From: Prevotella sp. E2-28
GTDB lineage: Bacteria > Bacteroidota > Bacteroidia > Bacteroidales > Bacteroidaceae
Length of the DNA stretch: 64,000 nucleotides
NCBI RefSeq assembly: GCF_022024055.1
Contig: NZ_CP091789.1
Coordinates: 1-64,000 of the forward strand
Reading direction: 5' to 3'
How positions within the stretch are numbered: the first letter of the stretch is position 1; each line of letters starts with the position of its first letter. Positions 1 to 64,000 of the stretch are shown in pieces. The position numbers and the translations under genes were made by a program. Below the pieces are notes generated by a model, which saw only the letters and a program-made list of their open reading frames with translations, had not been told where the DNA came from and did not search any database.

Positions 1-641
1 TTTCAAAATTCCATAATAACACAGGCTTTTTCTCTTTATTTATAAGTGACCAGAGACAGTTCATTCCTCTGGAAGAGACGGTGACACATCCCTTACAACT
101 TGAACGATGTAGTGGAATATACTTCTTCCAACACCATTTGTCAACCCACCCAGAACTATGAATCATCAGCCCTCTTGCATAAGCCGTCTGATTATCAATG
201 TCCATTCCTTTGAGACGGAAACTTCGTTTTAGACTGTAACCACGGTCCTTTGTCACAAGGAATCGGCCTAATGACGAACACTCGCTACCAGGCTGATTAC
301 TGAAGTGAGGCTGCTCTGCTGTGCTTCCACCTCCTGGGCCATGCATCACATAGGTACTAGCAACTATCCTCTGCTGCTGAAAGTCCCACACGAATAATCG
401 TGGCGTTCCAGAAGGAATACCATAGTCAACGAACAATGCATAATGTTCGTTCATGTTATGCCGCTTTGCAAAAGCAAAAGCTTTCTCGGCTCTCTCTTCA
501 ATCGTATTGTACTCCCTGCGATCTGGGAATTCTGGAAGGCCATAATACTTCCAAGCCCAATACAGACCAAAAACTGCAGCCGCGATGAATACTAGCAAAA
601 AGACGCAAATACAGCCCCATTTCTTTTTCCTTTTCATCATT
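1..641 (-). CDS. Murein L,D-transpeptidase catalytic-domain (YkuD_2-type) protein, 3' end cut by window edge
   Basis: This open-ended frame reads 213 codons without a stop and runs off the left edge. It begins with two adjacent ATG codons (641 and 638). A basic stretch (MMKRKKKW) is followed by one hydrophobic segment (about residues 9-27), so it is a signal anchor or signal peptide. The soluble part has the order of conserved pieces of the YkuD_2 family: SSLGRFLVT, then RGLMIHSSG, then SCKGCVTVS. The last holds the cysteine expected to be the nucleophile that cross-links or trims peptidoglycan stem peptides. It would act in the periplasm. Family assignment rests on these motifs only. The C-terminus is not in the window. 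Confidence 0.75.
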
Positions 642-715
642 TGTGTTCTTTAGAAGCTGCTGTAAAAACCGCAATGGTAATACACAGCAGCAGGATTTCA
701 ACATAGACCATCTAT

Positions 716-1072
716 TTAAAGATATTTGTTAACCATTCTCTTTATAAAATGTGTCACCTCGCCTATAGAAGCTTTCTTGTATAGTTTCCCTTCAACTTTA
801 TCGACCACTTCAAAGTTCGTTGACTTGATCTTCGAAGCATCCGACACGTTGTAGTCTTTTGCACTGCAAGGAGAATACACCTCACAGTTCGTTCCCTGCT
901 TTTTGTAATATACTACCAGCGTCCTTCCGTCACTGAACTGCGTTGTCTGTTTGACAATCAGATTTGTCGGAACTTTCTTCTTCAAATCACTCTTGTTAGA
1001 TTTCGCACTAACTGGCGTTGATACCATTACGCTCATGAGCGCAATTATCAAGGTCATAACTAACTGTTTCAT
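716..1072 (-). CDS. Small secreted protein of unknown function
   Basis: It encodes 118 residues. A typical Sec signal peptide covers about residues 1-23 (KQLVMTLIIALMSVMVST, then PVSA before the likely cleavage site). The mature part is basic, has two cysteines (NCEVYSPCSAKD) and shows no domain that I recognise. The ATG at 1072 directly begins the signal peptide, which supports the start. The gene lies between the truncated L,D-transpeptidase and a membrane-anchored protein, all on the minus strand. A terminator hairpin precedes it, so it is probably transcribed separately from the upstream genes. No function can be assigned. Confidence 0.6.
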   Translation of the reverse strand: MKQLVMTLIIALMSVMVSTPVSAKSNKSDLKKKVPTNLIVKQTTQFSDGRTLVVYYKKQGTNCEVYSPCSAKDYNVSDASKIKSTNFEVVDKVEGKLYKKASIGEVTHFIKRMVNKYL

Positions 1073-1121
1073 TGCAAATTTTATATTTGACGATGCGAAG
1101 TTATGAATTCTTTTCGAACTA

Positions 1122-1162
1122 TAAAAAACAATCCTGCTGTGTTGTATGAACCAGCAGGATTG
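1122..1162 (-). terminator. Rho-independent terminator after the 1174-1806 gene
   Basis: A perfect 11-base inverted repeat (CAATCCTGCTG at 1129-1139 and CAGCAGGATTG at 1152-1162) has a 12-base loop. On the minus strand the stem is followed by a run of six T. It lies just past the stop codon of the gene ending at 1174, where a terminator for minus-strand transcription is expected. Confidence 0.8.
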
Positions 1163-1173
1163 ATGTATGAGTT

Positions 1174-1806
1174 TTATTTCCCAACTTCCAACTCCCTTTG
1201 TTTGGCCATCTCTATATTGATGGTTTCATGTACCCTGAAATACTCGCTAAGTTCAAGTCGAAGATAGGCATCTATGTTTGGGATCTCCGGAACGAAAAGG
1301 ATGACCGATTTGCAATGTACATCAACATTGCTGCCCGCTTCGTCTATAGTATAGACAGTTGTGACACTATTCCTAATATTCGATTCGTTAATGGCTTTTT
1401 TTAATCTTGCAAACTCATCGATGTCATATAACTCCACATGTCCCCAATGGGTATCATAGATTTGAATGTATCGAGTCTTGTTGGATGCTCTTACAACAAA
1501 ATATTCTCCTTGGTAACCGAAGCGGATATCACCTTCTTCAACGTCCTCGCCCTCTTCAATTTCATACTGACATCCAATTTTTAACAACGTTTCTAAGAAC
1601 AAATCTCTTGTACCAATTTTCTCATCTTTGTTTGTATCTGTATTCATATTGCTCTCTTTTTCCAGTTCTTCTTTGGCACGATCATACAAATCTGCGTTTA
1701 CGTCTGCTCTCTCATTAATATGTGCTTGATCCCTTTCTTTCATGTATTTGTTGGCAAATAAGCCAAGTACTACGACTATTGCTAAAACAGTAAAAACTTC
1801 CATCAT
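1174..1806 (-). CDS. Membrane-anchored protein, paralogue of the 40905-41471 gene
   Basis: It encodes 210 residues. One N-terminal hydrophobic segment (about residues 2-18, EVFTVLAIVVVLGLFA) is followed by a charged linker rich in Asp, Glu and Asn. A globular domain from about residue 68 to the end would face the cytoplasm if the anchor is N-out. That domain aligns with the plus-strand protein at 40905-41471: LLKIGCQYE versus LGKMGCEHF, then FGYQGEYFVV versus FTYQGENFVI, then FARLKKAIN versus FSRMQKAVN. The pattern of short beta strands and a final helix is reminiscent of YbjN-like folds, but that is a guess. Two ATG codons lie in tandem at 1806 and 1803. Confidence 0.6.
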   Translation of the reverse strand: MMEVFTVLAIVVVLGLFANKYMKERDQAHINERADVNADLYDRAKEELEKESNMNTDTNKDEKIGTRDLFLETLLKIGCQYEIEEGEDVEEGDIRFGYQGEYFVVRASNKTRYIQIYDTHWGHVELYDIDEFARLKKAINESNIRNSVTTVYTIDEAGSNVDVHCKSVILFVPEIPNIDAYLRLELSEYFRVHETINIEMAKQRELEVGK

Positions 1807-1811
1807 CTTGC

Positions 1812-2222
1812 TTAGTCTAAATATTTACTCAAAAGTTTCTTGTTCTCATCAGAAGCCGAATCTTGCATGACTATAGCGGTATTGTTGTTATGATTTGCAA
1901 CAATAATGCTATAGCCTTTATCGGAAAGCAATGGAGCACGAAGGCGAACCTCCAGTTCTATTTCTTTTTCTGGATTTGACATTATCACCCCCGGATAATC
2001 ACCACCTGCGTCCATAGTAGCAGTTTGTCTAAACCCTCTCAGTTTCAATTCTGATGTAACCCATTTCAAGTTGATTTCAAAATCATAAGGATATTTCTCA
2101 CGGAAACAGCTTTCCATGCCTTTTCCTAATATCCAAAAGAATCCTTTTATAAATTTGACAATAAGATAAATAGTAGCTACGGCCCCTATGACCATCAAAA
2201 TGACTTGATATATTTCCATCAT
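1812..2222 (-). CDS. Small membrane-anchored protein of unknown function
   Basis: It encodes 136 residues when started at the tandem ATGs at 2222. A longer reading to 2264 would overlap the upstream gene, and its extra residues are not membrane-like, so I prefer 2222. One strong transmembrane helix covers about residues 6-27 (ILMVIGAVATIYLIVKFI), followed by a basic stretch and a soluble domain with alternating strands. The overall plan (anchor plus small soluble domain) matches its downstream neighbour at 1174-1806. The stop is five bases from that neighbour's start, so the two are probably translated from one message. I recognise no family. Confidence 0.55.
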   Translation of the reverse strand: MMEIYQVILMVIGAVATIYLIVKFIKGFFWILGKGMESCFREKYPYDFEINLKWVTSELKLRGFRQTATMDAGGDYPGVIMSNPEKEIELEVRLRAPLLSDKGYSIIVANHNNNTAIVMQDSASDENKKLLSKYLD

Positions 2223-2229
2223 TGATAAA

Positions 2230-2685
2230 TTAAAGTGAGAACAAGTAATAACAGATATGGACATTAAGCCCTAAGAGGATGAGATAGAATAGTACAAATA
2301 TGAGCAGGTTTACCATTTGGTAGGTGGTATGCCATTTCTTGGCTAACCATTGTAGATCACGAACACAGAGGTCGAAAGCATCATTGAATGGCAAGTGGTA
2401 GTGTTTCAGCATCTTGACGAATGCATAAACATAAGCCATACCATATAATGCAAAAACGATGCACAGCAACAGACATCCCATCGAGAATGACTCCAACATC
2501 TTATAGACAATCACTCCGAAGGGAGCCAGTCCAGACAAAGCCAAGACAGCGCCCTGTACCCAGAGATTGAATACCACAGAGATTTGCTTGTAGGTAAGCC
2601 CGACAAGTTTACCTAACAAAAGCAGGAAGAGTACACATAATCCGAATGGCAGCAATGCCAAATCAATCCATCTGAATTTCCTCAT
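2230..2685 (-). CDS. Polytopic membrane protein of unknown function
   Basis: It encodes 151 residues with four clear hydrophobic segments, at about residues 8-30, 42-62, 69-92 and 124-148. The single hydrophilic stretch between segments three and four contains aromatic and basic residues (LQWLAKKWHTTYQM). No catalytic or transport motif is visible. It starts three bases after the Sel1-repeat gene ends and stops seven bases before the next gene starts, so it belongs to the same minus-strand operon. It could be a membrane partner for the Sel1-repeat protein, but this rests only on adjacency. Confidence 0.55.
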   Translation of the reverse strand: MRKFRWIDLALLPFGLCVLFLLLLGKLVGLTYKQISVVFNLWVQGAVLALSGLAPFGVIVYKMLESFSMGCLLLCIVFALYGMAYVYAFVKMLKHYHLPFNDAFDLCVRDLQWLAKKWHTTYQMVNLLIFVLFYLILLGLNVHICYYLFSL

Positions 2686-2688
2686 TCT

Positions 2689-4167
2689 TTATTCTTCTAT
2701 TTCGCTAAGTTTTGCACTCCAGAAATCAGCCTCTTTTTTGTTGCCTATCATTTGATAGGCTTTTACTAATTGCTCCATGGCCATACGCTGGGTGGTGCAT
2801 GGATGACTGGCAGCAAAAGTATAGCAATTTATAGCTTCATTTATGTTTTGCTCTACATATTCTCCTCGAAAGAAGCTATTACCTAAAGTATAGTGTGAGT
2901 CAGGATTACCCTTGTCTGCGGCTTCTCTCCACAGATCAAAAGCCTTCTTTATATTACGTTCCACACCTCTAGCATAATAATAAGCATTACCTAAGTTATG
3001 CAAACCATACATATCACCCATCTCCGCCGAACGTTCATGATAGGGGAACGACTCTTCATATCGTTCCTCTCCATTCAAAATAACCCCAATTGTGTTCAAA
3101 GCATCAACGCAGTCGCATTCACAAGCTTTTTTCAGAAGCATCATTCCTTTTTCTTTGTCTTGTTCGACAAAGGTACCATAGTAATAGCCAAGAGCCATGA
3201 TGCATTGGGCTATGGGATCTCCGATTTCACTACACTCATACAATTGCTGGAATGCCAGCTGCGCAGAGTTTCTATCGGCATTGTCCAGAATATTGTAAAA
3301 CCAGGCCGTTCGTTCTTCGAGACTCAGCTCTCGTTCCAAACCATAATGAGCCAGGAATTCTGATGCATCCTTAACTCCCATATCGGCTGCTTCTCGTATC
3401 ATATGGACTCCGATATTGAAATGTTGGGGGTCAGCAAACAGATGACTGTCACTATTCAAGCATTCCTGACCAACAATGAACAAGGCTGCCGGATTCTTCT
3501 GATTGGCACTTTTTATCATCCATTCAAAGCCCTGAAGCTTATCAGTACGACATAAAAGCATGCCGTATTTCAATTGGCTTTGAGCATCACCCAATTCTGC
3601 TGCACGTTTCAGATAGAACATCGCTTTGTCAAAATCCTTTTCAACGCCCATTCCTTCTTCATATTGTTGCTCTAGTATTGAAGCTGCAAGAGTAAAACCT
3701 TGCTCAGCTGCTTTTTCACAATATTGTATACCTTTCTCTATATCTTTGCACTCATTTACATAATAGGCTCCAATAGCATATGTAGCTGCTCCTAGCCCCA
3801 TGTCAGAAGCGGTATGGTATAGTTCGAGGCCTTTATCAATGTCCTGTGTGACACCATTCCCGTTCATGTAACATCCCCCAAGACTATAAATGGACTCCGC
3901 AGATCCTTCATTGGCAAGTTCTTGAAGCATCTGAATACCTGTTGCTTTATCTGCGAGTTCTCCCTCTTGTGATATATATATCATAGCCAAATTATGCTTC
4001 GCCTTTTTGTCGCCGTGATCCATTGCTTCGCGGTAGAGACTAGCCGCTTTTAGCATGTTTTGTTTTACACCAACACCAAGATGGTATGCTTTAGCCTGCT
4101 CGAACAGGTCATTAGAATTTGCATCAGCGGAATTGCCTGCAACACTAAATTGATCATTGTAGTTCAT
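2689..4167 (-). CDS. Sel1-like repeat protein
   Basis: It encodes 492 residues built almost entirely of Sel1-like (TPR-related) repeats of about 36 residues. Typical copies read LGGCYMNGNGVTQDIDKGLE, LGNAYYYARGVERNIKKAFD and LGNSFFRGEYVEQNINEAIN. I count roughly eleven, several of them degenerate in the middle. There is no signal peptide or membrane segment, so it is most likely cytoplasmic. Sel1 repeats form curved helical scaffolds for protein-protein contacts, and in bacteria they often serve in signalling or envelope stress. It is the first gene of a likely operon continuing into two membrane proteins. The partner is unknown. Confidence 0.85.
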   Translation of the reverse strand: MNYNDQFSVAGNSADANSNDLFEQAKAYHLGVGVKQNMLKAASLYREAMDHGDKKAKHNLAMIYISQEGELADKATGIQMLQELANEGSAESIYSLGGCYMNGNGVTQDIDKGLELYHTASDMGLGAATYAIGAYYVNECKDIEKGIQYCEKAAEQGFTLAASILEQQYEEGMGVEKDFDKAMFYLKRAAELGDAQSQLKYGMLLCRTDKLQGFEWMIKSANQKNPAALFIVGQECLNSDSHLFADPQHFNIGVHMIREAADMGVKDASEFLAHYGLERELSLEERTAWFYNILDNADRNSAQLAFQQLYECSEIGDPIAQCIMALGYYYGTFVEQDKEKGMMLLKKACECDCVDALNTIGVILNGEERYEESFPYHERSAEMGDMYGLHNLGNAYYYARGVERNIKKAFDLWREAADKGNPDSHYTLGNSFFRGEYVEQNINEAINCYTFAASHPCTTQRMAMEQLVKAYQMIGNKKEADFWSAKLSEIEE

Positions 4168-4212
4168 AATTTCCGATAGTTTTAATGATTAGTATTTGTT
4201 TTAATTCTCCAA

Positions 4213-4641
4213 TTATCCTATGGACATCTGCTTAATGTAGATATACTGTGGATAGTGTCCAAGGACGGTAAGGGTTACAGGGCAAATCCATATTTCCTTA
4301 GTGAAACCTTCAAGGCCATTCACCTTATAAGTCGCTCCTGCGAAAAGTCCAGAATACTGCTTCACACACTCGAAGTAGCCATTCATGCTTGTGAGTTTCT
4401 TCTTGAACGGACGAACCAACACGCGTACGCGATTCTCTTTCTTCGTGTCAAGAAAGGTCAGCAGATGATTGGAGCCTGCAACCATAGCGAGGTTGTATCG
4501 ATCGCCAGGCCAAGGCATATCGATGTACCACATGTTGTCATCATGGACAAACTTGAGGTCATAAACTTTGCGACGGAAGCCGCAGATTCCTTTTGCATAA
4601 ACCCATGCGAGTTTAGCATACATAATTGTACGATTAAACAT
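4213..4641 (-). CDS. Uncharacterised protein, paralogue of 12046-12513 (possibly DUF6717 type)
   Basis: It encodes 142 residues and has no signal peptide. The body contains WYIDMPWPGDRYNLAMVAGS and ends with WICPVTLTVLGHYPQYIYIK. The protein at 12046-12513 has the same blocks (CWYVDYPDWPFDHHNLMMVE and WLCPVTLFVLGQYPDYMWIK), so the two are paralogues. The conserved aromatic and Pro-rich blocks suggest a compact beta-rich fold. I associate this pattern with the family named DUF6717, with low certainty. A good Bacteroidota promoter lies just upstream, so it starts its own transcript. Function is unknown. Confidence 0.6.
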   Translation of the reverse strand: MFNRTIMYAKLAWVYAKGICGFRRKVYDLKFVHDDNMWYIDMPWPGDRYNLAMVAGSNHLLTFLDTKKENRVRVLVRPFKKKLTSMNGYFECVKQYSGLFAGATYKVNGLEGFTKEIWICPVTLTVLGHYPQYIYIKQMSIG

Positions 4642-4690
4642 TAGAACAAGATTTAGTGGAACGCCTTAGGGAGTTTCCCAAAAGCGGGTG

Positions 4691-4722
4691 CAAAGATACA
4701 ACTATTTTTTCAAATCTCCAAA
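4691..4722 (-). promoter_or_regulatory. Bacteroidota-type promoter for the 4213-4641 gene
   Basis: On the minus strand there is a -33 TTTG (4719-4722), a 20-base spacer and a -7 TATCTTTG (4691-4698). Both boxes match the Bacteroidota consensus (TTTG, TAnnTTTG) at the expected spacing. The start codon is about 50 bases downstream. Confidence 0.75.
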
Positions 4723-4804
4723 TCATAAAAACCTCCTGAATATCAACATATTACATGTTTGGCACAATTTTTGCTGTTTGCGGACTTAGGCGTAAAAAAG
4801 TGCT

Positions 4805-5227
4805 TTACCACCGATATTTACTCTTGATTTGCTTGAAAATAGGGAGGTCTGAAACTGATGCGAACAGCAAAATGCAGGCCCTTACTTTGATGGCGTCACT
4901 ACCAAAAATGTCATAAACGGAGGTCTCGCTATTGAGAACTGCCTCGCAGATTTCCACAAGTCTTTCACGAAGTACGGGATGCTCAATGTAAGCCTTTGCT
5001 TCCTCTCGTCCATTAATGCCATAAAACTCTGAGATCTCCGATTTGCCCAGACCTTTCATCTGAGGGAATACATACCATATCCAATGCCCCTGCTTATGCC
5101 CAGCCTTCACTTCCTGGAGGGCTTGGGCATAAGTGCCAGTACCATCATAGATGCCACCGCTGTCCTGAGCATGAATAAACCGCAGAAGATTGCGATTCTT
5201 TGCTTCATTCTGTCTATCTTCCATCAT
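4805..5227 (-). CDS. DUF1810 family protein
   Basis: It encodes 140 residues covering a whole DUF1810 domain: LLRFIHAQD, then YAQALQEVKAGHKQGHWIWY, then VFPQMKGLG, then FYGINGREEAKAYIEHPVLR, and a C-terminal KSKYRW. The conserved His-Trp-Ile-Trp block and the Gly-Arg-Glu-Glu-Ala block are intact. Such proteins are sometimes labelled calpastatin-like, which has no support. The biochemical role of the family is unknown to me. Two further DUF1810 domains lie at 10787-11644 and 11647-12039 in the same operon. The gene starts two bases after the LRR gene ends and appears to be the last gene of the run from 14.1 kb. Two tandem ATGs are available at 5227 and 5224. Confidence 0.85.
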   Translation of the reverse strand: MMEDRQNEAKNRNLLRFIHAQDSGGIYDGTGTYAQALQEVKAGHKQGHWIWYVFPQMKGLGKSEISEFYGINGREEAKAYIEHPVLRERLVEICEAVLNSETSVYDIFGSDAIKVRACILLFASVSDLPIFKQIKSKYRW

Positions 5228-5229
5228 TC

Positions 5230-6969
5230 TTAATCAATGTCTTCTTTTATCTTCACCCAATTAGTAAATAACTTTTCCTTTTTGTAGTTCGTCTTAGTAC
5301 CCTTCGGTACATACAATTTAAACTTATAGTCTTTGAAAGACTCTGATTTTCTTACTTTCCTAAATACTTTTGCAGCCTCACTTGGATTAGTGTATGGAAT
5401 ATGAATCTCCTTTGCTACTAAAGGAAGCGAACGTTCTTCAAGCCTCCTGACACTCTTAGGAATAGTTAGTGATTGTAGACTAACACAGAGACAGAAAGCC
5501 CAATCACCAATTATCTGTAGTTCCTTTGGAAAATTAACTTCATTTAAAGCGGAACAATTACTAAACGCACCTTCAGGTATTTCTTTTATTCCATCCGGCA
5601 AAGTGATTGATTGTAAAGATTCACAATTATAGAAAGAAGATTCCCCGATTTCTATTAATCCATCTGGTAACTTGATACTTTCTAATTTGTTGCAATTCAT
5701 GAAAGCATATTTCCTGATTTTCTTGATAGAATCTGGAACAAAGAAATGTCTGGTTTTACTAGGTGTTGCTATCAGAACTAATTCGGTAATATTCTGATTA
5801 TATATAACTCCGTCAATTACACTATATCTCTTGTTCTTGTTATCGATGGAAATGTTCTGTAGACTATATGGTAAAGAATTAATTCCAATTGTAGCTAAAG
5901 ACTTAGGCAGTTTCAGCTCCTTCAATGAATTGCAATGCCAAAAAGCCCATCTGTCTATAACTCTTACACTATTTGGAATCTCAATCCCCCTAAGTTCTTT
6001 ACAGTCCATAAAAGTAAGTTCTTCTATTCTTTTTATTTTCTTTGGAAGGGTTATTTCTCTTAAAGAACTGCAGCGTTCAAAGGCATTACGACCGACTTTC
6101 GTTACAGAATCAGGCACCACAATCTTAGTTAATAGCCTGCAGTCCTGAAATGCCATACAATCTATTTCCCTAACACCCTGTGGAACCATAAATGTTCCTT
6201 TTTGGGTGGGTATGACCTTGATAAGCCTCATTAAGTCAATACTGTATAGCGCGCCATCGATGTATTTGAAATGAGGATTATCTGGTAACAACCGAATTTT
6301 ATTAAGATGAACAAATCCACTAAAAGAATGCCCATCTATATTCTCCAAGCTATTTGGAAGGTCTATTCTTTTTATGAACCTAAATTTATGCAAGTAAACT
6401 CCTTCCAATGTCACTGAACCTTCATTTAAGATAATTTCCTTTAATGAGTTGCAACCCTCATAGATAGATAAATTTACATGTTTAACACTTCCCGGAACTT
6501 CGATTTTTCTTAATGAAGAACAATTATCAAATGCAGCTTCCCCTATAGAACACAAACCTTCTTGGAGGATGATCTCCTCCAATGAGGAGCAAGCGGAAAA
6601 TGCGAAATCACCAATCTTTGTAACGGTCCGTGGGATTACGATAGACTTCAAGAATGGACAAAAGGCAAATGCAAAATCACCTATCTCAGTCACACCTTCT
6701 GGCAAAGTAACTTTACTGAGATATTTACAGCTCAGAAATGCGTCTTCACTTATTTGCCTTACACTCTGAGGCAGGGAAACTTCCCGGAGAAGACCGCAAT
6801 CATTGAAAGCTTTCGCGCCAATAACCTCAATCCCGTCAGGGATTTCAATGGACATGATGGACTTATCGTTTACACCAATAAGGACCGTCCCATCTTCGCT
6901 GATTATTAATCCGTTCTTTTCTACGGTCTTTGTTGTATGTTGTTCGTTAATCATCTTATTGTTTATCAT
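5230..6969 (-). CDS. BspA-like leucine-rich repeat (LRR_5) protein
   Basis: It encodes 579 residues dominated by about 18 BspA/LRR_5 repeats of about 23 residues, for example SLPQSVRQISEDAFLSCKYL and TLPEGVTEIGDFAFAFCPFL. The repeats form a solenoid used for binding. An interruption near residues 215-260 and another near 375-400 contain the non-repeat phrase seen in many such proteins (YIDGALYS and YSVIDGVIYN). Unlike surface BspA proteins, it has no signal peptide, lipobox or visible secretion tail, so a cytoplasmic location is more likely. It starts 11 bases after the macro-like gene and ends two bases before a DUF1810 gene, which places it in the ADP-ribose-themed operon. Its partner is unknown. 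Confidence 0.9.
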   Translation of the reverse strand: MINNKMINEQHTTKTVEKNGLIISEDGTVLIGVNDKSIMSIEIPDGIEVIGAKAFNDCGLLREVSLPQSVRQISEDAFLSCKYLSKVTLPEGVTEIGDFAFAFCPFLKSIVIPRTVTKIGDFAFSACSSLEEIILQEGLCSIGEAAFDNCSSLRKIEVPGSVKHVNLSIYEGCNSLKEIILNEGSVTLEGVYLHKFRFIKRIDLPNSLENIDGHSFSGFVHLNKIRLLPDNPHFKYIDGALYSIDLMRLIKVIPTQKGTFMVPQGVREIDCMAFQDCRLLTKIVVPDSVTKVGRNAFERCSSLREITLPKKIKRIEELTFMDCKELRGIEIPNSVRVIDRWAFWHCNSLKELKLPKSLATIGINSLPYSLQNISIDNKNKRYSVIDGVIYNQNITELVLIATPSKTRHFFVPDSIKKIRKYAFMNCNKLESIKLPDGLIEIGESSFYNCESLQSITLPDGIKEIPEGAFSNCSALNEVNFPKELQIIGDWAFCLCVSLQSLTIPKSVRRLEERSLPLVAKEIHIPYTNPSEAAKVFRKVRKSESFKDYKFKLYVPKGTKTNYKKEKLFTNWVKIKEDID

Positions 6970-6980
6970 TCGATTTCAAT

Positions 6981-7652
6981 TTACACCTTTCCTATAATAT
7001 CCCAGAAGGATGTAGGTAGAGTGATATTCTTAACCTCCGCGCAGCATTCGAATAGTGGAGCAACTTCCCCAATTGAGTAACCGGCGATGCCACAGCCAAT
7101 CTCTGTTACAAGGAATCTCTTCTCAGGATGTGCTATGGCAAATTCGCAGAACTCTTTGACATATTCACCCATCACGCCAAGTCCACTCATGGAAGGAATG
7201 GCATAACTTTTCCCCTGTAAGCCATAGCCCTGTCCCATAATAGCACCAAAATTTTCCAAAGCAGCTTTGGCAGCTCCACCATAATGAAGTCCCTGCTCGT
7301 TGGAGCCAAACACGAATACCTCGTTAGGAGCTAAGCGGGTAATCAAGTCTGGTGTGGTGCGAGTGCCCGGATTATTAGGAGATGCTTCGAGTCTCTTCAA
7401 TTCCTCAGCTTGGACAATCGCAACCTGCTTCTTCCATTCCTCCAGAAAGTCCTTCATGTTGTACTTCACGTCATCCAGCTCTTCTTTCTTGAAGACACCG
7501 CTCTTAGCCACATACTCCTTGATCTTCTTCTTGAGGGTTGCCTCAGTCTTGAAAACCGCTAGTTTCTTGGGATCGGCTTTGAAAGAGAAAGACTTTCCAG
7601 TTTTCTTCCCATTAACCGTTTCAAACTTGATTGCTGTAATCTGAATTTCCAT
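6981..7652 (-). CDS. Macro-domain-like protein (A1S_2505-type C-terminal domain)
   Basis: It encodes 223 residues when started at the ATG at 7652. An earlier in-frame start at 7697 would overlap the radical SAM gene. Residues 1 to about 95 are lysine-rich and unrecognised. Residues 110-223 hold a domain with NEVFVFGSNEQGLHYGGAAK, then SYAIPSMS, then FLVTEIGCGIAGYSIGEVAP. This is the signature of the macro-like A1S_2505-type family, whose Gly-rich loops resemble the ADP-ribose pocket of macro domains. Binding or hydrolysis of an ADP-ribose derivative is therefore a reasonable inference, supported by the glycohydrolase and Nudix genes in the same operon. It starts four bases after the radical SAM gene ends. 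Confidence 0.75.
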   Translation of the reverse strand: MEIQITAIKFETVNGKKTGKSFSFKADPKKLAVFKTEATLKKKIKEYVAKSGVFKKEELDDVKYNMKDFLEEWKKQVAIVQAEELKRLEASPNNPGTRTTPDLITRLAPNEVFVFGSNEQGLHYGGAAKAALENFGAIMGQGYGLQGKSYAIPSMSGLGVMGEYVKEFCEFAIAHPEKRFLVTEIGCGIAGYSIGEVAPLFECCAEVKNITLPTSFWDIIGKV

Positions 7653-7656
7653 ATGC

Positions 7657-8940
7657 TCAAAATCTATTATTGTAAAACAAAGAAAGGACAGCTCCATAGT
7701 GAAGAAAACCTTTGGATGTCATATATAACATCGTGCCGTCCTTCTCTATGTATTGATTGTTCAGCAAGAAGCCCAACACTTTTTCAAATACCATGTTAGG
7801 ATCTGAATGAAGTATTTTCTCCATCACAGACAAGTCTATCATTCCGCAATAGCCACTGATGGCCACATATTTTGAGAGTAGTTCTCTTGGCGGAAGTTTG
7901 TAAGAGTCACCGTCTTTCTCAAAAGTGTTCTTAGAAAGGCAGCATTCCAGCGACTCACCATTTTTCCCGATATTATATGAAATACCGGTGTCGTTTTTAC
8001 TCTGTGCAGCTATGCCGAATCCTTTATAGGATCCATTCTTCATCATGCGATGCTGAAGGTATGACGACAAGCCATGGTCGCCAATCAATGAGAAAGTATT
8101 CATGCCAAAGCGCCCTTTATATCCCAGCCTTGTAATTAAATCATAGAGATGCGAATACTGCTCAAAACGTTGCTCGGCAGTGGCAATGGGATACCTGCTG
8201 AGCATATTTGTTCGCAGTTCGTAGACCGTGAGATGTTCAGGCATCAACAGCTCCACGACCTTCATCGTTGCTTCTATTTCTTCTTTCGTCTGATGAACAA
8301 AGCCATACATCAGATCCAGGTTGATGGTGTCGATGCCTTGCTGTCGGCAGCTTTGGAAGATGTCGGCCATCCTCTGTGCCTGCCCATTGTCCCTGTTGTT
8401 ATCTCGCAGAAAGGCACAACTCGTGCTCTGCAATCCGAAAGAGATTCGGCTGAAGATATCAGAATGATCGCTAATGATGGCAATCTTGCTCTCGTCAATC
8501 GTGTTAAACGTCGCTTCGATGCTGCCCTTGAAGTGTTCCGGCCTTTTGAAGCGTCTCGCATATTCGGCTGACATTTTAATCAGTTTTGCGAAGTTTTCTG
8601 TACTAAGCACTGTAGGAGTGCCACCACCAATGTCAAATCCCCGCAAGATCGTTTTCCCTGTAGCAGATTGCTCTGCAAACGCACGCATGTCACTGTCAAC
8701 GATATCCAGATATTGGCGTTCTGTGGACTCAGATGTCTTTTTATACTTGATGTATTCGCAATACCTGCACAGACTCTGGCAGAAAGGTATGTGTATGTAA
8801 AACGACAAGTCTTCGATGTCGTCAAAAGAGAGCCTATCAGATGTCTTCCACGAACTCCAGTCGGAAGGATGCAAAGGATAGGAGGTATTGTAATCACTTA
8901 TATCTTTTCTGGTCTCAAAAAGTACTTCTGTCTCCGTCAT
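7657..8940 (-). CDS. HemN/HemW-like radical SAM protein
   Basis: It encodes 427 residues. The radical SAM cluster motif is HIPFCQSLCRYCEY (Cys-x3-Cys-x2-Cys, about residues 52-66), followed by DIGGGTPTVLS and DLMYGFVHQTKEE, all typical of the HemN/HemW family. The fourth cysteine of true HemN is replaced (CEY), as in HemW. A C-terminal HemN-type winged domain is present (residues about 350-427). No haem biosynthesis gene lies nearby. The gene is packed between a second radical SAM enzyme (two-base gap) and the macro-like gene, so it more likely serves a modification pathway or cofactor transfer than coproporphyrinogen oxidation. The start ATG at 8940 fits the spacing. Confidence 0.85.
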   Translation of the reverse strand: MTETEVLFETRKDISDYNTSYPLHPSDWSSWKTSDRLSFDDIEDLSFYIHIPFCQSLCRYCEYIKYKKTSESTERQYLDIVDSDMRAFAEQSATGKTILRGFDIGGGTPTVLSTENFAKLIKMSAEYARRFKRPEHFKGSIEATFNTIDESKIAIISDHSDIFSRISFGLQSTSCAFLRDNNRDNGQAQRMADIFQSCRQQGIDTINLDLMYGFVHQTKEEIEATMKVVELLMPEHLTVYELRTNMLSRYPIATAEQRFEQYSHLYDLITRLGYKGRFGMNTFSLIGDHGLSSYLQHRMMKNGSYKGFGIAAQSKNDTGISYNIGKNGESLECCLSKNTFEKDGDSYKLPPRELLSKYVAISGYCGMIDLSVMEKILHSDPNMVFEKVLGFLLNNQYIEKDGTMLYMTSKGFLHYGAVLSLFYNNRF

Positions 8941-8942
8941 TA

Positions 8943-9833
8943 TCAGTAAATAATATTGTTATCGTGAAACCCCTGTCTAAGATGCTGGCCGTCGAAGACA
9001 ACCGACGATTCGCAATAGTTCGGGTTCATATAATTGCGCATATAGATTTCCAGTATTTTACCATCTCTGTTATAGAGGTAGTTGCTGCATTTGCAATTTT
9101 TCCCTCTGTTCTTGGATTTGGTAAAATAGACGTGCGGAATGCTGTCAATCCTTATCTCTTCAAGATCAATGAAATGTTCCTTGCAGTATTCGTTGACTGG
9201 CATAAGACCGACAAATCCTATTCTGGGAATGCCTATGTCAATGGTCTTATCGAGCATCTTCCTGGCCTCCTCGGGTGAATCTATATACCCCCTTATGAGG
9301 TTACAACTCAGATTTATTTTGCCGATGTCTATTCCTTCAAAATCCATTGCCCTTGAAGGTATGTGGCAGTTGTATATCTCAGAGAGAACACTCATGTCAT
9401 AGTGGTGCATGGAAATAGATATGGAATCGAAACGTGCTATGCGCATCATTTCCTGTGACTTTGGCAGCAGGCCATTCGTGTTCAGATGCAAGTGAATGCG
9501 CTGATATTCTGGTGATGCATTCAGCCTCTCTATGATTCGGTTCACTGTTTCCGGTACAATCGAAGGCTCGCCTCCAGTGATGTTCAATCGGTTCAGGATA
9601 ATGCGCTGATTCAGTATCTCATCAATACAGGCAAACAGTTTATCCACATCAAACAGATGTTGGTCGTGTGTGTGGCCGGCATTTGAGCAGAATGGGCAGT
9701 TGGCATTACATCCATTCGTCACTTTGACGAAAAGATTGAGACTCGGGGGAATGGGGGCTCCCATGGAGTCCCCGTTCCCACATCCCACGCGTTTAACCAA
9801 GATGTTACGACCAAACAATTGATACTCAGTCAT
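8943..9833 (-). CDS. Radical SAM enzyme
   Basis: It encodes 296 residues from the ATG at 9833, which overlaps the stop of the upstream gene as ATGACTGA. This coupling is a better start than an in-frame one at 9917 that lies 92 bases inside the neighbour. The radical SAM motif is VTNGCNANCPFCSNAGH (Cys-x3-Cys-x2-Cys) at about residues 42-58. The SAM-binding NITGGEPSI follows at about residue 86. C-terminal cysteines (GKNCKCSNYL, then NYCESS) could hold an auxiliary cluster or metal, but there are too few for a clear SPASM domain. The substrate is unknown. The obligatory-looking pairing with 9826-10707 suggests that the latter is a partner or substrate. Confidence 0.85.
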   Translation of the reverse strand: MTEYQLFGRNILVKRVGCGNGDSMGAPIPPSLNLFVKVTNGCNANCPFCSNAGHTHDQHLFDVDKLFACIDEILNQRIILNRLNITGGEPSIVPETVNRIIERLNASPEYQRIHLHLNTNGLLPKSQEMMRIARFDSISISMHHYDMSVLSEIYNCHIPSRAMDFEGIDIGKINLSCNLIRGYIDSPEEARKMLDKTIDIGIPRIGFVGLMPVNEYCKEHFIDLEEIRIDSIPHVYFTKSKNRGKNCKCSNYLYNRDGKILEIYMRNYMNPNYCESSVVFDGQHLRQGFHDNNIIY

Positions 9834-10707
9834 TCCTCTTATTGTTGGTGCGAATTCTCTGAAGTAATGCCTGCTCATACCCAAACGGATAACGGTTGGG
9901 GCCTTTACCTTCGCCACAAGATTCTATGAATTTTCTCTCGTTCTCTACTGCTACCAAAACAGGCCCATAGAATTCTTCTGTATTGGGGAAAAAGACTTCA
10001 GGATGACAAGGTCCGTCGTCAGAATAATGGGCTTCCACTATAGCTTCAAGTCCCATTTCCTTTTTGCACGTCTGATATTCGTCAATCATCTTCTTCTGAA
10101 GTTTCTCATTGTCGAGAACGCCATTTTCGTCAGAGACATATTTCCATAGGGATTCAAGAGCCCAGAAGAAAGAAAAGTAAGGATAGGCATGTCCGCCCAT
10201 AGGGAAGCAGAAGAACATTTTGTCATTGAGCCAACTTTTACTAAGGTCTCCATCAGGTTTTTCTTCATTGAATAGGTGCTGACAAAAGTCTTCACGGATT
10301 TGTTCAACTGAAGTATATTTGCGGAAACAGTTGAAATACATCAGCAATCCAACAAATTTGAAAACGTCTCGTTGGGCCATGATTCTTTCAAACTTGTCAT
10401 CCTTGTCAGTCGTGATACTTTCAAGAAGCTTCTTTCTTAGCGCATCACAATCAAGTTGCCCATTACAGAAAAGGCTTTCATCATTCAGCAATCCTGCTTG
10501 AATATGCTGCCGCGTCAACTCTCCGATTGTTCCCCGTTTTATATATCTGGCCATGATAGGGGATATGCCTTCAAAGACTTCTTGAGTAGATTTAAAATGT
10601 TTTTCTTCGTTGGCAGCCTTAATGATATCACAGAGAGTCTGTACCTGACCATATTCCTCTTGTGTCGATGAGCGTAGTGAAGTGAACTGTTCTTGTTTCA
10701 TATCCAT
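9826..10707 (-). CDS. Unknown protein translationally coupled to a radical SAM enzyme
   Basis: It encodes 293 residues and is mostly helical in the N-terminal half. The central block is rich in aromatics (MFFCFPMGGHAYPYFSFFWA), followed by ALESLWKYVSD. The C-terminal third has EAHYSDDGPCHPEVFFPN and GPNRYPFGYEQALLQRIRT. I do not recognise a family. There is no signal peptide. The stop overlaps the start of the radical SAM gene by eight bases, so the two proteins are made in fixed ratio. It could be a substrate-binding subunit or the modified target. The ATG at 10707 is followed two codons later by another ATG. The 79-base gap upstream may hold a promoter, although I see no convincing -7 box. 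Confidence 0.6.
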   Translation of the reverse strand: MDMKQEQFTSLRSSTQEEYGQVQTLCDIIKAANEEKHFKSTQEVFEGISPIMARYIKRGTIGELTRQHIQAGLLNDESLFCNGQLDCDALRKKLLESITTDKDDKFERIMAQRDVFKFVGLLMYFNCFRKYTSVEQIREDFCQHLFNEEKPDGDLSKSWLNDKMFFCFPMGGHAYPYFSFFWALESLWKYVSDENGVLDNEKLQKKMIDEYQTCKKEMGLEAIVEAHYSDDGPCHPEVFFPNTEEFYGPVLVAVENERKFIESCGEGKGPNRYPFGYEQALLQRIRTNNKRND

Positions 10708-10786
10708 TATTTTAAGTTTTTGTTTATATCGTGATTATCGTCTATACTATAATACCAAATCTTGCAATAAAGTAAACAATCAAAAA

Positions 10787-11644
10787 TCATTGCCACCTGT
10801 ATTTATTCTTGATTTGTCTAAAAACAGGAATATCTGAAACAGAATCAAATAATAGGATGCTTGATCTGAACTTGATAATATCATCACCGAATATCTCATA
10901 AGCTGAATACTTGTTGTTAAGTACCGCCTCAGAGATTTCTATAAGATGGTGTCTCAATACAGGATGATTAATATACTGGTATGCTTCTAACCGTCCATTG
11001 ATGCCATAAAATAACGCTGGCCGACTGTGAGTTCCTTTAATACCAGCCATTTGTGGGAAGATGTACCAAATCCAATGCGTTCTTTTGCATCCGGACTTGA
11101 CCTCTTGAAGCGCCTGGGCATAAGAACTGACTTCGTCACCTTCGTTAACACCCCGGCCTGCACCATCGTGAGCATTCAGGAACCTTCTTAGATTGGGGCA
11201 CCGTTCATTTACAATTGATTCTATGAAAAGGTCATCTGGCCCTATTTGACTATCAAGCCTATTCATTAATTGATGCGCTTCAAGGCAACCAAGTAGAGCG
11301 AATTCTATCAGACTTGCTCTAAGAAGCCTGACCTTATTGCTATCACGTATCTCAGAGGTAACATCTTGTAGGAGCAATAACGAGCACCATGGCTTATAAC
11401 AAGTGTTCATGAAATCGTCATCGATACTCAATGCCATAAACCCGAATCTAGTTAAGACAAAAACACCATTCGCATTTTCTGTCCCTTCGTAAACAGGGAA
11501 TAGAGACAACAGCTCGATCAAATCATTCTCTGCCTCCGTTTTACGCTTCAAGGATATAAAGGCTTTATAGTCTTCATATAACTTAATGTCGTGTTCCGTC
11601 TTTGGAAACCTGTTATATACAAAGTCCTTGTCTATTTGGTTCAT
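10787..11644 (-). CDS. Two-part protein with C-terminal DUF1810 domain
   Basis: It encodes 285 residues from the ATG at 11644. A TTG three codons earlier would overlap the previous gene and is less likely. Residues 1 to about 150 are helical and unrecognised, containing RFGFMALSIDDDFMNTCYKP. Residues about 152-285 are a DUF1810 domain: LRRFLNAHD, YAQALQEVKSGCKRTHWIWY, IFPQMAG, FYGINGRLEAYQYINHPVLR and a final KNKYRW. Compared with the copy at 4805 it has a short insertion (GIKGTHSRPA) before the FYGING block. It starts two bases after another DUF1810 gene ends, so a tandem duplication with gain of an N-terminal domain is likely. Confidence 0.8.
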   Translation of the reverse strand: MNQIDKDFVYNRFPKTEHDIKLYEDYKAFISLKRKTEAENDLIELLSLFPVYEGTENANGVFVLTRFGFMALSIDDDFMNTCYKPWCSLLLLQDVTSEIRDSNKVRLLRASLIEFALLGCLEAHQLMNRLDSQIGPDDLFIESIVNERCPNLRRFLNAHDGAGRGVNEGDEVSSYAQALQEVKSGCKRTHWIWYIFPQMAGIKGTHSRPALFYGINGRLEAYQYINHPVLRHHLIEISEAVLNNKYSAYEIFGDDIIKFRSSILLFDSVSDIPVFRQIKNKYRWQ

Positions 11645-11646
11645 AT

Positions 11647-12039
11647 TTACCAATGGTACTTTTTAATGAGTTGCTTAAAAACTGGTTCATCGGATAAAGA
11701 TGCAAAGAGTAAGGCGCAGGTACGGATTTTCAGCACGCCTAATTTACTAAACACTTCATAAATAGGCTTGTCACTATCCAATAGGACTTGAAAGGCTTTG
11801 ATTAGCCTTTCTTTGAGGATAGGATTCTCGATATATGCCTTCGCTTCCTCTCGTCCATTGAGACCATAAAAGTCAGTCAATTGACTTGTACCTGACCTCT
11901 TCAGCTGAGGATAGACATATCGAACCCAACACTCAAAAGAGGGCTTTCCTTCTTGAATTTCTTTAAGAGCCAGTTCATATAGGGTGTAATCACCCCTCTT
12001 GCCATCCTGTGCCGTTAAGAATCTTTGTAAGTCTCCCAT
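11647..12039 (-). CDS. DUF1810 family protein
   Basis: It encodes 130 residues, all DUF1810: LQRFLTAQDG, then YELALKEIQEGKPSFECWVR, then YVYPQLKRSG, then FYGLNGREEAKAYIENPILK, and KKYHW at the end. The usual His-Trp-Ile-Trp block is changed to Cys-Trp-Val-Arg, and the YAQAL block to YELAL. It is therefore the most divergent of the three copies in this operon and may have altered activity. It starts six bases after the 12046-12513 gene ends and is followed after two bases by another DUF1810 gene. Confidence 0.8.
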   Translation of the reverse strand: MGDLQRFLTAQDGKRGDYTLYELALKEIQEGKPSFECWVRYVYPQLKRSGTSQLTDFYGLNGREEAKAYIENPILKERLIKAFQVLLDSDKPIYEVFSKLGVLKIRTCALLFASLSDEPVFKQLIKKYHW

Positions 12040-12045
12040 TGCACC

Positions 12046-12513
12046 TCAGTCTTTTAATCCCAGTTCCTTCATCTTGGATTCTGACAGATTCAAGGGCTTG
12101 ATCCACATATAATCGGGATATTGGCCTAGCACGAAGAGGGTAACAGGACACAACCAGATAAAGGCTCCAAAGGAGTTGGCTGCCACGAGGTCTACTTGAT
12201 AGTGGGCACCTCCTGTAATGCTGGAGTCTTCTTTGGCAATGCGGAACCAGCCTTTGGGCATTTTATCAGAGACAATGTTTACACATACCTTGATTTTTGT
12301 ATGCGTCCCATCATAAGAAAGAAGCTCACACAGATCATCGGCTCCTTCTACCATCATCAGGTTATGATGATCAAAAGGCCAATCGGGATAGTCCACGTAC
12401 CAGCAACCATCATCTTCTTTGGTAAAGGAGATGGTGTACTCGTCTTTCTTGCCAAAATACTTCTTCGACATCATCGAAGCTGCTTTCATCAAATCAGTAA
12501 TTGAATAGTCCAT
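12046..12513 (-). CDS. Uncharacterised protein, paralogue of 4213-4641 (possibly DUF6717 type)
   Basis: It encodes 155 residues without signal peptide or membrane segment. Its blocks CWYVDYPDWPFDHHNLMMVE, KGWFRIAKEDSSITGGAHYQ and WLCPVTLFVLGQYPDYMWIK match the protein at 4213-4641 in order and spacing. The C-terminus extends by about 12 charged residues beyond its paralogue. It lies in the ADP-ribose-themed run, 69 bases after the NrtR-like gene and six bases before a DUF1810 gene. Function is unknown. The recurrence of the pair DUF1810 plus this family at both 4.2-5.2 kb and 11.6-12.5 kb hints at a functional link. Confidence 0.6.
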   Translation of the reverse strand: MDYSITDLMKAASMMSKKYFGKKDEYTISFTKEDDGCWYVDYPDWPFDHHNLMMVEGADDLCELLSYDGTHTKIKVCVNIVSDKMPKGWFRIAKEDSSITGGAHYQVDLVAANSFGAFIWLCPVTLFVLGQYPDYMWIKPLNLSESKMKELGLKD

Positions 12514-12582
12514 TAAATGTTTATTTAGTTAAACCTCTCATTATATAATGCCAAAAATCCCCAAAAGGTAAACAACTATATG

Positions 12583-13275
12583 TTAGAATTCCAGTCTAAA
12601 CCCTTTTTCCTTCATCTCGTTGTAGCTCTCTGGATTGAACTTGTAGAGAAATGCCACTTTCTTATTGGGCATCGGTAGCGTTTCATCAAGCTGGGTCAGA
12701 ATACCCAGTTTCAGCATCTTGTTGCAGAAGTTGCGCCTGTCGAACTTCACGCTGAGGATGGCCTCATAGAGGTGCTGCAGCTGAGTCATGGTGAACTTCT
12801 CGGGCAACAGCTCAAAGCCGATTGGCTCGAAGTGAATCTGACGACGCAGTTCATTGGTGGCCTCGCGCAGAATCAGATCGTGGTCGAATGCCAGTGACGG
12901 CACCTTGTCGAGTGGGAACCACTGAGCCTTTGCGGCATCGTCGCCAGCCTTTACCTCGCTGATACGCACCAAAGCAAAATAGGCAATGGTGATGACTCGT
13001 TCACGAGGGTCACGATCCACACCAGAGAATGCATGGAACTGATGGATATAGGCATCCTTCAGCCCCGTCTCTTCAAATAGTTCGCGCTTGGCACCCTGCA
13101 GAGCCGTTTCGTCCATTTTCAGGAATCCGCCAGGGAAGGCCCAACGTCCCTTGAACGGTTCTATTCCACGCTCTATCAACAGGACATTGAGTTTTGTCCC
13201 GTCGAATCCGAAAATCACGCAATCCGTTGTGACGCACGGATGCGGATATTTGTAATGATACTTTAGTTCTTCCAT
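12583..13275 (-). CDS. NrtR-type Nudix hydrolase/transcriptional regulator
   Basis: It encodes 230 residues in two parts. Residues about 8-140 form a Nudix domain with an intact Nudix box: Gly-x5-Glu, then RELFEETGL, at about residues 49-71. The box is fully conserved, so hydrolysis of an ADP-ribose or NAD-like nucleotide is possible; many NrtR repressors only bind the ligand. Residues about 155-230 form a winged helix (TMTQLQHLYEAILSVKFDRR, then FCNKMLKLGILTQ) typical of the family. NrtR regulators control NAD or sugar metabolism in response to ADP-ribose. Its position 14 bases after an ADP-ribosylglycohydrolase fits a sensor of that product and a candidate regulator of this operon. Confidence 0.85.
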   Translation of the reverse strand: MEELKYHYKYPHPCVTTDCVIFGFDGTKLNVLLIERGIEPFKGRWAFPGGFLKMDETALQGAKRELFEETGLKDAYIHQFHAFSGVDRDPRERVITIAYFALVRISEVKAGDDAAKAQWFPLDKVPSLAFDHDLILREATNELRRQIHFEPIGFELLPEKFTMTQLQHLYEAILSVKFDRRNFCNKMLKLGILTQLDETLPMPNKKVAFLYKFNPESYNEMKEKGFRLEF

Positions 13276-13289
13276 TATATTTCTTGTTT

Positions 13290-14108
13290 TTATTGATTAC
13301 AAACATCATTGAACCTTTCTATCACATCAACTAATGGAGGTTCAAGCCTGTCAAGACATTCATTAAGAATATCGTCGGGAACTTCACAAACAGCAGCTGC
13401 AATACCGCCAGCAATAGCCCCTTGGGTGTCGGCATCACCACCCAGCGAAACGGCTTCCCTAACAGTCCTTTCGTACCCCATAGGCGAAGAGACATTCTTC
13501 ATTGCACAATAAATTGCCTCTGGAACCGAACCCTGACATGTTACGTCAAAATCGTAGTCCCGCTGTATGGTTTCCCAATTCTCGCTTATTTTGTCAAGGT
13601 CATAGAAGCAATGATTCTTCAAGAATGCCTTTCCTTTTTCAGAGTACTCACCACTTCGTAACAAATATATCATGGCTGCAACAGCTTGTGCTCCTATGAT
13701 TCCTTCAGGGTGGCTGTGGGTTACTTCTGCTGAGATTTGTGCCAATTGAAGGGCCTCTTCAAAAGATTTTGCATAATAACCACAGGGACTCACACGCATG
13801 GCAGAACCGTTTCCAAAAGAATTGTATGGTTCCGTCCATTTGTTTTCCAACCACCTCCTGAACATGCCGCCATATCCGGCATGAGGATATTCCTCGCCAT
13901 AGCGATGCATGATTTTGACCAACTGTTCATGTGAGTGTGTGGAATCTTCCACTAACCACTCAGCTACTGCACAGGTCATCACTGTATCATCTGTAAATTT
14001 CGACCGTGGAGTGAACAATTTGAAACCCATGTCCTTTGTCTTGTGAAACTCATAGGCAGAACCAATGATGTCACCACAAACTGCTCCGATAATTCCTTTG
14101 TTTTGCAT
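13290..14108 (-). CDS. ADP-ribosylglycohydrolase (DraG family)
   Basis: It encodes 272 residues covering one DraG-type domain. Metal-binding and catalytic blocks are present in order: GAVCGDIIGSAYE near residue 8, FTDDTVMTCAVAEWL near residue 38, GSAMRVSPCGYYA, THSHPEGIIGAQAVAA, and SLGGDADTQGAIAGGIAAAV near residue 222. The Asp pairs that hold two Mg ions are intact, so it should be active. Such enzymes cut ADP-ribose from modified side chains or from free derivatives. It is a close paralogue of 42315-43121. It heads the ADP-ribose-themed operon and is followed after 14 bases by the NrtR-like gene. Confidence 0.92.
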   Translation of the reverse strand: MQNKGIIGAVCGDIIGSAYEFHKTKDMGFKLFTPRSKFTDDTVMTCAVAEWLVEDSTHSHEQLVKIMHRYGEEYPHAGYGGMFRRWLENKWTEPYNSFGNGSAMRVSPCGYYAKSFEEALQLAQISAEVTHSHPEGIIGAQAVAAMIYLLRSGEYSEKGKAFLKNHCFYDLDKISENWETIQRDYDFDVTCQGSVPEAIYCAMKNVSSPMGYERTVREAVSLGGDADTQGAIAGGIAAAVCEVPDDILNECLDRLEPPLVDVIERFNDVCNQ

Positions 14109-14213
14109 TCTGTTCTTTTTAGTAGTTTATAACCAGTTTCTAATCTCAGTATAATAGCTTAGGCAGCGTTTTGCAAGAGTTTTGTGCCTCTTTAACTGTA
14201 TTTTAACACAATC

Positions 14214-14891
14214 CTATGCAGCAACGGGCAGATCTTTAAAATCCGCCCTTTCTTCTTTCATCATCTCCATCATCCTTCTCAATACCTTATTTTTCTTACT
14301 TTTCACACTATTACCATTCCTATATCCAACTCTCTTCGCAATCTCCTCCATTTTACATCCATCCACATAATAACTTTCCAATATCATCCTATCTACAATC
14401 TTCAACTTACCCCAAACTCTATCCAACCTCTCAAAGATCTCATCATCATTTCCTCTTTCTTCAATCACATCAAACATCTCCTCAATTCCTCTTTCGTCAT
14501 CCTCCCTCACTTCATAACCTCTTTCCATTATCCTATCCAAACTCTCAATATCTTCATTCACCTTCCTCAAATAATGCATCCCAATATTCCTACATATCCT
14601 AACCAAATACCCTACCATACTTCTTTCCTTCAACTTAAACTCCTTATCCAACATCTTATCCCACAATACCAAACATCCATCATTATAAACCTCCTCCAGA
14701 TCCTCATACCTCAAACTCTTAAACCTTCCCATCAATCTCATCAATACATTATCTCTCTCACCATCCACCACCTTATTAAATATAAGGCTACTAACACCCA
14801 GAAGTCCACTCTTTTCTTCCTTCAGAGTCAACTTCTCAACATCCTCATTCTCAAAACCACTCACCTTAATTCTTACTACCATACCCTTCAT
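14214..14891 (-). CDS. Sigma-70 family (ECF-like) RNA polymerase sigma factor
   Basis: It encodes 225 residues. Region 2 spans about residues 60-108 (DLEEVYNDGCLVLWDKML, then VGYLVRICRNIGMHYLRK). Region 4 spans about residues 158-208 (RMILESYYVDGCKMEEIAKR, then VGYRNGNSVKSKKNKVLRRM). No anti-sigma gene is visible beside it. The coding strand is strikingly purine-rich: long stretches of the plus strand carry almost only C, T and A. This makes the protein rich in Glu, Lys, Arg, Met and Asp and very poor in Ala, Thr, Pro and Gln. A second ATG (14882) is possible. It is divergent from the LRR gene at 15040, and palindromes lie between them. Confidence 0.8.
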   Translation of the reverse strand: MKGMVVRIKVSGFENEDVEKLTLKEEKSGLLGVSSLIFNKVVDGERDNVLMRLMGRFKSLRYEDLEEVYNDGCLVLWDKMLDKEFKLKERSMVGYLVRICRNIGMHYLRKVNEDIESLDRIMERGYEVREDDERGIEEMFDVIEERGNDDEIFERLDRVWGKLKIVDRMILESYYVDGCKMEEIAKRVGYRNGNSVKSKKNKVLRRMMEMMKEERADFKDLPVAA

Positions 14892-14902
14892 TTTTAATTA
14901 TT

Positions 14903-14974
14903 GCGTAATATTTACGCTGCAAAAGTACAACAAATATTTTATTCACGCAAGCTTTTCTGCGTATTTTTTACGCA
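14903..14974. promoter_or_regulatory. Two GCGTA/TACGC palindromes flanking the sigma-factor promoter
   Basis: Two inverted repeats with the same half-site lie here. GCGTAA-3-TTACGC (14903-14917) sits just downstream of the sigma-factor -7 box. TGCGTA-5-TACGCA (14958-14974) sits just upstream of its -33 region and inside the start of the repeat shared with 16187. A third half-site pair, ACGCA and TGCGT, spans 14945-14962. Position and symmetry suggest a repressor or autoregulatory operator. This is inferred from symmetry only. Confidence 0.45.
14920..14951 (-). promoter_or_regulatory. Probable promoter of the sigma-factor gene
   Basis: On the minus strand a -7 box TACTTTTG lies at 14920-14927. 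A near-consensus -33 CTTG (one mismatch) lies at 14948-14951 after a 20-base spacer. The start codon is about 29 bases downstream of the -7 box. The match is good at -7 and weaker at -33. Confidence 0.6.
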
Positions 14975-15029
14975 ATTGATTACATTTTTCTTGTTTTTGG
15001 CAATTTATTATGCCTGATGGTGGGTAAAA
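14965..15029 (+). repeat. 65-base upstream repeat, copy 1 (before the LRR gene at 15040)
   Basis: This stretch matches 16187-16251 at about 56 of 65 positions without gaps. The longest shared run is the 19-base TTTTTACGCAATTGATTAC. A second shared block is TTGTTTTTGGCAAT, and the end is TGGGTAAAA. Each copy ends shortly before a start codon (11 and 23 bases). It is probably a duplicated promoter and leader region that puts both genes under the same control. Confidence 0.75.
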
Positions 15030-15039
15030 ATGAAGAAAA

Positions 15040-16179
15040 ATGGAGATTAAAAGGATGAAAAAGAAATTTGAGTGTACAAAAGAAAATCCGCTTCATAGTC
15101 AATTGTCAAACCTTAACTGCAGTCTTATTCAAGAGATAACAGTCAAAGGATTCCTTTGTGACGAAGATTATGAATTGCTGACAAAAATGAGCGGAGAAAC
15201 CAGTAATCTGAGAATACTAAATCTATATGAAGTTTGCGAGACAGATTGCCAATGTGAGAACAGTTACGGAAAGCCTAAACAAAGAAAGATTGAGGTTGCA
15301 GATAATGCTTTTGAGGATAGCATAAGGCTGGAAAAAATCATTCTGCCAGCAAAACTGGAAGCTATCGGAAGTCCGACTTTCGGTGGCTGCACTAATTTAG
15401 AAGGAGTTGATTTCCCGGAATCGCTTAACTCAATTGGCTCTGAAGCGTTCCTGGATTGTCCCAAATTAGGTGAAGTCTATATATCTAAAAATCTAAGTTT
15501 GGGCGAGGTTTACAGTCATGCATTTTCTGCGTCTGCGGACAGCTTTGTCTGCGATTGGGACCGATGGCCAGTAAATAAGGATGGAGAGCCAACCTACACA
15601 GGCGATGGGTTCGGATACTTTTCCTATAACGGAGTTTTGTTTTTCGGCTTCGTATGGGATGAATGTATCGAATTAGAAAAATACCCTTCAATGAATGATC
15701 GGAGCACATATCAGATACCTTATGGTACCCAAATAATAAAATATGGTGCATTTAGCAATTGTAAGTTTCTGCATAAGCTAATCTTTCCTGAAACGTGCGG
15801 AGTGATTACGGAAGGTTCAATTTGTGGCTGTCCTGAATTGGAAACTCTAGTGTTTAGGAGGCAAGGATTAGATGGTGAGAGAGTTCATCACATGGATTTG
15901 TATTGGGGAGACGTGATAACAAATTGCCCCAAACTCAAAGACATATATTTGTATGCTGAGAATCCTGAGAACATTGCCTTTGGTGTTTTTGAGAAATTGG
16001 ATAATATGAGTGAGATAGTACTTCACGTTCCATGCTTCTGTGCCAAGAAGTACAGGGATTATGAAGAGGAATATTGTTCTATGTACGACTACAATGATAA
16101 GAAATATGTAAAGGTATGGCGCAAGTTCAAGAGCATCGAGGAGTTTGATCCTGTTGATTTCCTTGAAGATGGTATTTAG
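15040..16179 (+). CDS. Leucine-rich repeat (BspA-like) protein
   Basis: It encodes 379 residues and has no signal peptide. LRR_5-type repeats are visible at about residues 85-145 (LEKIILPAKLEAIGSPTFGG, then LEGVDFPESLNSIGSEAFLD) and again at about residues 230-285 (IIKYGAFSNCKFLHKLIFPE). Between them is an aromatic insertion (FGYFSYNGVLFFGFVWDE), and the C-terminal 60 residues are acidic. The protein is shorter and more degenerate than the LRR protein at 5230-6969. Start: the ATG at 15040, with an alternative at 15055. It is divergent from the sigma-factor gene and shares its upstream 65-base repeat with the next gene, so the two are probably co-regulated. Confidence 0.75.
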   Translation: MEIKRMKKKFECTKENPLHSQLSNLNCSLIQEITVKGFLCDEDYELLTKMSGETSNLRILNLYEVCETDCQCENSYGKPKQRKIEVADNAFEDSIRLEKIILPAKLEAIGSPTFGGCTNLEGVDFPESLNSIGSEAFLDCPKLGEVYISKNLSLGEVYSHAFSASADSFVCDWDRWPVNKDGEPTYTGDGFGYFSYNGVLFFGFVWDECIELEKYPSMNDRSTYQIPYGTQIIKYGAFSNCKFLHKLIFPETCGVITEGSICGCPELETLVFRRQGLDGERVHHMDLYWGDVITNCPKLKDIYLYAENPENIAFGVFEKLDNMSEIVLHVPCFCAKKYRDYEEEYCSMYDYNDKKYVKVWRKFKSIEEFDPVDFLEDGI

Positions 16180-16186
16180 TGTGTGA

Positions 16187-16251
16187 TTTTTACGCAATTG
16201 ATTACTTTTTCCTTGTTTTTGGCAATATACTATGCCCGCTATTGGGTAAAA
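16187..16251 (+). repeat. 65-base upstream repeat, copy 2 (before the NADAR-like gene at 16274)
   Basis: This is the second copy of the repeat at 14965-15029, with about nine substitutions, most of them in the last 25 bases. The LRR gene stops eight bases before it. Because it again sits directly before a start codon, it likely carries a promoter. Confidence 0.75.
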
Positions 16252-16273
16252 TATTAAAAATAATAGGTGATTT

Positions 16274-16885
16274 ATGATGAAAATTAATGTTTATTCGGAG
16301 AAAAGTGGTAACTTTGCTTCAGATTCAAAAATGAAGCCCATGATTATCATTGAGTCCAAGAAAAAAACGCTTGAATCGCTGAAGGCTCAGTATCCTGATG
16401 CGATGATCATCGACGTGACGAGTCATGCCCAGGATGAGTTCGTCAAGTTCAGTCCCTTCTATCCCAATGGTGGTATTCCTGTTCCGTTTACCGATGACAT
16501 TGCAGTTTCAGTAGAGGGGATCTGGCAGGGCCTTAAGGTTTTTGAGGATGCTGATGTGGATACATCCTTTTTCTCAAAACGAGACATGAAGAACCTGAAA
16601 CGTACTGTCAGAAAGTATGGTCCCTGTCTCGGACATCGCAAGGGAGTGCATGGCGAAGAACTGTTAGACTACATTGAAGCTCGCAAGCATATTTATCTGC
16701 CCTGTTATAAGTGGATACTGGAAAACAAACTTCAGAAGTTGGTTGCAGCAGTACGTATCATTTCGAAAAACAAGCCCGTGGTATTGCTCGATTACAATAC
16801 TAACCCAGATGTGAACAATCCGAAGAAGCCTCTCTCACATGCTTCATTGATTAAGGCATATATCGAAGGTAACTATCCTGAGTGA
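16274..16885 (+). CDS. NADAR-like (possibly DUF6939) protein
   Basis: It encodes 203 residues. The core reads KFSPFYPNGGIPVPF, then SVEGIWQGLKVFEDADVD, then KRDMKNLKRTVRKYGPCLGH. This follows the order of the NADAR (YbiA/DUF1768) fold: a Phe-Ser-x-Phe-Tyr-Pro start, a Ser-Val-Glu-x3-Gln-x-x-Lys helix, and a Lys/Arg-rich block. NADAR proteins process ADP-ribosylated guanine or related pyridine-nucleotide by-products, so an ADP-ribose-linked role would match the neighbourhood. The resemblance is distant and I judged it by eye. I also associate the pattern with DUF6939. Two tandem ATGs (16274 and 16277) are present. A bidirectional terminator follows. Confidence 0.55.
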   Translation: MMKINVYSEKSGNFASDSKMKPMIIIESKKKTLESLKAQYPDAMIIDVTSHAQDEFVKFSPFYPNGGIPVPFTDDIAVSVEGIWQGLKVFEDADVDTSFFSKRDMKNLKRTVRKYGPCLGHRKGVHGEELLDYIEARKHIYLPCYKWILENKLQKLVAAVRIISKNKPVVLLDYNTNPDVNNPKKPLSHASLIKAYIEGNYPE

Positions 16886-16910
16886 CATCAAGCTTCTTCT
16901 ATAAGATAGA

Positions 16911-16952
16911 AAAACCGACGAATGTTGCATTAACAACAATCATCGGTTTTTC
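16911..16952. terminator. Bidirectional terminator between convergent genes
   Basis: A 17-base imperfect stem (16911-16927 with 16934-16950, two mismatches) has a six-base loop. A-tracts on the 5' side and T-tracts on the 3' side let it end transcription from both directions, matching the convergent genes ending at 16885 and 16961. Confidence 0.85.
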
Positions 16953-16960
16953 TTATTTCA

Positions 16961-17764
16961 CTAGAAATGCTTCAAGTCAGTTGCTTTGAAGTGGAAAACG
17001 GATAGTATCAAGTTATCCGCATCTTCATCCAGCATGAACCATGGTGAACGGAATGGATTCTCGAAATTACGCATAACATGGATCTCGCGTGCTGGAGTAT
17101 TCCCTTCTGCTAATAGAAATGCCTTTTTACCGTACTTGTTCACTGCCACGTCTACCACCATTACAGCGTGGCCATATTTCTGACCATATCGCGCAGGATA
17201 CACAAAAACATCGCCTGGTTGCATGTCTGCTAAACGTCTCGTCCTCATCTCACGACTCAGTGAAAAGGTGCTGGCCACTCCATAAAGGTTCCGCAGATAC
17301 CGTTCGAATGCTTTACGAGAACTACCACCACCATAGGCCAGCTTCTTGCCATTGACATTTTGGAAACGAATGCGGCCATATTGGTTTGCCTGAAACAAAT
17401 ATTCCGCTCTTAATCGCATGCACACGTCTGCACACTGCTCTGCATTTGATAGTAACGGCATATCTATCACGGCATAGTTGAGAGATTGGAACCGGCTATC
17501 ACCACCAGTGTAGAGTTGAACTTTTGCCCCACGTCCTTTAAGGGGCAGGCTTCGCATAAAATAAGTGTAAGCCATATCATCACCTTTGATGCGCTCATAT
17601 CCCCATGGTTCAGGAATATCGCCAATGGTCTTGTAGTTATTGGGATTACTTGTCTTGCTGCCGAAAAGAATCCAATATCCCACTCCAAATCCACAAGCAA
17701 ACATCAGTAGTAAAAATCCGATGATTATGCGAACTATAGACTTCACTCGTTTTCTTATAGCCAT
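16961..17764 (-). CDS. DUF4846 family membrane-anchored protein
   Basis: It encodes 267 residues. One N-terminal helix (about residues 10-32, IVRIIIGFLLLMFACGFGVG) anchors or exports it. The rest matches the DUF4846 pattern: YTYFMRSLPLKGRGAKVQLY, then NYAVIDMPLL, then DVCMRLRAEYLF, then KLAYGGGSS, then LADMQPGDVFVYPARYGQKY, then GHAVMVVDVA. The conserved GHAVMVVD segment and the following FLLAEGNTPAREIHV look like the core of a papain-like or NlpC-like fold, but I cannot assign catalytic residues with confidence. It would face the periplasm. It has its own promoter and is convergent with the NADAR-like gene. Confidence 0.75.
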   Translation of the reverse strand: MAIRKRVKSIVRIIIGFLLLMFACGFGVGYWILFGSKTSNPNNYKTIGDIPEPWGYERIKGDDMAYTYFMRSLPLKGRGAKVQLYTGGDSRFQSLNYAVIDMPLLSNAEQCADVCMRLRAEYLFQANQYGRIRFQNVNGKKLAYGGGSSRKAFERYLRNLYGVASTFSLSREMRTRRLADMQPGDVFVYPARYGQKYGHAVMVVDVAVNKYGKKAFLLAEGNTPAREIHVMRNFENPFRSPWFMLDEDADNLILSVFHFKATDLKHF

Positions 17765-17786
17765 AATATTTATTTTGTTATCAGTG

Positions 17787-17818
17787 CAAAAATAGACATA
17801 TATTTTTTTGTACCCAAA
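17787..17818 (-). promoter_or_regulatory. Bacteroidota-type promoter for the DUF4846 gene
   Basis: On the minus strand there is a -33 TTTG (17815-17818), a 20-base spacer and a -7 TATTTTTG (17787-17794). Both boxes match consensus. The -33 box lies in the T-tract region after the terminator of the M48 gene. Confidence 0.75.
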
Positions 17819-17845
17819 GAAAAAGGGATTCGTTGTATGAATCCC
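17812..17845 (-). terminator. Terminator after the M48 peptidase gene
   Basis: A seven-base perfect stem (GGGATTC at 17825-17831 and GAATCCC at 17839-17845) has a seven-base loop. On the minus strand it is followed by CTTTTTCTTT. It lies about 40 bases after the stop codon at 17888. Confidence 0.7.
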
Positions 17846-17887
17846 CTAAAGTGTTGTACGAAGCATAATTATAATTGGAAAAACGTT

Positions 17888-20728
17888 TTAAAACCTGATT
17901 CCAGCAACTATTTTATCGATAGGTATATCGTTTTCATTAGAATACCAACAAGATAAAATGGCTATTTGACCCGTCATGAAATTATTGAGAACAATTAAAC
18001 GCCAATAAGAATCGCTTTCCCCATGGTAGGTAGTTGTCCTGGAGTAACTTTCCATATTGCCGACTGAGCCTTTGACAAGCTGTCCATAATCTGCAGAAAC
18101 CGTTCCTTCCTCATTCTGTTGCTTGGCTTGTGCCCAGATTTGTTCGAATTCATTGTTACTAAATGTTTTTGAATATGAGCTAAGAACCCTAATAGCATAA
18201 ACAGGATTCTCCTTGTCATTAACAAGGTCATATACAAAGGTGCCATCGCCGACATCCTGCTTAACAGCAACTACACCTGTTGGGATGGCAATGATAACAT
18301 TGCCATCAGTGATCTCATTCTCAGCCAATGTTTGTTGTTCATCTTCTTCCACAATGTTGTTATATTGTTGTGGTACAGGATCTTGTTCCTCATAGTCCTG
18401 TAAGGACTCTGCTACAATATTGTTTGTAGTACTATGGTTATTGTTGTCAAAGATAGAGTATCCGATGCCTCCTATGACAACGATTGCCAGAACTATGAAC
18501 AGGACACGCATGCTACCGGAGTTCTCATCAATATCTTCCTGCAGATTATTGCTAGCTAACTCACTTGCCCCAAAGGGATCATCATTGCCATCGTGTATCT
18601 CTTCTTCATTTGCCGATTCCGTATTCCCTTCTTCAGGTGCTTCATCAGCTTCACTTCCATCGGTCTCTGAGGGCATGATGATTTTTCCTTTCGTTAAGAA
18701 AACATCGGCTATCTTTGCTAAAGTATAGGTTACTCTCTCTTCCAGTTCCTTATGGGCGATATACATTTCTCCGACAATCTGAAATACTGTGTTGACAAGT
18801 TCCCCTGATATCCCATCATCAAGAACGATTTCCTCCTTTGCGAATTCATGGGCCTTTATCAAGTGCTCTTCTGGGTATATTCCTGACAGGGCGGCATAGT
18901 CATATTGCTTTATGGTCGCCTGCACATCTCTTATATATGAACTCAAATTTGCACTTAGGAAAGCAAACTGTTCCTCATTGCGTTCAATATTCCTACTTAG
19001 CTCATGATAGAAAGAATCCCTTCCTTGCATCAGTTGTGGAGTGATGTTGTTTATGTGGTAGGAATAGAACAAGATCTCATATAGTCGGCATAGCCATTTT
19101 CTGTCTTCATCTTTTGCATTATATGACAGGTAATGATAAATGTCCTTATCAACTTCACCTACCTTCTTCACCATTTCATCTACATATTTTTTCTGCTCGC
19201 CATAAGGATGGACCTCGTCTTCATAAATTGTTCCATCATATTTTATCCGGTCTACCTCTATCTGGTTTGATGATATTTGTTCGAGTAGTTCCAAATCCTT
19301 CCATGCAACTTTGAACTGTTCTAACAATAGTCCATTTGCCTGAGTAAATGGATTCTCTATTGGCTCCTCAACCTTAATCTCATCCAGTGAGAAGGGAACA
19401 ATACGGCGATTAAAATAAGGTCTCATTTGGGCGTTTATGAAACTTGTCTTGAAGAAATCATCTACCCACTTATCATATTGATCATCAGATAAAACATCTA
19501 GTTTCTCTTCTTGATGATTGTTCCAGACAATAGCTAAAAACCTATCAGACACTTTTTTAATGATGTCCTCAGGTACAAGCTCCCAAGCAGATAGACATGC
19601 TCCAGGGGATTTCACTATACCAGTTTCCTTGGCATTTTTGATTCTGTCTTCCAAGGATGGATGGGAGTTCCAAATGTCCTTAATTTCGACTCTAGATTTG
19701 ACCATCCTCGTGTCTTTATATTCCGTTATTGGCACATCATATTTGATGCCTGTATTTATGGCTTCAGGATTTCTTGCATCTGTGATTATTTTACCTTTGA
19801 AATAGTTGGCAATGATCTTGTTCTCACTGACCAAGTTTCCTAGGATATGCTGGTATAATTGTGCAGAACTAGAGATCTTTTCAACTTTATACATGGCTGA
19901 AACGAAATTCTCAATTCCAACATAGTTACATGATATCGTGTCTGCATCGAATTCCATCTGACGGGATAATGCCATGTAGGGCCTTTGGACAAACTTATAC
20001 ATGTCGTAGGTTAATGACTTAACCCAATTTGTCATATTATCAGTCAATAATCCAAAAGTAGCCCAAATCTGATTAGTAGAATCTCGCCAATTCTCAATCA
20101 TTCTGTCCCAACTATCCTTTGTATTTATCAGATCATAAATAACAGAGTTAGCTACATACACCGTTGAGCCAACCTTCATGCTATTTTGGGAAAAATGGCC
20201 AAATTCATGAGCTATAATAGATTTAAGTTCATCTTCACTAAGTCCTTCAAAAAGACCTAAGCCAATCTCCAGGTTCTTCCTAACAGGGAAAAAAATACTC
20301 CAGAAAGTAGTGTTGTAGAAAACACAGGCATTTACATCTGTTGTCAAGTAAACATGCTTGGGCATCTTTGTTCCAACTCCCTTTGCAATATCTTGAATCA
20401 TTGCAAATAATCTTGGGCAATCCTTCTCTGAGACTTCTACGCGTTGATTATTTATATTCTTGGTTGAAGAAAACAATGGTTTAACAAGATAGGCTCCAAA
20501 AACTAGGGCAAAAGAGCAAAGACCAGCCCAAAAAATAACGCATAAGATAATTAAGCGAATATTAGAAACTGCAATCAAAATATCCGGAAGCCATGCAAAT
20601 GATGCATATGCAATTCCTACTATAATTGCCAGTCCAAGAGCAATTAAACCGATGTAATAGACTAGGAATAGAAGAATTCTAAACAAAACGTTTGTTACAA
20701 GATTCCGAATCTGCCTGTTTCTGTCCAT
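17888..20728 (-). CDS. M48 family zinc metallopeptidase with large C-terminal extension
   Basis: It encodes 946 residues. Two N-terminal transmembrane segments (about residues 15-47 and 57-85) precede an M48 domain. The zinc motif HEFGH is at residues 174-178, and the third ligand region is RQMEFDADTIS near residue 268. Residues 390-690 are helical and unassigned. An acidic linker leads to a further transmembrane helix (about residues 730-750, LFIVLAIVVIGGIGYSIF), and a C-terminal domain of about 190 residues lies beyond it. M48 enzymes of this plan are usually membrane quality-control or stress proteases. It is separated by 278 bases and its own -7 box from the large operon upstream, so membership in that system is uncertain. 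Confidence 0.85.
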   Translation of the reverse strand: MDRNRQIRNLVTNVLFRILLFLVYYIGLIALGLAIIVGIAYASFAWLPDILIAVSNIRLIILCVIFWAGLCSFALVFGAYLVKPLFSSTKNINNQRVEVSEKDCPRLFAMIQDIAKGVGTKMPKHVYLTTDVNACVFYNTTFWSIFFPVRKNLEIGLGLFEGLSEDELKSIIAHEFGHFSQNSMKVGSTVYVANSVIYDLINTKDSWDRMIENWRDSTNQIWATFGLLTDNMTNWVKSLTYDMYKFVQRPYMALSRQMEFDADTISCNYVGIENFVSAMYKVEKISSSAQLYQHILGNLVSENKIIANYFKGKIITDARNPEAINTGIKYDVPITEYKDTRMVKSRVEIKDIWNSHPSLEDRIKNAKETGIVKSPGACLSAWELVPEDIIKKVSDRFLAIVWNNHQEEKLDVLSDDQYDKWVDDFFKTSFINAQMRPYFNRRIVPFSLDEIKVEEPIENPFTQANGLLLEQFKVAWKDLELLEQISSNQIEVDRIKYDGTIYEDEVHPYGEQKKYVDEMVKKVGEVDKDIYHYLSYNAKDEDRKWLCRLYEILFYSYHINNITPQLMQGRDSFYHELSRNIERNEEQFAFLSANLSSYIRDVQATIKQYDYAALSGIYPEEHLIKAHEFAKEEIVLDDGISGELVNTVFQIVGEMYIAHKELEERVTYTLAKIADVFLTKGKIIMPSETDGSEADEAPEEGNTESANEEEIHDGNDDPFGASELASNNLQEDIDENSGSMRVLFIVLAIVVIGGIGYSIFDNNNHSTTNNIVAESLQDYEEQDPVPQQYNNIVEEDEQQTLAENEITDGNVIIAIPTGVVAVKQDVGDGTFVYDLVNDKENPVYAIRVLSSYSKTFSNNEFEQIWAQAKQQNEEGTVSADYGQLVKGSVGNMESYSRTTTYHGESDSYWRLIVLNNFMTGQIAILSCWYSNENDIPIDKIVAGIRF

Positions 20729-20789
20729 AATGCCTTTATTTTAAGTTATTGGTTAACGACATGACGATGCCACTACCACTAATTTTGTG

Positions 20790-20857
20790 CAAATATACAA
20801 ATTTTCAGCTAAAGTAATACGTTTTGGCCTAATTATTTAGTATTCACAAGGCTTGCG
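20790..20857 (-). promoter_or_regulatory. Upstream region of the M48 gene: -7 box and CACAAG-type palindrome
   Basis: On the minus strand a TATATTTG -7 box lies at 20790-20797. No clear TTTG is found 20 bases before it. Further upstream, at 20845-20857, is a 13-base near-palindrome (CACAAG-G-CTTGCG on the plus strand). The same motif, with one variable half-site base, occurs at 40828-40840 and 51565-51577. The remaining part of the 20729-21006 gap shows no gene. Confidence 0.45.
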
Positions 20858-21006
20858 AAACCTTTTTCTTCTCAATCGAAATGATTTTATGAATAGTTTT
20901 TATTATTTGCAAAATCGATTCAGGATTTCAATTCATAACACTACATTTTAAGCAGAATGAAACTGTTTACATATCTTATAATGTTACCTTTGAGAACTGC
21001 ATTATC

Positions 21007-22875
21007 TCAATCAGCCCCTCTTAATAGTGTTTCCAAATCACTCTGAGTATCAAGAACAATTCGAATACCGCCATTTTTGCGTGTTACGCCAAGCTCATCA
21101 AGACGTAATAATATACTATGAGCTGTATTGAAAGAGCATCTAAGTTCTTTCTGAAGAATTGCTTCTGAACACTTTCCTTTGGAAACAATCAATTTTACAG
21201 CCCTGATAAACAACTCATTATCAGTTTGTAGTGAATAGCTATGATTGTTGTTGGTTCCTGCCCTATCTGAATGTTTTAGGATATAATCGTTTTTGCCCCT
21301 CGGCTGCGTAGACAGATAGTGCAAAATGATACCCTTTGTCGAATCGTCAATCAGAGCATTGGAAACTCTCTTCGTTGTCACCATTGAACTATCCTGATAA
21401 AGAAGATCTCCAAAAGGCATAAGTTTTGTTGAATCGGAGGTGTCGGAGAATGCCTTGGCCATAATTGAATCTTCATGCTTAAATGTTATTTTCGCATGCA
21501 AGCCTTTCATTGTTTCATAGGTCATCACTGTTCTCTTGATACGATTCGCCGTAGCCATGACCAGGCAGATTCCACTATCCTGCCCGTTCTTTACCAGATT
21601 GGCCATTACTGAGTTGACGCTCTTTATTTCATTGAGTTCGGACAATTCATCTACAATAACCACAACATATGGCAAAAATTCATGTCCATCTTCAGGATTT
21701 AAGTCACCAGATAGATATTTTGTATTATACTCTCTGATATTGGCCGACGAAGATTTTGACAAAAGTTCTTTTCGATATACCATTTCCTGTTCAATATCCA
21801 TGAGAAGCATACTTGTGGAGTCCTCATCGTCAGCAATATATTTCCCGCTATGTGATTTTGCAAGATAATTCCTAGCTATTTTCTCATATGAATGATAGCT
21901 CGCATTATTGGAAGAAATAATAGCAAATTTCAAAATACATGGATTACAGCAGAACATCAAGGAAAGCATCATCGAATGAATGCAGTTTGTTTTTCCTGAA
22001 TTGGCCATGCCGCTAATTAAGACATGACCGACCTCATCAAGTCTGAATGAGAAAGGAGTCCCGTCAGGCTCGACACCTATAGAACAATGGAGTCCCCTAA
22101 ATTGCCCCTGCCCTGTTTCTATTCCTGCTGGGAAGAAGGAAATTGAAGATGAGTTATCTTTCGGGAGCTCGACACCGATCCTGTTTGTTCCAGGAATAGG
22201 AACGAGCATTCTGCTTCCGACAGGAGCTAAAGCATCCGATATTTTATCATGAAGATATATAAGCTTCGTCATTCGGACATCTGAGGATAGTGAAAATGAC
22301 AAGAAATTCATCACAGGAGTCTGGTATGAATCAACATTTTCTATCTCAATGTTATAATCATGAAGGACAGTCCTCACATGCTCCACAACAGCCGACATAT
22401 CATCCGAACAGACATTTGCCCCACTTTTCAGTAAGGAAAGATCCGGCAAGTGATAGTTGGGAATAAGCGAAAAAGGATCCTTTACGCTATATTTCCCCTC
22501 AATTATGATCTCCTCAATATCCTCCTCATCGGATTTTACATGTAGTATTGTGTCAAATGGAACTGTTTTAATACCCAGGCCATCTACCAACCACTGGAAC
22601 ACAAACATCAGTTTCTTAATCTGATAACCATAACGACTATGCATCTCCGATATATAAGAGCATATCTTCAGGCTTGGATCACCGGTTTCCATTGAATGCT
22701 GAAGGATTCTCTCAGAATAGCCGCCATCAATAATATCCATCAGAATACGTCTCTCTGCGCGTAAGTCCTTCAGAACGCCATAATCTGACAAGATATAAAC
22801 TAAACGACGTTCGTTGATTATATCCGTGCCGAAATCATTGATCGCCTTTTTTATCTCTATAAGAACTTTATCCAT
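21007..22875 (-). CDS. FtsK/SpoIIIE-like ATPase with N-terminal adaptor domain (second, divergent copy)
   Basis: It encodes 622 residues. Residues 1-100 are the adaptor module shared with four other proteins of the operon (NDFGTDIINERRLVYILSDY). An FtsK-like ATPase follows, with Walker A GMANSGKT at about 288-295 and Walker B VVVIVDEL at about 403-410. A C-terminal winged helix like FtsK gamma spans about residues 545-612 (SEAILQKELRCSFNTAHSIL). The VDxK segment after Walker A, kept in the other FtsK copy, is replaced here by IISSNN, so this copy is degenerate in part. There is no membrane segment. It is the last gene of the operon and overlaps the HNH gene by eight bases. Confidence 0.85.
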   Translation of the reverse strand: MDKVLIEIKKAINDFGTDIINERRLVYILSDYGVLKDLRAERRILMDIIDGGYSERILQHSMETGDPSLKICSYISEMHSRYGYQIKKLMFVFQWLVDGLGIKTVPFDTILHVKSDEEDIEEIIIEGKYSVKDPFSLIPNYHLPDLSLLKSGANVCSDDMSAVVEHVRTVLHDYNIEIENVDSYQTPVMNFLSFSLSSDVRMTKLIYLHDKISDALAPVGSRMLVPIPGTNRIGVELPKDNSSSISFFPAGIETGQGQFRGLHCSIGVEPDGTPFSFRLDEVGHVLISGMANSGKTNCIHSMMLSLMFCCNPCILKFAIISSNNASYHSYEKIARNYLAKSHSGKYIADDEDSTSMLLMDIEQEMVYRKELLSKSSSANIREYNTKYLSGDLNPEDGHEFLPYVVVIVDELSELNEIKSVNSVMANLVKNGQDSGICLVMATANRIKRTVMTYETMKGLHAKITFKHEDSIMAKAFSDTSDSTKLMPFGDLLYQDSSMVTTKRVSNALIDDSTKGIILHYLSTQPRGKNDYILKHSDRAGTNNNHSYSLQTDNELFIRAVKLIVSKGKCSEAILQKELRCSFNTAHSILLRLDELGVTRKNGGIRIVLDTQSDLETLLRGAD

Positions 22876-23689
22876 TGTCTCTGTATTTCTTCAAAAAATC
22901 ATCAAGAATCTTTTTCTCTGCCTGTGTCGGTGGAGTTTTCCTCACCTTAAAGTAGCATTCTGGGCACAAACAGACCAGGTTACTTTCCCTGTTATCTGCA
23001 GGCTTTTCATTTTTATGATGAACATAAAGGAAATGATAGTCAAAAGGCGTTTTCATCATAACATGACATGACTCACATGCATGATTTTTCTTGGCCTTGA
23101 AGTTTATTTCTATCTTTTTCCAGTCTTTTGTACAGCCACGGAAATCAACTTCAACATCACCTTCTTTTTCCAGAGGTTCGCCTTCAGCCTTTAGTTTCTC
23201 AACATATTCCCGTGAAGTTATTTTATATGGAAACTCATTACGAGCCATATTCCAGCAGTTGGTACAAAGAGGCAGGTCTGTTACTGTAGTTTCCTTATCA
23301 AAGTTGTCTTTATCTCGAACCTTAACTGCTTCTACATTTGCACCTCGATACTCTTGATTGAAAGTGCCCATCATCATGAAACTCCTAATAGTTTCACATT
23401 GGCGAATATGGAAACGGGGTTTTCCATGCTCTGTTAGCCTGTAATTACGCTTATACATGTAAATCTTTCTCAATTCTCCGTCTTCATCACGGTAGTAGAT
23501 ACCGTCATCTTTCATGATGATATTCCTTATCTCAGCCCGGCCAATGTCCACAGTATTCATGACCTTGTAGCCGCTGGCAGAACGGACATTGTAACCCATC
23601 GAATTAAGAAGGTTCTTCAATCCTGCGAAAGAATGTATCGGCGTTACCTCTTTCTTTTTATTATTTTCGGAAGAATTGACTTTTGCCAT
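22868..23689 (-). CDS. HNH-type zinc-finger nuclease candidate
   Basis: It encodes 273 residues from the ATG at 23689, two bases before the OmpA-like gene ends. An earlier in-frame start would overlap that gene. The C-terminal region holds a Cys4-type HNH core: HACESCHVMM, then FLYVHHKNEKPADNRESN, then LVCLCPECYF. The His-His, the Asn-Arg-x-x-Asn stretch and two CxxC pairs are as expected for an HNH nuclease. A further pair (LPLCTNCW) lies near residue 155. Residues 1-140 form a beta-rich domain that I do not recognise. Placement beside a MotA/MotB-like pair is the arrangement of type II Zorya, where ZorE is an HNH protein. Similarity to ZorE itself was not checked. Confidence 0.75.
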   Translation of the reverse strand: MAKVNSSENNKKKEVTPIHSFAGLKNLLNSMGYNVRSASGYKVMNTVDIGRAEIRNIIMKDDGIYYRDEDGELRKIYMYKRNYRLTEHGKPRFHIRQCETIRSFMMMGTFNQEYRGANVEAVKVRDKDNFDKETTVTDLPLCTNCWNMARNEFPYKITSREYVEKLKAEGEPLEKEGDVEVDFRGCTKDWKKIEINFKAKKNHACESCHVMMKTPFDYHFLYVHHKNEKPADNRESNLVCLCPECYFKVRKTPPTQAEKKILDDFLKKYRDNG

Positions 23690-23690
23690 A

Positions 23691-24398
23691 TCACTTTTTG
23701 TTTCTATTGACGAAGTTCTCCAAAACCTCCTCACCTAAGGTTACAATACGGAATTCCACACGCCGCGATTTAGCCTTATCTATTGAATCGCCTGATAATG
23801 CTGAAAATTTCTCATTAGCATCAAGGGCTTTGCCATATGACAGGCCATTTGCAGTAAACCAGTAATCAAGAAGTTTTTTTTGCTCAGGTGTATATTGTTC
23901 ATACGAAGGCATCTCTCTAATATATTTTAAAACATTATAGGCTCTTTCTTGCGACAAGAGGACATTCGAAAGATATGGATCTTTTCCATACTTCACCATT
24001 CGCAAGTCATCGGTATGGCCTTCAATACGGATTTCCTGGATACGGTCTCGCAATGTATCTGTCAACAGAATATTTAAATAACGGGGGATGAACTCATTTA
24101 ATATCTCCATAAATTTTGGTTTAATCTCGCCAGAACCTTGAGCAAAAAGAACCTCAGGTTCCTTGAACTTCATGGAAAGGTCCTTACCCACCACCATTTT
24201 CCATTTAGCAGTATCTCCCTTGAACTCACTGACAAGTCTGTCGTGCAGATGCTGCTTGGTTTCAACATAATCAGTAAGCACGGACTGATTATCTTGTACC
24301 TGTATCATATAAGCTACAGCAACAAACAAGAAAATGATCATCAGACCAGTCATCAAGTCAGATACGGATAGCCATACATTCTGTCTTTGCATAATCAT
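23691..24398 (-). CDS. MotB/ZorB-like OmpA-domain protein
   Basis: It encodes 235 residues. One N-terminal membrane helix is preceded by a conserved acidic residue (VSDLMTGLMIIFLFVAVAY, Asp at residue 14), the place of the proton-accepting Asp of MotB. Residues about 115-232 are an OmpA-like peptidoglycan-binding domain: IRIEGHTDD, then LLSQERAYNVLKYI, and KSRRVEFRIVT at the end. Together with the upstream stator-like gene, which it overlaps by four bases (ATGA), it has the make-up of a ZorA/ZorB or MotA/MotB ion-driven motor. It should sit in the inner membrane with the OmpA domain in the periplasm. ATG at 24398 or 24392. Confidence 0.88.
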   Translation of the reverse strand: MIMQRQNVWLSVSDLMTGLMIIFLFVAVAYMIQVQDNQSVLTDYVETKQHLHDRLVSEFKGDTAKWKMVVGKDLSMKFKEPEVLFAQGSGEIKPKFMEILNEFIPRYLNILLTDTLRDRIQEIRIEGHTDDLRMVKYGKDPYLSNVLLSQERAYNVLKYIREMPSYEQYTPEQKKLLDYWFTANGLSYGKALDANEKFSALSGDSIDKAKSRRVEFRIVTLGEEVLENFVNRNKK

Positions 24399-26242
24399 TT
24401 CTTGTTCTTAGTTATCATTGCCTGAATACAAGCATCAAGCTGTGCTAGAGTTTCACTTAAGCGGTCATAGAAGTGCTGATCAAGACCTTCAAGCTCTTTT
24501 CTGAGGAAGAAAGCACCATTCTGCATGAGTCCCTGTGCCTCCTCCAGATTCTTCTTCGTCTCTGCCCAGAAGTCATTATTGAAGTCTCTAAGTTTATCAA
24601 GTTCTTCAAGCTTCTTGATAAGCTGCTTCACTCCTTCGACAAAATCACGCTGCTTTTGAACCCACACATTGAGGTTACGGGTGTATTCCTGGTATTCTGC
24701 CATGTTCTTTTCATTAATCTCTGCAGCTTTCTTAAGAGAATTGGCAGTAGCCACGAAGTCTTTGTCTTTGGCCATAACCTGTTCTAGGCCTTCAATTATC
24801 TGATGGAGCCTGCCACCGTCACTTATAAGGGACTTAGTCTCGTCGCCAACCTTCTGTAAAGTCGTAGATGTCTCTTCGAAGTCTGTACTCATCTGTTTAT
24901 ACTGCGATGTTAGAGCGACAATCATCTCCTTGTTCTCCTGCTGCCACTGGTTCATATTAGCCACACTCTGATTGAGTTGTTCAAAGTTCTCCTGAATAAG
25001 TTTGTTTATGAGTGCGCTCATCTGTTTCTCAAACTCCAGAGTAACGCCCTTCATCACCTCAACTAGGGCTTCTGTATTACTCTTCCTTAGCAGTTCTGAG
25101 AACTCATCAAACTTCTCCGTCAGAAGTTCATTCGTCTCTTTCATCTTTTCCTCTATCTCAGTTACCTCATCCCTGATTACTGGACTGAGCTTCTTTATCT
25201 CGTCAATTATCTCCGACTGGGTACTATATGTTCCTGTAGATGCTTCGACAATCTCAGCTACGTTCTCATTAATAGACTTGATATTGTCAACCTGTGAGTT
25301 AACTCCCTCCTCCACGTTACCGACAGATATTGTCAGGCTCTCAAGTCTGCTATCAACAGTATTGTTGATTTCATCCATCTTACTTGTCTGTCCTTCCAAG
25401 AGGGCGGCTTCTGCGACCATCTGTCCTATAATTGCTGTTTCTGCGCCTTCAACAGAAGCACTAATCTTGTCTGTTGAGCTACTAATAGAATCTCTGACCT
25501 CGCTAAGTTTAGACAAAGCCGCATCAGAGTTTTTAGTTATACTTTCGAGATTACTATGAAGTAGATTCTTTATTTCTTCCGTATCTTTACTAATTGCAGA
25601 CATGCTATCTGCCATTGACTCTGATTTCTTAGAAATACCTTCAAGTTTCTCACCGAGCAGGTTCTTTATCTCATCCGAATCTTTATTGATTGCAGACATA
25701 CAGTCTGCCATTGACTGAGAAATCTTGTTTTGAGCTTCCATGAATTTAGAAAGGGAGCTCATAAAATTGTCTTGGGAATCCGTAAATTTCTCCAGACGTT
25801 TTGACATCTCGTCAAGCTTCTGGTCTGAGGATTTCTCCATCTTGGATATCGACTGCGTTATCAGGCCTGCAGCCTGATTGATATCTGACACTCCCTGGTC
25901 TTTCTGATCAAATCCGGAACTGACAAGCTTTGACAAGATAATGGAACCTATCATACCTGTCAGAGAAGTGAAGAAGGCCGTCTTTAGTCCACTTAACAGT
26001 AATGGAATACTCGCATCAAGATTCTGCGGGTCAAAATTGATAAGACCAAGAGTGATACCGGCAAATGTTCCTAACACTCCTAATGACGAAATAATTGTAG
26101 GCAAGCTTTCTATCCACCTTCTCTTTTCGATTAGGTGGTCACTGTTCTTCTGGGAAAAGAAATAAATTAGTGCCCAGACGAAGGCCAAAAATACAAAGGC
26201 CGTCAATCCATAAGTAATATAATTCAAAACTTCGCCACTCAT
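24395..26242 (-). CDS. MotA/TolQ/ZorA-like stator protein with long coiled-coil tail
   Basis: It encodes 615 residues. Three membrane segments lie at about residues 6-28, 47-70 and 80-105. The signature SLGVLGTFAGITLGLINFD followed by LLSGLKTAFFTSLTGMIGS is characteristic of the MotA/ExbB superfamily and of ZorA in particular. From about residue 115 to the end the protein is almost continuous heptad-rich coiled coil, with internal copies around residues 180-260 (SMADCMSAINKDSDEIKNLL and SMADSMSAISKDTEEIKNLL). Long cytoplasmic tails of this kind are a hallmark of ZorA. With the downstream OmpA-like protein it should form a proton-driven motor. It starts three bases after the adaptor membrane protein ends. 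Confidence 0.88.
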   Translation of the reverse strand: MSGEVLNYITYGLTAFVFLAFVWALIYFFSQKNSDHLIEKRRWIESLPTIISSLGVLGTFAGITLGLINFDPQNLDASIPLLLSGLKTAFFTSLTGMIGSIILSKLVSSGFDQKDQGVSDINQAAGLITQSISKMEKSSDQKLDEMSKRLEKFTDSQDNFMSSLSKFMEAQNKISQSMADCMSAINKDSDEIKNLLGEKLEGISKKSESMADSMSAISKDTEEIKNLLHSNLESITKNSDAALSKLSEVRDSISSSTDKISASVEGAETAIIGQMVAEAALLEGQTSKMDEINNTVDSRLESLTISVGNVEEGVNSQVDNIKSINENVAEIVEASTGTYSTQSEIIDEIKKLSPVIRDEVTEIEEKMKETNELLTEKFDEFSELLRKSNTEALVEVMKGVTLEFEKQMSALINKLIQENFEQLNQSVANMNQWQQENKEMIVALTSQYKQMSTDFEETSTTLQKVGDETKSLISDGGRLHQIIEGLEQVMAKDKDFVATANSLKKAAEINEKNMAEYQEYTRNLNVWVQKQRDFVEGVKQLIKKLEELDKLRDFNNDFWAETKKNLEEAQGLMQNGAFFLRKELEGLDQHFYDRLSETLAQLDACIQAMITKNKK

Positions 26243-26245
26243 TGT

Positions 26246-27946
26246 TTATATTTTATTAATTGAGTTATTATGATTTTGTTTTCTCTTATTTTGTTCGTCT
26301 AAAAGACGTTTTTGTTCTTCTTCATCTTCTTTACGTTGCAACTCCTCTTGCCTTTTCTGTTCCATCTCTTCTTGTCTTTTAGCCTCTTCAATCCTTCTGT
26401 CAATAAGGTTATCTAATTGTCTGTCTATGTAGATTACGTTATCACTGCTACTTCCATAGTGCCTACCAATTGACAATTGAATCAGGCAGTTGTTATAAGT
26501 CCAAAAATATTTGTTGTTAAATGAAAAATAAGATATAGAATTATTCTTTTTGTTGTCATAATACACTTCACTTCTTCCATATTTATTTTTATACATTTCG
26601 AGAAGGTTGTGATCACTATATTCAGGAAGTAGTTCTATCGCAAAGATCCTATTTTTATATGAAAAGAGATTAACCACGATACTGTCATTATCCCATTCAG
26701 TTCTTATGCTATATACGCTATCGACATAAGACGAATAGTCACGTCCTTTAACCAATAATGAGGAATGATTATAATAGCCAGTCTCATCATTGAGATAATG
26801 ATAATCCTTAGAGGTGGAAACAAAAGCAAGGCAGCTGTCCATATTATCTCTTAATCTAAAATCGGCAAAAGATAAAGTTTGAACTTGTTGACTTCTATTA
26901 TAAATAGTTTCAATATAGGTATTATTACAACTGCAATAGATTTGTGGAAAATTTTTATAGCAGATCCATCCAATACAAATTATAACTGCTGATAAGCCTA
27001 AACCGAGCAGATATTTCAAGTTCATTAGAGACTGGAAAACTGGTTTCATCCATTCTATACCACCAGAATAATACTTTCCCTGAGTAAAACTGTCAAATAA
27101 CCCATTATAGAAAGGAGAAGTGTCAATTCCTGCAATTTCTGCGCCATATCCAGCACATGCAAGGTACACAAATCCTACAATAATAGTAAACAGTTCAGAT
27201 AGGAAAAATGGACTTTCCCAACTGTACCAATAGCCTAAAAACTCCAACAAATCTCTATCATATCCAAGAGGACCAAACATCATGTAAACCCCTGTAAACA
27301 CCAATAATCCACATAACATACCGCCAATAATTGAATTAGGGCATACCTTTTTCAACCCCCATGTACAAGGCAAGATAGTTAGTGAATGTAATAGAATCAG
27401 CATTAGCGTCGTAAAAAACAATCCACATTGTCCAGTTTGAAATAAAATCATTATGAAAGGAGAAATAAACACTCCAATATAACCAAGCAGAAGAAATAAC
27501 AGACTCTGTACTGAAAAACTTTTGTTTGGATTCTTCGTTTTCTGTTTTGATGAATTAGGATTGCCAGAGTTGTTTGGTTTATTATTATTCTTCTTTGGCT
27601 TTGGTTTACTTGGTTTATTGATTTTGTTATAGTCAGATTGAGAGATTACATTACTACCTATCGCCAAAGAATAAAGTATTTCAGAAACGACATTTTTGTC
27701 ATATCCATATTGCGTCGCCAGACGGGTTGCAGTGTCCTCTACTTTTATCTTTATATTTTTTTTCGTACATGTAAGTAAGTCTGAGGAACACCCATCATTA
27801 ATAATTGACTTTAAAATATTGACATACGCAGGATTGTTACGACTTGGGTACAAGTCATTGAATATATGCACAAATCGGCTTTCTGTGATAATTTGATTGC
27901 CGTATTTGTTTGTTATCTGACTTATTATGTTTATAACATCAGTCAT
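26246..27946 (-). CDS. Multi-pass membrane protein with N-terminal adaptor domain
   Basis: It encodes 566 residues. Residues 1-100 are the shared adaptor (NKYGNQIITESRFVHIFNDL, ending near LATQYGYDKNVV). A Lys/Asn/Pro linker leads to about five membrane segments between residues 145 and 335. A soluble domain follows, and a C-terminal Gln/Glu/Lys coil (about 520-560, EEMEQKRQEELQRKEDEE). No transport or enzyme motif is visible. Being next to the stator gene and carrying the adaptor, it may tether the cytoplasmic enzymes to the motor at the membrane. The ATG at 27946 directly follows the FtsK stop with no gap. Confidence 0.75.
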   Translation of the reverse strand: MTDVINIISQITNKYGNQIITESRFVHIFNDLYPSRNNPAYVNILKSIINDGCSSDLLTCTKKNIKIKVEDTATRLATQYGYDKNVVSEILYSLAIGSNVISQSDYNKINKPSKPKPKKNNNKPNNSGNPNSSKQKTKNPNKSFSVQSLLFLLLGYIGVFISPFIMILFQTGQCGLFFTTLMLILLHSLTILPCTWGLKKVCPNSIIGGMLCGLLVFTGVYMMFGPLGYDRDLLEFLGYWYSWESPFFLSELFTIIVGFVYLACAGYGAEIAGIDTSPFYNGLFDSFTQGKYYSGGIEWMKPVFQSLMNLKYLLGLGLSAVIICIGWICYKNFPQIYCSCNNTYIETIYNRSQQVQTLSFADFRLRDNMDSCLAFVSTSKDYHYLNDETGYYNHSSLLVKGRDYSSYVDSVYSIRTEWDNDSIVVNLFSYKNRIFAIELLPEYSDHNLLEMYKNKYGRSEVYYDNKKNNSISYFSFNNKYFWTYNNCLIQLSIGRHYGSSSDNVIYIDRQLDNLIDRRIEEAKRQEEMEQKRQEELQRKEDEEEQKRLLDEQNKRKQNHNNSINKI

Positions 27947-30025
27947 TTATCTATAACGTTGTAATATACGATTTAATGAATATTCGTCCTTTACAAAGAC
28001 CTCTCTGGGTTTTGATCCGTGAGCCTGGCCAACGATGCCAGCTTTCTCTAATTGATCCAATAAGCGTCCTGCCCTATTATAGCCTATCGCAAATTTCCGT
28101 TGAACAAGAGAAGTGCTACCAAGTTGTTCCATAACAATAAGTCGAGCTGCATCATCAAACAAAGGATCAAGATGAGACATATCTACTGAATTGTCCGTAA
28201 CTTCTTCTGATTCATCCCTATAGTACAATTCGTAAGGCTCAGGGTAACCCTGTTGCTTGGATATATAATCGCAAACCCGATCAATGTCATCAAATGACGG
28301 AAGTGCACACTGAGCGCGCTGGAGTAGGTTTCGATTATCAACAAAAAGCATGTCTCCTTCGCCAATGAGTTTTTCTGCACCACCCGTATTGAGGATTAAA
28401 CGTGAATCAATCGCTGTACTCACCCTGAATGCGATTTTACCTCCAAGTTCAGTCTTTATAGCATTATCTACGATATCAGCAGTAGGACGGTTTGTTGCGA
28501 GTACCATATGAATTCCAACGGCACGGCCTTTCTTAGCAATTTCTGAAATGATTGGTTCTAAAAATCTCCTGTCAGAATTAATTAAATCGCTGTATTCGTC
28601 AATAAAGATAACAATGTACGGCATAAACTTATGCCCTTGTTCGGGATTCAGTCTACGCATAACAAATTTTCGATTATAGTCCTTAATATTTCTAGTTCCG
28701 GATTTAGAAATAAGTTCAAATCTGGCATTAAACTCCGACTTTAATGCGGCGAATGTTTCATCTGCTTGGGTGGCATTCGAAATTATTGGATTATCCACAT
28801 TTTCCCAATATGCAGCCAAGAAATGTTTAGACAACACATCATAACAGCCCAATTCAATTTTTTTAAAATCAACTAATACAAATTTAACTTCAGCAGGATG
28901 TTTCTTATATAAAAGGGATAACAAGATTGAATGAACACAAATTGATTTCCCCTGTCCCGTTGCACCGCCGATTAATAAGTGAGGTAACTGAGCCAAATCG
29001 AACATGAGAACACCACCATTCATTGTTTTGCCAATAGCACAAGGGAGATCCATTACCGACTCTTGATATGCCCTAGTATTAACCACTTCTTCAAAAGTAA
29101 GACGTTGAGGGTCATTTCTAGGTATTTCCAGCCCAACATTACCTGTGCCAGGAATTGGAAGTTGAATACGAACACCTCTTGGCGAAAGCAGCATAGTAAA
29201 TTCATCCTCTGCGTCTTTTAACATGTTCAATCTCATTCCATTTGCTGGAACAATTTCAAAGAAGTTGATTGATGCTCCTTGAATAAGTTTGATGGATGAA
29301 ATTTGAAAACCGAAAGAATTAATAAGTATATCGACTATCCTTTGTTTTAAGTCTTGTATTGCCTGCATATAATGTTTATCAATATATGGTTTACCCTTAC
29401 TATCAAGTAAGCTTAATGCAGGATAATGATAACTATCAAGATCTCTCTTAGGGTCATATGGTTCAAGAATTTCATTATCAACTTTGTCAACCTCCATTTC
29501 CCTTGTTTTGTCATAAACCGGTTCTTCATGTATTCTAGTAGCTTGACTTTGGCCAGGCATACTATTCGATATCTCTATGAATACAGGCTTGGTATTTGTA
29601 TAGCTTAAGCCATACCCAAACGATTGGATGATATAAGACACGAGCTCATTATTTGTTCCATAGTTTTTAGCAAACTGGAGCGTATATGAAGGTGAATCCA
29701 GTTTCCAATTCGTTGCTGCTAAATACTTTGGGATGTAGCCGTCGGTTAACATCGTTAACAAAACATTTTTAACAGCTGGCATCTCCTTTAGAATATGGAA
29801 ATCGTTTAAAATATTTATAAAGCCACGGTTTAATAGTTGTTCTTTGCCTAATTTTACAACAATATAACGCAAGGCTTCAGGAAGATCACTAGGAATCTCT
29901 TCAAATTTAACTGTTTCAGTATCTGGCGCTGAATATTTTGTGTATGCGTGAGAATGAGATTCCTGTACATCTTCAAGAACTTCATCTGTCTTTTTTGACC
30001 CGAACAACTTTGAAAAGATATTCAT
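27947..30025 (-). CDS. FtsK/SpoIIIE-family DNA translocase with internal adaptor domain
   Basis: It encodes 692 residues. Residues 47-142 are the shared adaptor module (LGKEQLLNRGFINILNDFHI). The motor follows: Walker A GGATGQGKS (353-361), a VLVDFKKIEL block, Walker B YIVIFIDEYSDLI, and GRAVGIHMVLATNRPTAD. A canonical FtsK gamma winged helix closes the protein (LVQRKFAIGYNRAGRLLDQL, then EKAGIVGQAHGSKPREVFV). The membrane domain of chromosomal FtsK is missing and the adaptor takes its place, so this is not the cell-division FtsK. It should pump double-stranded DNA. It lies between the helicase gene (14-base gap) and the membrane adaptor protein. Confidence 0.92.
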   Translation of the reverse strand: MNIFSKLFGSKKTDEVLEDVQESHSHAYTKYSAPDTETVKFEEIPSDLPEALRYIVVKLGKEQLLNRGFINILNDFHILKEMPAVKNVLLTMLTDGYIPKYLAATNWKLDSPSYTLQFAKNYGTNNELVSYIIQSFGYGLSYTNTKPVFIEISNSMPGQSQATRIHEEPVYDKTREMEVDKVDNEILEPYDPKRDLDSYHYPALSLLDSKGKPYIDKHYMQAIQDLKQRIVDILINSFGFQISSIKLIQGASINFFEIVPANGMRLNMLKDAEDEFTMLLSPRGVRIQLPIPGTGNVGLEIPRNDPQRLTFEEVVNTRAYQESVMDLPCAIGKTMNGGVLMFDLAQLPHLLIGGATGQGKSICVHSILLSLLYKKHPAEVKFVLVDFKKIELGCYDVLSKHFLAAYWENVDNPIISNATQADETFAALKSEFNARFELISKSGTRNIKDYNRKFVMRRLNPEQGHKFMPYIVIFIDEYSDLINSDRRFLEPIISEIAKKGRAVGIHMVLATNRPTADIVDNAIKTELGGKIAFRVSTAIDSRLILNTGGAEKLIGEGDMLFVDNRNLLQRAQCALPSFDDIDRVCDYISKQQGYPEPYELYYRDESEEVTDNSVDMSHLDPLFDDAARLIVMEQLGSTSLVQRKFAIGYNRAGRLLDQLEKAGIVGQAHGSKPREVFVKDEYSLNRILQRYR

Positions 30026-30039
30026 ATTGATAACTAACT

Positions 30040-32658
30040 TTATTTACGACCACTATAAAAGAAATGCTTAATACTATTCATAAAAGGAGTCAGTTCCCTG
30101 CCATAACCCCATGAATTCCTCGTATGATAGCTTACGCAAAGTCGCTTTTTTGCACGTGAGATTGCAACATAGAACTTCCTTGCATCCTCCATTCTGCTTT
30201 GTTTTGCCCTTGCGACCTTTTCTTTGGAACTGCCAGGATCTCTCAAAACCTTGTTTACCATATAGAACGGATATATATCATCGACAGCATTCAGTACGAC
30301 AACATTGTCAAATTCCAAGCCCTTACCTTTATAAACAGTCATGACAAAAATCCTGTCTGTCACTATCTCGGAGGAATTAACCAAGTCTCCTTCATTAATA
30401 GACGAAGTCATATCTGTTATGTGTGTATAGACCTGCTCGTCGATTGTCTCATTCTTATAAGGATCGACCCATTCACTCTGAACAAAGCTCAGGAAAATGT
30501 CGAATTTTTGACCAAGAGATTCTATCACCTTTAATGAAAGTAGGTCTTCGTAGACTGTCTTCAATTCATCAGCAAGAGTCCTTTGGAGTGTCTGAACTGG
30601 CAGATAGAAAATATCCCTCTCTCTCAAAAAAAGTGGTTCAAGCAGTCTCAGACGGCCTATCACCTTTACCACCTGAGGATTTGAGATAAATGCCATCTGC
30701 TGAGAAACCGCCTGCTGTGATTTGTTGTAGCAGTAATCCACCAGATTTTTTGTAGCTTCAACATCTTCGTTAGCCAGATGTGAATTCTTACCTTCTAATT
30801 GCAGCTCATTAATAAGAAACTCCAATTTGTACATTCTCAGTCCTGGTTCTACACATTTTATCAGTTTCAGAGAGTCGTACAGGTCAAATGAAATCTCCTC
30901 ATTCAAATATCTTTCTACATTACTTTTTAGAATTCTATAGTCATAATTGACATTATGCCCGAGGAGTGGACAATCACCTATATAGTCCAAGAACATAGTA
31001 AGGCCTTCTTCCTTGGAGTAGTGTCTATTTCTTGCGTACTCTTCAACGAGTGGATTGTCTTTATCTCCCAATTTATCCGGGATCTCACGATCAGTATGGA
31101 TAAAGATATTGAAATCAGAACCTTCAACCTTCCTTCCCTTCAGGACTTTGAAGGCTGCAATCTGAACGATATCATCTTCAATGACATTAAGACCTGTAGT
31201 TTCCGTATCAAAGAACACCATTTCCTGTGTCTTGTATATCTCATTGAATCTGGCAACGTATGATTTACCTTCGAAAAGGTCAAAAGGAGTTACCATAAGA
31301 TCCTTCAACTTAGACATAAAAGACCTAGCCTTTGTCTGAGTTTGTATTGCTCCTATTCCATGGAGAAGGCGTACCCATGCCATAGAATTGAACTCGTTGG
31401 CCAGCACACAGAAGAAAGCAGAAAGAGTCTTATACGTCTTGCTCTTGAACATGTCAGTACCTGATATCTTGAAGTTAGAGTATCCCTCATCACTCAGTTT
31501 CTGGCTGATAGAATCGGCAGATTTGTTCGTCGGAACCAGGATGGCCAGCCTCTCATCGTCGAATTGCATGTAGTATTGAACCATCTTTGAGATCCTTTCA
31601 TTTTCGCTGGATTCAGAATCTGATTCTGCCAGAATCATGGCCAGCTTTTCTTTCGGGTCATCATGCGTCGGATTCGGCAGAATCGATGGATCAACGTTTA
31701 GCTCGCATTCTGCATATGTATTAAACACTTCAAGCAGATACTTTGGAGAGCGATAGTTCTTTTCCAGATGGAGAATGTTTCCGGCACAACGCTGCTTAAG
31801 CATATCAAGCAGACTGAGTTTCGCGCCAAGGAAAGAGAAGATGGCCTGTTGTTCATCTCCCAAGTACATAACAGTAAAATCACCACTCTTATCGGTTAAC
31901 TCATCAATAATAGCCATCTGCAAAGAATTCAGGTCCTGAACCTCGTCAATCTGAATCCATGGGAATCTTTTGTATTCTCCTGTCTTATCACTGCGAAGCT
32001 TCTCATAGGCCTCAATTAGTATATCTGAGAAATCTATCATGTTCTTCTCTTTCTTATATTGCTCATATAAAAGAGAATACCTTACAAGTTTGTCATCCTC
32101 AGCATCACCTGTGACAAGTGAAGGGTCAAAGTTGCACGACTCGGCTATGTCGTAATACCATTCGTAGTTTTCAGGTAAATAAATTGTAGATCTCGGCTGG
32201 TCATATCGCCTCTGTTTGATGTAACCTGTGAGGTTATCCAGCAGATTCACCTTGTCTTTGTCAACCGCAGTTTGTTTGAAGTTCAAGAAAAAAGAAGAGT
32301 CGAAAGACAAAAAGATGTCTGTCTGATCCTCATCATCAATAATACACGTATTTTCCGGAATCAGTGAATTGGCAAACAAGAAATTGGAACAATAGCGGTG
32401 GACATTACCAACAAAAATGTTACTTGCATCCTCCCCTATTTTCTCCATGATACGATTCTTCATACCACGAGATGCACGGTTTGTAAACGTCAGGCATAGC
32501 ATATCCTCAAAGGCTACGCCCTTTCCTTTCGCTTGAACTATACGCTGCGAAAGGATGTCTGTCTTTCCACATCCTGGAGGAGCGAGTACCAGGAAATATC
32601 CACTTTGAGCATCAATAGCTATCTGCTGTTTATTATCGTAATTATGCTGTTCCATCAT
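30040..32658 (-). CDS. UvrD/Rep-like helicase with inserted DnaQ-like (DEDDh) exonuclease
   Basis: It encodes 872 residues. SF1A helicase motifs are in order: APPGCGKT (26-33), CLTFTNRAS, WIQIDEVQDL (234-243), YLGDEQQAIFSF, MTVYKGKGLEFDNVVVLN and YVAISRAKKRL near the end. Between the helicase halves, residues about 478-645 form a complete DEDDh exonuclease: FFDTETTGL (Asp484, Glu486), LLGHNVNYDYRIL (Asp573) and NSHLANEDVEAT (His627, Asp632). All catalytic residues are intact in both domains. This would unwind DNA and degrade a 3' end in one polypeptide. There is no adaptor domain. It lies between the FGE-like and FtsK genes, with gaps of 4 and 14 bases. Confidence 0.93.
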   Translation of the reverse strand: MMEQHNYDNKQQIAIDAQSGYFLVLAPPGCGKTDILSQRIVQAKGKGVAFEDMLCLTFTNRASRGMKNRIMEKIGEDASNIFVGNVHRYCSNFLFANSLIPENTCIIDDEDQTDIFLSFDSSFFLNFKQTAVDKDKVNLLDNLTGYIKQRRYDQPRSTIYLPENYEWYYDIAESCNFDPSLVTGDAEDDKLVRYSLLYEQYKKEKNMIDFSDILIEAYEKLRSDKTGEYKRFPWIQIDEVQDLNSLQMAIIDELTDKSGDFTVMYLGDEQQAIFSFLGAKLSLLDMLKQRCAGNILHLEKNYRSPKYLLEVFNTYAECELNVDPSILPNPTHDDPKEKLAMILAESDSESSENERISKMVQYYMQFDDERLAILVPTNKSADSISQKLSDEGYSNFKISGTDMFKSKTYKTLSAFFCVLANEFNSMAWVRLLHGIGAIQTQTKARSFMSKLKDLMVTPFDLFEGKSYVARFNEIYKTQEMVFFDTETTGLNVIEDDIVQIAAFKVLKGRKVEGSDFNIFIHTDREIPDKLGDKDNPLVEEYARNRHYSKEEGLTMFLDYIGDCPLLGHNVNYDYRILKSNVERYLNEEISFDLYDSLKLIKCVEPGLRMYKLEFLINELQLEGKNSHLANEDVEATKNLVDYCYNKSQQAVSQQMAFISNPQVVKVIGRLRLLEPLFLRERDIFYLPVQTLQRTLADELKTVYEDLLSLKVIESLGQKFDIFLSFVQSEWVDPYKNETIDEQVYTHITDMTSSINEGDLVNSSEIVTDRIFVMTVYKGKGLEFDNVVVLNAVDDIYPFYMVNKVLRDPGSSKEKVARAKQSRMEDARKFYVAISRAKKRLCVSYHTRNSWGYGRELTPFMNSIKHFFYSGRK

Positions 32659-32662
32659 CTTA

Positions 32663-33727
32663 TCATTTATTTGACATTACCAATCTCAAGCCAACTTGCT
32701 TGTTCCTGTATGTAGGATTCATAAAAGAGCGTTTTGAAATTCTACAGGCTATCGCCTTATCATTCCAGCTTCCTCCTCTATATACTCTGGCATTTCCGAC
32801 AGATGGCCCTGTCGGATTCTCTTTTGTCCCGCCATAGGCATAAGAATTGAAGTACCAGTCACCACACCACTCGGAAATATTCCCACTCATGTCATACAAG
32901 CCCAGTTCATTAGGCATTCGTGTTTTGACTTCATGTGTACAGCCCCCACTATTTTCCTTATACCATGCATAATCTGAGATATTGCTATCATCAGCACCAG
33001 CGTATTTGTTTCCCATCATAGTGATTCCGCCTCTGGCAGCATATTCCCATTCTGCCTCAGTCGGAAATCTGAAATTCAGGTTGAGACGGGCATTGAGTAT
33101 ATTCAAGAAGGCCCCACATTCATCCCATGAAACTCTCTCAACTGGAAGTTCATCACCTATAAAATGACTTGGATTGTCATTCATGACATTCTTCCATAGT
33201 TTTTGTGTCACCACTGTTTCGCCGATATAGAAGTCATCCAGGATAACTTCCCTTGAAGGTTTCTCATCAAAGGCAGCAAATAGACCCTGCTCAGGTGTAC
33301 CACCCATGTCAAAGGAGCCACCACGGACAAAGACCATCTTGAAACTGCAATCACCAACCTGCAAATCCACATGCTGCGATGACCAATCATAATGTTTAGC
33401 GGTGTCTAGCGGCTCAGGAGGACAGTTAATCCAGCCCAGTGCGTACAACAGACTGTTCATCACATATGATACATGTCCCTCGTGGAAGCCTTGATTTACT
33501 AGTTCTTTTTCATAGACCTGTAGTTTTAAGAGCTTGTCAGGAGCGTCATCATGTATAATATCATATAGAGACTCGCCAAAACCAAGCTGTACAAATGCCT
33601 GCAGGATACGACGGGTAGCCTTATCTAAGGCATGGAAATCCGACAGGACATTAACAAGCACATTTGTCTTGACAATATCCTTACCGCATTCGTTAAATGC
33701 CTTTATCAGGGCCTCATACAGTTCCAT
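32663..33727 (-). CDS. Adaptor-domain protein with FGE/SUMF1-type domain
   Basis: It encodes 354 residues. Residues 1-100 are the shared adaptor (NECGKDIVKTNVLVNVLSDF). Residues about 125-352 form a formylglycine-generating-enzyme (SUMF1) type domain: MVFVRGGSFDMGGTPEQG, then RVSWDECGAFLNILN, then FRFPTEAEWEYAARGG, then GLYDMSGNISEWCGDWYF, then RVYRGGSWND. The family also includes non-catalytic binding domains and diversity-generating C-type lectin relatives, and no sulfatase gene is present here. A binding role inside the complex, or modification of a cysteine in a partner, is therefore more plausible than sulfatase maturation. It starts 11 bases after the PH-like gene. Confidence 0.85.
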   Translation of the reverse strand: MELYEALIKAFNECGKDIVKTNVLVNVLSDFHALDKATRRILQAFVQLGFGESLYDIIHDDAPDKLLKLQVYEKELVNQGFHEGHVSYVMNSLLYALGWINCPPEPLDTAKHYDWSSQHVDLQVGDCSFKMVFVRGGSFDMGGTPEQGLFAAFDEKPSREVILDDFYIGETVVTQKLWKNVMNDNPSHFIGDELPVERVSWDECGAFLNILNARLNLNFRFPTEAEWEYAARGGITMMGNKYAGADDSNISDYAWYKENSGGCTHEVKTRMPNELGLYDMSGNISEWCGDWYFNSYAYGGTKENPTGPSVGNARVYRGGSWNDKAIACRISKRSFMNPTYRNKQVGLRLVMSNK

Positions 33728-33738
33728 CTATTACAAAT

Positions 33739-34833
33739 TTAGTTAATCAAAGCCAACACATTCAGGATAAAAGTACAGTCAAACCCTTGGAAAACAAGTC
33801 TTTTGACATTGTTACCGTCTCTCTGGACTTCCATGCCATCAGAGAAAGGGTTAATCCCTATTATCTTTGAATATGGAACCTTGATGCTACGCATCTGTCC
33901 CATAAATATAATATGCTTGTTTGTCACATACAGACTCCCAACTCCCATATTTTCCATAAAGCTGGTTTCGACAGGATGCCCTTTAAAGCCACCCGTCCGA
34001 TATGTAACACCTTTAATTATTCTGAAGCTGAAGCCGCCCGTACGACCTACATACTCCCTGCGTACCTTCTCTTGGAACATCGTGACATTGTTATAGCACC
34101 AGAATGCGGTCTCTCCCCTCCCCAGAATGATAGGAGCTTGAAGATTATATCTGGGAGTCCTTCCTGCCTGAATATCACTCAATATGGAAGCCTGTCCCAT
34201 TTCCTCAATAGGAGTTCCTTTGAGAGATGGAGGCAGATTAATCAGGGATAATCCCAATGTTCCGATATACTCGTCAACTTTCTGCTGTTCTGATGGAGAC
34301 ATCAGGCCATCCTTCAGGAAATTCTTCCCTGCCTGTCCAAGCATCTCATAGTAAGCCTCCTGTTCCTTCTGCACAGTAAGGGGAAGTGTCCTCATCACCT
34401 GCTGAGAGATCTGCAATGACCGTTGCAACGGCTTCTGGCCGGTAAAGTACTCAGCCATAAAGCCACGAATCATCTTCTGACAAAGACGATCCAGAGCACC
34501 AGACCCGTTAATATCTTGATATGAGACGCCGATATTCGTAATAAACTCCTTAATCTTGTCAAGATGAGAAGAATGGAATGGCCAATGGATTGTATTCGTC
34601 CACTCATCTATACATTTTGAGGATGATTCAGCTCTGTCTTTGTCTGAAATATAGTTGTTCTGTTTGACATGATTAGCTACACGGACTATCTCCGACATAG
34701 GAGTAGCCCCCTTGAAATAAGAACGAATGGCACCTTCCAAGATTGTTACACCCTGGTTGTGACTCTCCTCACACTCCTTGTGAGCATGCGAGAAAATCCC
34801 AGCGCTCCTACCACAATATTTACAATCTGCCAT
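33739..34833 (-). CDS. Zinc-ribbon protein with C-terminal PH-like domain
   Basis: It encodes 364 residues. A short N-terminal zinc ribbon (ADCKYCGRSAGIFSHAHKEC) is followed by about 190 residues of helices. A C-terminal beta domain (about 235-364) contains GVGSLYVTNKHIIFMGQMRS, then IKVPYSKIIGINPFSDGMEV. The 'LYVTNKHIIF' strand followed by 'IPYSKI' is typical of bacterial PH-like/GRAM-like domains, which bind lipids or partner proteins. There is no transmembrane segment. The zinc ribbon could contact DNA or the kinase. It lies between two other operon genes with gaps of nine and eleven bases. Confidence 0.65.
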   Translation of the reverse strand: MADCKYCGRSAGIFSHAHKECEESHNQGVTILEGAIRSYFKGATPMSEIVRVANHVKQNNYISDKDRAESSSKCIDEWTNTIHWPFHSSHLDKIKEFITNIGVSYQDINGSGALDRLCQKMIRGFMAEYFTGQKPLQRSLQISQQVMRTLPLTVQKEQEAYYEMLGQAGKNFLKDGLMSPSEQQKVDEYIGTLGLSLINLPPSLKGTPIEEMGQASILSDIQAGRTPRYNLQAPIILGRGETAFWCYNNVTMFQEKVRREYVGRTGGFSFRIIKGVTYRTGGFKGHPVETSFMENMGVGSLYVTNKHIIFMGQMRSIKVPYSKIIGINPFSDGMEVQRDGNNVKRLVFQGFDCTFILNVLALIN

Positions 34834-34842
34834 ATTTCTATT

Positions 34843-35670
34843 TTAGAATCTGAAACTGATTCGGGGACTGAAGGAAATAGGTTCGTACTCCCGGGGTATT
34901 CGAGCAGCTTCGCGCCCATCCATAGTTGGAACCTGTCTTGCAGCGAAGATACCGACAACAGTATTGGCACCATTATCACAACATTTCTTGGCTAATTCGC
35001 CAAACAACTTTAGTTTATCTCTATTAGCCCAGATGAAAGGCAATACCACATCTTTTCCCTTAATGACATCTGTATTAATTTCCAATGCTCCCTTATCTTT
35101 CTTGAAGATATCAGTCAAGATCGGACCTTGGCCAAGGAATACAGACAGTCTGGTTGTCATGTCCTGTATCCGAGAATACTCCAAAGTGAGACAGTCATGC
35201 TCTTCGTCCCATGCATCTACACATTCCTGTGTATTTGCAATGATAGGATTACGCTGTAGGATGTTGACCAAATCGTCATCATTATTAATGGCGTGGCTGA
35301 TATTCTCGCCCGGATCAGAGAGGAATTCTTCACATAAAGTATCTTTATGATGCTTATTATACTTTCTTTTCTGATCATCCATCCTATGAACAGTTTCATC
35401 AAAATAGCGAGTCAATGCATACCATCTATAGAAACCTACCCTGCCAATTGCACTAAAACATCTAGAATTAAGTTTCTCTACAGGAATTTGCGCCTCATTG
35501 GACTGGGCTGGATCGAGGGAATCATCAAAGTGGCATGAGTCTTTATACATCTCATACATTTCATTGAACCAGTAGTCTGCATCGACAGTGAACTGGCTGG
35601 GATCCATTCCCAATTCCTCTACGGGGATAAACATTGAACGAAGATCGTCCTCATTGATGTCGTTTGCCAT
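34843..35670 (-). CDS. Uncharacterised operon protein
   Basis: It encodes 275 residues. The N-terminal third is acidic and rich in aromatics (DADYWFNEMYEMYKDSCHFD). The middle is helical, and the C-terminal end is basic with the phrase REYEPISFSPRISFRF. No transmembrane segment, signal peptide or known motif is visible. The stretch GKDVVLPFIWANRDKLKLFG resembles a strand-helix unit but no fold can be named. It is tightly packed in the operon (two bases after 35673-36572, nine before 33739-34833), so it is probably a structural or specificity subunit of the system. Confidence 0.55.
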   Translation of the reverse strand: MANDINEDDLRSMFIPVEELGMDPSQFTVDADYWFNEMYEMYKDSCHFDDSLDPAQSNEAQIPVEKLNSRCFSAIGRVGFYRWYALTRYFDETVHRMDDQKRKYNKHHKDTLCEEFLSDPGENISHAINNDDDLVNILQRNPIIANTQECVDAWDEEHDCLTLEYSRIQDMTTRLSVFLGQGPILTDIFKKDKGALEINTDVIKGKDVVLPFIWANRDKLKLFGELAKKCCDNGANTVVGIFAARQVPTMDGREAARIPREYEPISFSPRISFRF

Positions 35671-35672
35671 AA

Positions 35673-36572
35673 CTATTCCTTTTTAATTAATTTAAAATTC
35701 CATTCATTTGACATTTGATTCCTGCCTTTACCAGACACCTGTCCTTTGATAAATCTCCCGGTATATTTGATAAAGTCATTGGCCGTGAAAATTTCCAGTT
35801 CATCACCATTCAGATACCATCGGCCAGTACCATACAACGTTGAGTCAAGTATATTATCAGGAAGGAATCGTACGTTATTATCATCAAGATCCTGGACATC
35901 GTTGACTATTACCCATTCGCCAGATGTCAGGTTATCCATGGTCATTCCATCATTCCTCCGTTTGGCTGACCATTCCCAGCCGAAAGGATTATATGAGCTT
36001 GTAGCAGTCCCTGAAATAGTATCATCTACCAAAACACCTTCATAAGAAACAAGATCCGGCATATAGATTTCAACCCTATCCCCAGATAGTTTCCAGCAAT
36101 ATTTCGTTCCTGATGATGCTCTTGCGAATCCATCCCTGCTAATAGTCAACTGCATGGTCTTGTCCTTTTTATAGGTAAAATCCCAATAACCGATTATACT
36201 TACATCATCAGGTGAGGAGGGATAATCCTTTAGGACGACAGTAACAGATGAGATCAACTGAAGTGCATACGCCACATTTTCCAAACAGAAGAGGACATTA
36301 TCTTGTTTGAAGCCATACTTCTGAGACGCTGAATTTGCTAATCGATGAAGACTGTTCCTTGTTTGGGCATCATCCTGATTAGTCCGTTTCTCCCAAAGAG
36401 TATAGATCTCATCCATATATTGAGCGACACAAAGCTGCTTGAAAACATTCCGTATAGAAACATTTTCCCCGAAAGCTTGCATATCTGCAAGATAGTTGAT
36501 GAATCTCTCATCCTTGATAAAAGACTCATCTTCCATGTCAACGGTCAACCTTATCGCTTCATACAATTCCAT
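35673..36572 (-). CDS. Adaptor-domain protein with C-terminal beta-repeat region
   Basis: It encodes 299 residues. Residues 1 to about 108 carry the shared adaptor (EDESFIKDERFINYLADMQA), with an insertion (WEKRTNQDDAQT) before the final helices. Residues about 120-299 look like two lipocalin-like or META-like beta units. The first contains YWDFTYKKDKTMQLTISRDG and later VEIYMPDLVSYEGVL. The second contains GTGRWYLNGDELEIF, then YTGRFIKGQVSGKG. The repeated Gly-x-Trp-x-Phe and Asp-x-Val/Leu-Glu-Ile pattern supports internal duplication. It could bind a small ligand that triggers the system. It lies 26 bases after the PP2C gene. Confidence 0.7.
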   Translation of the reverse strand: MELYEAIRLTVDMEDESFIKDERFINYLADMQAFGENVSIRNVFKQLCVAQYMDEIYTLWEKRTNQDDAQTRNSLHRLANSASQKYGFKQDNVLFCLENVAYALQLISSVTVVLKDYPSSPDDVSIIGYWDFTYKKDKTMQLTISRDGFARASSGTKYCWKLSGDRVEIYMPDLVSYEGVLVDDTISGTATSSYNPFGWEWSAKRRNDGMTMDNLTSGEWVIVNDVQDLDDNNVRFLPDNILDSTLYGTGRWYLNGDELEIFTANDFIKYTGRFIKGQVSGKGRNQMSNEWNFKLIKKE

Positions 36573-36598
36573 ATCTGTCTGATCTAATCAAAAGGACA

Positions 36599-37981
36599 CT
36601 ATCTCCTTCTTTTCTTCCGATGGTTCTTCTTCTGGGCTTGTAGCTTCAATCTGTGCTTTTTGGATTCCAGAGGACTAAGTTTCTTTGCCTGATGTTTAGG
36701 TGATTCTTTATGACTGTTCTGTTCCTCCGGAATCGCCTCTGTAGTGACTTCCTTTTCGGGTTCCTTTGGCTCCTCCTCTATTACTACCTCATCTGATTTT
36801 GGTTGTTCTTGAGTTGGAATAACATAGTCTTCATCCTCAATAAAATATGGCCTGACCATACCTTCAGGGAGTTCTTCTACCAGATGATTATGTTTTTCGG
36901 CCAGTTTCTCGCGAGCTGAGAAAGCACGTTCCAAATCCTTGACGGCATATTTAAACTCAATTTTTGACTTTTCGTCAGAGAAAGACACCAAAGAGTCAAT
37001 CCGGTTCTTCAGATGGTTGATTTTCTCTTCAATATCATTGAGTTCCTTGTTTGCCCTGTCAATCTGGTATCGAATAAAGAGGTTGATATTCTCCTTAACC
37101 TGGTCTAAATTGAAGACACAGGCCACAGACATATCATCCTTACTGCCGATCTTACTTAATTTGGGAAGCGTCTCAATTACAGATGATTTTGTTGCTTTAA
37201 CACCTTCTTTGGCCAACATCTTCAAAATCTGGATATAGAAATTGACCAGATTTGTAGTCTCTCCAAATGAATCATCTATACCATCAGAACCAAGTAATAC
37301 AGCTATTGGGAATTTCCCATCACCCTCATAACAGTATCTGAACTCATCAATGGGCGAGTTATCGCACAATGAGGTCGTTTCATTAAGGAAACACTTCTCA
37401 TCCCAAGGGATGGGTTCTGTCCAAATAGGATCTTTCTGGAAGAAGATACATTTCCCGTCACCGATATGGAATGCAAACCAATACTTGGGTGTCTGGACAT
37501 ACGTCATCAGGGTACATCCGTAATGCTTCTCGAACGTCTCTGACTTCAAGAATTCGTCCAAATACTGCTGGGGGACGTTAGCCTTTTCCCATTCTGTCAG
37601 AGGCTCAGACTTTGCATGAACCTTTATCTTCTCATTCCACTTATATATAATGGAAGAGAACAACTGTCTGAAAGCGGAGTCTGCTTCGGATAAATCCTCA
37701 GCATCTTTTAGAGAGCTGGTCGGTCCGACGGCTGTGAATTTCTTCTTTTCGAAAAGGCTATCACCTACTTTTTCAACAAAGAAGGTAACGGCTTCTAAAG
37801 TTGCTTCAACAGCACATCGGGATCCGATATCACTCCTAAAATATCGATCACCACCATGTCCGTCACATACAATAGCAACGGCAAGGTCATCAACGATGCT
37901 CGAAAAGGAATAATCCTGGCCAACCTTATTGATTGCCTTATGACTTTCGCCCTCACATGAGTAGTGAAAAGCGTCTATCAT
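36599..37981 (-). CDS. PP2C-family protein phosphatase
   Basis: It encodes 460 residues. Residues 1 to about 290 form a PP2C-like domain: AINKVGQDYSF, then VAIVCDGHGGDRYFRSDIGS, then GCTLMTYVQ, then WFAFHIGDGKCIFF, then VLLGSDGIDDSFGE, and GSKDDMSVACVFN. The metal-binding Asp residues are present. Residues 290-380 form a coiled coil, and the tail is Pro/Glu-rich and ends in a strongly basic run. It is the phosphatase of the kinase/vWA/PP2C set known as the TerY-P triad and should reverse the action of the kinase at 38764-40047. It starts one base after the vWA gene ends. Confidence 0.9.
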   Translation of the reverse strand: MIDAFHYSCEGESHKAINKVGQDYSFSSIVDDLAVAIVCDGHGGDRYFRSDIGSRCAVEATLEAVTFFVEKVGDSLFEKKKFTAVGPTSSLKDAEDLSEADSAFRQLFSSIIYKWNEKIKVHAKSEPLTEWEKANVPQQYLDEFLKSETFEKHYGCTLMTYVQTPKYWFAFHIGDGKCIFFQKDPIWTEPIPWDEKCFLNETTSLCDNSPIDEFRYCYEGDGKFPIAVLLGSDGIDDSFGETTNLVNFYIQILKMLAKEGVKATKSSVIETLPKLSKIGSKDDMSVACVFNLDQVKENINLFIRYQIDRANKELNDIEEKINHLKNRIDSLVSFSDEKSKIEFKYAVKDLERAFSAREKLAEKHNHLVEELPEGMVRPYFIEDEDYVIPTQEQPKSDEVVIEEEPKEPEKEVTTEAIPEEQNSHKESPKHQAKKLSPLESKKHRLKLQAQKKNHRKKRRR

Positions 37982-37982
37982 A

Positions 37983-38735
37983 TTATCCCCAATCGTCTAT
38001 GTACTTGCTACTATCAACACCTGATGCACTTTCAGCTCCGTCAACTTGAGAGGCTGCCTGCTGCACATCCTTGATTACCTGATCCTGCTTGGATGTATCA
38101 CCTGCGGAACTGCTCTTGCTTCCTACCTGAGAAGATGTTACAGACACTATTCTGATAATCATCTTGAGTGCCTCGATATTATGCACAGTGATAACTGCTT
38201 CTGGAGATCCCGTGAAATCCTTGAGCACATCCTTGTCAGCGTCATCTCCGATAGCAATAGCAATCCTTATTGCTTTTTTAAACCAGTTATTTTCCTTCAG
38301 TGCTTTAAGGCCAGACTGGAAATCGTCGGTTGGACCACCATCGGACAGAAGAATGATGGCTGGAGCATAGTAGCCGCTACCAGTCTCAGACTTCGTCATG
38401 TAGCCATGTGACATCGAGAGCTTTGAATCAAGCTCCTTACAGGCTTGTCCAAGAGATGTCAAACCACCAGCAGCAACATCTTGCCAGATAAAGTCCTCTG
38501 CCAATTTTGGTTCATCATATAACCAGTTAACGCCGCTAGAAAATTCCAGAGCGGCCACTTTGATTTCTGCATCAGGATTGTTCTCCTGAATTTCTTTTAG
38601 AAGTGGTAATACATTGGGAATAGCATCATTAACTGCACCAATTTTGTTACCTTCCATACTACCTGATGTGTCAATCAGGAAAAACAGGTTCATCGTTCTG
38701 CGAGGAACACTTACAGTTTCATCCATTAAACTCAT
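37983..38735 (-). CDS. TerY-like von Willebrand A (vWA) domain protein
   Basis: It encodes 250 residues. The MIDAS metal site is intact: FFLIDTSGSM (DxSxS) near residue 22, GGLTSLGQACKELD and ILLSDGGPTDDF. The length and the plan (one vWA domain, then about 40 Ser/Gln-rich residues) match TerY of tellurite and stress clusters. vWA proteins of the TerY-P triad are thought to act as metal-dependent assembly platforms for the kinase and phosphatase. The adjoining genes are exactly those two. No other ter gene (TerC, TerD, TerB) is in the window. Two ATGs (38735 and 38726) are possible. Confidence 0.9.
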   Translation of the reverse strand: MSLMDETVSVPRRTMNLFFLIDTSGSMEGNKIGAVNDAIPNVLPLLKEIQENNPDAEIKVAALEFSSGVNWLYDEPKLAEDFIWQDVAAGGLTSLGQACKELDSKLSMSHGYMTKSETGSGYYAPAIILLSDGGPTDDFQSGLKALKENNWFKKAIRIAIAIGDDADKDVLKDFTGSPEAVITVHNIEALKMIIRIVSVTSSQVGSKSSSAGDTSKQDQVIKDVQQAASQVDGAESASGVDSSKYIDDWG

Positions 38736-38763
38736 AATTCACGCTTTTTAGTTATTAATCTTT

Positions 38764-40047
38764 TTATGCTTTAATTTCTGCTTTTGCACCTGGAGCACCA
38801 GGTATGCTAGCTCCAAATGATATTTTAAGTCCATTCAGTACTGGCATAAAGTCTTTCGGTTCTACGACCTTAACCTTTCCACTTGGTGTGTCGATATGCC
38901 AACTTGCCTTCGTCAGATTTCTGATTACCATCAATTTGGGATCATTAGGATAGACCTCAACAACACCATCTGCGATATTGTCATTGTCAACATATAACTT
39001 CGTTCCGGGAGTTAGAATCAGACTACGCTGACCTATTTTGAGCTGTTTGGTTATATCTATGTCCTTACCACAATTTATGCACTTAACAGCTCCCTTGCTT
39101 AAGTCAAGTAACGATTCCTCATGGCAATGAGGACAAATAATCAATTCATCCCTGACCTTGCAGATAATCTTCTGCCATTCCTGTTCAAGCATACGCTTAT
39201 TGGGATTTGCAAGCTTATCCTTGCTGAACTGATCAATAAAGGCCTCTTTGAGAATAGATGGGAATACCGGCCATCTTCTTAAGACATTCTGATGAACACC
39301 CCTTACAGGAAGATTAGATTTGTCATTTTTATCATAGATAAACAAAGCCTCACTTCCATAGAATTTCTTTTCAAACTCCTCAGTCATACAGGGACATGCA
39401 ACAACCCTTGCACCCTCAAACGGGTGATTTGCAAAGAAAAGCATAAACAGGATAACAGACAGAGAGAACCTGTCGCTATACTTGTCAGGCTTACCTCCAC
39501 CAACAATCTCAGGAGCCATATAGCGTGCTTTCCCCAATATTCCAGACATCTCGCCTTGTGGCATCACGTTGTCGTTATCACAGATAAGTACATCGCCATC
39601 GGTCGGCCGTATGAAGAAGTTTCCATCATTCAAGTCTTGATAACTGTAGCCATGCCTGTGAAGCATCATAAAGCCGTCACATATCTTCATGGCTGATGCC
39701 AAAAGTGCATCAAACGACTTGAAATGCTTTTTCGCCAACAGATAGTTTCCAAACTCGTAATAGTCGTTCGGACGTAGCTTCATAATATAGCCGAAGCTAT
39801 CACGTTCCTTCACTGTCAAGTATTCCGGCCAGATAAAGGCATCGGACGGAGCCTTGGCATTGACATTATGATCCAGATTCTTGTAAAAGGCATCACTGGG
39901 TTTGTTGTGATACCATTTCAAAGCCATCTTCTGACCTGCGAGGTCGACGAGATACACAATACCCTGTCCTCCGCGGCCCAATTCTCTAATAACCGTTGCC
40001 TGACTGCCTATCGTCAAGGTAACTTTATCATTTGGTTTTAGTTCCAT
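38764..40047 (-). CDS. Ser/Thr protein kinase with C-terminal zinc ribbon
   Basis: It encodes 427 residues. Kinase motifs are visible: glycine loop ELGRGGQGIVYLVD, Lys in KMALKWYH, catalytic loop YSYQDLNDGNFF, metal-binding VLICDNDNV (a variant of DFG with the Asp kept) and ARYMAPEIV. It thus seems active, although the usual His-Arg-Asp is Tyr-Gln-Asp. A zinc ribbon follows (LIICPHCHEESL, then AVKCINCGKDID), with a C-terminal beta domain resembling FHA-like or sandwich modules (about residues 340-427). This kinase type accompanies TerY and PP2C genes in TerY-P triads. The targets are unknown; the adaptor proteins and the helicase are candidates. Confidence 0.9.
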   Translation of the reverse strand: MELKPNDKVTLTIGSQATVIRELGRGGQGIVYLVDLAGQKMALKWYHNKPSDAFYKNLDHNVNAKAPSDAFIWPEYLTVKERDSFGYIMKLRPNDYYEFGNYLLAKKHFKSFDALLASAMKICDGFMMLHRHGYSYQDLNDGNFFIRPTDGDVLICDNDNVMPQGEMSGILGKARYMAPEIVGGGKPDKYSDRFSLSVILFMLFFANHPFEGARVVACPCMTEEFEKKFYGSEALFIYDKNDKSNLPVRGVHQNVLRRWPVFPSILKEAFIDQFSKDKLANPNKRMLEQEWQKIICKVRDELIICPHCHEESLLDLSKGAVKCINCGKDIDITKQLKIGQRSLILTPGTKLYVDNDNIADGVVEVYPNDPKLMVIRNLTKASWHIDTPSGKVKVVEPKDFMPVLNGLKISFGASIPGAPGAKAEIKA

Positions 40048-40058
40048 ATTATATTGTT

Positions 40059-40424
40059 TTAAAATCCACCACCTTTAAGATTGAAATTCTCAGCAATCTC
40101 AACATCACCAGAACAACCACATGTAGGACATGTGACCGTTTTCTGTCCGTGATAGCATACAACTGCACCACAACTACCACACACATAAAACCGCTTTGTA
40201 TGACAATATGGACAGCCAGGATAATTACTATCAAGAGTTATCATACCACTGACATGATTTGCGTCGAAGCTTTCTCTGTGAGCTTTTTCTCTGTCGATCT
40301 TAAATGCCCACACAAACTTAAGAGTATTGCCTTGGGGGTCTACAGTAATCCCAAAAGACTTCTTGGTCTCTTCGCATACCGCCAAAACAGCAAAAGCTTC
40401 TTTACTTACAGGAGTTATAGCCAT
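40059..40424 (-). CDS. TerY-C-like zinc-binding protein
   Basis: It encodes 121 residues. The N-terminal half is beta-rich (FGITVDPQGNTLKFVWAFKI). The C-terminal half has a double zinc site: YPGCPYCHTKRFYVCGSCGA, then VVCYHGQKTVTCPTCG. The spacing fits the TerY-C metal-binding domain that is usually fused to or beside the TerY vWA protein. Here it stands alone as the second gene of the operon. It probably helps the vWA protein or the kinase to assemble. It starts 18 bases after the regulator gene ends. Confidence 0.7.
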   Translation of the reverse strand: MAITPVSKEAFAVLAVCEETKKSFGITVDPQGNTLKFVWAFKIDREKAHRESFDANHVSGMITLDSNYPGCPYCHTKRFYVCGSCGAVVCYHGQKTVTCPTCGCSGDVEIAENFNLKGGGF

Positions 40425-40442
40425 AGGTCTTTAGTTTTTTGA

Positions 40443-40640
40443 TTAGTTACTGGTCAGCAATTCTCTCTTGTCTACATTCAGAAGCTCCGATATTCTATCA
40501 AGCGTCTGAAGATCTGGCTGAGAGGTGTTTGTACACCATTTACTGACCGTTGCTGGATTCCGGCCTAACTGCTCAGCCAACCATTTACTTGTCCTTTTCT
40601 TCTCAACTAGGACAACTTTGATTCTATTTAAATCCTTCAT
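40443..40640 (-). CDS. Small XRE-family HTH regulator heading the operon
   Basis: It encodes 65 residues that are entirely a Cro/CI-type helix-turn-helix: KKRTSKWLAEQLGRNPATVS, then KWCTNTSQPDLQTLDRISEL. It is the first gene after a consensus promoter and probably controls its own operon. Solitary small XRE proteins of this length are common heads of accessory operons in Bacteroidota. Confidence 0.85.
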   Translation of the reverse strand: MKDLNRIKVVLVEKKRTSKWLAEQLGRNPATVSKWCTNTSQPDLQTLDRISELLNVDKRELLTSN

Positions 40641-40663
40641 CCTAAATAAGTTTGTTTTGAACG

Positions 40664-40695
40664 CAAAGATAATTAATTATTCCTAAAAAAGCAAA
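40664..40695 (-). promoter_or_regulatory. Promoter of the 16-gene operon
   Basis: On the minus strand there is a -33 TTTG (40692-40695), a 20-base spacer and a -7 TATCTTTG (40664-40671). Both boxes fit consensus exactly. The start codon of the XRE gene is 23 bases downstream of the -7 box. I see no second convincing promoter within the operon, although internal ones were not excluded. Confidence 0.85.
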
Positions 40696-40827
40696 TATAT
40701 AGGTAAAAATTAGCATTTTTTGCATGAAAAACGTGGAAAATGGGTATTAAAGTGACCTGATTATACTCAAAAACAGATGACAATATGTACATAAGACCTG
40801 ATTATTATTTTAAGAAAATGCATATTT

Positions 40828-40883
40828 CGCAAGGCTTGTGGAGAAGATTTACTTGGAAACGAACAATGATAATTATATCTTTG
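40828..40883 (+). promoter_or_regulatory. Promoter and CGCAAG/CTTGTG palindrome for the 40905 gene
   Basis: A 13-base near-palindrome (CGCAAG-G-CTTGTG, 40828-40840) is followed 11 bases later by a near-consensus -33 CTTG (40852-40855), a 20-base spacer and a -7 TATCTTTG (40876-40883). The same layout with the same 11-base distance lies at 51565-51620. The -7 box shows that translation cannot start before about 40890. Confidence 0.7.
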
Positions 40884-40904
40884 CAAACAAAAAGCAGAAT
40901 AGGC

Positions 40905-41471
40905 ATGGCAGGTATAATCATTAGCATTATCATTTTCTCGATTATTGGTCTGTACTGGCAACGTCATCAGAACCAATATGAGAATTTGCCTACTGATGCA
41001 ACCACATCAGCTCCAATTCATCAAGAGAAAAAGGATTTTGATACCAGGAATCTGGTTATCTCTACTTTAGGCAAGATGGGATGTGAACATTTCGAAGAAG
41101 ATGATATACGAATAAGTTTTACATACCAAGGAGAAAATTTTGTTATTGATGCTGTCAATAACTGTATGTTTATTAATGTGTATGATCCCTGGTGGTTCGA
41201 ATTACCGATGAACGGCGATATCGAAGATTTTTCAAGAATGCAGAAGGCAGTTAACCTTGCGAACTGTGAAGGAACAAATACTGTAATGTATACATACAAT
41301 AGAGAAGAGGGGTTGGTGGGTGTTCATTCTAAGAAGAATATATTATTCACAAAAGAGATAAGCGAATTGGATAAATACCTTATAGGAGTTTTGGATAGTT
41401 TCTTCCGTACACAGAGATTTATAGTTTCAGAAATGGACAAGTTAAAAAACAAAGAAGTGTATAATCTTTAA
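40905..41471 (+). CDS. Membrane-anchored protein, paralogue of the 1174-1806 gene
   Basis: It encodes 188 residues from the ATG at 40905. Longer in-frame starts reach back through the promoter and are rejected. One N-terminal helix (about residues 2-17, AGIIISIIIFSIIGLYW) is followed by a linker and a globular domain. Its blocks LGKMGCEHFEEDDIRISFTY, GENFVIDA and FSRMQKAVN match those of 1174-1806. The two paralogues lie on opposite sides of the big operon and on opposite strands. The second half ends with a helix (YLIGVLDSFFRTQRFIVSEM). Function is unknown. Confidence 0.65.
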   Translation: MAGIIISIIIFSIIGLYWQRHQNQYENLPTDATTSAPIHQEKKDFDTRNLVISTLGKMGCEHFEEDDIRISFTYQGENFVIDAVNNCMFINVYDPWWFELPMNGDIEDFSRMQKAVNLANCEGTNTVMYTYNREEGLVGVHSKKNILFTKEISELDKYLIGVLDSFFRTQRFIVSEMDKLKNKEVYNL

Positions 41472-41524
41472 CAAAGCTAACTGGATTTACCTTCCTGACG
41501 ATGTAAAACTTAAACAATAATAAA

Positions 41525-41953
41525 ATGAGTGATTTTGAGTACATTTTGAATCAAGCCAAGAAATCCCATTTTAATGGATGGGATAGCAATGAGTTAAGAA
41601 AGTGTGTTGACAAGCTATCTGGCCTATCGCGAGAAGAGTTGTTCATGCTCTATAGAAGCAAATGGATTGATGATGGTAAGACTATCAAGGAAACTATCTT
41701 CAATATATTGTTTGCAGACAGACTTGGAAAGCGTGAAGAACGAATTAAGGGATTGGAAACTCCAGAACTTATCGAGGAATTTAAGGATAAACACAGTGGT
41801 AATGTCTCTCTCATTCGCAGTGAAATGCAAGAACGCTATAAAGCAGGAAGAGATTGTGCAGCCATTGCGGAAGCTTTTCACAACTCCAATAAGAGTGATC
41901 AGGAATGGATTGCCAAGCAAGAAAAGAAAGGAGAAGATGAAAAAAAATCGTAA
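41525..41953 (+). CDS. Small helical protein of unknown function
   Basis: It encodes 142 residues, highly charged and predicted almost all helical, with no signal peptide or membrane segment. Blocks such as LRKCVDKLSGLSREELFMLY and LIRSEMQERYKAGRDCAAIA show no known motif. The tail is Lys/Glu-rich. It starts 53 bases after its neighbour and stops eight bases before the WYL gene, so it likely shares a transcript with both. Confidence 0.5.
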   Translation: MSDFEYILNQAKKSHFNGWDSNELRKCVDKLSGLSREELFMLYRSKWIDDGKTIKETIFNILFADRLGKREERIKGLETPELIEEFKDKHSGNVSLIRSEMQERYKAGRDCAAIAEAFHNSNKSDQEWIAKQEKKGEDEKKS

Positions 41954-41961
41954 TATGGATA

Positions 41962-42231
41962 ATGACTATTGAAGAAGTAATTGACAGAGCCGTTCAAACG
42001 AACCAGTCTGTTGAAATTGAGTATTGTACACGTAATGGCAAAGTGTTCTCATGCGAGATAAGCCAAATACTCTATTCCCCGTATTATGGGGGCACTTATA
42101 TTCAAGCATTCTGTCCAGATTGGGGAGTTGAGCGTACTTTTAAGGTTAGTCGCATTCTAAAAGTAAATGGTCATTCATTCTCACGGATTTTTTGGAATCA
42201 AATAGGTGATGACTTTAAAAAGATTTATTAG
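41962..42231 (+). CDS. Stand-alone minimal WYL-like domain protein
   Basis: It encodes 89 residues. Nearly the whole protein matches the WYL-domain pattern: VEIEYCTRNGKVFSCEISQI, then YIQAFCPDWGVERTFKVSRI. The Arg-x-Phe-x-x-x-Arg-Ile close is typical. WYL domains usually follow a winged helix and sense nucleic acids or nucleotide ligands in defence-linked regulators. Here no DNA-binding part is attached. It starts eight bases after the helical-protein gene. A partner such as that helical protein could supply DNA binding, but this is speculation. Confidence 0.7.
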   Translation: MTIEEVIDRAVQTNQSVEIEYCTRNGKVFSCEISQILYSPYYGGTYIQAFCPDWGVERTFKVSRILKVNGHSFSRIFWNQIGDDFKKIY

Positions 42232-42277
42232 AGCGTAGTTTTTAATTGGATATGGGCAAAATCTGAAATAAGTTCCG

Positions 42278-42285
42278 TAATTTTG
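42278..42285 (+). promoter_or_regulatory. Possible -7 box for the 42315 gene
   Basis: TAATTTTG matches the Bacteroidota -7 consensus and lies 29 bases before the start codon. No TTTG is present at the expected upstream distance, so the call is weak. Confidence 0.4.
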
Positions 42286-42314
42286 CCAAAAATAGACAAA
42301 ATAGTGAGGATAAT

Positions 42315-43121
42315 ATGGGAAAAGTTAAGATGTTAGGGGCTTTGGTCGGCGATATCGTCGGCTCTGTATATGAGTTCTGTAATACGAAGTCAACGGATTT
42401 CGAATTGTTCTGTGGCGGGAGTACCTTTACAGATGACTCTGTGATGACCCTAGCTGTTGCCAAGTGGCTATTAGAGGATGAAGCGCATACCTTACATTAT
42501 TTAATATATTGCATGCAAGAACTTGGTGATCATCATCCAAATGCAGGATATGGTGGTCGATTTGCAGGATGGCTCTGCGAAGATAATCCCCAACCCTATA
42601 ACAGTTGGGGTAACGGTGCTGGTATGAGAGTTAGTCCTGTCGGGCTTTATGCCAGAACACTTGATGAAGCTTTAGCTCTGGCTGCATTAACGGCTTCTGT
42701 AAGCCACAATCATCCTGAAGGAGTTAAAGGTGCCCAAGCAATAGCGACAAGTGTATTTCTTTGTAGGCAAGGGAAATCGAAGCAGGAGATCAAGAACTAT
42801 GTTGAACAGACATTTGGCTACAATTTACATAGAACCATTGCGGAGATACGTCCAAGATATGGATTCGATGTTTCATGCCAGGGAAGTGCACCAGAAGCTA
42901 TCATTGCTTTTCTAGAAGGTAATTCGTTTGAGGAAGTAATACGTTTAGCTATATCGCTTGGTGGTGATTCCGACACTATCGGTGCAATGGCTGGAGCTAT
43001 TGCTGCATGTATGTATCCCATTCCTGATGAGATGGCAGAAAGATGTGATAACATACTAACAGAAGATTTAAGAGAGATAAAAGACAGGTTTTGTCAGTTT
43101 ATATCTGAAAGAGACAGATAA
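42315..43121 (+). CDS. ADP-ribosylglycohydrolase (DraG family)
   Basis: It encodes 268 residues. DraG motifs are in order: GALVGDIVGSVYEF, FTDDSVMTLAVAKWL, GAGMRVSPVGLYARTL, SHNHPEGVKGAQAIATSVFL and SLGGDSDTIGAMAGAIAACM. All metal-ligand Asp residues are present, so it should be active. It is clearly paralogous to 13290-14108 (same block lengths and PYNS..GNG motif). It is the likely head of a transcript reading into the multi-domain membrane protein at 43170 (48-base gap). Confidence 0.92.
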   Translation: MGKVKMLGALVGDIVGSVYEFCNTKSTDFELFCGGSTFTDDSVMTLAVAKWLLEDEAHTLHYLIYCMQELGDHHPNAGYGGRFAGWLCEDNPQPYNSWGNGAGMRVSPVGLYARTLDEALALAALTASVSHNHPEGVKGAQAIATSVFLCRQGKSKQEIKNYVEQTFGYNLHRTIAEIRPRYGFDVSCQGSAPEAIIAFLEGNSFEEVIRLAISLGGDSDTIGAMAGAIAACMYPIPDEMAERCDNILTEDLREIKDRFCQFISERDR

Positions 43122-43169
43122 AGCATTACCCCTTACCTCACAAATCAATATACATTAATTGATACTTTT

Positions 43170-45479
43170 ATGACAAGTTGGATTATTATAGCCCTATACT
43201 GGATAGTTTCTTGCGTCGTTATATATGCGATAAGGAATAAGAACGGAAAGAAACCTCTTAACCGTTTCCTAAAACAAGAAACGAAACTCTGGGAGCATCT
43301 GTTGATTATCCTATTAGCTCCGATTGCATTGCCTATAATACTATTGGTTTTTTGCTTTAAAGTATGTCACAAGTGGTATTATAAGAATCATCCACGACCT
43401 CTATCCAAAGATCTTAAGAAGTATATGAAGAAAGACTGTGTCCTTGATGAGAAGAATAATACTGTTTCTCTTGCAGAATACAATTATCAGCATGGGACTG
43501 AATATACTTTAGATGACGTTTATGGGAAGGGATATACGGACTCATTGAAAGATGATGAGAAATCTGCCATCACTACAGAGTCAACAAAATATGGCTTGTT
43601 GGATATTCAGGAAAATATTCCAAACACACCATATACAGAAGCCTCTAAAGCATTAGGAAATGCGTTGCTGTCTGGCGATTTTGCAGTATTTGAAAATCTA
43701 CTTGATGATACAGCGGAAAATATAAGCTACCAAAAAGAAACCATCTCAGGAAAAGGTCAAATTGTCGATTATTGGAGGGGCTGGAGGAGTCGATATGTAG
43801 AAACACGAAAGGCCAAGAAATTTGAAGTGATCTATAGCAACTATTATTCAAACGCCTGCCTTTTGTTAGAAATGATGGTGGTTATGTTTTTCATTAGAGA
43901 CAAGAAAATCAAGAAGATTCTCCTAATCCAACGTCACTTGAATCCGACGATTGGCTACCATGATGACATACTCGAATTCCCATTTGACATTGATAGCATC
44001 AAACGCTGCCTTTCTGAATTGAGAGAGTCAAATGAAATATTTGATCCAGTCGTAAAAGAGAACAGGATTCCCTGTTTTTCATGCGGAACTCCTTCTGAAG
44101 AATTGGAATGGCATAGTTCTTTATTCCAATCTGGGGATGTTGGTAATTCTGGAATTGTATCTGTTTGTCCTCACTGTCATAAGGTCGTTGAATATTATCC
44201 AGAAATGCGAACCCGTTATATTGAGCCTGTAGATCCGAGAGAGGCGTTATTCCCGATTCCACATCGATGGCAAAAGACTGATTATAACCCTAGGCTATTC
44301 GGTATAAGGAACTTTGAGGGTGGAGAGCCTCTTAAAGGAACGAAATATATAGAAGGCCTTAATGGCAAGACAAGACAGGCTGCGGAAGAATCGAACTGGT
44401 TCTTATTGCAGACAATTGGCAAAGATGATTTTGAGCAAGTCAAGAAATGCTATTGGGCTGCCGTTGATGATGGAATCTACGAAGCTGCAAACATTCTTGG
44501 TATATTAGCTTATAATTTTGAAGGTAAGACAGAAGAAGGGGTAGAAATCCTGAGAAAAGGAATAGATGGCGGTTCCCACAATGCCATGTTGAACTTGTTC
44601 ACAATATTATGGTCTGAAGAAAAGTACGAGGAAGCCATCAATCTTCTTATAGAGATACATGAAAACCCGTCACCTTCGCTAAAATGTCTTTGGAATCTTG
44701 CATTCTTCCATTATATGGGATGTGATTATGCACATAATACCATAAAGAAAAGTGTAGGAACTGCCAAGAAGATTCTCCGGAAGATACTTGAGAAGGAAGA
44801 AGATTTATTCTATAATGAAGAAAAGTCAGTATTTAAGGCAGCAAAGGATTTTCTTGCATATATTGATAAAGGAAACATCTTTGCATCCAAGGCGAAATAT
44901 TATCATTGGCGGATAAAAACCAATCTCGACTCATTGAAAAAGAAAGGCGATGATGCTGCATTTTGGGATCTTGACTCACTATCACTAAAAGAAGGATATC
45001 ATTTAGGACTGCGTGTAGCTGAACAACATGGTATGGGGGATGAATCGAACTTCTACGTGTATGATAAAAATGGTAAGGAAGATAAGGATCTGCTTAAATA
45101 CATTCATGCTGACGAGACATCTATGGGTGCATGGCAGGTGTATTTGCTTATGACATCCCCGACCTTATTGCCAACATTTTGGCATGGGGGCTATATTGCC
45201 CGAAAGTTCATCATGATGGAAGAAGACTTGTATGAGATAGAACCGCTACGTTATTATGCTCTCTCTGAATTGGCAAAACAAGAATCGCTTTATCCTAGTG
45301 TCGAGTTTGAAAACAATTCTGATGTCAAAACTGCTCAGATTCATTGCTGCTATTGGAATGACTGGAAAGGACTTGTCCGAGAACATATCGAGATTCAAAT
45401 GCAGGACGGCAAGGTAATTTCGTATGAGGAAAAAGATAATTTCGTGATTTATAAATATCATTGTGGTATATATTACTAA
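43170..45479 (+). CDS. Large multi-domain membrane protein (NTF2-like, zinc ribbon, Sel1/TPR-like)
   Basis: It encodes 769 residues. Two N-terminal membrane segments lie at about residues 3-20 and 43-66. Residues about 155-250 resemble an NTF2/SnoaL-like domain (KALGNALLSGDFAVFENLLD, then GKGQIVDYWRGW). A zinc ribbon follows (RIPCFSCGTPSEE, then VSVCPHCHKVVEYYPEM, about 292-345). Residues about 385-560 are helical repeats of the Sel1/TPR kind (AVDDGIYEAANILGILAYNF, then GIDGGSHNAMLNLFTILW). The C-terminal 100 residues are unassigned. The combination suggests a membrane-bound scaffold. It lies between an ADP-ribosylglycohydrolase and a small membrane protein (three-base gap). Confidence 0.65.
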   Translation: MTSWIIIALYWIVSCVVIYAIRNKNGKKPLNRFLKQETKLWEHLLIILLAPIALPIILLVFCFKVCHKWYYKNHPRPLSKDLKKYMKKDCVLDEKNNTVSLAEYNYQHGTEYTLDDVYGKGYTDSLKDDEKSAITTESTKYGLLDIQENIPNTPYTEASKALGNALLSGDFAVFENLLDDTAENISYQKETISGKGQIVDYWRGWRSRYVETRKAKKFEVIYSNYYSNACLLLEMMVVMFFIRDKKIKKILLIQRHLNPTIGYHDDILEFPFDIDSIKRCLSELRESNEIFDPVVKENRIPCFSCGTPSEELEWHSSLFQSGDVGNSGIVSVCPHCHKVVEYYPEMRTRYIEPVDPREALFPIPHRWQKTDYNPRLFGIRNFEGGEPLKGTKYIEGLNGKTRQAAEESNWFLLQTIGKDDFEQVKKCYWAAVDDGIYEAANILGILAYNFEGKTEEGVEILRKGIDGGSHNAMLNLFTILWSEEKYEEAINLLIEIHENPSPSLKCLWNLAFFHYMGCDYAHNTIKKSVGTAKKILRKILEKEEDLFYNEEKSVFKAAKDFLAYIDKGNIFASKAKYYHWRIKTNLDSLKKKGDDAAFWDLDSLSLKEGYHLGLRVAEQHGMGDESNFYVYDKNGKEDKDLLKYIHADETSMGAWQVYLLMTSPTLLPTFWHGGYIARKFIMMEEDLYEIEPLRYYALSELAKQESLYPSVEFENNSDVKTAQIHCCYWNDWKGLVREHIEIQMQDGKVISYEEKDNFVIYKYHCGIYY

Positions 45480-45482
45480 GAT

Positions 45483-46004
45483 ATGAATTTCTTCGTATTA
45501 TTATATTTCTTCTATTTTGCTGCGATATTCTTAGTCGTGGCAATCCCTTTCCTGTTGTTTGTGTTTTGGGCTGTCAACAGATGGATATTAAAACGAAGAT
45601 TTAGACTTCTTTATAGAATTCTTCTATCTATCGGAATACCTGTGCTAGTGGTTGGCCTGGCCTATATAGACCTATACTATGCACCATACAGCTCTTCAAA
45701 TATGGATGAAAGATTGGCAAAACTTGTCCCAGAGATAAAACTACCTCCATATAAAGTTACGGATTATAGTAGCGTATATGTCGGAGGGGATGATCTCAAG
45801 AATACATACCAGATGATTTTCAAGAACGGAAAAGATGAGACATTGAAGAGTCTGTTAGACAGTCTGATCAATACAAATCCTAAATGGAAGAAGATTGATG
45901 AAGAGTATGTCTACGACACCATCTTTTGGGAGGATGAAGTCGTTGATAGCATCATTATTCGTCCATTGAAAGGTTCAGCAACGTTTATCAATTATAAATG
46001 GTAA
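45483..46004 (+). CDS. Small two-helix membrane protein
   Basis: It encodes 173 residues. Two strong membrane helices lie at about residues 3-35 and 44-63, followed by a soluble domain of about 100 residues. The soluble part contains PEIKLPPYKVTDYSSVYVGG and later WEDEVVDSIIIRPLKGSATF, a beta-rich pattern that probably faces the periplasm. It starts three bases after the multi-domain gene ends. The next gene's ATG lies five bases past its stop, so both are probably translated from one message. I recognise no family. Confidence 0.55.
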   Translation: MNFFVLLYFFYFAAIFLVVAIPFLLFVFWAVNRWILKRRFRLLYRILLSIGIPVLVVGLAYIDLYYAPYSSSNMDERLAKLVPEIKLPPYKVTDYSSVYVGGDDLKNTYQMIFKNGKDETLKSLLDSLINTNPKWKKIDEEYVYDTIFWEDEVVDSIIIRPLKGSATFINYKW

Positions 46005-46009
46005 TATCT

Positions 46010-46939
46010 ATGGACGGATTATCTGACAGGTTTAAAGGAACCATATATGGACAGGCAATAGGTGATGCTCTTGGACTTGGCACTGAGGGCATGACTGATG
46101 AGGATATGGCATGGAAATATCCTCATGGTATCAAGCATTACAGTGATATATTCCAGGACCGGCATCGTAAGAGGTGGAAGATTGGGGACTGGACTGATGA
46201 TACAGACATGATGCTTTGTATCGCTAATGCTGTAATCAGGGACAAAGGTGTTGACTTTACCAGTATTGCCCGGAATTTCAAAGAGTGGGCCGATGGTGAA
46301 CCAATGGGAATTGGCGAGACAACTTATAAGGTGCTTAGTTTTGGCGATTACGTCGATAGGCCATTTGATGCTTCTAAGATGCTGTGGGAAATGAGTCATC
46401 AACAATCTGCAGCAAATGGAGGCGTGATGCGAACATCCATAGTGGGCCTGTTTCCAAAAGCCGTTGAAGAATGTGCTGCAAATATTTGTCGATTGACACA
46501 CTATGACCCAAGGTGTGCTGGCTCCTGTGCAATCGTTTCGCTGTTGATTCACTCACTTGTATATGATGAGGAAAAACTGTCATATCATCAGATAGTTAAT
46601 ATTGCACAAAAATATGATAGTCGTATTCGAGAGTACATAGATCTCTCGCTAAATACAGACATAAGGGCATTAGAGTTGCAGGATTGGGACTCTGTGGGCT
46701 ATACGCTTAAAACTTTGGCTGCAGGTCTCTGGGCATATTGGAATGCGACATCTTTTGAAGATGGTTTGCTCTCTGTAGTCAGAGCAGGTGGCGATGCAGA
46801 TACTAACGCAGCTGTTGCTTGCGCTATCCTTGGCGCAAAATTTGGTTTTAACGCGATTCCACAAGAATATGTTGATGGGCTTATATACAAAGAGCAACTT
46901 GATGAAGTAGTTTCTGGAATGACTGAACTCACAAAATAA
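46010..46939 (+). CDS. ADP-ribosylglycohydrolase family protein (third copy)
   Basis: It encodes 309 residues from the ATG at 46010. An ATG four codons earlier overlaps the previous gene's stop and is possible. DraG motifs: IYGQAIGDALGLGTEGM, IGDWTDDTDMMLCIANAVI, GVMRTSIVGLFPKAVEE, LTHYDPRCAGSCAIVSLLIH and VRAGGDADTNAAVACAILGA. All Asp ligands are kept. It is a different subtype from the other two copies (longer N-terminal part, AGGDADT instead of LGGDSDT), so it probably has a different substrate and is not a recent duplicate. Confidence 0.9.
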   Translation: MDGLSDRFKGTIYGQAIGDALGLGTEGMTDEDMAWKYPHGIKHYSDIFQDRHRKRWKIGDWTDDTDMMLCIANAVIRDKGVDFTSIARNFKEWADGEPMGIGETTYKVLSFGDYVDRPFDASKMLWEMSHQQSAANGGVMRTSIVGLFPKAVEECAANICRLTHYDPRCAGSCAIVSLLIHSLVYDEEKLSYHQIVNIAQKYDSRIREYIDLSLNTDIRALELQDWDSVGYTLKTLAAGLWAYWNATSFEDGLLSVVRAGGDADTNAAVACAILGAKFGFNAIPQEYVDGLIYKEQLDEVVSGMTELTK

Positions 46940-46942
46940 ATA

Positions 46943-48139
46943 ATGGCGGTGGAAAAGAAGAAAATAAAAAAAAATAGAAGAATGATCGTATTTTTTTTAG
47001 CAATTGCAATCCTGATAACAATTAAGATTATTTGGGTGTTGTGTGCTACAAGCGGACAGGGATCTTTTGATAGAGAAAAGAAAGAAATAATCCGTCGGGC
47101 GAACTATCTTACCTCAATGGTCTGCACATCTCCACAGGGATTACTCGATGAAATGCCAAGTGGTATTGGTGAGCAGTTCCAAGGTGAGTGGGCTTTATAC
47201 ACGTGTTCCATGACATCAGCAGCATTGGCTAATATTGCCATTCTTTATCCCCCAAATAAGGAACTATCCATTAAGTTCATTGATCAGATTATCGACATTG
47301 CAATGTCTGAAGAGATACGGGAATACGACAAGCTACGCTGGAGAGAAGACCCGATGGATGGCATTTATGGGAATCTGAGCCACATCTCCTATTATAGTCA
47401 TTTGGCATGGATGATTAGTCGATATAAGCAGATTGGCGGTGATGGCAAATACGATGACCTGTATCATTCACTATGTAAGGCGATGAACCGCAGGATTCGA
47501 AAGAGTAAATCATTGAACTTGCCAACTTACCCAGGTGAATACATTTACATACCAGACATGCTGGTTGCAATAGTGGCATTGGCAAATTACTCCAGTCAGT
47601 ACGAAGGCAAGTACTCTACTACTGTGGATATGTGGGTAGAGAGAGCCAAGAAAGAGTGGATAGATAAAGAAACAGGACTGGTCGCATCGTTTTTGGAAGC
47701 TTATAATGACAGCGTTCAGATTGTATTACCAGTGAAAGGCTCTTATTCAGCCTTGAACTGTTACTATCTGTCATTGGTAGATTCGGAGTTTGCGAAAGAG
47801 CAATATGATTGTTTGATGAAGAACTATAAGCAAGGATTCCCATTTGCGGGCCTAAAGGAGTACCACGATAGGACTTGTCTGTTTGGTATGGATATTGATG
47901 CTGGCCCTATAATCTTCAATCTCAGTCCGTCAGGCACAGCGTTTACAATTGGCTGTGCAGCAAGCCTGGATGATATGGAGTTCAGAAACAAACTACTGAA
48001 AACAGCAGAGATTGGAGGCAGTACGGTAACGTGGTTTGGTAAGAGCCATTATCTGTTGGCTAATCTGGCACTTGTCGGGGAAGCCATAGTCCTTGCTATG
48101 AGGACTTCTGCACCACAAACTCGAATGCGTAACAAGTAA
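46943..48139 (+). CDS. Membrane-anchored alpha/alpha-toroid-like protein
   Basis: It encodes 398 residues. A basic N-terminus and one helix (about residues 14-33, IVFFLAIAILITIKIIWVLC) export or anchor it. The rest is helical, with repeated aromatic and acidic motifs such as YTCSMTSAALANIAILYP, GNLSHISYYSHLAWMISRYK and GSYSALNCYYLSLVDSEF. This resembles alpha/alpha-toroid enzymes, for example glycoside-hydrolase-like or linalool dehydratase-like proteins. I cannot name catalytic residues. It starts three bases after the glycohydrolase gene and is followed after 12 bases by a lipoprotein gene. Confidence 0.55.
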   Translation: MAVEKKKIKKNRRMIVFFLAIAILITIKIIWVLCATSGQGSFDREKKEIIRRANYLTSMVCTSPQGLLDEMPSGIGEQFQGEWALYTCSMTSAALANIAILYPPNKELSIKFIDQIIDIAMSEEIREYDKLRWREDPMDGIYGNLSHISYYSHLAWMISRYKQIGGDGKYDDLYHSLCKAMNRRIRKSKSLNLPTYPGEYIYIPDMLVAIVALANYSSQYEGKYSTTVDMWVERAKKEWIDKETGLVASFLEAYNDSVQIVLPVKGSYSALNCYYLSLVDSEFAKEQYDCLMKNYKQGFPFAGLKEYHDRTCLFGMDIDAGPIIFNLSPSGTAFTIGCAASLDDMEFRNKLLKTAEIGGSTVTWFGKSHYLLANLALVGEAIVLAMRTSAPQTRMRNK

Positions 48140-48151
48140 CATATTTATATT

Positions 48152-48847
48152 ATGGGTAAAAAGATAGTCTTGATAACATTTGTGGGACTGATTACGGCTA
48201 ACCTGTCCTGTACGAACAAGAATGGAGAGAAACAAAAGCAACTGATCTCTAAAATAGATAGCGTAACTCTCAGAAATTCTATAGAGGATACTGACACTTC
48301 ATATCTATCAATCTATAAAAAGGAATTAGAGAATGGACAGTATCGAGACTTTTATATCACCCATGGAGAGTTTGGTTACATTTTCAGGGTATTTGACTCT
48401 GCGAATAAACAGTATTACGATATTGATTTCAATGCGGATGATTATATGAATGGTGGTGTTCCTGGTATTACTGGCTTTGCTAGTCCTGATGGGCGTTATG
48501 TTTATGTTGTTGGCGATATTCTGGCGAATAGTACAGGATGGGTATGCACCCTCTTAATCTATCAGATAGATACAAACACGCTCAAAGCGAAACTTCTGAA
48601 TGGTGGTGCTGCATGGAGATTGGAAAAGGACGGCTTTACTATTGCCTCTGAGACTCGATGCACCACCCCTGACGCAAAATGCTCTGCAGAGATGAACTTT
48701 GCTTTTGAAGATATAACCTATGGCTTCGACGGGAAGATCAAGCATAAAAGCAAGGAATATCCGTCTAACGAGATTGAGCCTCGATATGGTAAGAACCACA
48801 ATAACGTCAATGGTTTAGGCGCGATTAGACATTCGTTTTACGATTAA
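48152..48847 (+). CDS. Lipoprotein of unknown function
   Basis: It encodes 231 residues. The N-terminus has a lipoprotein signal (VLITFVGLITANLSC, with the lipid-bearing Cys at about residue 20). The following Thr-Asn is not the acidic pattern linked to surface export. The mature protein is beta-rich, with GNGQ-like turns and a central segment FIRVFDSANKQYYDIDFNAD in reduced form (YIFRVFDSANKQYYD). A passage GFASPDGRYVYVVGDILANS recalls beta-propeller blades. No domain can be named with confidence. It lies between two other membrane-associated genes, 12 bases from each. Confidence 0.55.
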   Translation: MGKKIVLITFVGLITANLSCTNKNGEKQKQLISKIDSVTLRNSIEDTDTSYLSIYKKELENGQYRDFYITHGEFGYIFRVFDSANKQYYDIDFNADDYMNGGVPGITGFASPDGRYVYVVGDILANSTGWVCTLLIYQIDTNTLKAKLLNGGAAWRLEKDGFTIASETRCTTPDAKCSAEMNFAFEDITYGFDGKIKHKSKEYPSNEIEPRYGKNHNNVNGLGAIRHSFYD

Positions 48848-48858
48848 ATAAAGCAGTC

Positions 48859-49911
48859 ATGAAGAAATTTATATTTATTGTTATTGCAATCATCATAGTT
48901 GGTATTGCAATAGTGGCAATTCCTGAACTTAGGAAAACAGATCCAGTTGTTCAGGAATCAGAAGAAACTGCAGATACAACTTCTGTGAGTGGTGATGAAG
49001 AGTCAGACAGACTGGCCTTTTGGTTTCAGCACCATGATTCTCTGAATCACGGATTGGTTTCTGTAGCAGAAGAGCTATGGAAATTGGATTCAGCGGCAGC
49101 CCATTCCAATACAATTGGAAGGGTAATGTGGTATGAGAAGTGCCAAAAGAGATTGGTTGCTTGTTTTGACTCGATTCATCCAGAATCAAACTTGGCTGAG
49201 ATACAGAAAGCGGATTCTATGTTAAGAGAGATTGCAGCTTTCTTTGAGCAGGATGCGGATTATACCACGATGGGAATGATTGTGAATATCGATTTGCAGA
49301 ACGATTTCATAATATATCGTATGGCCGCAGAAGGAAGCCAGATAATTAAATACGAGCCGACCTTTACTGAGGAACTTAACGCATGGGATGGTCTGCAAGA
49401 GGCAATGTTTGCGTTCTGTTTGAGTGTTGTCAATTGGAATTGGTTTGGTGGGAGCGGTGCTGGGCCAGCTTCTCTTGCTGAGCAAAATACCATCTTAAAA
49501 TGTCGTCTCGACGATTTAGAACGAATACACAAGCAATATAACAGGGACTTCCCAATGAAATTGTATAGCCGAGACAATATTGAAAGAGATATTGATACCC
49601 ATCTACTCAAAGCCAAGGCTGAGTTTGAAAAGTCCGTTAAAAGAGTCGCAAGTTCCATCGTGAAGGATGAGGATGCTAAAGAGTATCTGGCCAAGGAACA
49701 ATTGGAAGCATATGACAACCTATATAATAAGATCCCAACTTTACAAAAGCCGCTGATTAAGGCACTTGATGAATGGTTGAAGGTGCGTAACCGTTTCCCG
49801 AAAGAAGGGGCTAACGTCCAAAAGGCGATGAAGATTAAGTACAAAGAGAATACGGCTATCATGATTGATTCTTTAGCAAAGTGCATAGCCGACAGTCAGG
49901 CAGAAGGATGA
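48859..49911 (+). CDS. Exported or anchored helical protein of unknown function
   Basis: It encodes 350 residues. One N-terminal hydrophobic helix (about residues 4-22, FIFIVIAIIIVGIAIVAIP) is followed by an acidic linker. The mature part is almost all helical and Glu/Lys-rich (LVSVAEELWKLDSAAAHSN, then HLLKAKAEFEKSVKRVASSI). A glycine-rich interruption is FGGSGAGPASLAEQN. I see no catalytic motif. It is the last gene of the closely spaced plus-strand run; a 143-base gap with a -7 box separates it from the next gene. Confidence 0.55.
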   Translation: MKKFIFIVIAIIIVGIAIVAIPELRKTDPVVQESEETADTTSVSGDEESDRLAFWFQHHDSLNHGLVSVAEELWKLDSAAAHSNTIGRVMWYEKCQKRLVACFDSIHPESNLAEIQKADSMLREIAAFFEQDADYTTMGMIVNIDLQNDFIIYRMAAEGSQIIKYEPTFTEELNAWDGLQEAMFAFCLSVVNWNWFGGSGAGPASLAEQNTILKCRLDDLERIHKQYNRDFPMKLYSRDNIERDIDTHLLKAKAEFEKSVKRVASSIVKDEDAKEYLAKEQLEAYDNLYNKIPTLQKPLIKALDEWLKVRNRFPKEGANVQKAMKIKYKENTAIMIDSLAKCIADSQAEG

Positions 49912-50005
49912 CGGATTTTGGGCTGTTTTTCATTAAAGAGTAAGAAATCCACTACGTTTTTCGTCGTTTTTTGGCAATTTGACATATTATTTGGTTTTTT
50001 ATTTG

Positions 50006-50013
50006 TAATTTTG
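50006..50013 (+). promoter_or_regulatory. -7 box upstream of the 50055 gene
   Basis: TAATTTTG fits the -7 consensus and lies 41 bases before the ATG. TTTG occurs at 49978-49981, but the spacer is 24 bases, longer than usual. Just upstream is TTTTTTGGCAATTT, the same block seen in the 65-base repeats at 15 and 16.2 kb. Confidence 0.5.
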
Positions 50014-50054
50014 CAGAGAAGTATCGAGTTGAGAATATAAAATAGGATTAAGCG

Positions 50055-51554
50055 ATGAGATATACATATCTGATTCTGGCGGCAATGTTTTTGCTTTGCC
50101 TTGCTCCAATGCCAATCGGATACTTCAGTCTGGTCAGGCTTGTAGCTGTGATAAGCTTTGGTGTCATGGCTTATAAAAGCTATGCGGCCAAAAAGGAAAT
50201 CTTTGCGTGGATTTTTGGTATTCTAGCGTTACTGTTTCAACCCTTTTTTAAGATTACACTGGGCAGGACAGTTTGGAATATCATTGATGTCATCGTCGCT
50301 ATAGGCTTTATCCTGTTGTTCCTTTATGAGAACAATATGCTAAAAAAGATTCCGAATAATCCTCCTCCTAAGAATCCTATTGACGATTCGCAGAAGTTAG
50401 ACAAACTCGACAAAAATGAATTTGCGTTCAAATTATCAGGCAAGTTAGCTCCAAAAGAGTTGATTTATGTGGCAAGTGAGGAAGACCCCGTTCTCTCTGA
50501 TCTTTTTGAAAAGAATCCGGAGGTTATTGAGGGTTGGGGAAAGATGATTGGTTTCCATGTCATCTATCTGCCACTCCTGATGAAACGCCTGGCTGATGAA
50601 AAAGTTCTCAAATACAGAGCACCGTATCTGAGTGATGCCGAAGTCGCAACGGCATCCATCGGAAATGATTTCATACTAAAACATCTGGAGAATCCAAACG
50701 ATCGCAAGTTGATTAGTCAGGGATTCATGAGGACAGAAGATATCCATAGAAGCGGTGGCAAAGACCAGGCCATCAACCGTTTCTATCCTATTTCATCTGC
50801 AAGTTCTGAACCTATTGCTGACCAGTTACACAGGATTGGGAAGCAGATTGCACTTGAAGGCCATAAAGGGCATGGCAGTCGTTTCCAGATAGATGAAAAG
50901 AGGCTTGATGACTATCAGAGAGCTTCCCTTCCACCTTCAAAGTCATCTGAGCCGGATGTATATTACGACGAATGGGATGCTTGTGAGGATATGGGAGCCT
51001 CTGTTACTCCGTCCTTTGATGCTGACCAGCATTTCAACTCCCAGCAAATGGGAGAAAATACGGATGACTTGATAGAGGAAATCAAGGAGAGAATAGCGAA
51101 ACTGAGACAACGAGGTATAGCTGAGTATATTCTGGAGCAGTTGATACACCCGGATGACAGGTTAAGCCGTCTTGTCATCACAAAAGACTATAGGATTGTT
51201 TTGCCTGACTACAATAATATGGAAATTAAGATGGAGCCATTGGTTAAGGCAGTATATCTGCTTTTCCTCAAACATCCAGAGGGCCTTTTGTTCAAGCATC
51301 TGCCAGATTACCGTAAAGAACTGACGGCCATCTATAACAAACTGAAGCCATTTGGTTTGAGCGACAGAGCATTGCAAAGCATTGAGGACGTAACCAATCC
51401 CTTGCTTAACTCCATCAACGAGAAATGCGCCAGAATCAGGGGCGCTTTCGTTGGTCAGTTCGACAATTATATGGCCAAGAATTACTATATAGATGGAGTT
51501 CGTGGCGAAGCAAAGAAGATTTCTTTGCCAAGGAATCTTGTGATCTGGGAATAA
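50055..51554 (+). CDS. Membrane protein with N-terminal DUF6804-like module and large soluble domain
   Basis: It encodes 499 residues. The first 95 residues contain four hydrophobic segments with the phrase FGILALLFQPFFKITLGRTV followed by WNIIDVIVAIGF, a pattern I associate with DUF6804. The remaining 400 residues are cytoplasmic and mixed alpha/beta, including IAKLRQRGIAEYILEQLIHP and RLVITKDYRIVLPDYNNMEI. The latter part, with KAVYLLFLKHPEGLLFKHLP and then DYRKELTAIYNKL, appears in uncharacterised Bacteroidota proteins, often near signalling genes; I cannot name it. It has its own -7 box. Confidence 0.55.
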   Translation: MRYTYLILAAMFLLCLAPMPIGYFSLVRLVAVISFGVMAYKSYAAKKEIFAWIFGILALLFQPFFKITLGRTVWNIIDVIVAIGFILLFLYENNMLKKIPNNPPPKNPIDDSQKLDKLDKNEFAFKLSGKLAPKELIYVASEEDPVLSDLFEKNPEVIEGWGKMIGFHVIYLPLLMKRLADEKVLKYRAPYLSDAEVATASIGNDFILKHLENPNDRKLISQGFMRTEDIHRSGGKDQAINRFYPISSASSEPIADQLHRIGKQIALEGHKGHGSRFQIDEKRLDDYQRASLPPSKSSEPDVYYDEWDACEDMGASVTPSFDADQHFNSQQMGENTDDLIEEIKERIAKLRQRGIAEYILEQLIHPDDRLSRLVITKDYRIVLPDYNNMEIKMEPLVKAVYLLFLKHPEGLLFKHLPDYRKELTAIYNKLKPFGLSDRALQSIEDVTNPLLNSINEKCARIRGAFVGQFDNYMAKNYYIDGVRGEAKKISLPRNLVIWE

Positions 51555-51564
51555 TTGTCATTTT

Positions 51565-51620
51565 CACAAGCCTTGTGGGGAATATTTGTTTGGAATATAA
51601 AAGAAATAGGCTTATCTTTG
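51565..51620 (+). promoter_or_regulatory. Promoter with perfect CACAAG-C-CTTGTG palindrome for the 51662 gene
   Basis: A perfect 13-base palindrome lies at 51565-51577. Eleven bases later is a -33 TTTG (51589-51592), then a 20-base spacer and a -7 TATCTTTG (51613-51620). The motif, distance and -7 box repeat those at 40828-40883. This suggests that a common regulator binds both promoters. Confidence 0.75.
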
Positions 51621-51661
51621 CATCACATTTATTCATAAAAAGAAACGTAATAATATGTTGA

Positions 51662-52366
51662 ATGAAAAAGATTACCCTATTCTTAACGGCCATGCTGGCC
51701 ATGTCTGTAACTATTAATTCAAAAACAGAAGAAACGACTATGCTACCAGGAAATGCTGAAATTGTAAAGTGCCCATATTGTGGGACAGAAAAGGAGTTGA
51801 TGACATTACTCTCAGGAAACACGTTTGGAGCCGAATATTGGTCGGACAATAAAAGAATTGCGCCAATGCTTCCAAGTGTTTCCCCAGTGCAGAAGTGCCC
51901 TAATTGCGGGAAATACTATTTTGAGTCTAAAAATCGACACGGGGAAAGTAATAACACATCCTTCGAGCGTGGTGAACTTTCGTTTCCCGAATGGAAGGAT
52001 GCCTATACCCAGTTCCTGACTGAGGGAGTTGAAGGTGATGATCTTGTAAATGTCCGATTCTGGGTTGTACAGTCATATAACGATTATTTCTATAGGAATG
52101 GTAACTCCCATAAGCCATCTGAAGAGGATTTCCAACTGTTCTCCAAACTGGCAATTGATTTTATCAATTCCTTTGATTGGAAGCCTGTTCAACATCCATT
52201 GCTGAAAGCCGAGTTGTATAGGGAAGCAAACCTCATGAAAGAATGTAAGGAGGTGCTGGAATCAATACCCTATAATGAACTGGAAGATTTTGAGAAGAGC
52301 ATATTCAACGATATTCAGAAAAGAATGAAGTCAGGAGATATCAAAGTATTCAAAATAAATATATAA
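51662..52366 (+). CDS. Exported protein with two CxxC zinc-ribbon pairs
   Basis: It encodes 234 residues. A signal-like N-terminus (KKITLFLTAMLAMSVTIN) precedes a zinc-ribbon pair: VKCPYCGTEKE, then VQKCPNCGKYYF. The C-terminal part is helical (EWKDAYTQFLTEGVEGDDLV). A zinc ribbon of this kind is unusual in a secreted protein, so the hydrophobic start may instead be a membrane anchor. It has its own palindrome-bearing promoter and no close downstream neighbour; the 237 bases after it show no gene. The function is unknown. Confidence 0.6.
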   Translation: MKKITLFLTAMLAMSVTINSKTEETTMLPGNAEIVKCPYCGTEKELMTLLSGNTFGAEYWSDNKRIAPMLPSVSPVQKCPNCGKYYFESKNRHGESNNTSFERGELSFPEWKDAYTQFLTEGVEGDDLVNVRFWVVQSYNDYFYRNGNSHKPSEEDFQLFSKLAIDFINSFDWKPVQHPLLKAELYREANLMKECKEVLESIPYNELEDFEKSIFNDIQKRMKSGDIKVFKINI

Positions 52367-52603
52367 AATAAATTCGAAAGATAATTTCTTCAGATAACAA
52401 TCATTTTAAGCTGAACAATTAGCATTCAGACTTTCCTGCTCACCTTTGTGGTGAAAATACCAAGATTGATATTACATTCATATTAGCAAAAAGGTCAGAT
52501 CTCCCCTCCTCTGCGCGGCTCACAAAAGCCTCGCGCAATGCCACCGCTGGTCTGCACTCTTTACTGTCAGAGAATCTGTGTAGGAACAAGATATCCTTAA
52601 TGC

Positions 52604-52867
52604 TCAATCAAATAGTTTTTTCCATAGCCACAACACTGCTACGGCACCAACGACGCAGAACACGAAGTTAGTAAGATAACCTTTGCCAAGCAGTTCGATG
52701 TTTAGCAAATGGCTGATGAAAGTGCCGACATAACTGCCAATGATACCTATGAAAAGGTTCATGCAGCATCCTTTGCCCTCACCGCTCATAATGCGGTTGG
52801 CAATATAGCCGATACAGATGCCTGTGAGTATCGGCCATGTAGTAAAATCTGCGATACGCTCAAACAT
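52604..52867 (-). CDS. GlsB/YeaQ/YmgE-family small membrane protein
   Basis: It encodes 87 residues with three hydrophobic segments. The middle one has the family signature GEGKGCCMNLFIGIIGSYVG (glycine-zipper-like). Such proteins are general-stress envelope proteins of unknown mechanism. It starts five bases after the metalloprotease gene ends. Confidence 0.75.
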   Translation of the reverse strand: MFERIADFTTWPILTGICIGYIANRIMSGEGKGCCMNLFIGIIGSYVGTFISHLLNIELLGKGYLTNFVFCVVGAVAVLWLWKKLFD

Positions 52868-52872
52868 AATTC

Positions 52873-53421
52873 CTAATCCATGATATAAAAGCCAGCCTCT
52901 GAGGGGTGATCAAGCACCATACTCTTCGGATCCTCTTTGGTTAGAAGCCATGCCATCCAGATGTCACCAGCAGCTGCAGCAATGAAGAAGATGCCCCAAG
53001 CAAGCAGGGGAAGGTTGCCAATAAACAGAGCCACTATCGACGGAATAATACCCAAAATAACACAAGGCATCATGGCTCCCATCATGTAGCCAGGGATGTG
53101 CATCGGTTCATCGCAGTGGCAATAGGGAGTTAGCATCTTCCACATAACACCGAAGCTGATGCTTTTCCATCCGCTCGGCGCATAGCAGGCCCACGTAATG
53201 CCGTGAATCAGCTCGTGTACCACAATGCCGATTATCATGCCCACAAAAGCGACAATCCATTGAGTCCCGTTACCTAGTATCTCCATCATCGGTTTACGTC
53301 CACCCCAAATAAGGAAGAACGGCACCAGTAGCACTATTGCCGCTATCACCATGATGGCTACGGCAAAGATATTCGCTTTGACTATATCTATCGATACTTT
53401 ACGCCTGTTTTCTTCTGCCAT
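52873..53421 (-). CDS. DUF3267-type membrane zinc metalloprotease
   Basis: It encodes 182 residues from the ATG at 53421. Longer in-frame readings run through the divergent promoter. It has about four membrane helices. The second carries the zinc motif VVHELIHGITWACYA (HELIH). A later block CHCDEPMHIPGYMMGAMMPC may supply the third ligand or a metal site. It resembles DUF3267 proteins, intramembrane-like metallopeptidases. It is divergent from the cyclophilin gene and lies in an ordinary chromosomal stretch. Confidence 0.75.
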   Translation of the reverse strand: MAEENRRKVSIDIVKANIFAVAIMVIAAIVLLVPFFLIWGGRKPMMEILGNGTQWIVAFVGMIIGIVVHELIHGITWACYAPSGWKSISFGVMWKMLTPYCHCDEPMHIPGYMMGAMMPCVILGIIPSIVALFIGNLPLLAWGIFFIAAAAGDIWMAWLLTKEDPKSMVLDHPSEAGFYIMD

Positions 53422-53446
53422 ATTCAAAAACATATTAAAACATCCG

Positions 53447-53484
53447 CAAAAATAGCTATTTTCATCCTTTTTTTCGTACTTTTG
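53447..53484. promoter_or_regulatory. Divergent promoter region
   Basis: TATTTTTG on the minus strand (53447-53454) fits a -7 box for the metalloprotease gene. TACTTTTG on the plus strand (53477-53484) fits a -7 box for the cyclophilin gene. The -33 boxes are poor on both sides. Confidence 0.5.
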
Positions 53485-53505
53485 CACCAATAATTAGGAT
53501 AGTTT

Positions 53506-54234
53506 ATGAAAGTTAAGATTCAAACCATGCTGGGCGACATCGTAGTTCGCCTTTATGACGAAACTCCCATCCATCGCGACAATTTCTTGAAGTTGGCGAA
53601 GGAGGGTTATTATGATGGAACGCTGTTCCATCGCGTTATCAAGAACTTTATGATCCAGGGAGGTGATCCTGATTCCAAGGGCGCACCTGCTGGCAAGATG
53701 CTGGGTGTTGGTGGCCCAGACTATACGCTTGAAGCAGAAATTAAGGACGGACTTTTCCATAAGCGTGGCGCACTGGCTGCTGCACGTCAGGGTGACGAGG
53801 TGAATCCTGAACGCCGTAGTAGCGGTTCGCAGTTCTACATCGTCTGGGGAGATGTGTATAACGAAGGACAGCTTCGCCAGTTCTCCAAGCAGCTGAGGAT
53901 GCAGAAAGTGCAGGATGCCTTTAATGCACTTGCTGCCGAGCATCGTGCAGAGATCATGCAGATGCGCCGTGATAGGAATCGCGAAGGACTTCAGGAACTG
54001 CAAGACAAACTGGCTGCAGAAGCTGAGTGTAAAGTAGGCAAATCTGGTCTGGCCGATGAACAGCTAAAGATTTATTCTACTGTTGGTGGTACTCCCCATC
54101 TTGACGGTCAATACACCGTATTTGGCGAGGTAGAGGAAGGCCTTGATGTAGTTGAAATGATTCAAGGCACAGCTACTGGACGTGCCGACAGACCCGTTGA
54201 TGATATTGAGATGAGAATGGTCGTCATAGAATAG
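53506..54234 (+). CDS. Cyclophilin-type peptidyl-prolyl cis-trans isomerase
   Basis: It encodes 242 residues. Cyclophilin motifs are GTLFHRVIKNFMIQGGDPDS near residue 42 and RRSSGSQFYIVWGD near residue 104. The domain ends with HLDGQYTVFGEVEEGLDVVE. Between them sits a helical insertion of about 65 residues (LRQFSKQLRMQKVQDAFNAL) that is common in Bacteroidota homologues. There is no signal peptide, so it is cytoplasmic. It starts a tightly packed plus-strand series. Confidence 0.93.
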   Translation: MKVKIQTMLGDIVVRLYDETPIHRDNFLKLAKEGYYDGTLFHRVIKNFMIQGGDPDSKGAPAGKMLGVGGPDYTLEAEIKDGLFHKRGALAAARQGDEVNPERRSSGSQFYIVWGDVYNEGQLRQFSKQLRMQKVQDAFNALAAEHRAEIMQMRRDRNREGLQELQDKLAAEAECKVGKSGLADEQLKIYSTVGGTPHLDGQYTVFGEVEEGLDVVEMIQGTATGRADRPVDDIEMRMVVIE

Positions 54235-54239
54235 ACATC

Positions 54240-54680
54240 ATGGAATACAGAAAGATAGGCGATAACTACTATATCCGTATGGATCGGGGGGACGAGATTA
54301 TCAGCAACCTCCTCGCAATTTGCGAAAAAGAATCCATACCATCAGCCGTTTTCTCTGGAATCGGCGGCTGTCAGAGTGCAGAACTACAGGTTTTCATTCC
54401 TGAAACTGGTAGTTTTGAGACTGAACAGTTGGAAGGAATGTTGGAACTGGTATCTCTCAACGGCAATGTCGTAAGAGACACTGACGGTCAGCTCTTCCAC
54501 CATACTCATGCCTTGTTCTCATTCAAGAAGGATAATCAGCATGGAATGGCAGGAGGACACCTCAAAGCTACAACCGTTCTATATACTGCTGAGATTGAAT
54601 TGCGTCCTACTGTTGGCGGTGCTATCGGAAGGAAATTTGATCCTGAGACAGGTACTGGATTCTGGGAATTTAAGGATTAG
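54240..54680 (+). CDS. PPC-domain (DUF296) protein
   Basis: It encodes 146 residues that match the PPC (plant and prokaryote conserved, DUF296) domain: RMDRGDEIISNLLAICEKES, then AVFSGIGGCQSAELQVF, then FHHTHALFSFKK, then AGGHLKATTVLYTAEIEL. The metal-binding histidines of the HTHALF and GGHL blocks are present. In plants it is linked to AT-hook proteins; stand-alone bacterial copies are of unknown role. It lies five bases after the cyclophilin gene and five before the next. Confidence 0.88.
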   Translation: MEYRKIGDNYYIRMDRGDEIISNLLAICEKESIPSAVFSGIGGCQSAELQVFIPETGSFETEQLEGMLELVSLNGNVVRDTDGQLFHHTHALFSFKKDNQHGMAGGHLKATTVLYTAEIELRPTVGGAIGRKFDPETGTGFWEFKD

Positions 54681-54685
54681 TCGCT

Positions 54686-55000
54686 ATGGTACAGAACTAT
54701 AAGGTCGTTACACTTTGCGGAAGCACCCGTTTCAAGGAGCAATATATGGAAGTTCAGAAACGGTTGACGCTTGAAGGATGTATTGTCATCAGCGTAGGCC
54801 TGTTCGGCCATTCCGGCGATGAAGAGGTCTGGAAACCAGGTACAAAGGAGATGCTTGACGACATGCATCTGCGTAAAATCGACATGGCAGACGAGATCTT
54901 TGTCATCAATGTCGGTGGCTATATCGGCGAGAGTACCAAGAGGGAAATCGCCTACGCTGAGAAGACAGGCAAGAAAGTGAATTATCTGGAAAACGATTAG
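54686..55000 (+). CDS. Nucleoside 2-deoxyribosyltransferase-like protein
   Basis: It encodes 104 residues. The N-terminal VVTLCGSTRFKEQYMEVQKR and the later DMADEIFVINVGGYIGESTK followed by REIAYAEKTGKKV match short nucleoside-deoxyribosyltransferase-like (Rossmann) proteins. It is small for the enzyme family, so activity is uncertain. It is packed within the cyclophilin operon with gaps of five and two bases. Confidence 0.75.
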   Translation: MVQNYKVVTLCGSTRFKEQYMEVQKRLTLEGCIVISVGLFGHSGDEEVWKPGTKEMLDDMHLRKIDMADEIFVINVGGYIGESTKREIAYAEKTGKKVNYLEND

Positions 55001-55002
55001 AT

Positions 55003-55839
55003 ATGAAAAGACTCGCTTTATTCTGTATTTTTTTCCTGCCTTTGCTCGCATGGGCGCAAAAGCAGTATTTCCTGCCAACGGCTACCCCCTCTGACGAGGA
55101 AAAGGACAAGCCGATGATTGAGGTCTATCTTCCTCAAGAACCTAATGGTTGTGCCGTCGTGCTCTGTCCTGGCGGTGCCATGAGGTGGCTGTCGTGGGAG
55201 AGCGACGTGGTGAAGATGGCCTCGTTCCTAAATGAACACGGCATTGCCGCCATCGGACTGCGCTACCATCTCAATAAAGGACAGATGCCACAGGGTATGA
55301 AGATGCCGCCAATGGTAGACGTGACACACCCAGAGGTATTCCCGCAGGCCGATGCCAATCCAATGCATAATGCCAGCGGTGACTCCATCATCCAGCTCGC
55401 AGCACAGGATGCCAAGGCGGCCATCCGCATGGTGAGGGAACATGCCGACGAATGGCACATCAGCAAAGATAAAATCGGATTCCTTGGCTTCTCGGCAGGT
55501 GGCGGTGTGGCTATCGCTGCCACGATGTCTGCCGACAGCATGGAGCGTCCCAAATTCCTCTGCACCAACTTCGGTCCCTCGCTGATGCCAGTTACTGTGC
55601 CGCAGGATGGCCCTCCCCTGCTCATCATGACGCGGGCCGACCATCCCAATGTTGCTGCCGGTCTCGTGGCTCTCTTTATGGAGTGGAAGAAGGCCGGAGC
55701 CAATGCCGAGCTGCACATGTATGGCGACGGGAAAGGCCCCTACGAGCTGATGCCCCAGACGGGCGAGACAACGACTGAAACCTGGAGCAGCCAGATGATT
55801 CACTGGCTGAAGGCTAAGGGATTCATCAACAAGAACTGA
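55003..55839 (+). CDS. Secreted alpha/beta-hydrolase (esterase)
   Basis: It encodes 278 residues. A signal peptide covers about residues 1-19 (LALFCIFFLPLLAWA). The hydrolase fold is visible in GCAVVLCPGGAM (oxyanion region), IAAIGLRYHLNKGQ, and the nucleophile elbow IGFLGFSAGGGVAIAATMS. The C-terminal His lies in a segment close to ELHMYGDGKGPYEL, and the Asp may be in the MTRADHP stretch. It resembles carbohydrate-associated acetyl- or feruloyl-esterases of Bacteroidota, but no polysaccharide-utilisation locus is nearby. Confidence 0.85.
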   Translation: MKRLALFCIFFLPLLAWAQKQYFLPTATPSDEEKDKPMIEVYLPQEPNGCAVVLCPGGAMRWLSWESDVVKMASFLNEHGIAAIGLRYHLNKGQMPQGMKMPPMVDVTHPEVFPQADANPMHNASGDSIIQLAAQDAKAAIRMVREHADEWHISKDKIGFLGFSAGGGVAIAATMSADSMERPKFLCTNFGPSLMPVTVPQDGPPLLIMTRADHPNVAAGLVALFMEWKKAGANAELHMYGDGKGPYELMPQTGETTTETWSSQMIHWLKAKGFINKN

Positions 55840-55856
55840 AATAATAATAGGAAACA

Positions 55857-57389
55857 ATGAAAGATAGGATTCTGAGCCTGTTGGGAACTATCAACAAGGG
55901 CATCTACGAGAAGGAAACGGAGCTTTCGCTCTCGCTGATGGCGGCACTGGCCGGGGAGAGCGTGATATTGCTCGGCCCGCCGGGTGTGGCCAAGTCGATG
56001 GTGGCACGGAGGCTGAAGCTGGCGTTCAAGGATGCGCGGTCGTTTGAGTATCTGATGTCGCGCTTCAGCACGCCCGACGAGATATTCGGCCCCGTGAGCA
56101 TCAGGAAACTGAAGGACGCGGACAAATACGAGCGTAACACAGAGGGCTATCTGCCGACGGCTGACGTGGTGTTTCTCGACGAGATATGGAAGGCCGGGCC
56201 TGCCATACAGAACACGCTGCTGACGGTCATCAACGAGAAGCTGTTCCGCAACGGTGACACGGAGGTTCATCTGCCCCTGAAGCTGCTGTTGGCGGCCAGC
56301 AATGAGCTGCCGACGCAGGGCGAGGGTTTGGAGGCGCTGTGGGACCGCTTCATCATCCGCATAGAGTGCGGCAATATCAAGGACGTGAAGAGCTTCAATG
56401 CCATGCTGCTCGACAATACTGCCGACGGGGATATTGAAGTAGCTGACGGGCTACAGATTACGGACGAGGAATACTGCCAGTGGAACAAGGCTATTGACAC
56501 GGTGGCGGTCTCGGAGGAAGTGCTGCGCATTATCAACGTCATCCGCAAGTCGCTGGGCAGCGTAACCATCGCCCAGACCGACGAGCGGCATAATGTCTAT
56601 GTAAGCGACCGCCGATGGAAGAAGATTGTCCGTCTGCTGCGCACGTCGGCCTTCGTCCATGATAGAACAGAGGTGACGGCTGACGACCTATTGCCCGTCT
56701 ATAACTGTCTGTGGCAGGAGCCGGAGGAGTGCGAGGGTATCAGGGCCATCGTCATCCGTGCCTTGTATAACGACCTGACGATGCTGTTCGCCAGCCTGCG
56801 GAAGAACCTGGAGAACGACATCCGCGTGAGCCGTCAGCACCGTGCCACGAACCGCGCCCGCCAAAACATGCAGCTCTTCGACACAAACAAGAAGATATAC
56901 GACAACTATTACTATCACCTACTCGACCACGACACGGGTAACACCTACGTCCTGGTGGCAGACTACCAGAACATGAGACTGGCGAGCCGAGAGAATGCGG
57001 GGCAGGCAGGTATCATCTACAAAGACCCGAACAATCCTCAGCGCAGCATCATCAGGACGTATGACGGCAGCGATATGCCACGGGGTGCGAGCTCAGTCTA
57101 TCTGACGCGCGACGAGGAATGTATCTATATCAACGGCGTGCGGTTCTATATCGAGACGCTCGGACGTGGGGAACAGCAGACGCTGCCAACCAAGAAAGGC
57201 AGCGTATCAGGGCGTGATTTCTACGAGGAACTGGAGCAACTGAGCACGCAGATTCGTCAAAGGACTGACGCTATTCACGGCAATATCTTCGTGTCGGAGG
57301 CCGATAAGAAGGAGGTGGACGAGTTCGTCAAGAATCTGTTCACGGAAATTGCTCACACCAGGCAGGACATGGAGAAGCTGGAGGAGTGA
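55857..57389 (+). CDS. ravA: RavA-type MoxR AAA+ ATPase
   Basis: It encodes 510 residues. The AAA+ core has Walker A LLGPPGVAKSMVARRL near residue 38, Walker B ADVVFLDEIWKAGPA near residue 100, and LAASNELPTQGEGLEALWDR with the sensor and arginine-finger region. The C-terminal half is mixed and includes a domain unique to RavA-like proteins. It is followed by a ViaA-like vWA gene after nine bases, the classical RavA-ViaA pair that couples an AAA+ remodeler to a metal-binding partner. In enterobacteria the pair affects aminoglycoside sensitivity and respiratory complexes. The base composition is visibly richer in G and C than in the 1-52 kb part. Confidence 0.85.
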   Translation: MKDRILSLLGTINKGIYEKETELSLSLMAALAGESVILLGPPGVAKSMVARRLKLAFKDARSFEYLMSRFSTPDEIFGPVSIRKLKDADKYERNTEGYLPTADVVFLDEIWKAGPAIQNTLLTVINEKLFRNGDTEVHLPLKLLLAASNELPTQGEGLEALWDRFIIRIECGNIKDVKSFNAMLLDNTADGDIEVADGLQITDEEYCQWNKAIDTVAVSEEVLRIINVIRKSLGSVTIAQTDERHNVYVSDRRWKKIVRLLRTSAFVHDRTEVTADDLLPVYNCLWQEPEECEGIRAIVIRALYNDLTMLFASLRKNLENDIRVSRQHRATNRARQNMQLFDTNKKIYDNYYYHLLDHDTGNTYVLVADYQNMRLASRENAGQAGIIYKDPNNPQRSIIRTYDGSDMPRGASSVYLTRDEECIYINGVRFYIETLGRGEQQTLPTKKGSVSGRDFYEELEQLSTQIRQRTDAIHGNIFVSEADKKEVDEFVKNLFTEIAHTRQDMEKLEE

Positions 57390-57398
57390 TAATTGCTT

Positions 57399-58925
57399 AT
57401 GGATGTGGCGAGGTTTTCACCGACTGACTATCTGACAATGCTCGAACGCTTTGTCACCAATGGCGACGTGTTCGAGTTTGAGACCAATGTGCAGATGGAC
57501 TTTCCTCGCGCTATCAACTATGACCCTATCCTCCTGTATCTCCAACGACTGATGAAAGACCCGCTCATCCAGTCGCGTGTGCTGGGCAGCCGGTTGGCAG
57601 GGAAGGTGTTTTACGAGGTTGTCGGACGATTCGTGCTTGAATGTCTGCATGACCAGAAGTTCATCAACCAGATGGCCATCGGCGAACAGACGCAGATGGA
57701 GAAGATGATGGAGTGGTCGATGCAGAAGAAGCAGGACACGTGGCAGTCGCTCCTTCAGCAGCTGGGCGAGAAGTACAAGGAGGATGAGTTCGACCTTGAC
57801 TTCATGAAGCGCCGTTTCAAGAACAATGGTTGGCAACGGCCTGAGAACTGGGAACGGCTGAAACGCGAATGGCAAGGGGCACTCGACGAGAAAGCACGCC
57901 AACAGGCATCGAAGAAGGTGGAGTCGAAAGGTGGCGGCATCCCCGGCCATTTCGAGCAGATGCTTAGTCAGCTTGAAAATCGTATGCGCAGCGACGGTGC
58001 CACTGAAGAACAGCTGCTTCAGGCATGGGAGATGATGGACGGCTCGTGGACGGAATCGGAATTCGAGAAGCACCTGAGCATCGTGCAGATTCAGAACCGC
58101 TATCCTGAAATCGGCGACGTGGCCAAACGGATGGGCAGATTGCCCGACGAGGAAGGACGCGCACGGCTGACCGTTCAGACCGGCGTGAGCCATCGACTGG
58201 AGCACTCTTCGGGCAGCGACATCGAGGGTGTCACCATCGGGCGTGACCTCAATGCCCTGATGCCCTTCGAACTGGCACAATACTCCGATGCCGAACTCGA
58301 AGGGGTGTTCCTCCGCAAATATCTCACCAGTCGTTTGCAGGTATTCCGCTACAAGTCAGAAATCAGCAAACCATCACGGAGGCTCCGCTCTGAGCGTGCA
58401 TCCCGTCGCGGCCCGATGATTGTCTGCGTCGACAGCTCTGCCAGCATGTACGGAGTCCCGCAGAGGATAGAAGCATCACTGCTTTCGAAACTGGAGGAAA
58501 CAGCCGAACGGCTTAACCGCGACTGCTTCCTGATAGACTTCTCCGTCGGAGTGCGTCCGATAGAACTTCGTTCAAGACGTAAGAAACGCTCAATGGAACG
58601 GATGGGACTGCGACAGGAGGATGCAGAGAACTTCGAGAAGGGCTATTTTCCCTTCCTTGGCGGAGGAACTGATGCGCAGAAAATGCTGAACCTGACGTTC
58701 TATTTGCTGGACAATGGTGAAGACAGATACATGAATGCCGATGTCCTTTGGATAACCGACTTCCTGATTCCCAGAACCACTGAAGACCTGATGAAGCGGT
58801 TCAAGGACTATCAGGCCACCGGCACCAAGTTCTATGGTTTCAAGATTGGCCAAGGCGAAAGCAATTGGAACAAGTATTTCGATAAGATCTACGAGGTGCA
58901 TTACAAGCAGCCAAGGCGATACTAA
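57399..58925 (+). CDS. viaA: ViaA-like vWA-domain protein
   Basis: It encodes 508 residues from the ATG at 57399; a TTG two codons earlier is also possible. The N-terminal 320 residues are helical, as in ViaA. The C-terminal vWA domain has the MIDAS motif PMIVCVDSSASMYGVPQR and later FPFLGGGTDAQKMLNLTFYL, then DVLWITDFLIPRTTEDLM. ViaA works with RavA, the gene directly upstream. It ends the operon that starts at the cyclophilin gene. Confidence 0.85.
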   Translation: MDVARFSPTDYLTMLERFVTNGDVFEFETNVQMDFPRAINYDPILLYLQRLMKDPLIQSRVLGSRLAGKVFYEVVGRFVLECLHDQKFINQMAIGEQTQMEKMMEWSMQKKQDTWQSLLQQLGEKYKEDEFDLDFMKRRFKNNGWQRPENWERLKREWQGALDEKARQQASKKVESKGGGIPGHFEQMLSQLENRMRSDGATEEQLLQAWEMMDGSWTESEFEKHLSIVQIQNRYPEIGDVAKRMGRLPDEEGRARLTVQTGVSHRLEHSSGSDIEGVTIGRDLNALMPFELAQYSDAELEGVFLRKYLTSRLQVFRYKSEISKPSRRLRSERASRRGPMIVCVDSSASMYGVPQRIEASLLSKLEETAERLNRDCFLIDFSVGVRPIELRSRRKKRSMERMGLRQEDAENFEKGYFPFLGGGTDAQKMLNLTFYLLDNGEDRYMNADVLWITDFLIPRTTEDLMKRFKDYQATGTKFYGFKIGQGESNWNKYFDKIYEVHYKQPRRY

Positions 58926-59399
58926 ACCTGTTTATTTCTCATATAGATAACTACAACAACTATTGTCGAGCCGAGACGGACTTCTGAAGGTGCAGCATAG
59001 TGCTATGACTGCGGTTCTTGCGTAAGGGGATGGCATTTAGAAGCCGTTGAGTCGCGGGTACATCTTTTCACGAAACGTCGTCGGTCTCGATGGAAGAGCA
59101 TGATATGCACATCCATCGTTTCTGGGACAAGCCGCAGAAAACGACTGACAATGTTCCGTAGATGAACGCACGACACGACTTGCTTCTATGCTATCCCCTG
59201 ATCTACGCTATAAGAACCTGTTGCACTCATGGCAGTATGCTGCACCGCCTGCCCGTCACAACTACGACATGTCCTAACGGAACAATACGCTAAATTCTTT
59301 CTCACTTTAATGATTATTGGCCGGATTTGCACGTTTTATGAACTTTTTCCTCATTTCTGTAGGCACATTACAGAAAAAATGTGTAATTTTGCATCCAGT
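58926..59399. other. Intergenic region, no gene seen
   Basis: These 474 bases between the ViaA-like gene and the next gene hold no reading frame with coding character on either strand. Its base composition differs from the genes around it. Only the promoter and inverted repeat listed at 59355-59391 stand out. It may be the edge between core chromosome and the accessory stretch. Confidence 0.5.
59355..59391 (+). promoter_or_regulatory. -7 box with overlapping palindrome before the 59400 gene
   Basis: A perfect seven-base inverted repeat (TTCTGTA at 59355-59361 and TACAGAA at 59369-59375) covers the expected -33 position. A -7 TAATTTTG lies at 59384-59391. Transcription would start only a few bases before the ATG at 59400. 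Confidence 0.55.
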
Positions 59400-60047
59400 A
59401 TGAAGCATCGAAGACTCGATAAGTACGTGACACTCTACACGGTCTGCAGAGAGGGTGGAAAGGTTATCTACAGCTACGTAGAGACCCTTCCGCAACATCG
59501 TCTGCAGGACAGAAGCCTTAAGGAGTTCTATCGTCAGGTCGAGGAACACGGCTACGATGTGATTACACCCTCAGACAAGGATTATGAGCAGGTGGTAAAG
59601 GCACTGAACGTCGTATCGAAGAAAGATGCGATGAATGATGAAATGAGTTCGTACAATCACTATAAGCCGGAGGAAATCTGTACTTGCGGACGCTGGATCT
59701 TCTTCGAGCACATGCCCTTCTACGACGAAAAACAACTTGTGGAAATCGTTTATAGAAAGACTACAAAGAAGAGTACCGAAGGACAACCTGAGAAGATTAA
59801 GGAAAAGATGTCCTCTATACGAGTTCCTGCTTTTCAGAAGGAGTCAGTGAAACAGTTCTTCGACTGGCTCAAAGAGACGAAGGCCTCTGGCGCATCCGTT
59901 TTACAGGCACTCCGTGAAGCCAAGTACGCGATGGAGAGCAAAGCAGAGAAATACGCTGAATCCCCTACCCTACAGTCTATGGCCGAAGACATGAAAAAGC
60001 AGATTGCCCTCCTTGAAGAACTGGAGGACAAACTACCCCGATTGTAA
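59400..60047 (+). CDS. Uncharacterised protein of the accessory stretch
   Basis: It encodes 215 residues from the ATG at 59400. An upstream extension to 59229 crosses the promoter and is rejected. The N-terminal part (KYVTLYTVCREGGKVIYSYV, then TLPQHRLQDRSLKEFYRQVE) is mixed, with a CTCGRW block (ICTCGRWIFFEHMP). The C-terminal half is helical and charged (AVKYAMESKAEKY-like). No family is recognised. Translation would be leaderless or nearly so if the -7 box at 59384 is used. It has no close neighbour. Confidence 0.55.
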   Translation: MKHRRLDKYVTLYTVCREGGKVIYSYVETLPQHRLQDRSLKEFYRQVEEHGYDVITPSDKDYEQVVKALNVVSKKDAMNDEMSSYNHYKPEEICTCGRWIFFEHMPFYDEKQLVEIVYRKTTKKSTEGQPEKIKEKMSSIRVPAFQKESVKQFFDWLKETKASGASVLQALREAKYAMESKAEKYAESPTLQSMAEDMKKQIALLEELEDKLPRL

Positions 60048-60796
60048 TCCTACAAACCACTTTACACCGCAGAGACATACACCTTATCCCACCCGAGAAG
60101 GTGATACTCCATCCTGCTGATAGAGTCCTGCTGTCAGTATCAGCCATGAGCTGAAAGTGATAGCAGGACACTACCAGCTGGAGCATGGGCGATGACACAT
60201 ACCTGACTGCTTGGAGAAGCACGGCTGGGCATCTACGGCGAGCTTCGAGCCTTCAGCTGTGGTTCTCAATCAGTCAGGCATCAGTCATCATTATGCCCAT
60301 GCGGTGGAGCATCATCCTTCTCCCCACCCTTCTTTTCATAGGTCTTTTTACTTGACTTCTACCATAAAATGCTTGCGGACTTTAACAAAGGTTCTTTTAT
60401 TGCTCATGTTAACGTCCATCCCTTCCCATTCATACATCTATCATGCAGTCCCCTTATTGACGCTTTTTTCTTGCAAAGGTAGGTCGAACCCAGGCAATGG
60501 TCAAGTACCGTGTACTATTTGGTAACATATTTTTCAGCAGCCTTCGTAGATTGCGCACAATCTATGTATTCCGAAAAATATGTCAGCAAATTCCTTGCCC
60601 TATGCCCTTTGATGGTTCGGCCTGTTAAGTAGGCAAGAAAAAGGCTATAAGGCGACCGATTGTCGATGCTAAAAAAAAGTTCAGGTCGGACACATGATAC
60701 TTGAACAAAATAAAAAGGCTTCAGGTTCACTCATGCCGATAAATTTTTGCAAACACTCAGACCGTAGGCGGCGGGATATAAACAGCCAGTACAGAA
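60048..60796. other. Intergenic region with inverted repeats, no confident gene
   Basis: These 749 bases lack a credible gene. One 71-codon frame on the minus strand (60515-60730) has an ATG but no visible family. Structure is concentrated at 60525-60583 (listed separately). On the minus strand TACCTTTG at 60474-60481 fits a -7 box, with CTTG at the right distance for -33, but points into a region without genes. The stretch could be the mobilisation or replication region of a former element. Confidence 0.45.
60525..60583. repeat. Nested inverted repeats (oriT-like)
   Basis: An outer perfect 11-base inverted repeat (ACATATTTTTC at 60525-60535, GAAAAATATGT at 60573-60583) encloses an inner perfect seven-base stem with a four-base loop (TAGATTG-CGCA-CAATCTA, 60547-60564). 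The two centres differ by about 1.5 bases. Such nested palindromes occur at transfer origins, replication origins and regulatory sites. No relaxase gene is visible here to decide between them. Confidence 0.6.
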
Positions 60797-60922
60797 ATGG
60801 CTTTCATAGGCTTCTTTGACAACGACGACTTCATCATCAACTACGACGCTCCCCTGTTCGAGTGCCGGCGTAAGATCAAGGCATACAAGCGAAAGGACAA
60901 GCGTAACGAGATTTGGAGGTAA
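60797..60922 (+). CDS. Very small protein (41 residues)
   Basis: A short frame (MAFIGFFDNDDFIINYDAPL) runs from the ATG at 60797 to a TAA at 60922, with an acidic start and a Lys/Arg-rich end (KIKAYKRKDKRNEIWR). It precedes the 60948 gene by 25 bases. The composition is protein-like and the reading frame is open throughout, but it is short and no family is known to me. Confidence 0.4.
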   Translation: MAFIGFFDNDDFIINYDAPLFECRRKIKAYKRKDKRNEIWR

Positions 60923-60947
60923 ATATCAACAAACAAGTAATACAACT

Positions 60948-61349
60948 ATGGCAACAGTTAGAACAAAACAAGACATCGACCACTGTTGGGAAGTGGCAAA
61001 CGAGGCTTACAAGCAACTCTTCTGGTCAATCGACATGATGACTTTCCTGAGTTGGGGAGTATCCAAGAAATGCTACGCTTTTTACCATAATATGCCCACA
61101 CTGATTCTCAGGGTCAGCGGGATGGTTCATAAGGGCTGGGTGTATGTTTCCCTGGATGAAGCAAGCGACGCATATATCATCACACTTCTCAATATCAGAC
61201 GAGAGGTGAAGAAAACCATGAGCGATATTTATTGTGACTCACTTGGCAGTGTTATTGATGAACTCGTGGAAAAGCCTGCAGACATGAATGACAAGGTATA
61301 TCACCAGAAAGCAATACGCGATTCACAGGAAAAATTCAACAGAGTATAA
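60948..61349 (+). CDS. Small uncharacterised protein
   Basis: It encodes 133 residues from the ATG at 60948. A longer in-frame reading overlaps the small gene upstream and has a Thr/Ser-rich start that looks non-coding. Blocks: TKQDIDHCWEVANEAYKQLF, LRVSGMVHKGWVYVSLDEAS and DSLGSVIDELVEKPADMNDK. It is soluble. Together with the next two genes it forms a run of small proteins of the kind carried on Bacteroidota conjugative or mobilisable elements. No function is known. Confidence 0.55.
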   Translation: MATVRTKQDIDHCWEVANEAYKQLFWSIDMMTFLSWGVSKKCYAFYHNMPTLILRVSGMVHKGWVYVSLDEASDAYIITLLNIRREVKKTMSDIYCDSLGSVIDELVEKPADMNDKVYHQKAIRDSQEKFNRV

Positions 61350-61406
61350 ACAACTTATGGCAGGGATGTCCTCGCAGATGTCCCTGCCACATAAAGACTT
61401 ATTATT

Positions 61407-61811
61407 ATGAAACAGAAAACCTACAGATTTCTCAACAGGCTGGTAGATAAGATTACCAGCAAAGACTGCCCCAACAACGACTACTTTGAATACTACGGTC
61501 ACAAAGTCACCTTGCAGTCTGGCACCCATGATTTCGTAGATGTGACCATTTCTGACATGGACAACCGTAATCAGATTACCTTCTCCTTCGATTTCTGGAC
61601 GAAAGAACTATGCTTCGATGGCTATAACAACTACGATGAAAGGGACAGTATCGTCAAGGCCTTCCGCTCTATTTACAGGAATATCTCTATCACAGATGAG
61701 CCTTGGGAAGAAGATGAAAAGTTCTATCTACCCATGCTCGATAATGAGGAATACGACCAAGAGACCGTTCGCAGTGAGTACGAAACCCTGCTTTCAAGGA
61801 AAGTGGCATAA
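61407..61811 (+). CDS. Small uncharacterised acidic protein
   Basis: It encodes 134 residues with a Lys-rich start (KQKTYRFLNRLVDKITSKD) and an acidic, aromatic body (YFEYYGHKVTLQSG, then ITFSFDFWTKELCFDGYNNY). No motif is recognised. It is separated by 57 bases from the preceding gene and 12 bases from the next. The three are likely co-transcribed. Confidence 0.55.
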   Translation: MKQKTYRFLNRLVDKITSKDCPNNDYFEYYGHKVTLQSGTHDFVDVTISDMDNRNQITFSFDFWTKELCFDGYNNYDERDSIVKAFRSIYRNISITDEPWEEDEKFYLPMLDNEEYDQETVRSEYETLLSRKVA

Positions 61812-61823
61812 CACGATACAACT

Positions 61824-62096
61824 ATGATACAGAAAGAAAACAATCAAGCACAAGAGTTTGTGCGTATCTCAGAACTTTGTTTTGTTTACGCAAAAGCAAA
61901 ATGGATGCGAACCTTTAAGGCATTTGACTTAGACGGTTTCTTCCCCGGAAGATTGATTTACGCATCGATGATACGTGACAACGACGAGAACAGAGAGAAA
62001 CTTCAGCAACTGGCAGACCGTAACGCCTATGCCTGCCTGCAACTGCAACTAAGAAAAGGCGACAACGTAGTCTTTGAAACAAGACTGACAGCATAA
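61824..62096 (+). CDS. Small uncharacterised protein
   Basis: It encodes 90 residues, soluble and mixed in charge (FVRISELCFVYAKAKWMRTF, then LQQLADRNAYACLQLQLRKG). No family is recognised. It is the last gene of the run and is followed after 13 bases by a strong terminator. Confidence 0.5.
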   Translation: MIQKENNQAQEFVRISELCFVYAKAKWMRTFKAFDLDGFFPGRLIYASMIRDNDENREKLQQLADRNAYACLQLQLRKGDNVVFETRLTA

Positions 62097-62109
62097 GAGA
62101 TTGCTAACA

Positions 62110-62160
62110 AATTGGCGGTGCAACTTCCTATCAATGGTTGTTGCACCGCCAATTTTTATT
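62110..62160. terminator. Strong bidirectional terminator
   Basis: A perfect 15-base stem (62110-62124 with 62140-62154) has a 15-base loop. A T-run follows on the plus strand and an A-rich flank precedes it. It separates the convergent genes ending at 62096 (plus) and 62170 (minus). Confidence 0.9.
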
Positions 62161-62169
62161 ATTCATACT

Positions 62170-63861
62170 TCATTTGATACCTATCATCTTTTCCTGCCTC
62201 TCTTCTACTTTCATTTGGCGCTCGAAGTTCTCCTGAATCGATCGCTGCTGATCGTCGTACTTGCGGAGAACAGCATTGGCAAGGGTATTCAGAGGAAGTA
62301 CACCCTGATAGTAGGCATCAACGGCATCTTCATTGAGCGTGATGACAGAAGGGATGTTATCGATGGTGGCCACAAGGGTATTGCCCTTCATGACGGGCTG
62401 AGAGATACGGAGGTCGAGCGGTTCATCATCGTACTTGCGATACTGTCGGATAGGTTGGGGCTTCACCCCGTCACGATTCTCCAGTGCTTCATGGCCAGCC
62501 TTATTCAGTAGACTGGCACCTCCCAGACCCACCAACAGCATCTTCAGGAGTGGATTCTTAACGAACATGCCCGCAAAGATGGCTGCTATCGGCATCATGT
62601 TATCGCCAAACTTCAGGTTACGTGACTTACCCGTGAACATACCTACAAGCATGTCCGGCAGCATGGCTAACACATAACCGAGGTTCTTGCCGACATCGCC
62701 AAAGCCATTCAGTCCGAGAGAATCGAAAATTCCTCCCCAGCCTGATACAGAAAAGTTCCCATTTTGTGGCGCATACTGTTGCTGCAAGGGCTGGGCGGCA
62801 GGCTGTACATTTTGAGAAATGTCACGTTTCTGTTCCGATTCTTTGGTAACCTCCTGATTATCAAAATGCTCACGAATGGCGAAGTGCATTTCACCTGCAC
62901 GACGTAAATCGGCAGCATAATCAGGTATTTCAGGCAATTTAGTAACGCCAAGACCTAACTTCGGCTTCAGTTCCTTCGCATCAAAAAGCGACGCAGAATG
63001 ATGCACTATCTTCTTTCCCAACTGGCTATCGGTAGCTTTAACTACCTCGCTGGAATAGGGATTTACACCCCTCGTCTCTTTGCGAGCCTCCGACAGTACA
63101 TCCACATCGGAACTAAACAGTGCAGCACTCACCATCTGACTGACATCCATCTGCTGCCCCGATTTTCCCATCAAGGCATCACCAGCTAAACCAAACCCCA
63201 AGTCAACCGCCACAAATTTGGACAGTCCGGCAAAAGAGCTCACGCCTGTAACAGGCAGCGTCAGGGTCAAATCCGTCAGCGAACCGAGGGCTTTACCTGC
63301 TCCTTTCTCCAATAGTCCTGGATCATACCGCTCCACTATTTTCTTGTCGATATACTGCTGCAGTTCGGTAGTCGGCGCACTGACAAACGACAACAACGAC
63401 GAGCGACGGGCTTCGTCGAGAATATAATCCACAGAGCCTTTGATAGGCGTCTTCTCCACCTCATAGTCCACCATTCGCATCGTCAGCCGATGGTTGACAT
63501 ACGCCATTGCAAGGTCACCACCCAGCTTCTCTGAAAGCTGCTTATACCGTACCTCGCCCACCTGAGCGACTGCCGCCGTGCGCCAAGCCTTTGCCAGCAC
63601 CTCGATGTCGTGGCTCAGCTGCTTGTCCCGCGCCATCTCGGCACCCAGCTTCTCGATGTCCTTGGCAGGAACGTTCAGCGTCACACTCGTAGCATAGTCC
63701 TCCGATGGAGCCAAGGCATTCGTCAGCCCAAAGCCCGTAGAGCGCCCCGACACCACGGCAGCGTTTCGACTGTCAATATAGAAGTCCAGCCGCTTCGTCA
63801 GGTGCCTCTCGAAATACTTGTCGATACAATACTCCGCATCTATGAAATTCTGTAAATCCAT
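62170..63861 (-). CDS. Uncharacterised protein with hydrophobic C-terminal part, accessory element
   Basis: It encodes 563 residues. Residues 1-260 are soluble, helical and charged (YCIDKYFERHLTKRLDFYID; EEVRYKQLSEKLGG-like). A Gln/Pro linker around residues 345-370 follows. Residues about 385-460 contain hydrophobic segments: YVLAMLPDMLVGMFTGKSR and MMPIAAIFAGMFVKNPLLKM, then LLVGLGGASLLNKAGHEAL. The tail is soluble. The arrangement is typical of large unknown proteins of conjugative elements in Bacteroidota, but I recognise no relaxase, coupling or Tra motif. It starts 12 bases after the next minus-strand gene, which runs off the window. Confidence 0.6.
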   Translation of the reverse strand: MDLQNFIDAEYCIDKYFERHLTKRLDFYIDSRNAAVVSGRSTGFGLTNALAPSEDYATSVTLNVPAKDIEKLGAEMARDKQLSHDIEVLAKAWRTAAVAQVGEVRYKQLSEKLGGDLAMAYVNHRLTMRMVDYEVEKTPIKGSVDYILDEARRSSLLSFVSAPTTELQQYIDKKIVERYDPGLLEKGAGKALGSLTDLTLTLPVTGVSSFAGLSKFVAVDLGFGLAGDALMGKSGQQMDVSQMVSAALFSSDVDVLSEARKETRGVNPYSSEVVKATDSQLGKKIVHHSASLFDAKELKPKLGLGVTKLPEIPDYAADLRRAGEMHFAIREHFDNQEVTKESEQKRDISQNVQPAAQPLQQQYAPQNGNFSVSGWGGIFDSLGLNGFGDVGKNLGYVLAMLPDMLVGMFTGKSRNLKFGDNMMPIAAIFAGMFVKNPLLKMLLVGLGGASLLNKAGHEALENRDGVKPQPIRQYRKYDDEPLDLRISQPVMKGNTLVATIDNIPSVITLNEDAVDAYYQGVLPLNTLANAVLRKYDDQQRSIQENFERQMKVEERQEKMIGIK

Positions 63862-63872
63862 ACATATAGATA

Positions 63873-64000
63873 TTATAGGCCCAGCAACTGTTGTCGCGTC
63901 TGCTCGATGGCCTTGTGATAGACACTCATCTGTTTGGGCCAGAAACGGGTGAGCCAGGAATCCTTTGAGATCTGGTCACTGATAAAAGCTATAGCCAGCT
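63873..64000 (-). CDS. C-terminal end of a gene cut by the right window edge
   Basis: The last 42 codons of a minus-strand frame end at a TAA (63873-63875): SDQISKDSWLTRFWPKQMSV, then YHKAIEQTRQQLLGL. The frame is open to the edge and its stop lies 12 bases before the next start, so the two genes are probably in one operon. The family cannot be told from this piece. Confidence 0.5.
   Translation of the reverse strand, partial: LAIAFISDQISKDSWLTRFWPKQMSVYHKAIEQTRQQLLGL

What the first reader, a model, noticed from the sequence alone, without database searches (positions are those of the whole stretch)
21007..40640. A 16-gene operon joining a TerY-P triad, a Zorya-like motor, two FtsK translocases and a helicase-exonuclease
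Seen: one minus-strand run of 16 genes with gaps of at most 29 bases and one consensus promoter at 40664-40695. It encodes an XRE regulator, a TerY-C-like zinc protein, kinase, vWA, PP2C, a helicase with exonuclease, two FtsK ATPases, a MotA/MotB-like pair, an HNH protein and an FGE-type protein. Known: TerY-P triads (kinase, PP2C, vWA) accompany predicted DNA-processing genes, and ZorA/ZorB pairs drive the Zorya anti-phage system with a nuclease. Inferred: a phosphorylation-controlled, membrane-anchored DNA-degrading machine, probably defensive. I am not aware of this exact gene set as a described system.
Basis: partly seen in the sequence, partly recalled or inferred. Interest (0 to 1): 0.95.

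Follow-up and report, generated by a model that had tools for sequence, protein, structure and literature searches.

The report
Zorya motor inside a TerY-P operon
One bacterial operon of 16 genes carries all three genes of a known anti-phage motor (type II Zorya) between genes of a larger kinase-phosphatase cluster, and five of its proteins share a domain, without a consistent Pfam match, that likely ties them into one machine predicted to capture and destroy invading DNA; related loci carry the same core next to other defence systems instead, so it would be a reusable control unit for immunity.

Summary
Sixteen minus-strand genes (21007-40640) lie -8 to +28 bases apart behind one exact Bacteroidota-type promoter. 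The "Zorya-like" part is a complete type II Zorya set: ZorA, ZorB and the HNH gene, which is ZorE. (1) Five proteins (a beta-barrel protein, the FGE protein, both FtsKs and a 5-TM protein) share a ~105-residue N-terminal helical domain ("NTD"); a profile search found it nowhere else in this genome and Pfam has no consistent match. (2) The 275-aa orphan has a phosphoribosyltransferase-like fold without a recognisable PRPP motif. (3) Relatives show modularity: a core (TerY-P triad, zinc/GRAM-like protein, NTD protein) recurs in 7 loci. One has nine of these genes directly behind BREX, another follows a type ISP restriction enzyme, a third has an NTD fused to a helicase-nuclease. ZorABE was seen inside such an operon only here; four intact relatives lack the core. 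Best reading: a phosphorylation-gated defence machine in which NTDs likely tether FtsK pumps and regulators beside a Zorya nickase and a helicase-exonuclease. Function and adaptor role are inferred. New variant of a known kind.

The parts
40664..40695 (-). Bacteroidota-type promoter TTTG-N20-TATCTTTG
   Evidence: exact match; 4 in window, 0.94 expected
40443..40640 (-). XRE/Cro-type HTH regulator, 65 aa
   Evidence: Pfam HTH_26 38.3 bits
40059..40424 (-). TerY_C-like zinc protein, 121 aa
   Evidence: Pfam TerY_C 30.4 bits over cut-off 28.4
38764..40047 (-). Ser/Thr kinase with C-terminal zinc ribbon (TerY-P kinase)
   Evidence: Pfam Pkinase; DLNDGN motif; C305, C308, C323, C326 invariant in 6 aligned
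37983..38735 (-). VWA (TerY-like), MIDAS motif present
   Evidence: Pfam VWA; DTSGSM
36599..37981 (-). PP2C phosphatase, metal-site motifs present
   Evidence: Pfam PP2C_2 92.7 bits
35673..36572 (-). U299: NTD plus two small beta barrels
36228..36572 (-). NTD copy on U299
   Evidence: leave-one-out HMM E 1.5e-10 in a set of 16 proteins
34843..35670 (-). U275: phosphoribosyltransferase-like fold, no recognisable PRPP motif
33739..34833 (-). GRAM: N-terminal CxxC...HxxC zinc-type motif and C-terminal GRAM/PH-like part
   Evidence: weak GRAM and Voldacs matches in 3 of 3 aligned members, below cut-off in the window's; motifs
32663..33727 (-). FGE: NTD plus FGE-sulfatase (C-type-lectin-like) domain
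   Evidence: Pfam 145.6 bits
33404..33727 (-). NTD copy on FGE
   Evidence: leave-one-out HMM E 2.6e-15 in a set of 16 proteins
30040..32658 (-). UvrD/Rep helicase with inserted DEDDh exonuclease
   Evidence: Pfam UvrD and RNase_T; motifs present; PDB relatives PcrA, PolC exonuclease
27947..30025 (-). FtsK1: NTD, FtsK alpha, motor and gamma domains
   Evidence: Pfam; Walker A and B present
29576..29893 (-). NTD copy on FtsK1 (residues 45-150)
   Evidence: leave-one-out HMM E 8.9e-14 in a set of 16 proteins
26246..27946 (-). TM566: NTD, five predicted TM segments, C-terminal domain
   Evidence: hydropathy
27623..27946 (-). NTD copy on TM566
   Evidence: leave-one-out HMM E 5.2e-14 in a set of 16 proteins
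24395..26242 (-). ZorA (type II), MotA-like with long tail
   Evidence: PADLOC ZorA2 551.7 bits
23691..24398 (-). ZorB (type II), MotB/OmpA-like
   Evidence: PADLOC ZorB2 268.2 bits
22868..23689 (-). ZorE, HNH nickase family (likely start at the ATG ending at 23689)
   Evidence: PADLOC ZorE2 226.6 bits; HH...N core conserved in 6 of 6
21007..22875 (-). FtsK2: NTD, FtsK alpha, motor, weak gamma
   Evidence: Pfam; Walker A and B present
22561..22875 (-). NTD copy on FtsK2
   Evidence: leave-one-out HMM E 9.5e-15 in a set of 16 proteins

Best explanation
The operon encodes a complete type II Zorya set (ZorA, ZorB, ZorE) inside a TerY-P kinase-phosphatase-VWA operon, and its 16 products likely act as one phosphorylation-gated, membrane-tethered anti-phage machine. 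Proposed order of events. (1) ZorAB responds to infection at the envelope (recalled) and brings the nickase ZorE to the membrane (published for another Zorya II, inferred here). (2) The kinase/PP2C/VWA triad with its zinc partners, the GRAM-like protein and the PRTase-fold protein sets the armed or idle state: inferred. (3) The shared NTD is predicted to pair with itself and so tie the two soluble FtsK translocases to the 5-TM protein and to the FGE and beta-barrel proteins; FtsK normally carries its own membrane anchor (recalled), and here anchor and motors are separate proteins bearing the same domain. (4) FtsK hexamers would reel in DNA at the membrane, ZorE would nick it, and the UvrD-DEDDh protein would unwind from nicks and digest the strand: inferred. 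The core is a chassis; relatives carry BREX, a type ISP restriction enzyme or a helicase-nuclease in place of Zorya.
For: Type II Zorya identity. Tight packing, with ZorABE flanked on both sides by NTD genes. NTD on 5 of 16 proteins, each recovered by a profile built without it at E 1.5e-10 to 2.6e-15 in a set of 16 proteins, best non-NTD protein 0.15; exactly five hits at E up to 0.001 in the whole genome, all in this operon (12 of 14 first-look candidates scored). In two searches of 393 genomes of the order (the draw looks the same, not verified), full-length GRAM was in 4 and the NTD in 6, which include those 4 (hypergeometric 1.5e-8). In 7 of 7 independent full-length-GRAM loci an NTD gene is present. 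In L052 an NTD heads a 2302-aa helicase-MTES_1575 nuclease. In L084/L085 the core follows BrxC-methylase-PglZ-BrxL with a 1-base gap. In L040 it follows a type ISP R-M enzyme and includes an NTD-FtsK. Papers: ZorAB recruits ZorE, a nickase (PMC11890865, passages); Druantia III, whose DruE is a helicase-nuclease, and Zorya II synergise through shared DNA intermediates (PMC13192584, start of abstract and passages).
Against: No experiment. ZorABE joined to this core was seen once: none of the other six core loci shows it (two are cut contigs), and four intact ZorABE sets stand without the core. No Zor protein carries an NTD, nor did the BREX or ISP proteins of the relatives match the NTD profile, so these would be coupled by co-expression or another contact. 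NTDs within the operon are only 12-29% identical to each other, while orthologs between loci are 43% (FGE) and 50% (FtsK1): old, divergent copies that may each have private partners. In three relatives a single NTD protein was found in the whole genome. Three of 7 GRAM-positive genomes, those with split, partial or weak GRAM, show no NTD, and two NTD-positive genomes have it outside any TerY-P locus in the fetched stretches. The profile included NTDs from three of the genomes it counts; an earlier profile without them also found those three. The hypergeometric figure ignores relatedness.
Confidence: 0.5

Rival explanations
1. Two independent defence systems share one transcript: a TerY-P/NTD system and a type II Zorya cassette that landed between its genes. 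They are co-expressed but do not touch.
For: ZorABE stands without the core in four intact relatives of the family; no Zor protein has an NTD; the core is found without ZorABE in the six other core loci, two of them cut contigs; superoperons of TerY-P-bearing CoCoNuTs with BREX, type I RM and Druantia III are published (PMC11090510, passages).
Against: Zor genes are packed at -8 to +3 bases between TM566 and FtsK2, both NTD-bearing; the core is in line with other established systems as well (BREX, type ISP), which looks like recurrent pairing rather than one accident.
Confidence: 0.3
2. The NTD is not a self-pairing adaptor but a common docking or substrate module read by the kinase/phosphatase pair or by the GRAM protein, so that five effectors are switched by the same signal without forming one particle. 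(Not exclusive of the best explanation's defence role.)
For: NTD presence tracks GRAM and TerY-P genes: all 4 full-length-GRAM genomes among 6 NTD-positive of 393; in three relatives only one NTD protein was found in the genome, so no second NTD protein is there to pair with.
Against: A conserved docking surface was not seen: only D30 is invariant in 13 NTDs.
Confidence: 0.3
3. Not defence: an envelope-stress or DNA-transport/segregation system that reuses stator, FtsK and repair-type helicase parts.
For: FtsK, FGE-type and OmpA/MotB-like proteins have housekeeping relatives; two relatives (L050/51, L054) carry peptidoglycan-binding and radical-SAM proteins, one also an ion channel, and no nuclease among the proteins scanned (two L054 proteins were not scanned).
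Against: Defence-specific ZorA2/B2/E2 scores; core directly joined to BREX and a type ISP restriction enzyme in relatives; patchy occurrence (full-length GRAM in 4 of 393 genomes; U275 in 1 of 201 family genomes).
Confidence: 0.1

Closest known systems
Zorya type II (ZorA, ZorB, ZorE)
   Same: All three genes, in the order A-B-E, with best scores to the type II models
   Different: Described as ZorA and ZorB plus ZorE (PMC11890865, passages); here the genes sit inside a TerY-P operon between NTD-bearing genes
TerY-P triad (kinase with zinc ribbon, PP2C, TerY-like VWA) and its associated DNA-processing modules
   Same: All three genes and a TerY_C zinc protein; FtsK, helicase and nuclease neighbours are a known theme (PMC11090510 and PMC4978471, passages; Anantharaman 2012 not held, not read)
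   Different: FtsKs here are FtsK-alpha/motor/gamma proteins with an NTD, not the EssC-like FtsK with WXG100 of those passages; NTD, GRAM and PRTase-like proteins and Zorya are not mentioned in the passages read
Effector-associated domains (EADs) of NTP-dependent conflict systems (PMC7159879, passages and section 30 read)
   Same: Small helical non-enzymatic domain repeated on several proteins of one operon, some of them effectors
   Different: No consistent Pfam match; copies next to each other are not each other's closest relatives; core is TerY-P, not MoxR-vWA or GAP1
CoCoNuT type II/III-A systems
   Same: TerY-P with large nucleic-acid effectors; superoperons that include BREX (PMC11090510, passages)
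   Different: No McrB/McrC-type Pfam match among the 16 proteins
BREX-related capture (BRC) and other HerA/FtsK capture systems (PMC12839542, passages)
   Same: FtsK/HerA translocase proposed to bring invader DNA to a nuclease
   Different: No PglZ, ORC-type ATPase or DUF4007 Pfam match in the window operon
DRT-associated UvrD helicase (PADLOC RTasHel)
   Same: Best PADLOC match of the UvrD-DEDDh protein, 212.9 bits over residues 2-866
   Different: No reverse transcriptase family was matched in the operon

Membership tests
Zorya type II | ZorA (MotA-like, long tail) | tested here: met
   ZorA2 551.7 bits
Zorya type II | ZorB (MotB-like, periplasmic OmpA-type domain) | tested here: met
   ZorB2 268.2 bits; OmpA Pfam; SVSDLMTGL segment with an Asp conserved in 3 of 3 aligned (ion-channel role recalled)
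Zorya type II | ZorE HNH nickase gene next to ZorB | tested here: met
   ZorE2 226.6 bits; HNH core conserved in 6 of 6
Zorya type II | anti-phage activity through ion flow and nicking | not testable with these tools
   needs experiment
TerY-P triad | STK with zinc ribbon, PP2C and TerY-like VWA as neighbours | tested here: met
EAD | small, all-helical, no enzymatic features | tested here: met
   U299 model: seven helices in residues 3-103; no enzyme family matched consistently
EAD | copies on a core component and on effectors in the same operon | tested here: met
   five copies in the window; two each in L023 (U299, FGE) and L040 (NTD304, FtsK1); but one each in G758, G781 and G947
[quoted passage not shown]
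   12-29% within the operon against 43-50% to orthologs of FGE and FtsK1
EAD | sequence homology to a named EAD | tested here: inconclusive
   only scattered weak Pfam matches for 13 members, each family hit by 1 or 2; whether all EADs are in Pfam was not checked
CoCoNuT | McrB/McrC homologs | tested here: not met
   no such Pfam match at E up to 0.1 in 16 proteins
CoCoNuT | CnuH/CnuE proteins | not tested
   no models of them were at hand
BREX-related capture (BRC) | PglZ, ORC-like AAA+ and HerA/FtsK together | tested here: not met
   only FtsK matched in the window operon
Type VII-like FtsK/WXG100 module of TerY-P clusters | EssC-type FtsK with a WXG100 partner | tested here: inconclusive
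   FtsK2 scores 62.6 bits to EssC against 99.8 to FtsK in NCBIfam (FtsK1 not run there); the only WXG100 match is a weak one in the ZorA tail
Active type I phosphoribosyltransferase (for U275) | PRPP-binding acidic pair and TG loop | tested here: inconclusive
   pattern (recalled) absent in 22 of 22 U275 sequences, but it also rings in only 3 of 6 PRTase places of the own genome (8 places, 6 examined)

The most novel reading that the evidence does not exclude
A TerY-P/GRAM/NTD chassis is a general bacterial control unit into which whole defence systems (Zorya II, BREX, type ISP restriction, helicase-nucleases) are plugged, with a new homotypic domain acting as a bacterial counterpart of death-fold adaptors that gathers FtsK DNA pumps, a membrane anchor and sensors around the plugged-in nuclease.
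Probability: 0.35. Interest if true: 0.88.

Novelty: new variant of a known kind. Interest (0 to 1): 0.74.

Why it matters
If true, defence systems that are studied one by one also occur as cartridges of a common, phosphorylation-controlled chassis, and ZorABE would be working with DNA pumps and a helicase-exonuclease that could turn nicks into destruction. It gives a concrete, testable adaptor domain and a natural experiment (the same core with Zorya, BREX or R-M) on how defence modules are coupled. It would also warn that tools which call 'Zorya II' or 'BREX' alone miss the larger system.

Tried and rejected
Rejected: (a) that the HNH, MotA-like and MotB-like genes are only Zorya-like: type II models score them far above chance. 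(b) That the full 16-gene set is conserved: U275 was found in 1 of 201 family genomes (own) and its alignment in 1 of 395 class genomes (own); scanning genome contigs gave one locus, L022. (c) CoCoNuT or BRC membership by Pfam. (d) TerB as origin of the NTD or of GRAM's middle: suspected from memory, no Pfam support. (e) EAD membership in the strict sense.

Led nowhere: viral-contig scans with TM566, FtsK2, ZorA and FtsK1 alone found no relatives; PDB sequence search with U275 found none; the GRAM protein matched no phage record and one Moraxella plasmid weakly. The marginal NTD hit in G350 (E 7e-4) lies in an HD-domain protein and is treated as chance. Of the 10 genomes with a ZorE match, own included, four were left out of the ZorABE count: G112, a partial match with no ZorA or ZorB nearby, and G098, G043 and G073, matches of 37 to 49 residues that were not followed. 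Dropped before counting core loci: L041 and L084 (same contig as L023), L085 (identical to L084 over 11,189 of 11,189 bases), L083 (same contig as L040), and the split, partial or weak GRAM matches G735, G741 and G662.

The odds did not change.


Full report
WHAT IS THERE. The window opens contig 2 (205,045 bases) of a 3.76-Mb, two-contig genome. Sixteen minus-strand genes fill 21007-40640, with spacings of -8 to +28 bases, behind an exact TTTG-N20-TATCTTTG promoter at 40664-40695 (4 such sites in the window, 0.94 expected). From first to last: XRE regulator; TerY_C-like zinc protein; Ser/Thr kinase with zinc ribbon; VWA; PP2C; U299; U275; a zinc/GRAM-like protein (GRAM); FGE; UvrD helicase with an inserted DEDDh exonuclease; FtsK1; TM566; ZorA; ZorB; ZorE; FtsK2. 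Motifs for kinase, MIDAS, PP2C metal sites, Walker A/B, DEDDh and HNH are present.

ZORYA. PADLOC models score the stator pair and the HNH protein as type II Zorya: ZorA2 551.7, ZorB2 268.2 and ZorE2 226.6 bits. In 201 genomes of the family, ZorE matched in 10, own included. Five others (E 1.8e-40 or better) sit with ZorA and ZorB: G042, G075, G077 and G008 intact, G071 with interrupted ZorA and ZorB at a contig start. None of the five has a neighbour similar to the kinase, VWA, PP2C, GRAM, FtsK or NTD in the stretches fetched, by ORF comparison and by tblastn. One resemblance was seen: G075 has an HTH 57% identical to the operon's XRE regulator about 1 kb beyond ZorE. ZorABE thus normally stands without this core, and its placement here is the oddity.

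A SHARED DOMAIN. Five of the 16 proteins begin with, or carry near the N-terminus, a related stretch of about 105 residues: U299 1-115, FGE 1-108, FtsK1 45-150, TM566 1-108, FtsK2 1-105. A profile from any four finds the fifth at E 1.5e-10 to 2.6e-15 (for a set of 16 proteins), while the best of the other eleven proteins reaches only 0.15. In the U299 model (mean pLDDT 86.5) it is seven helices. Thirteen members gave only scattered weak Pfam matches at E up to 1, each family hit by one or two. A profile search of the whole genome found exactly these five places (12 of 14 first-look candidates scored); among the 389 other class genomes of that search one marginal hit appeared, in an HD-domain protein. 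TM566 has five predicted TM segments after its NTD, while neither FtsK has an N-terminal TM segment.

RELATIVES OF THE OPERON. The GRAM protein was found in 7 of 393 genomes of the order, four full-length including the own genome. One Muribaculaceae contig (L022) and two IMG/VR contigs add more. Removing duplicates leaves 7 independent loci with full-length GRAM, counting the window. An NTD gene is present in 7 of 7; kinase, VWA and PP2C (tblastn) in 6 of 7, the seventh contig (L054) ending just upstream of the NTD gene. What is attached differs. Window: UvrD-DEDDh, two NTD-FtsKs, ZorABE. L023/L084 (BREX type): BrxC, methylase, PglZ and BrxL, then 1 base later zinc protein, kinase, VWA, PP2C, GRAM, U299, U275, a second U275 copy, FGE and UvrD-DEDDh, that is nine of the window's genes with GRAM moved forward; the UvrD is 62% identical to the window's (the BREX Pfam scan was run on L085, identical DNA, and on the L023 BrxL). 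L040: a 1648-aa type ISP restriction enzyme directly before the zinc gene, then kinase, VWA, PP2C, an NTD protein, GRAM and an NTD-FtsK at the contig end. L052/53: NTD at the head of a 2302-aa DUF4011/AAA_11-AAA_12 helicase/MTES_1575 nuclease, with a DNA/RNA non-specific endonuclease and an FtsK carrying TPRs instead of the NTD. L022: a DEAD-type helicase protein, followed by two phage-type integrases. L050/51 and L054: an NTD protein with one predicted TM segment, peptidoglycan-binding and radical-SAM proteins; L050/51 also an ion channel. ZorABE occurs in 1 of 7; L040 and L054 are cut contigs.

CO-OCCURRENCE. In a search of 393 genomes of the order (apparently the same draw as for GRAM, not verified) the NTD profile hit 6: the four with full-length GRAM plus G903 and G963 of one genus (hypergeometric 1.5e-8; that figure ignores relatedness). 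Against: the profile contained NTDs of three of these genomes, though the earlier profile without them also found the three; three genomes with split, partial or weak GRAM show no NTD; the G903 and G963 NTD proteins lie outside TerY-P loci in the fetched stretches; and G758, G781 and G947 each have a single NTD protein, so homotypic pairing there would be of one protein with itself.

HOW IT LIKELY WORKS. Shown: the genes, their order, the domains and the recurrence above. From papers: ZorAB is an ion-dependent motor complex that brings the nickase ZorE to the membrane on infection (PMC11890865, passages); Druantia III, whose DruE is a helicase-nuclease, and Zorya II synergise through shared DNA intermediates (PMC13192584, start of abstract and passages); TerY-P triads are hypothesised to be phosphorylation switches for restriction and DNA-processing modules (PMC11090510 and PMC4978471, passages); EADs are proposed homotypic couplers (PMC7159879, section 30). 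Inferred: NTDs tie the FtsK pumps to the 5-TM protein and to sensors, pumped DNA is nicked by ZorE and then unwound and digested by UvrD-DEDDh, and the triad gates the whole. The weakest links are the physical coupling of ZorABE, which lacks an NTD, and the assumption that NTDs pair with each other rather than with a common reader.

NOVELTY. Type II Zorya, TerY-P modules and multi-system superoperons are all known. No paper in the library holds Zorya with kinase, FtsK and PP2C. Three hold Zorya and TerY: in the passages read of PMC10889362 they are separate systems, PMC12458937 mentions TerY-C-like zinc motifs of helicases, and PMC10855318 was seen in the listing only. TerY-P with FtsK is described for H. 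pylori and CoCoNuT loci with WXG100 or EssC-like partners. The search for BREX with TerY returned ten papers, of which the relevant ones were those already read in passages or listed; PMC12839542 on BREX holds neither PP2C nor Zorya in its main text. The library lacks most subscription papers and the 2012 TerY-P survey, so a description there cannot be excluded. I therefore call it a new variant of a known kind: Zorya built into a TerY-P chassis, with an adaptor-like domain that has no consistent Pfam match and interchangeable defence modules.

Noticed in passing
G000:C2 about 189750-190454 (+) and 192120-192836 (-) (L030 750-1454 and 3120-3836): Two more U275-like proteins flank a 469-aa gene elsewhere on the same contig, with no TerY-P gene seen in 35 kb around.
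   Followed up: partly
protein P0056 (367 aa): The U299 beta-barrel pair is fused to a DarT-type (PF14487) domain in a metagenomic protein.
   Followed up: no
L073 322-1839 and L070 14509-15813: NTD-bearing proteins of genus g274 outside any TerY-P locus in the fetched stretches; in G903 near SPFH/Band_7, WYL and PPDK_N genes.
   Followed up: partly
L084/L085 1-9553: BREX genes (BrxC, methylase, PglZ, BrxL) directly precede the TerY-P core on an IMG/VR contig; identical DNA occurs in a second contig.
   Followed up: yes
L015 2240-2413: An HTH protein 57% identical to the operon's XRE regulator lies about 1 kb beyond ZorE of a stand-alone Zorya II locus in the same genus.
   Followed up: no
L024/L025, plasmid NZ_CP068110 of Moraxella osloensis: A GRAM-like C-terminal stretch (28% identity) beside VWA, TerD, AAA and large UvrD genes: a possible distant Ter-type cluster.
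   Followed up: no
L082, plasmid CP157007 of Methylomonas: A TerY-P triad beside Sel1-repeat and, further on, TraG-like genes; no NTD or GRAM match in the 32 kb seen.
   Followed up: partly
window 42315-43121: ADP-ribosylglycohydrolase gene on the plus strand about 1.7 kb beyond the operon's promoter.
   Followed up: no
window 17888-20728: 946-aa M48-type peptidase protein downstream of FtsK2, 278 bases away, same strand.
   Followed up: no
L053 1937-6261: Two Fe-hydrogenase-like proteins and a SpoIIE phosphatase upstream of GRAM in G781; may be a separate operon.
   Followed up: no
G000:C2:147227: A 3238-aa open frame with a weak PRTase match, below the family cut-off.
   Followed up: no
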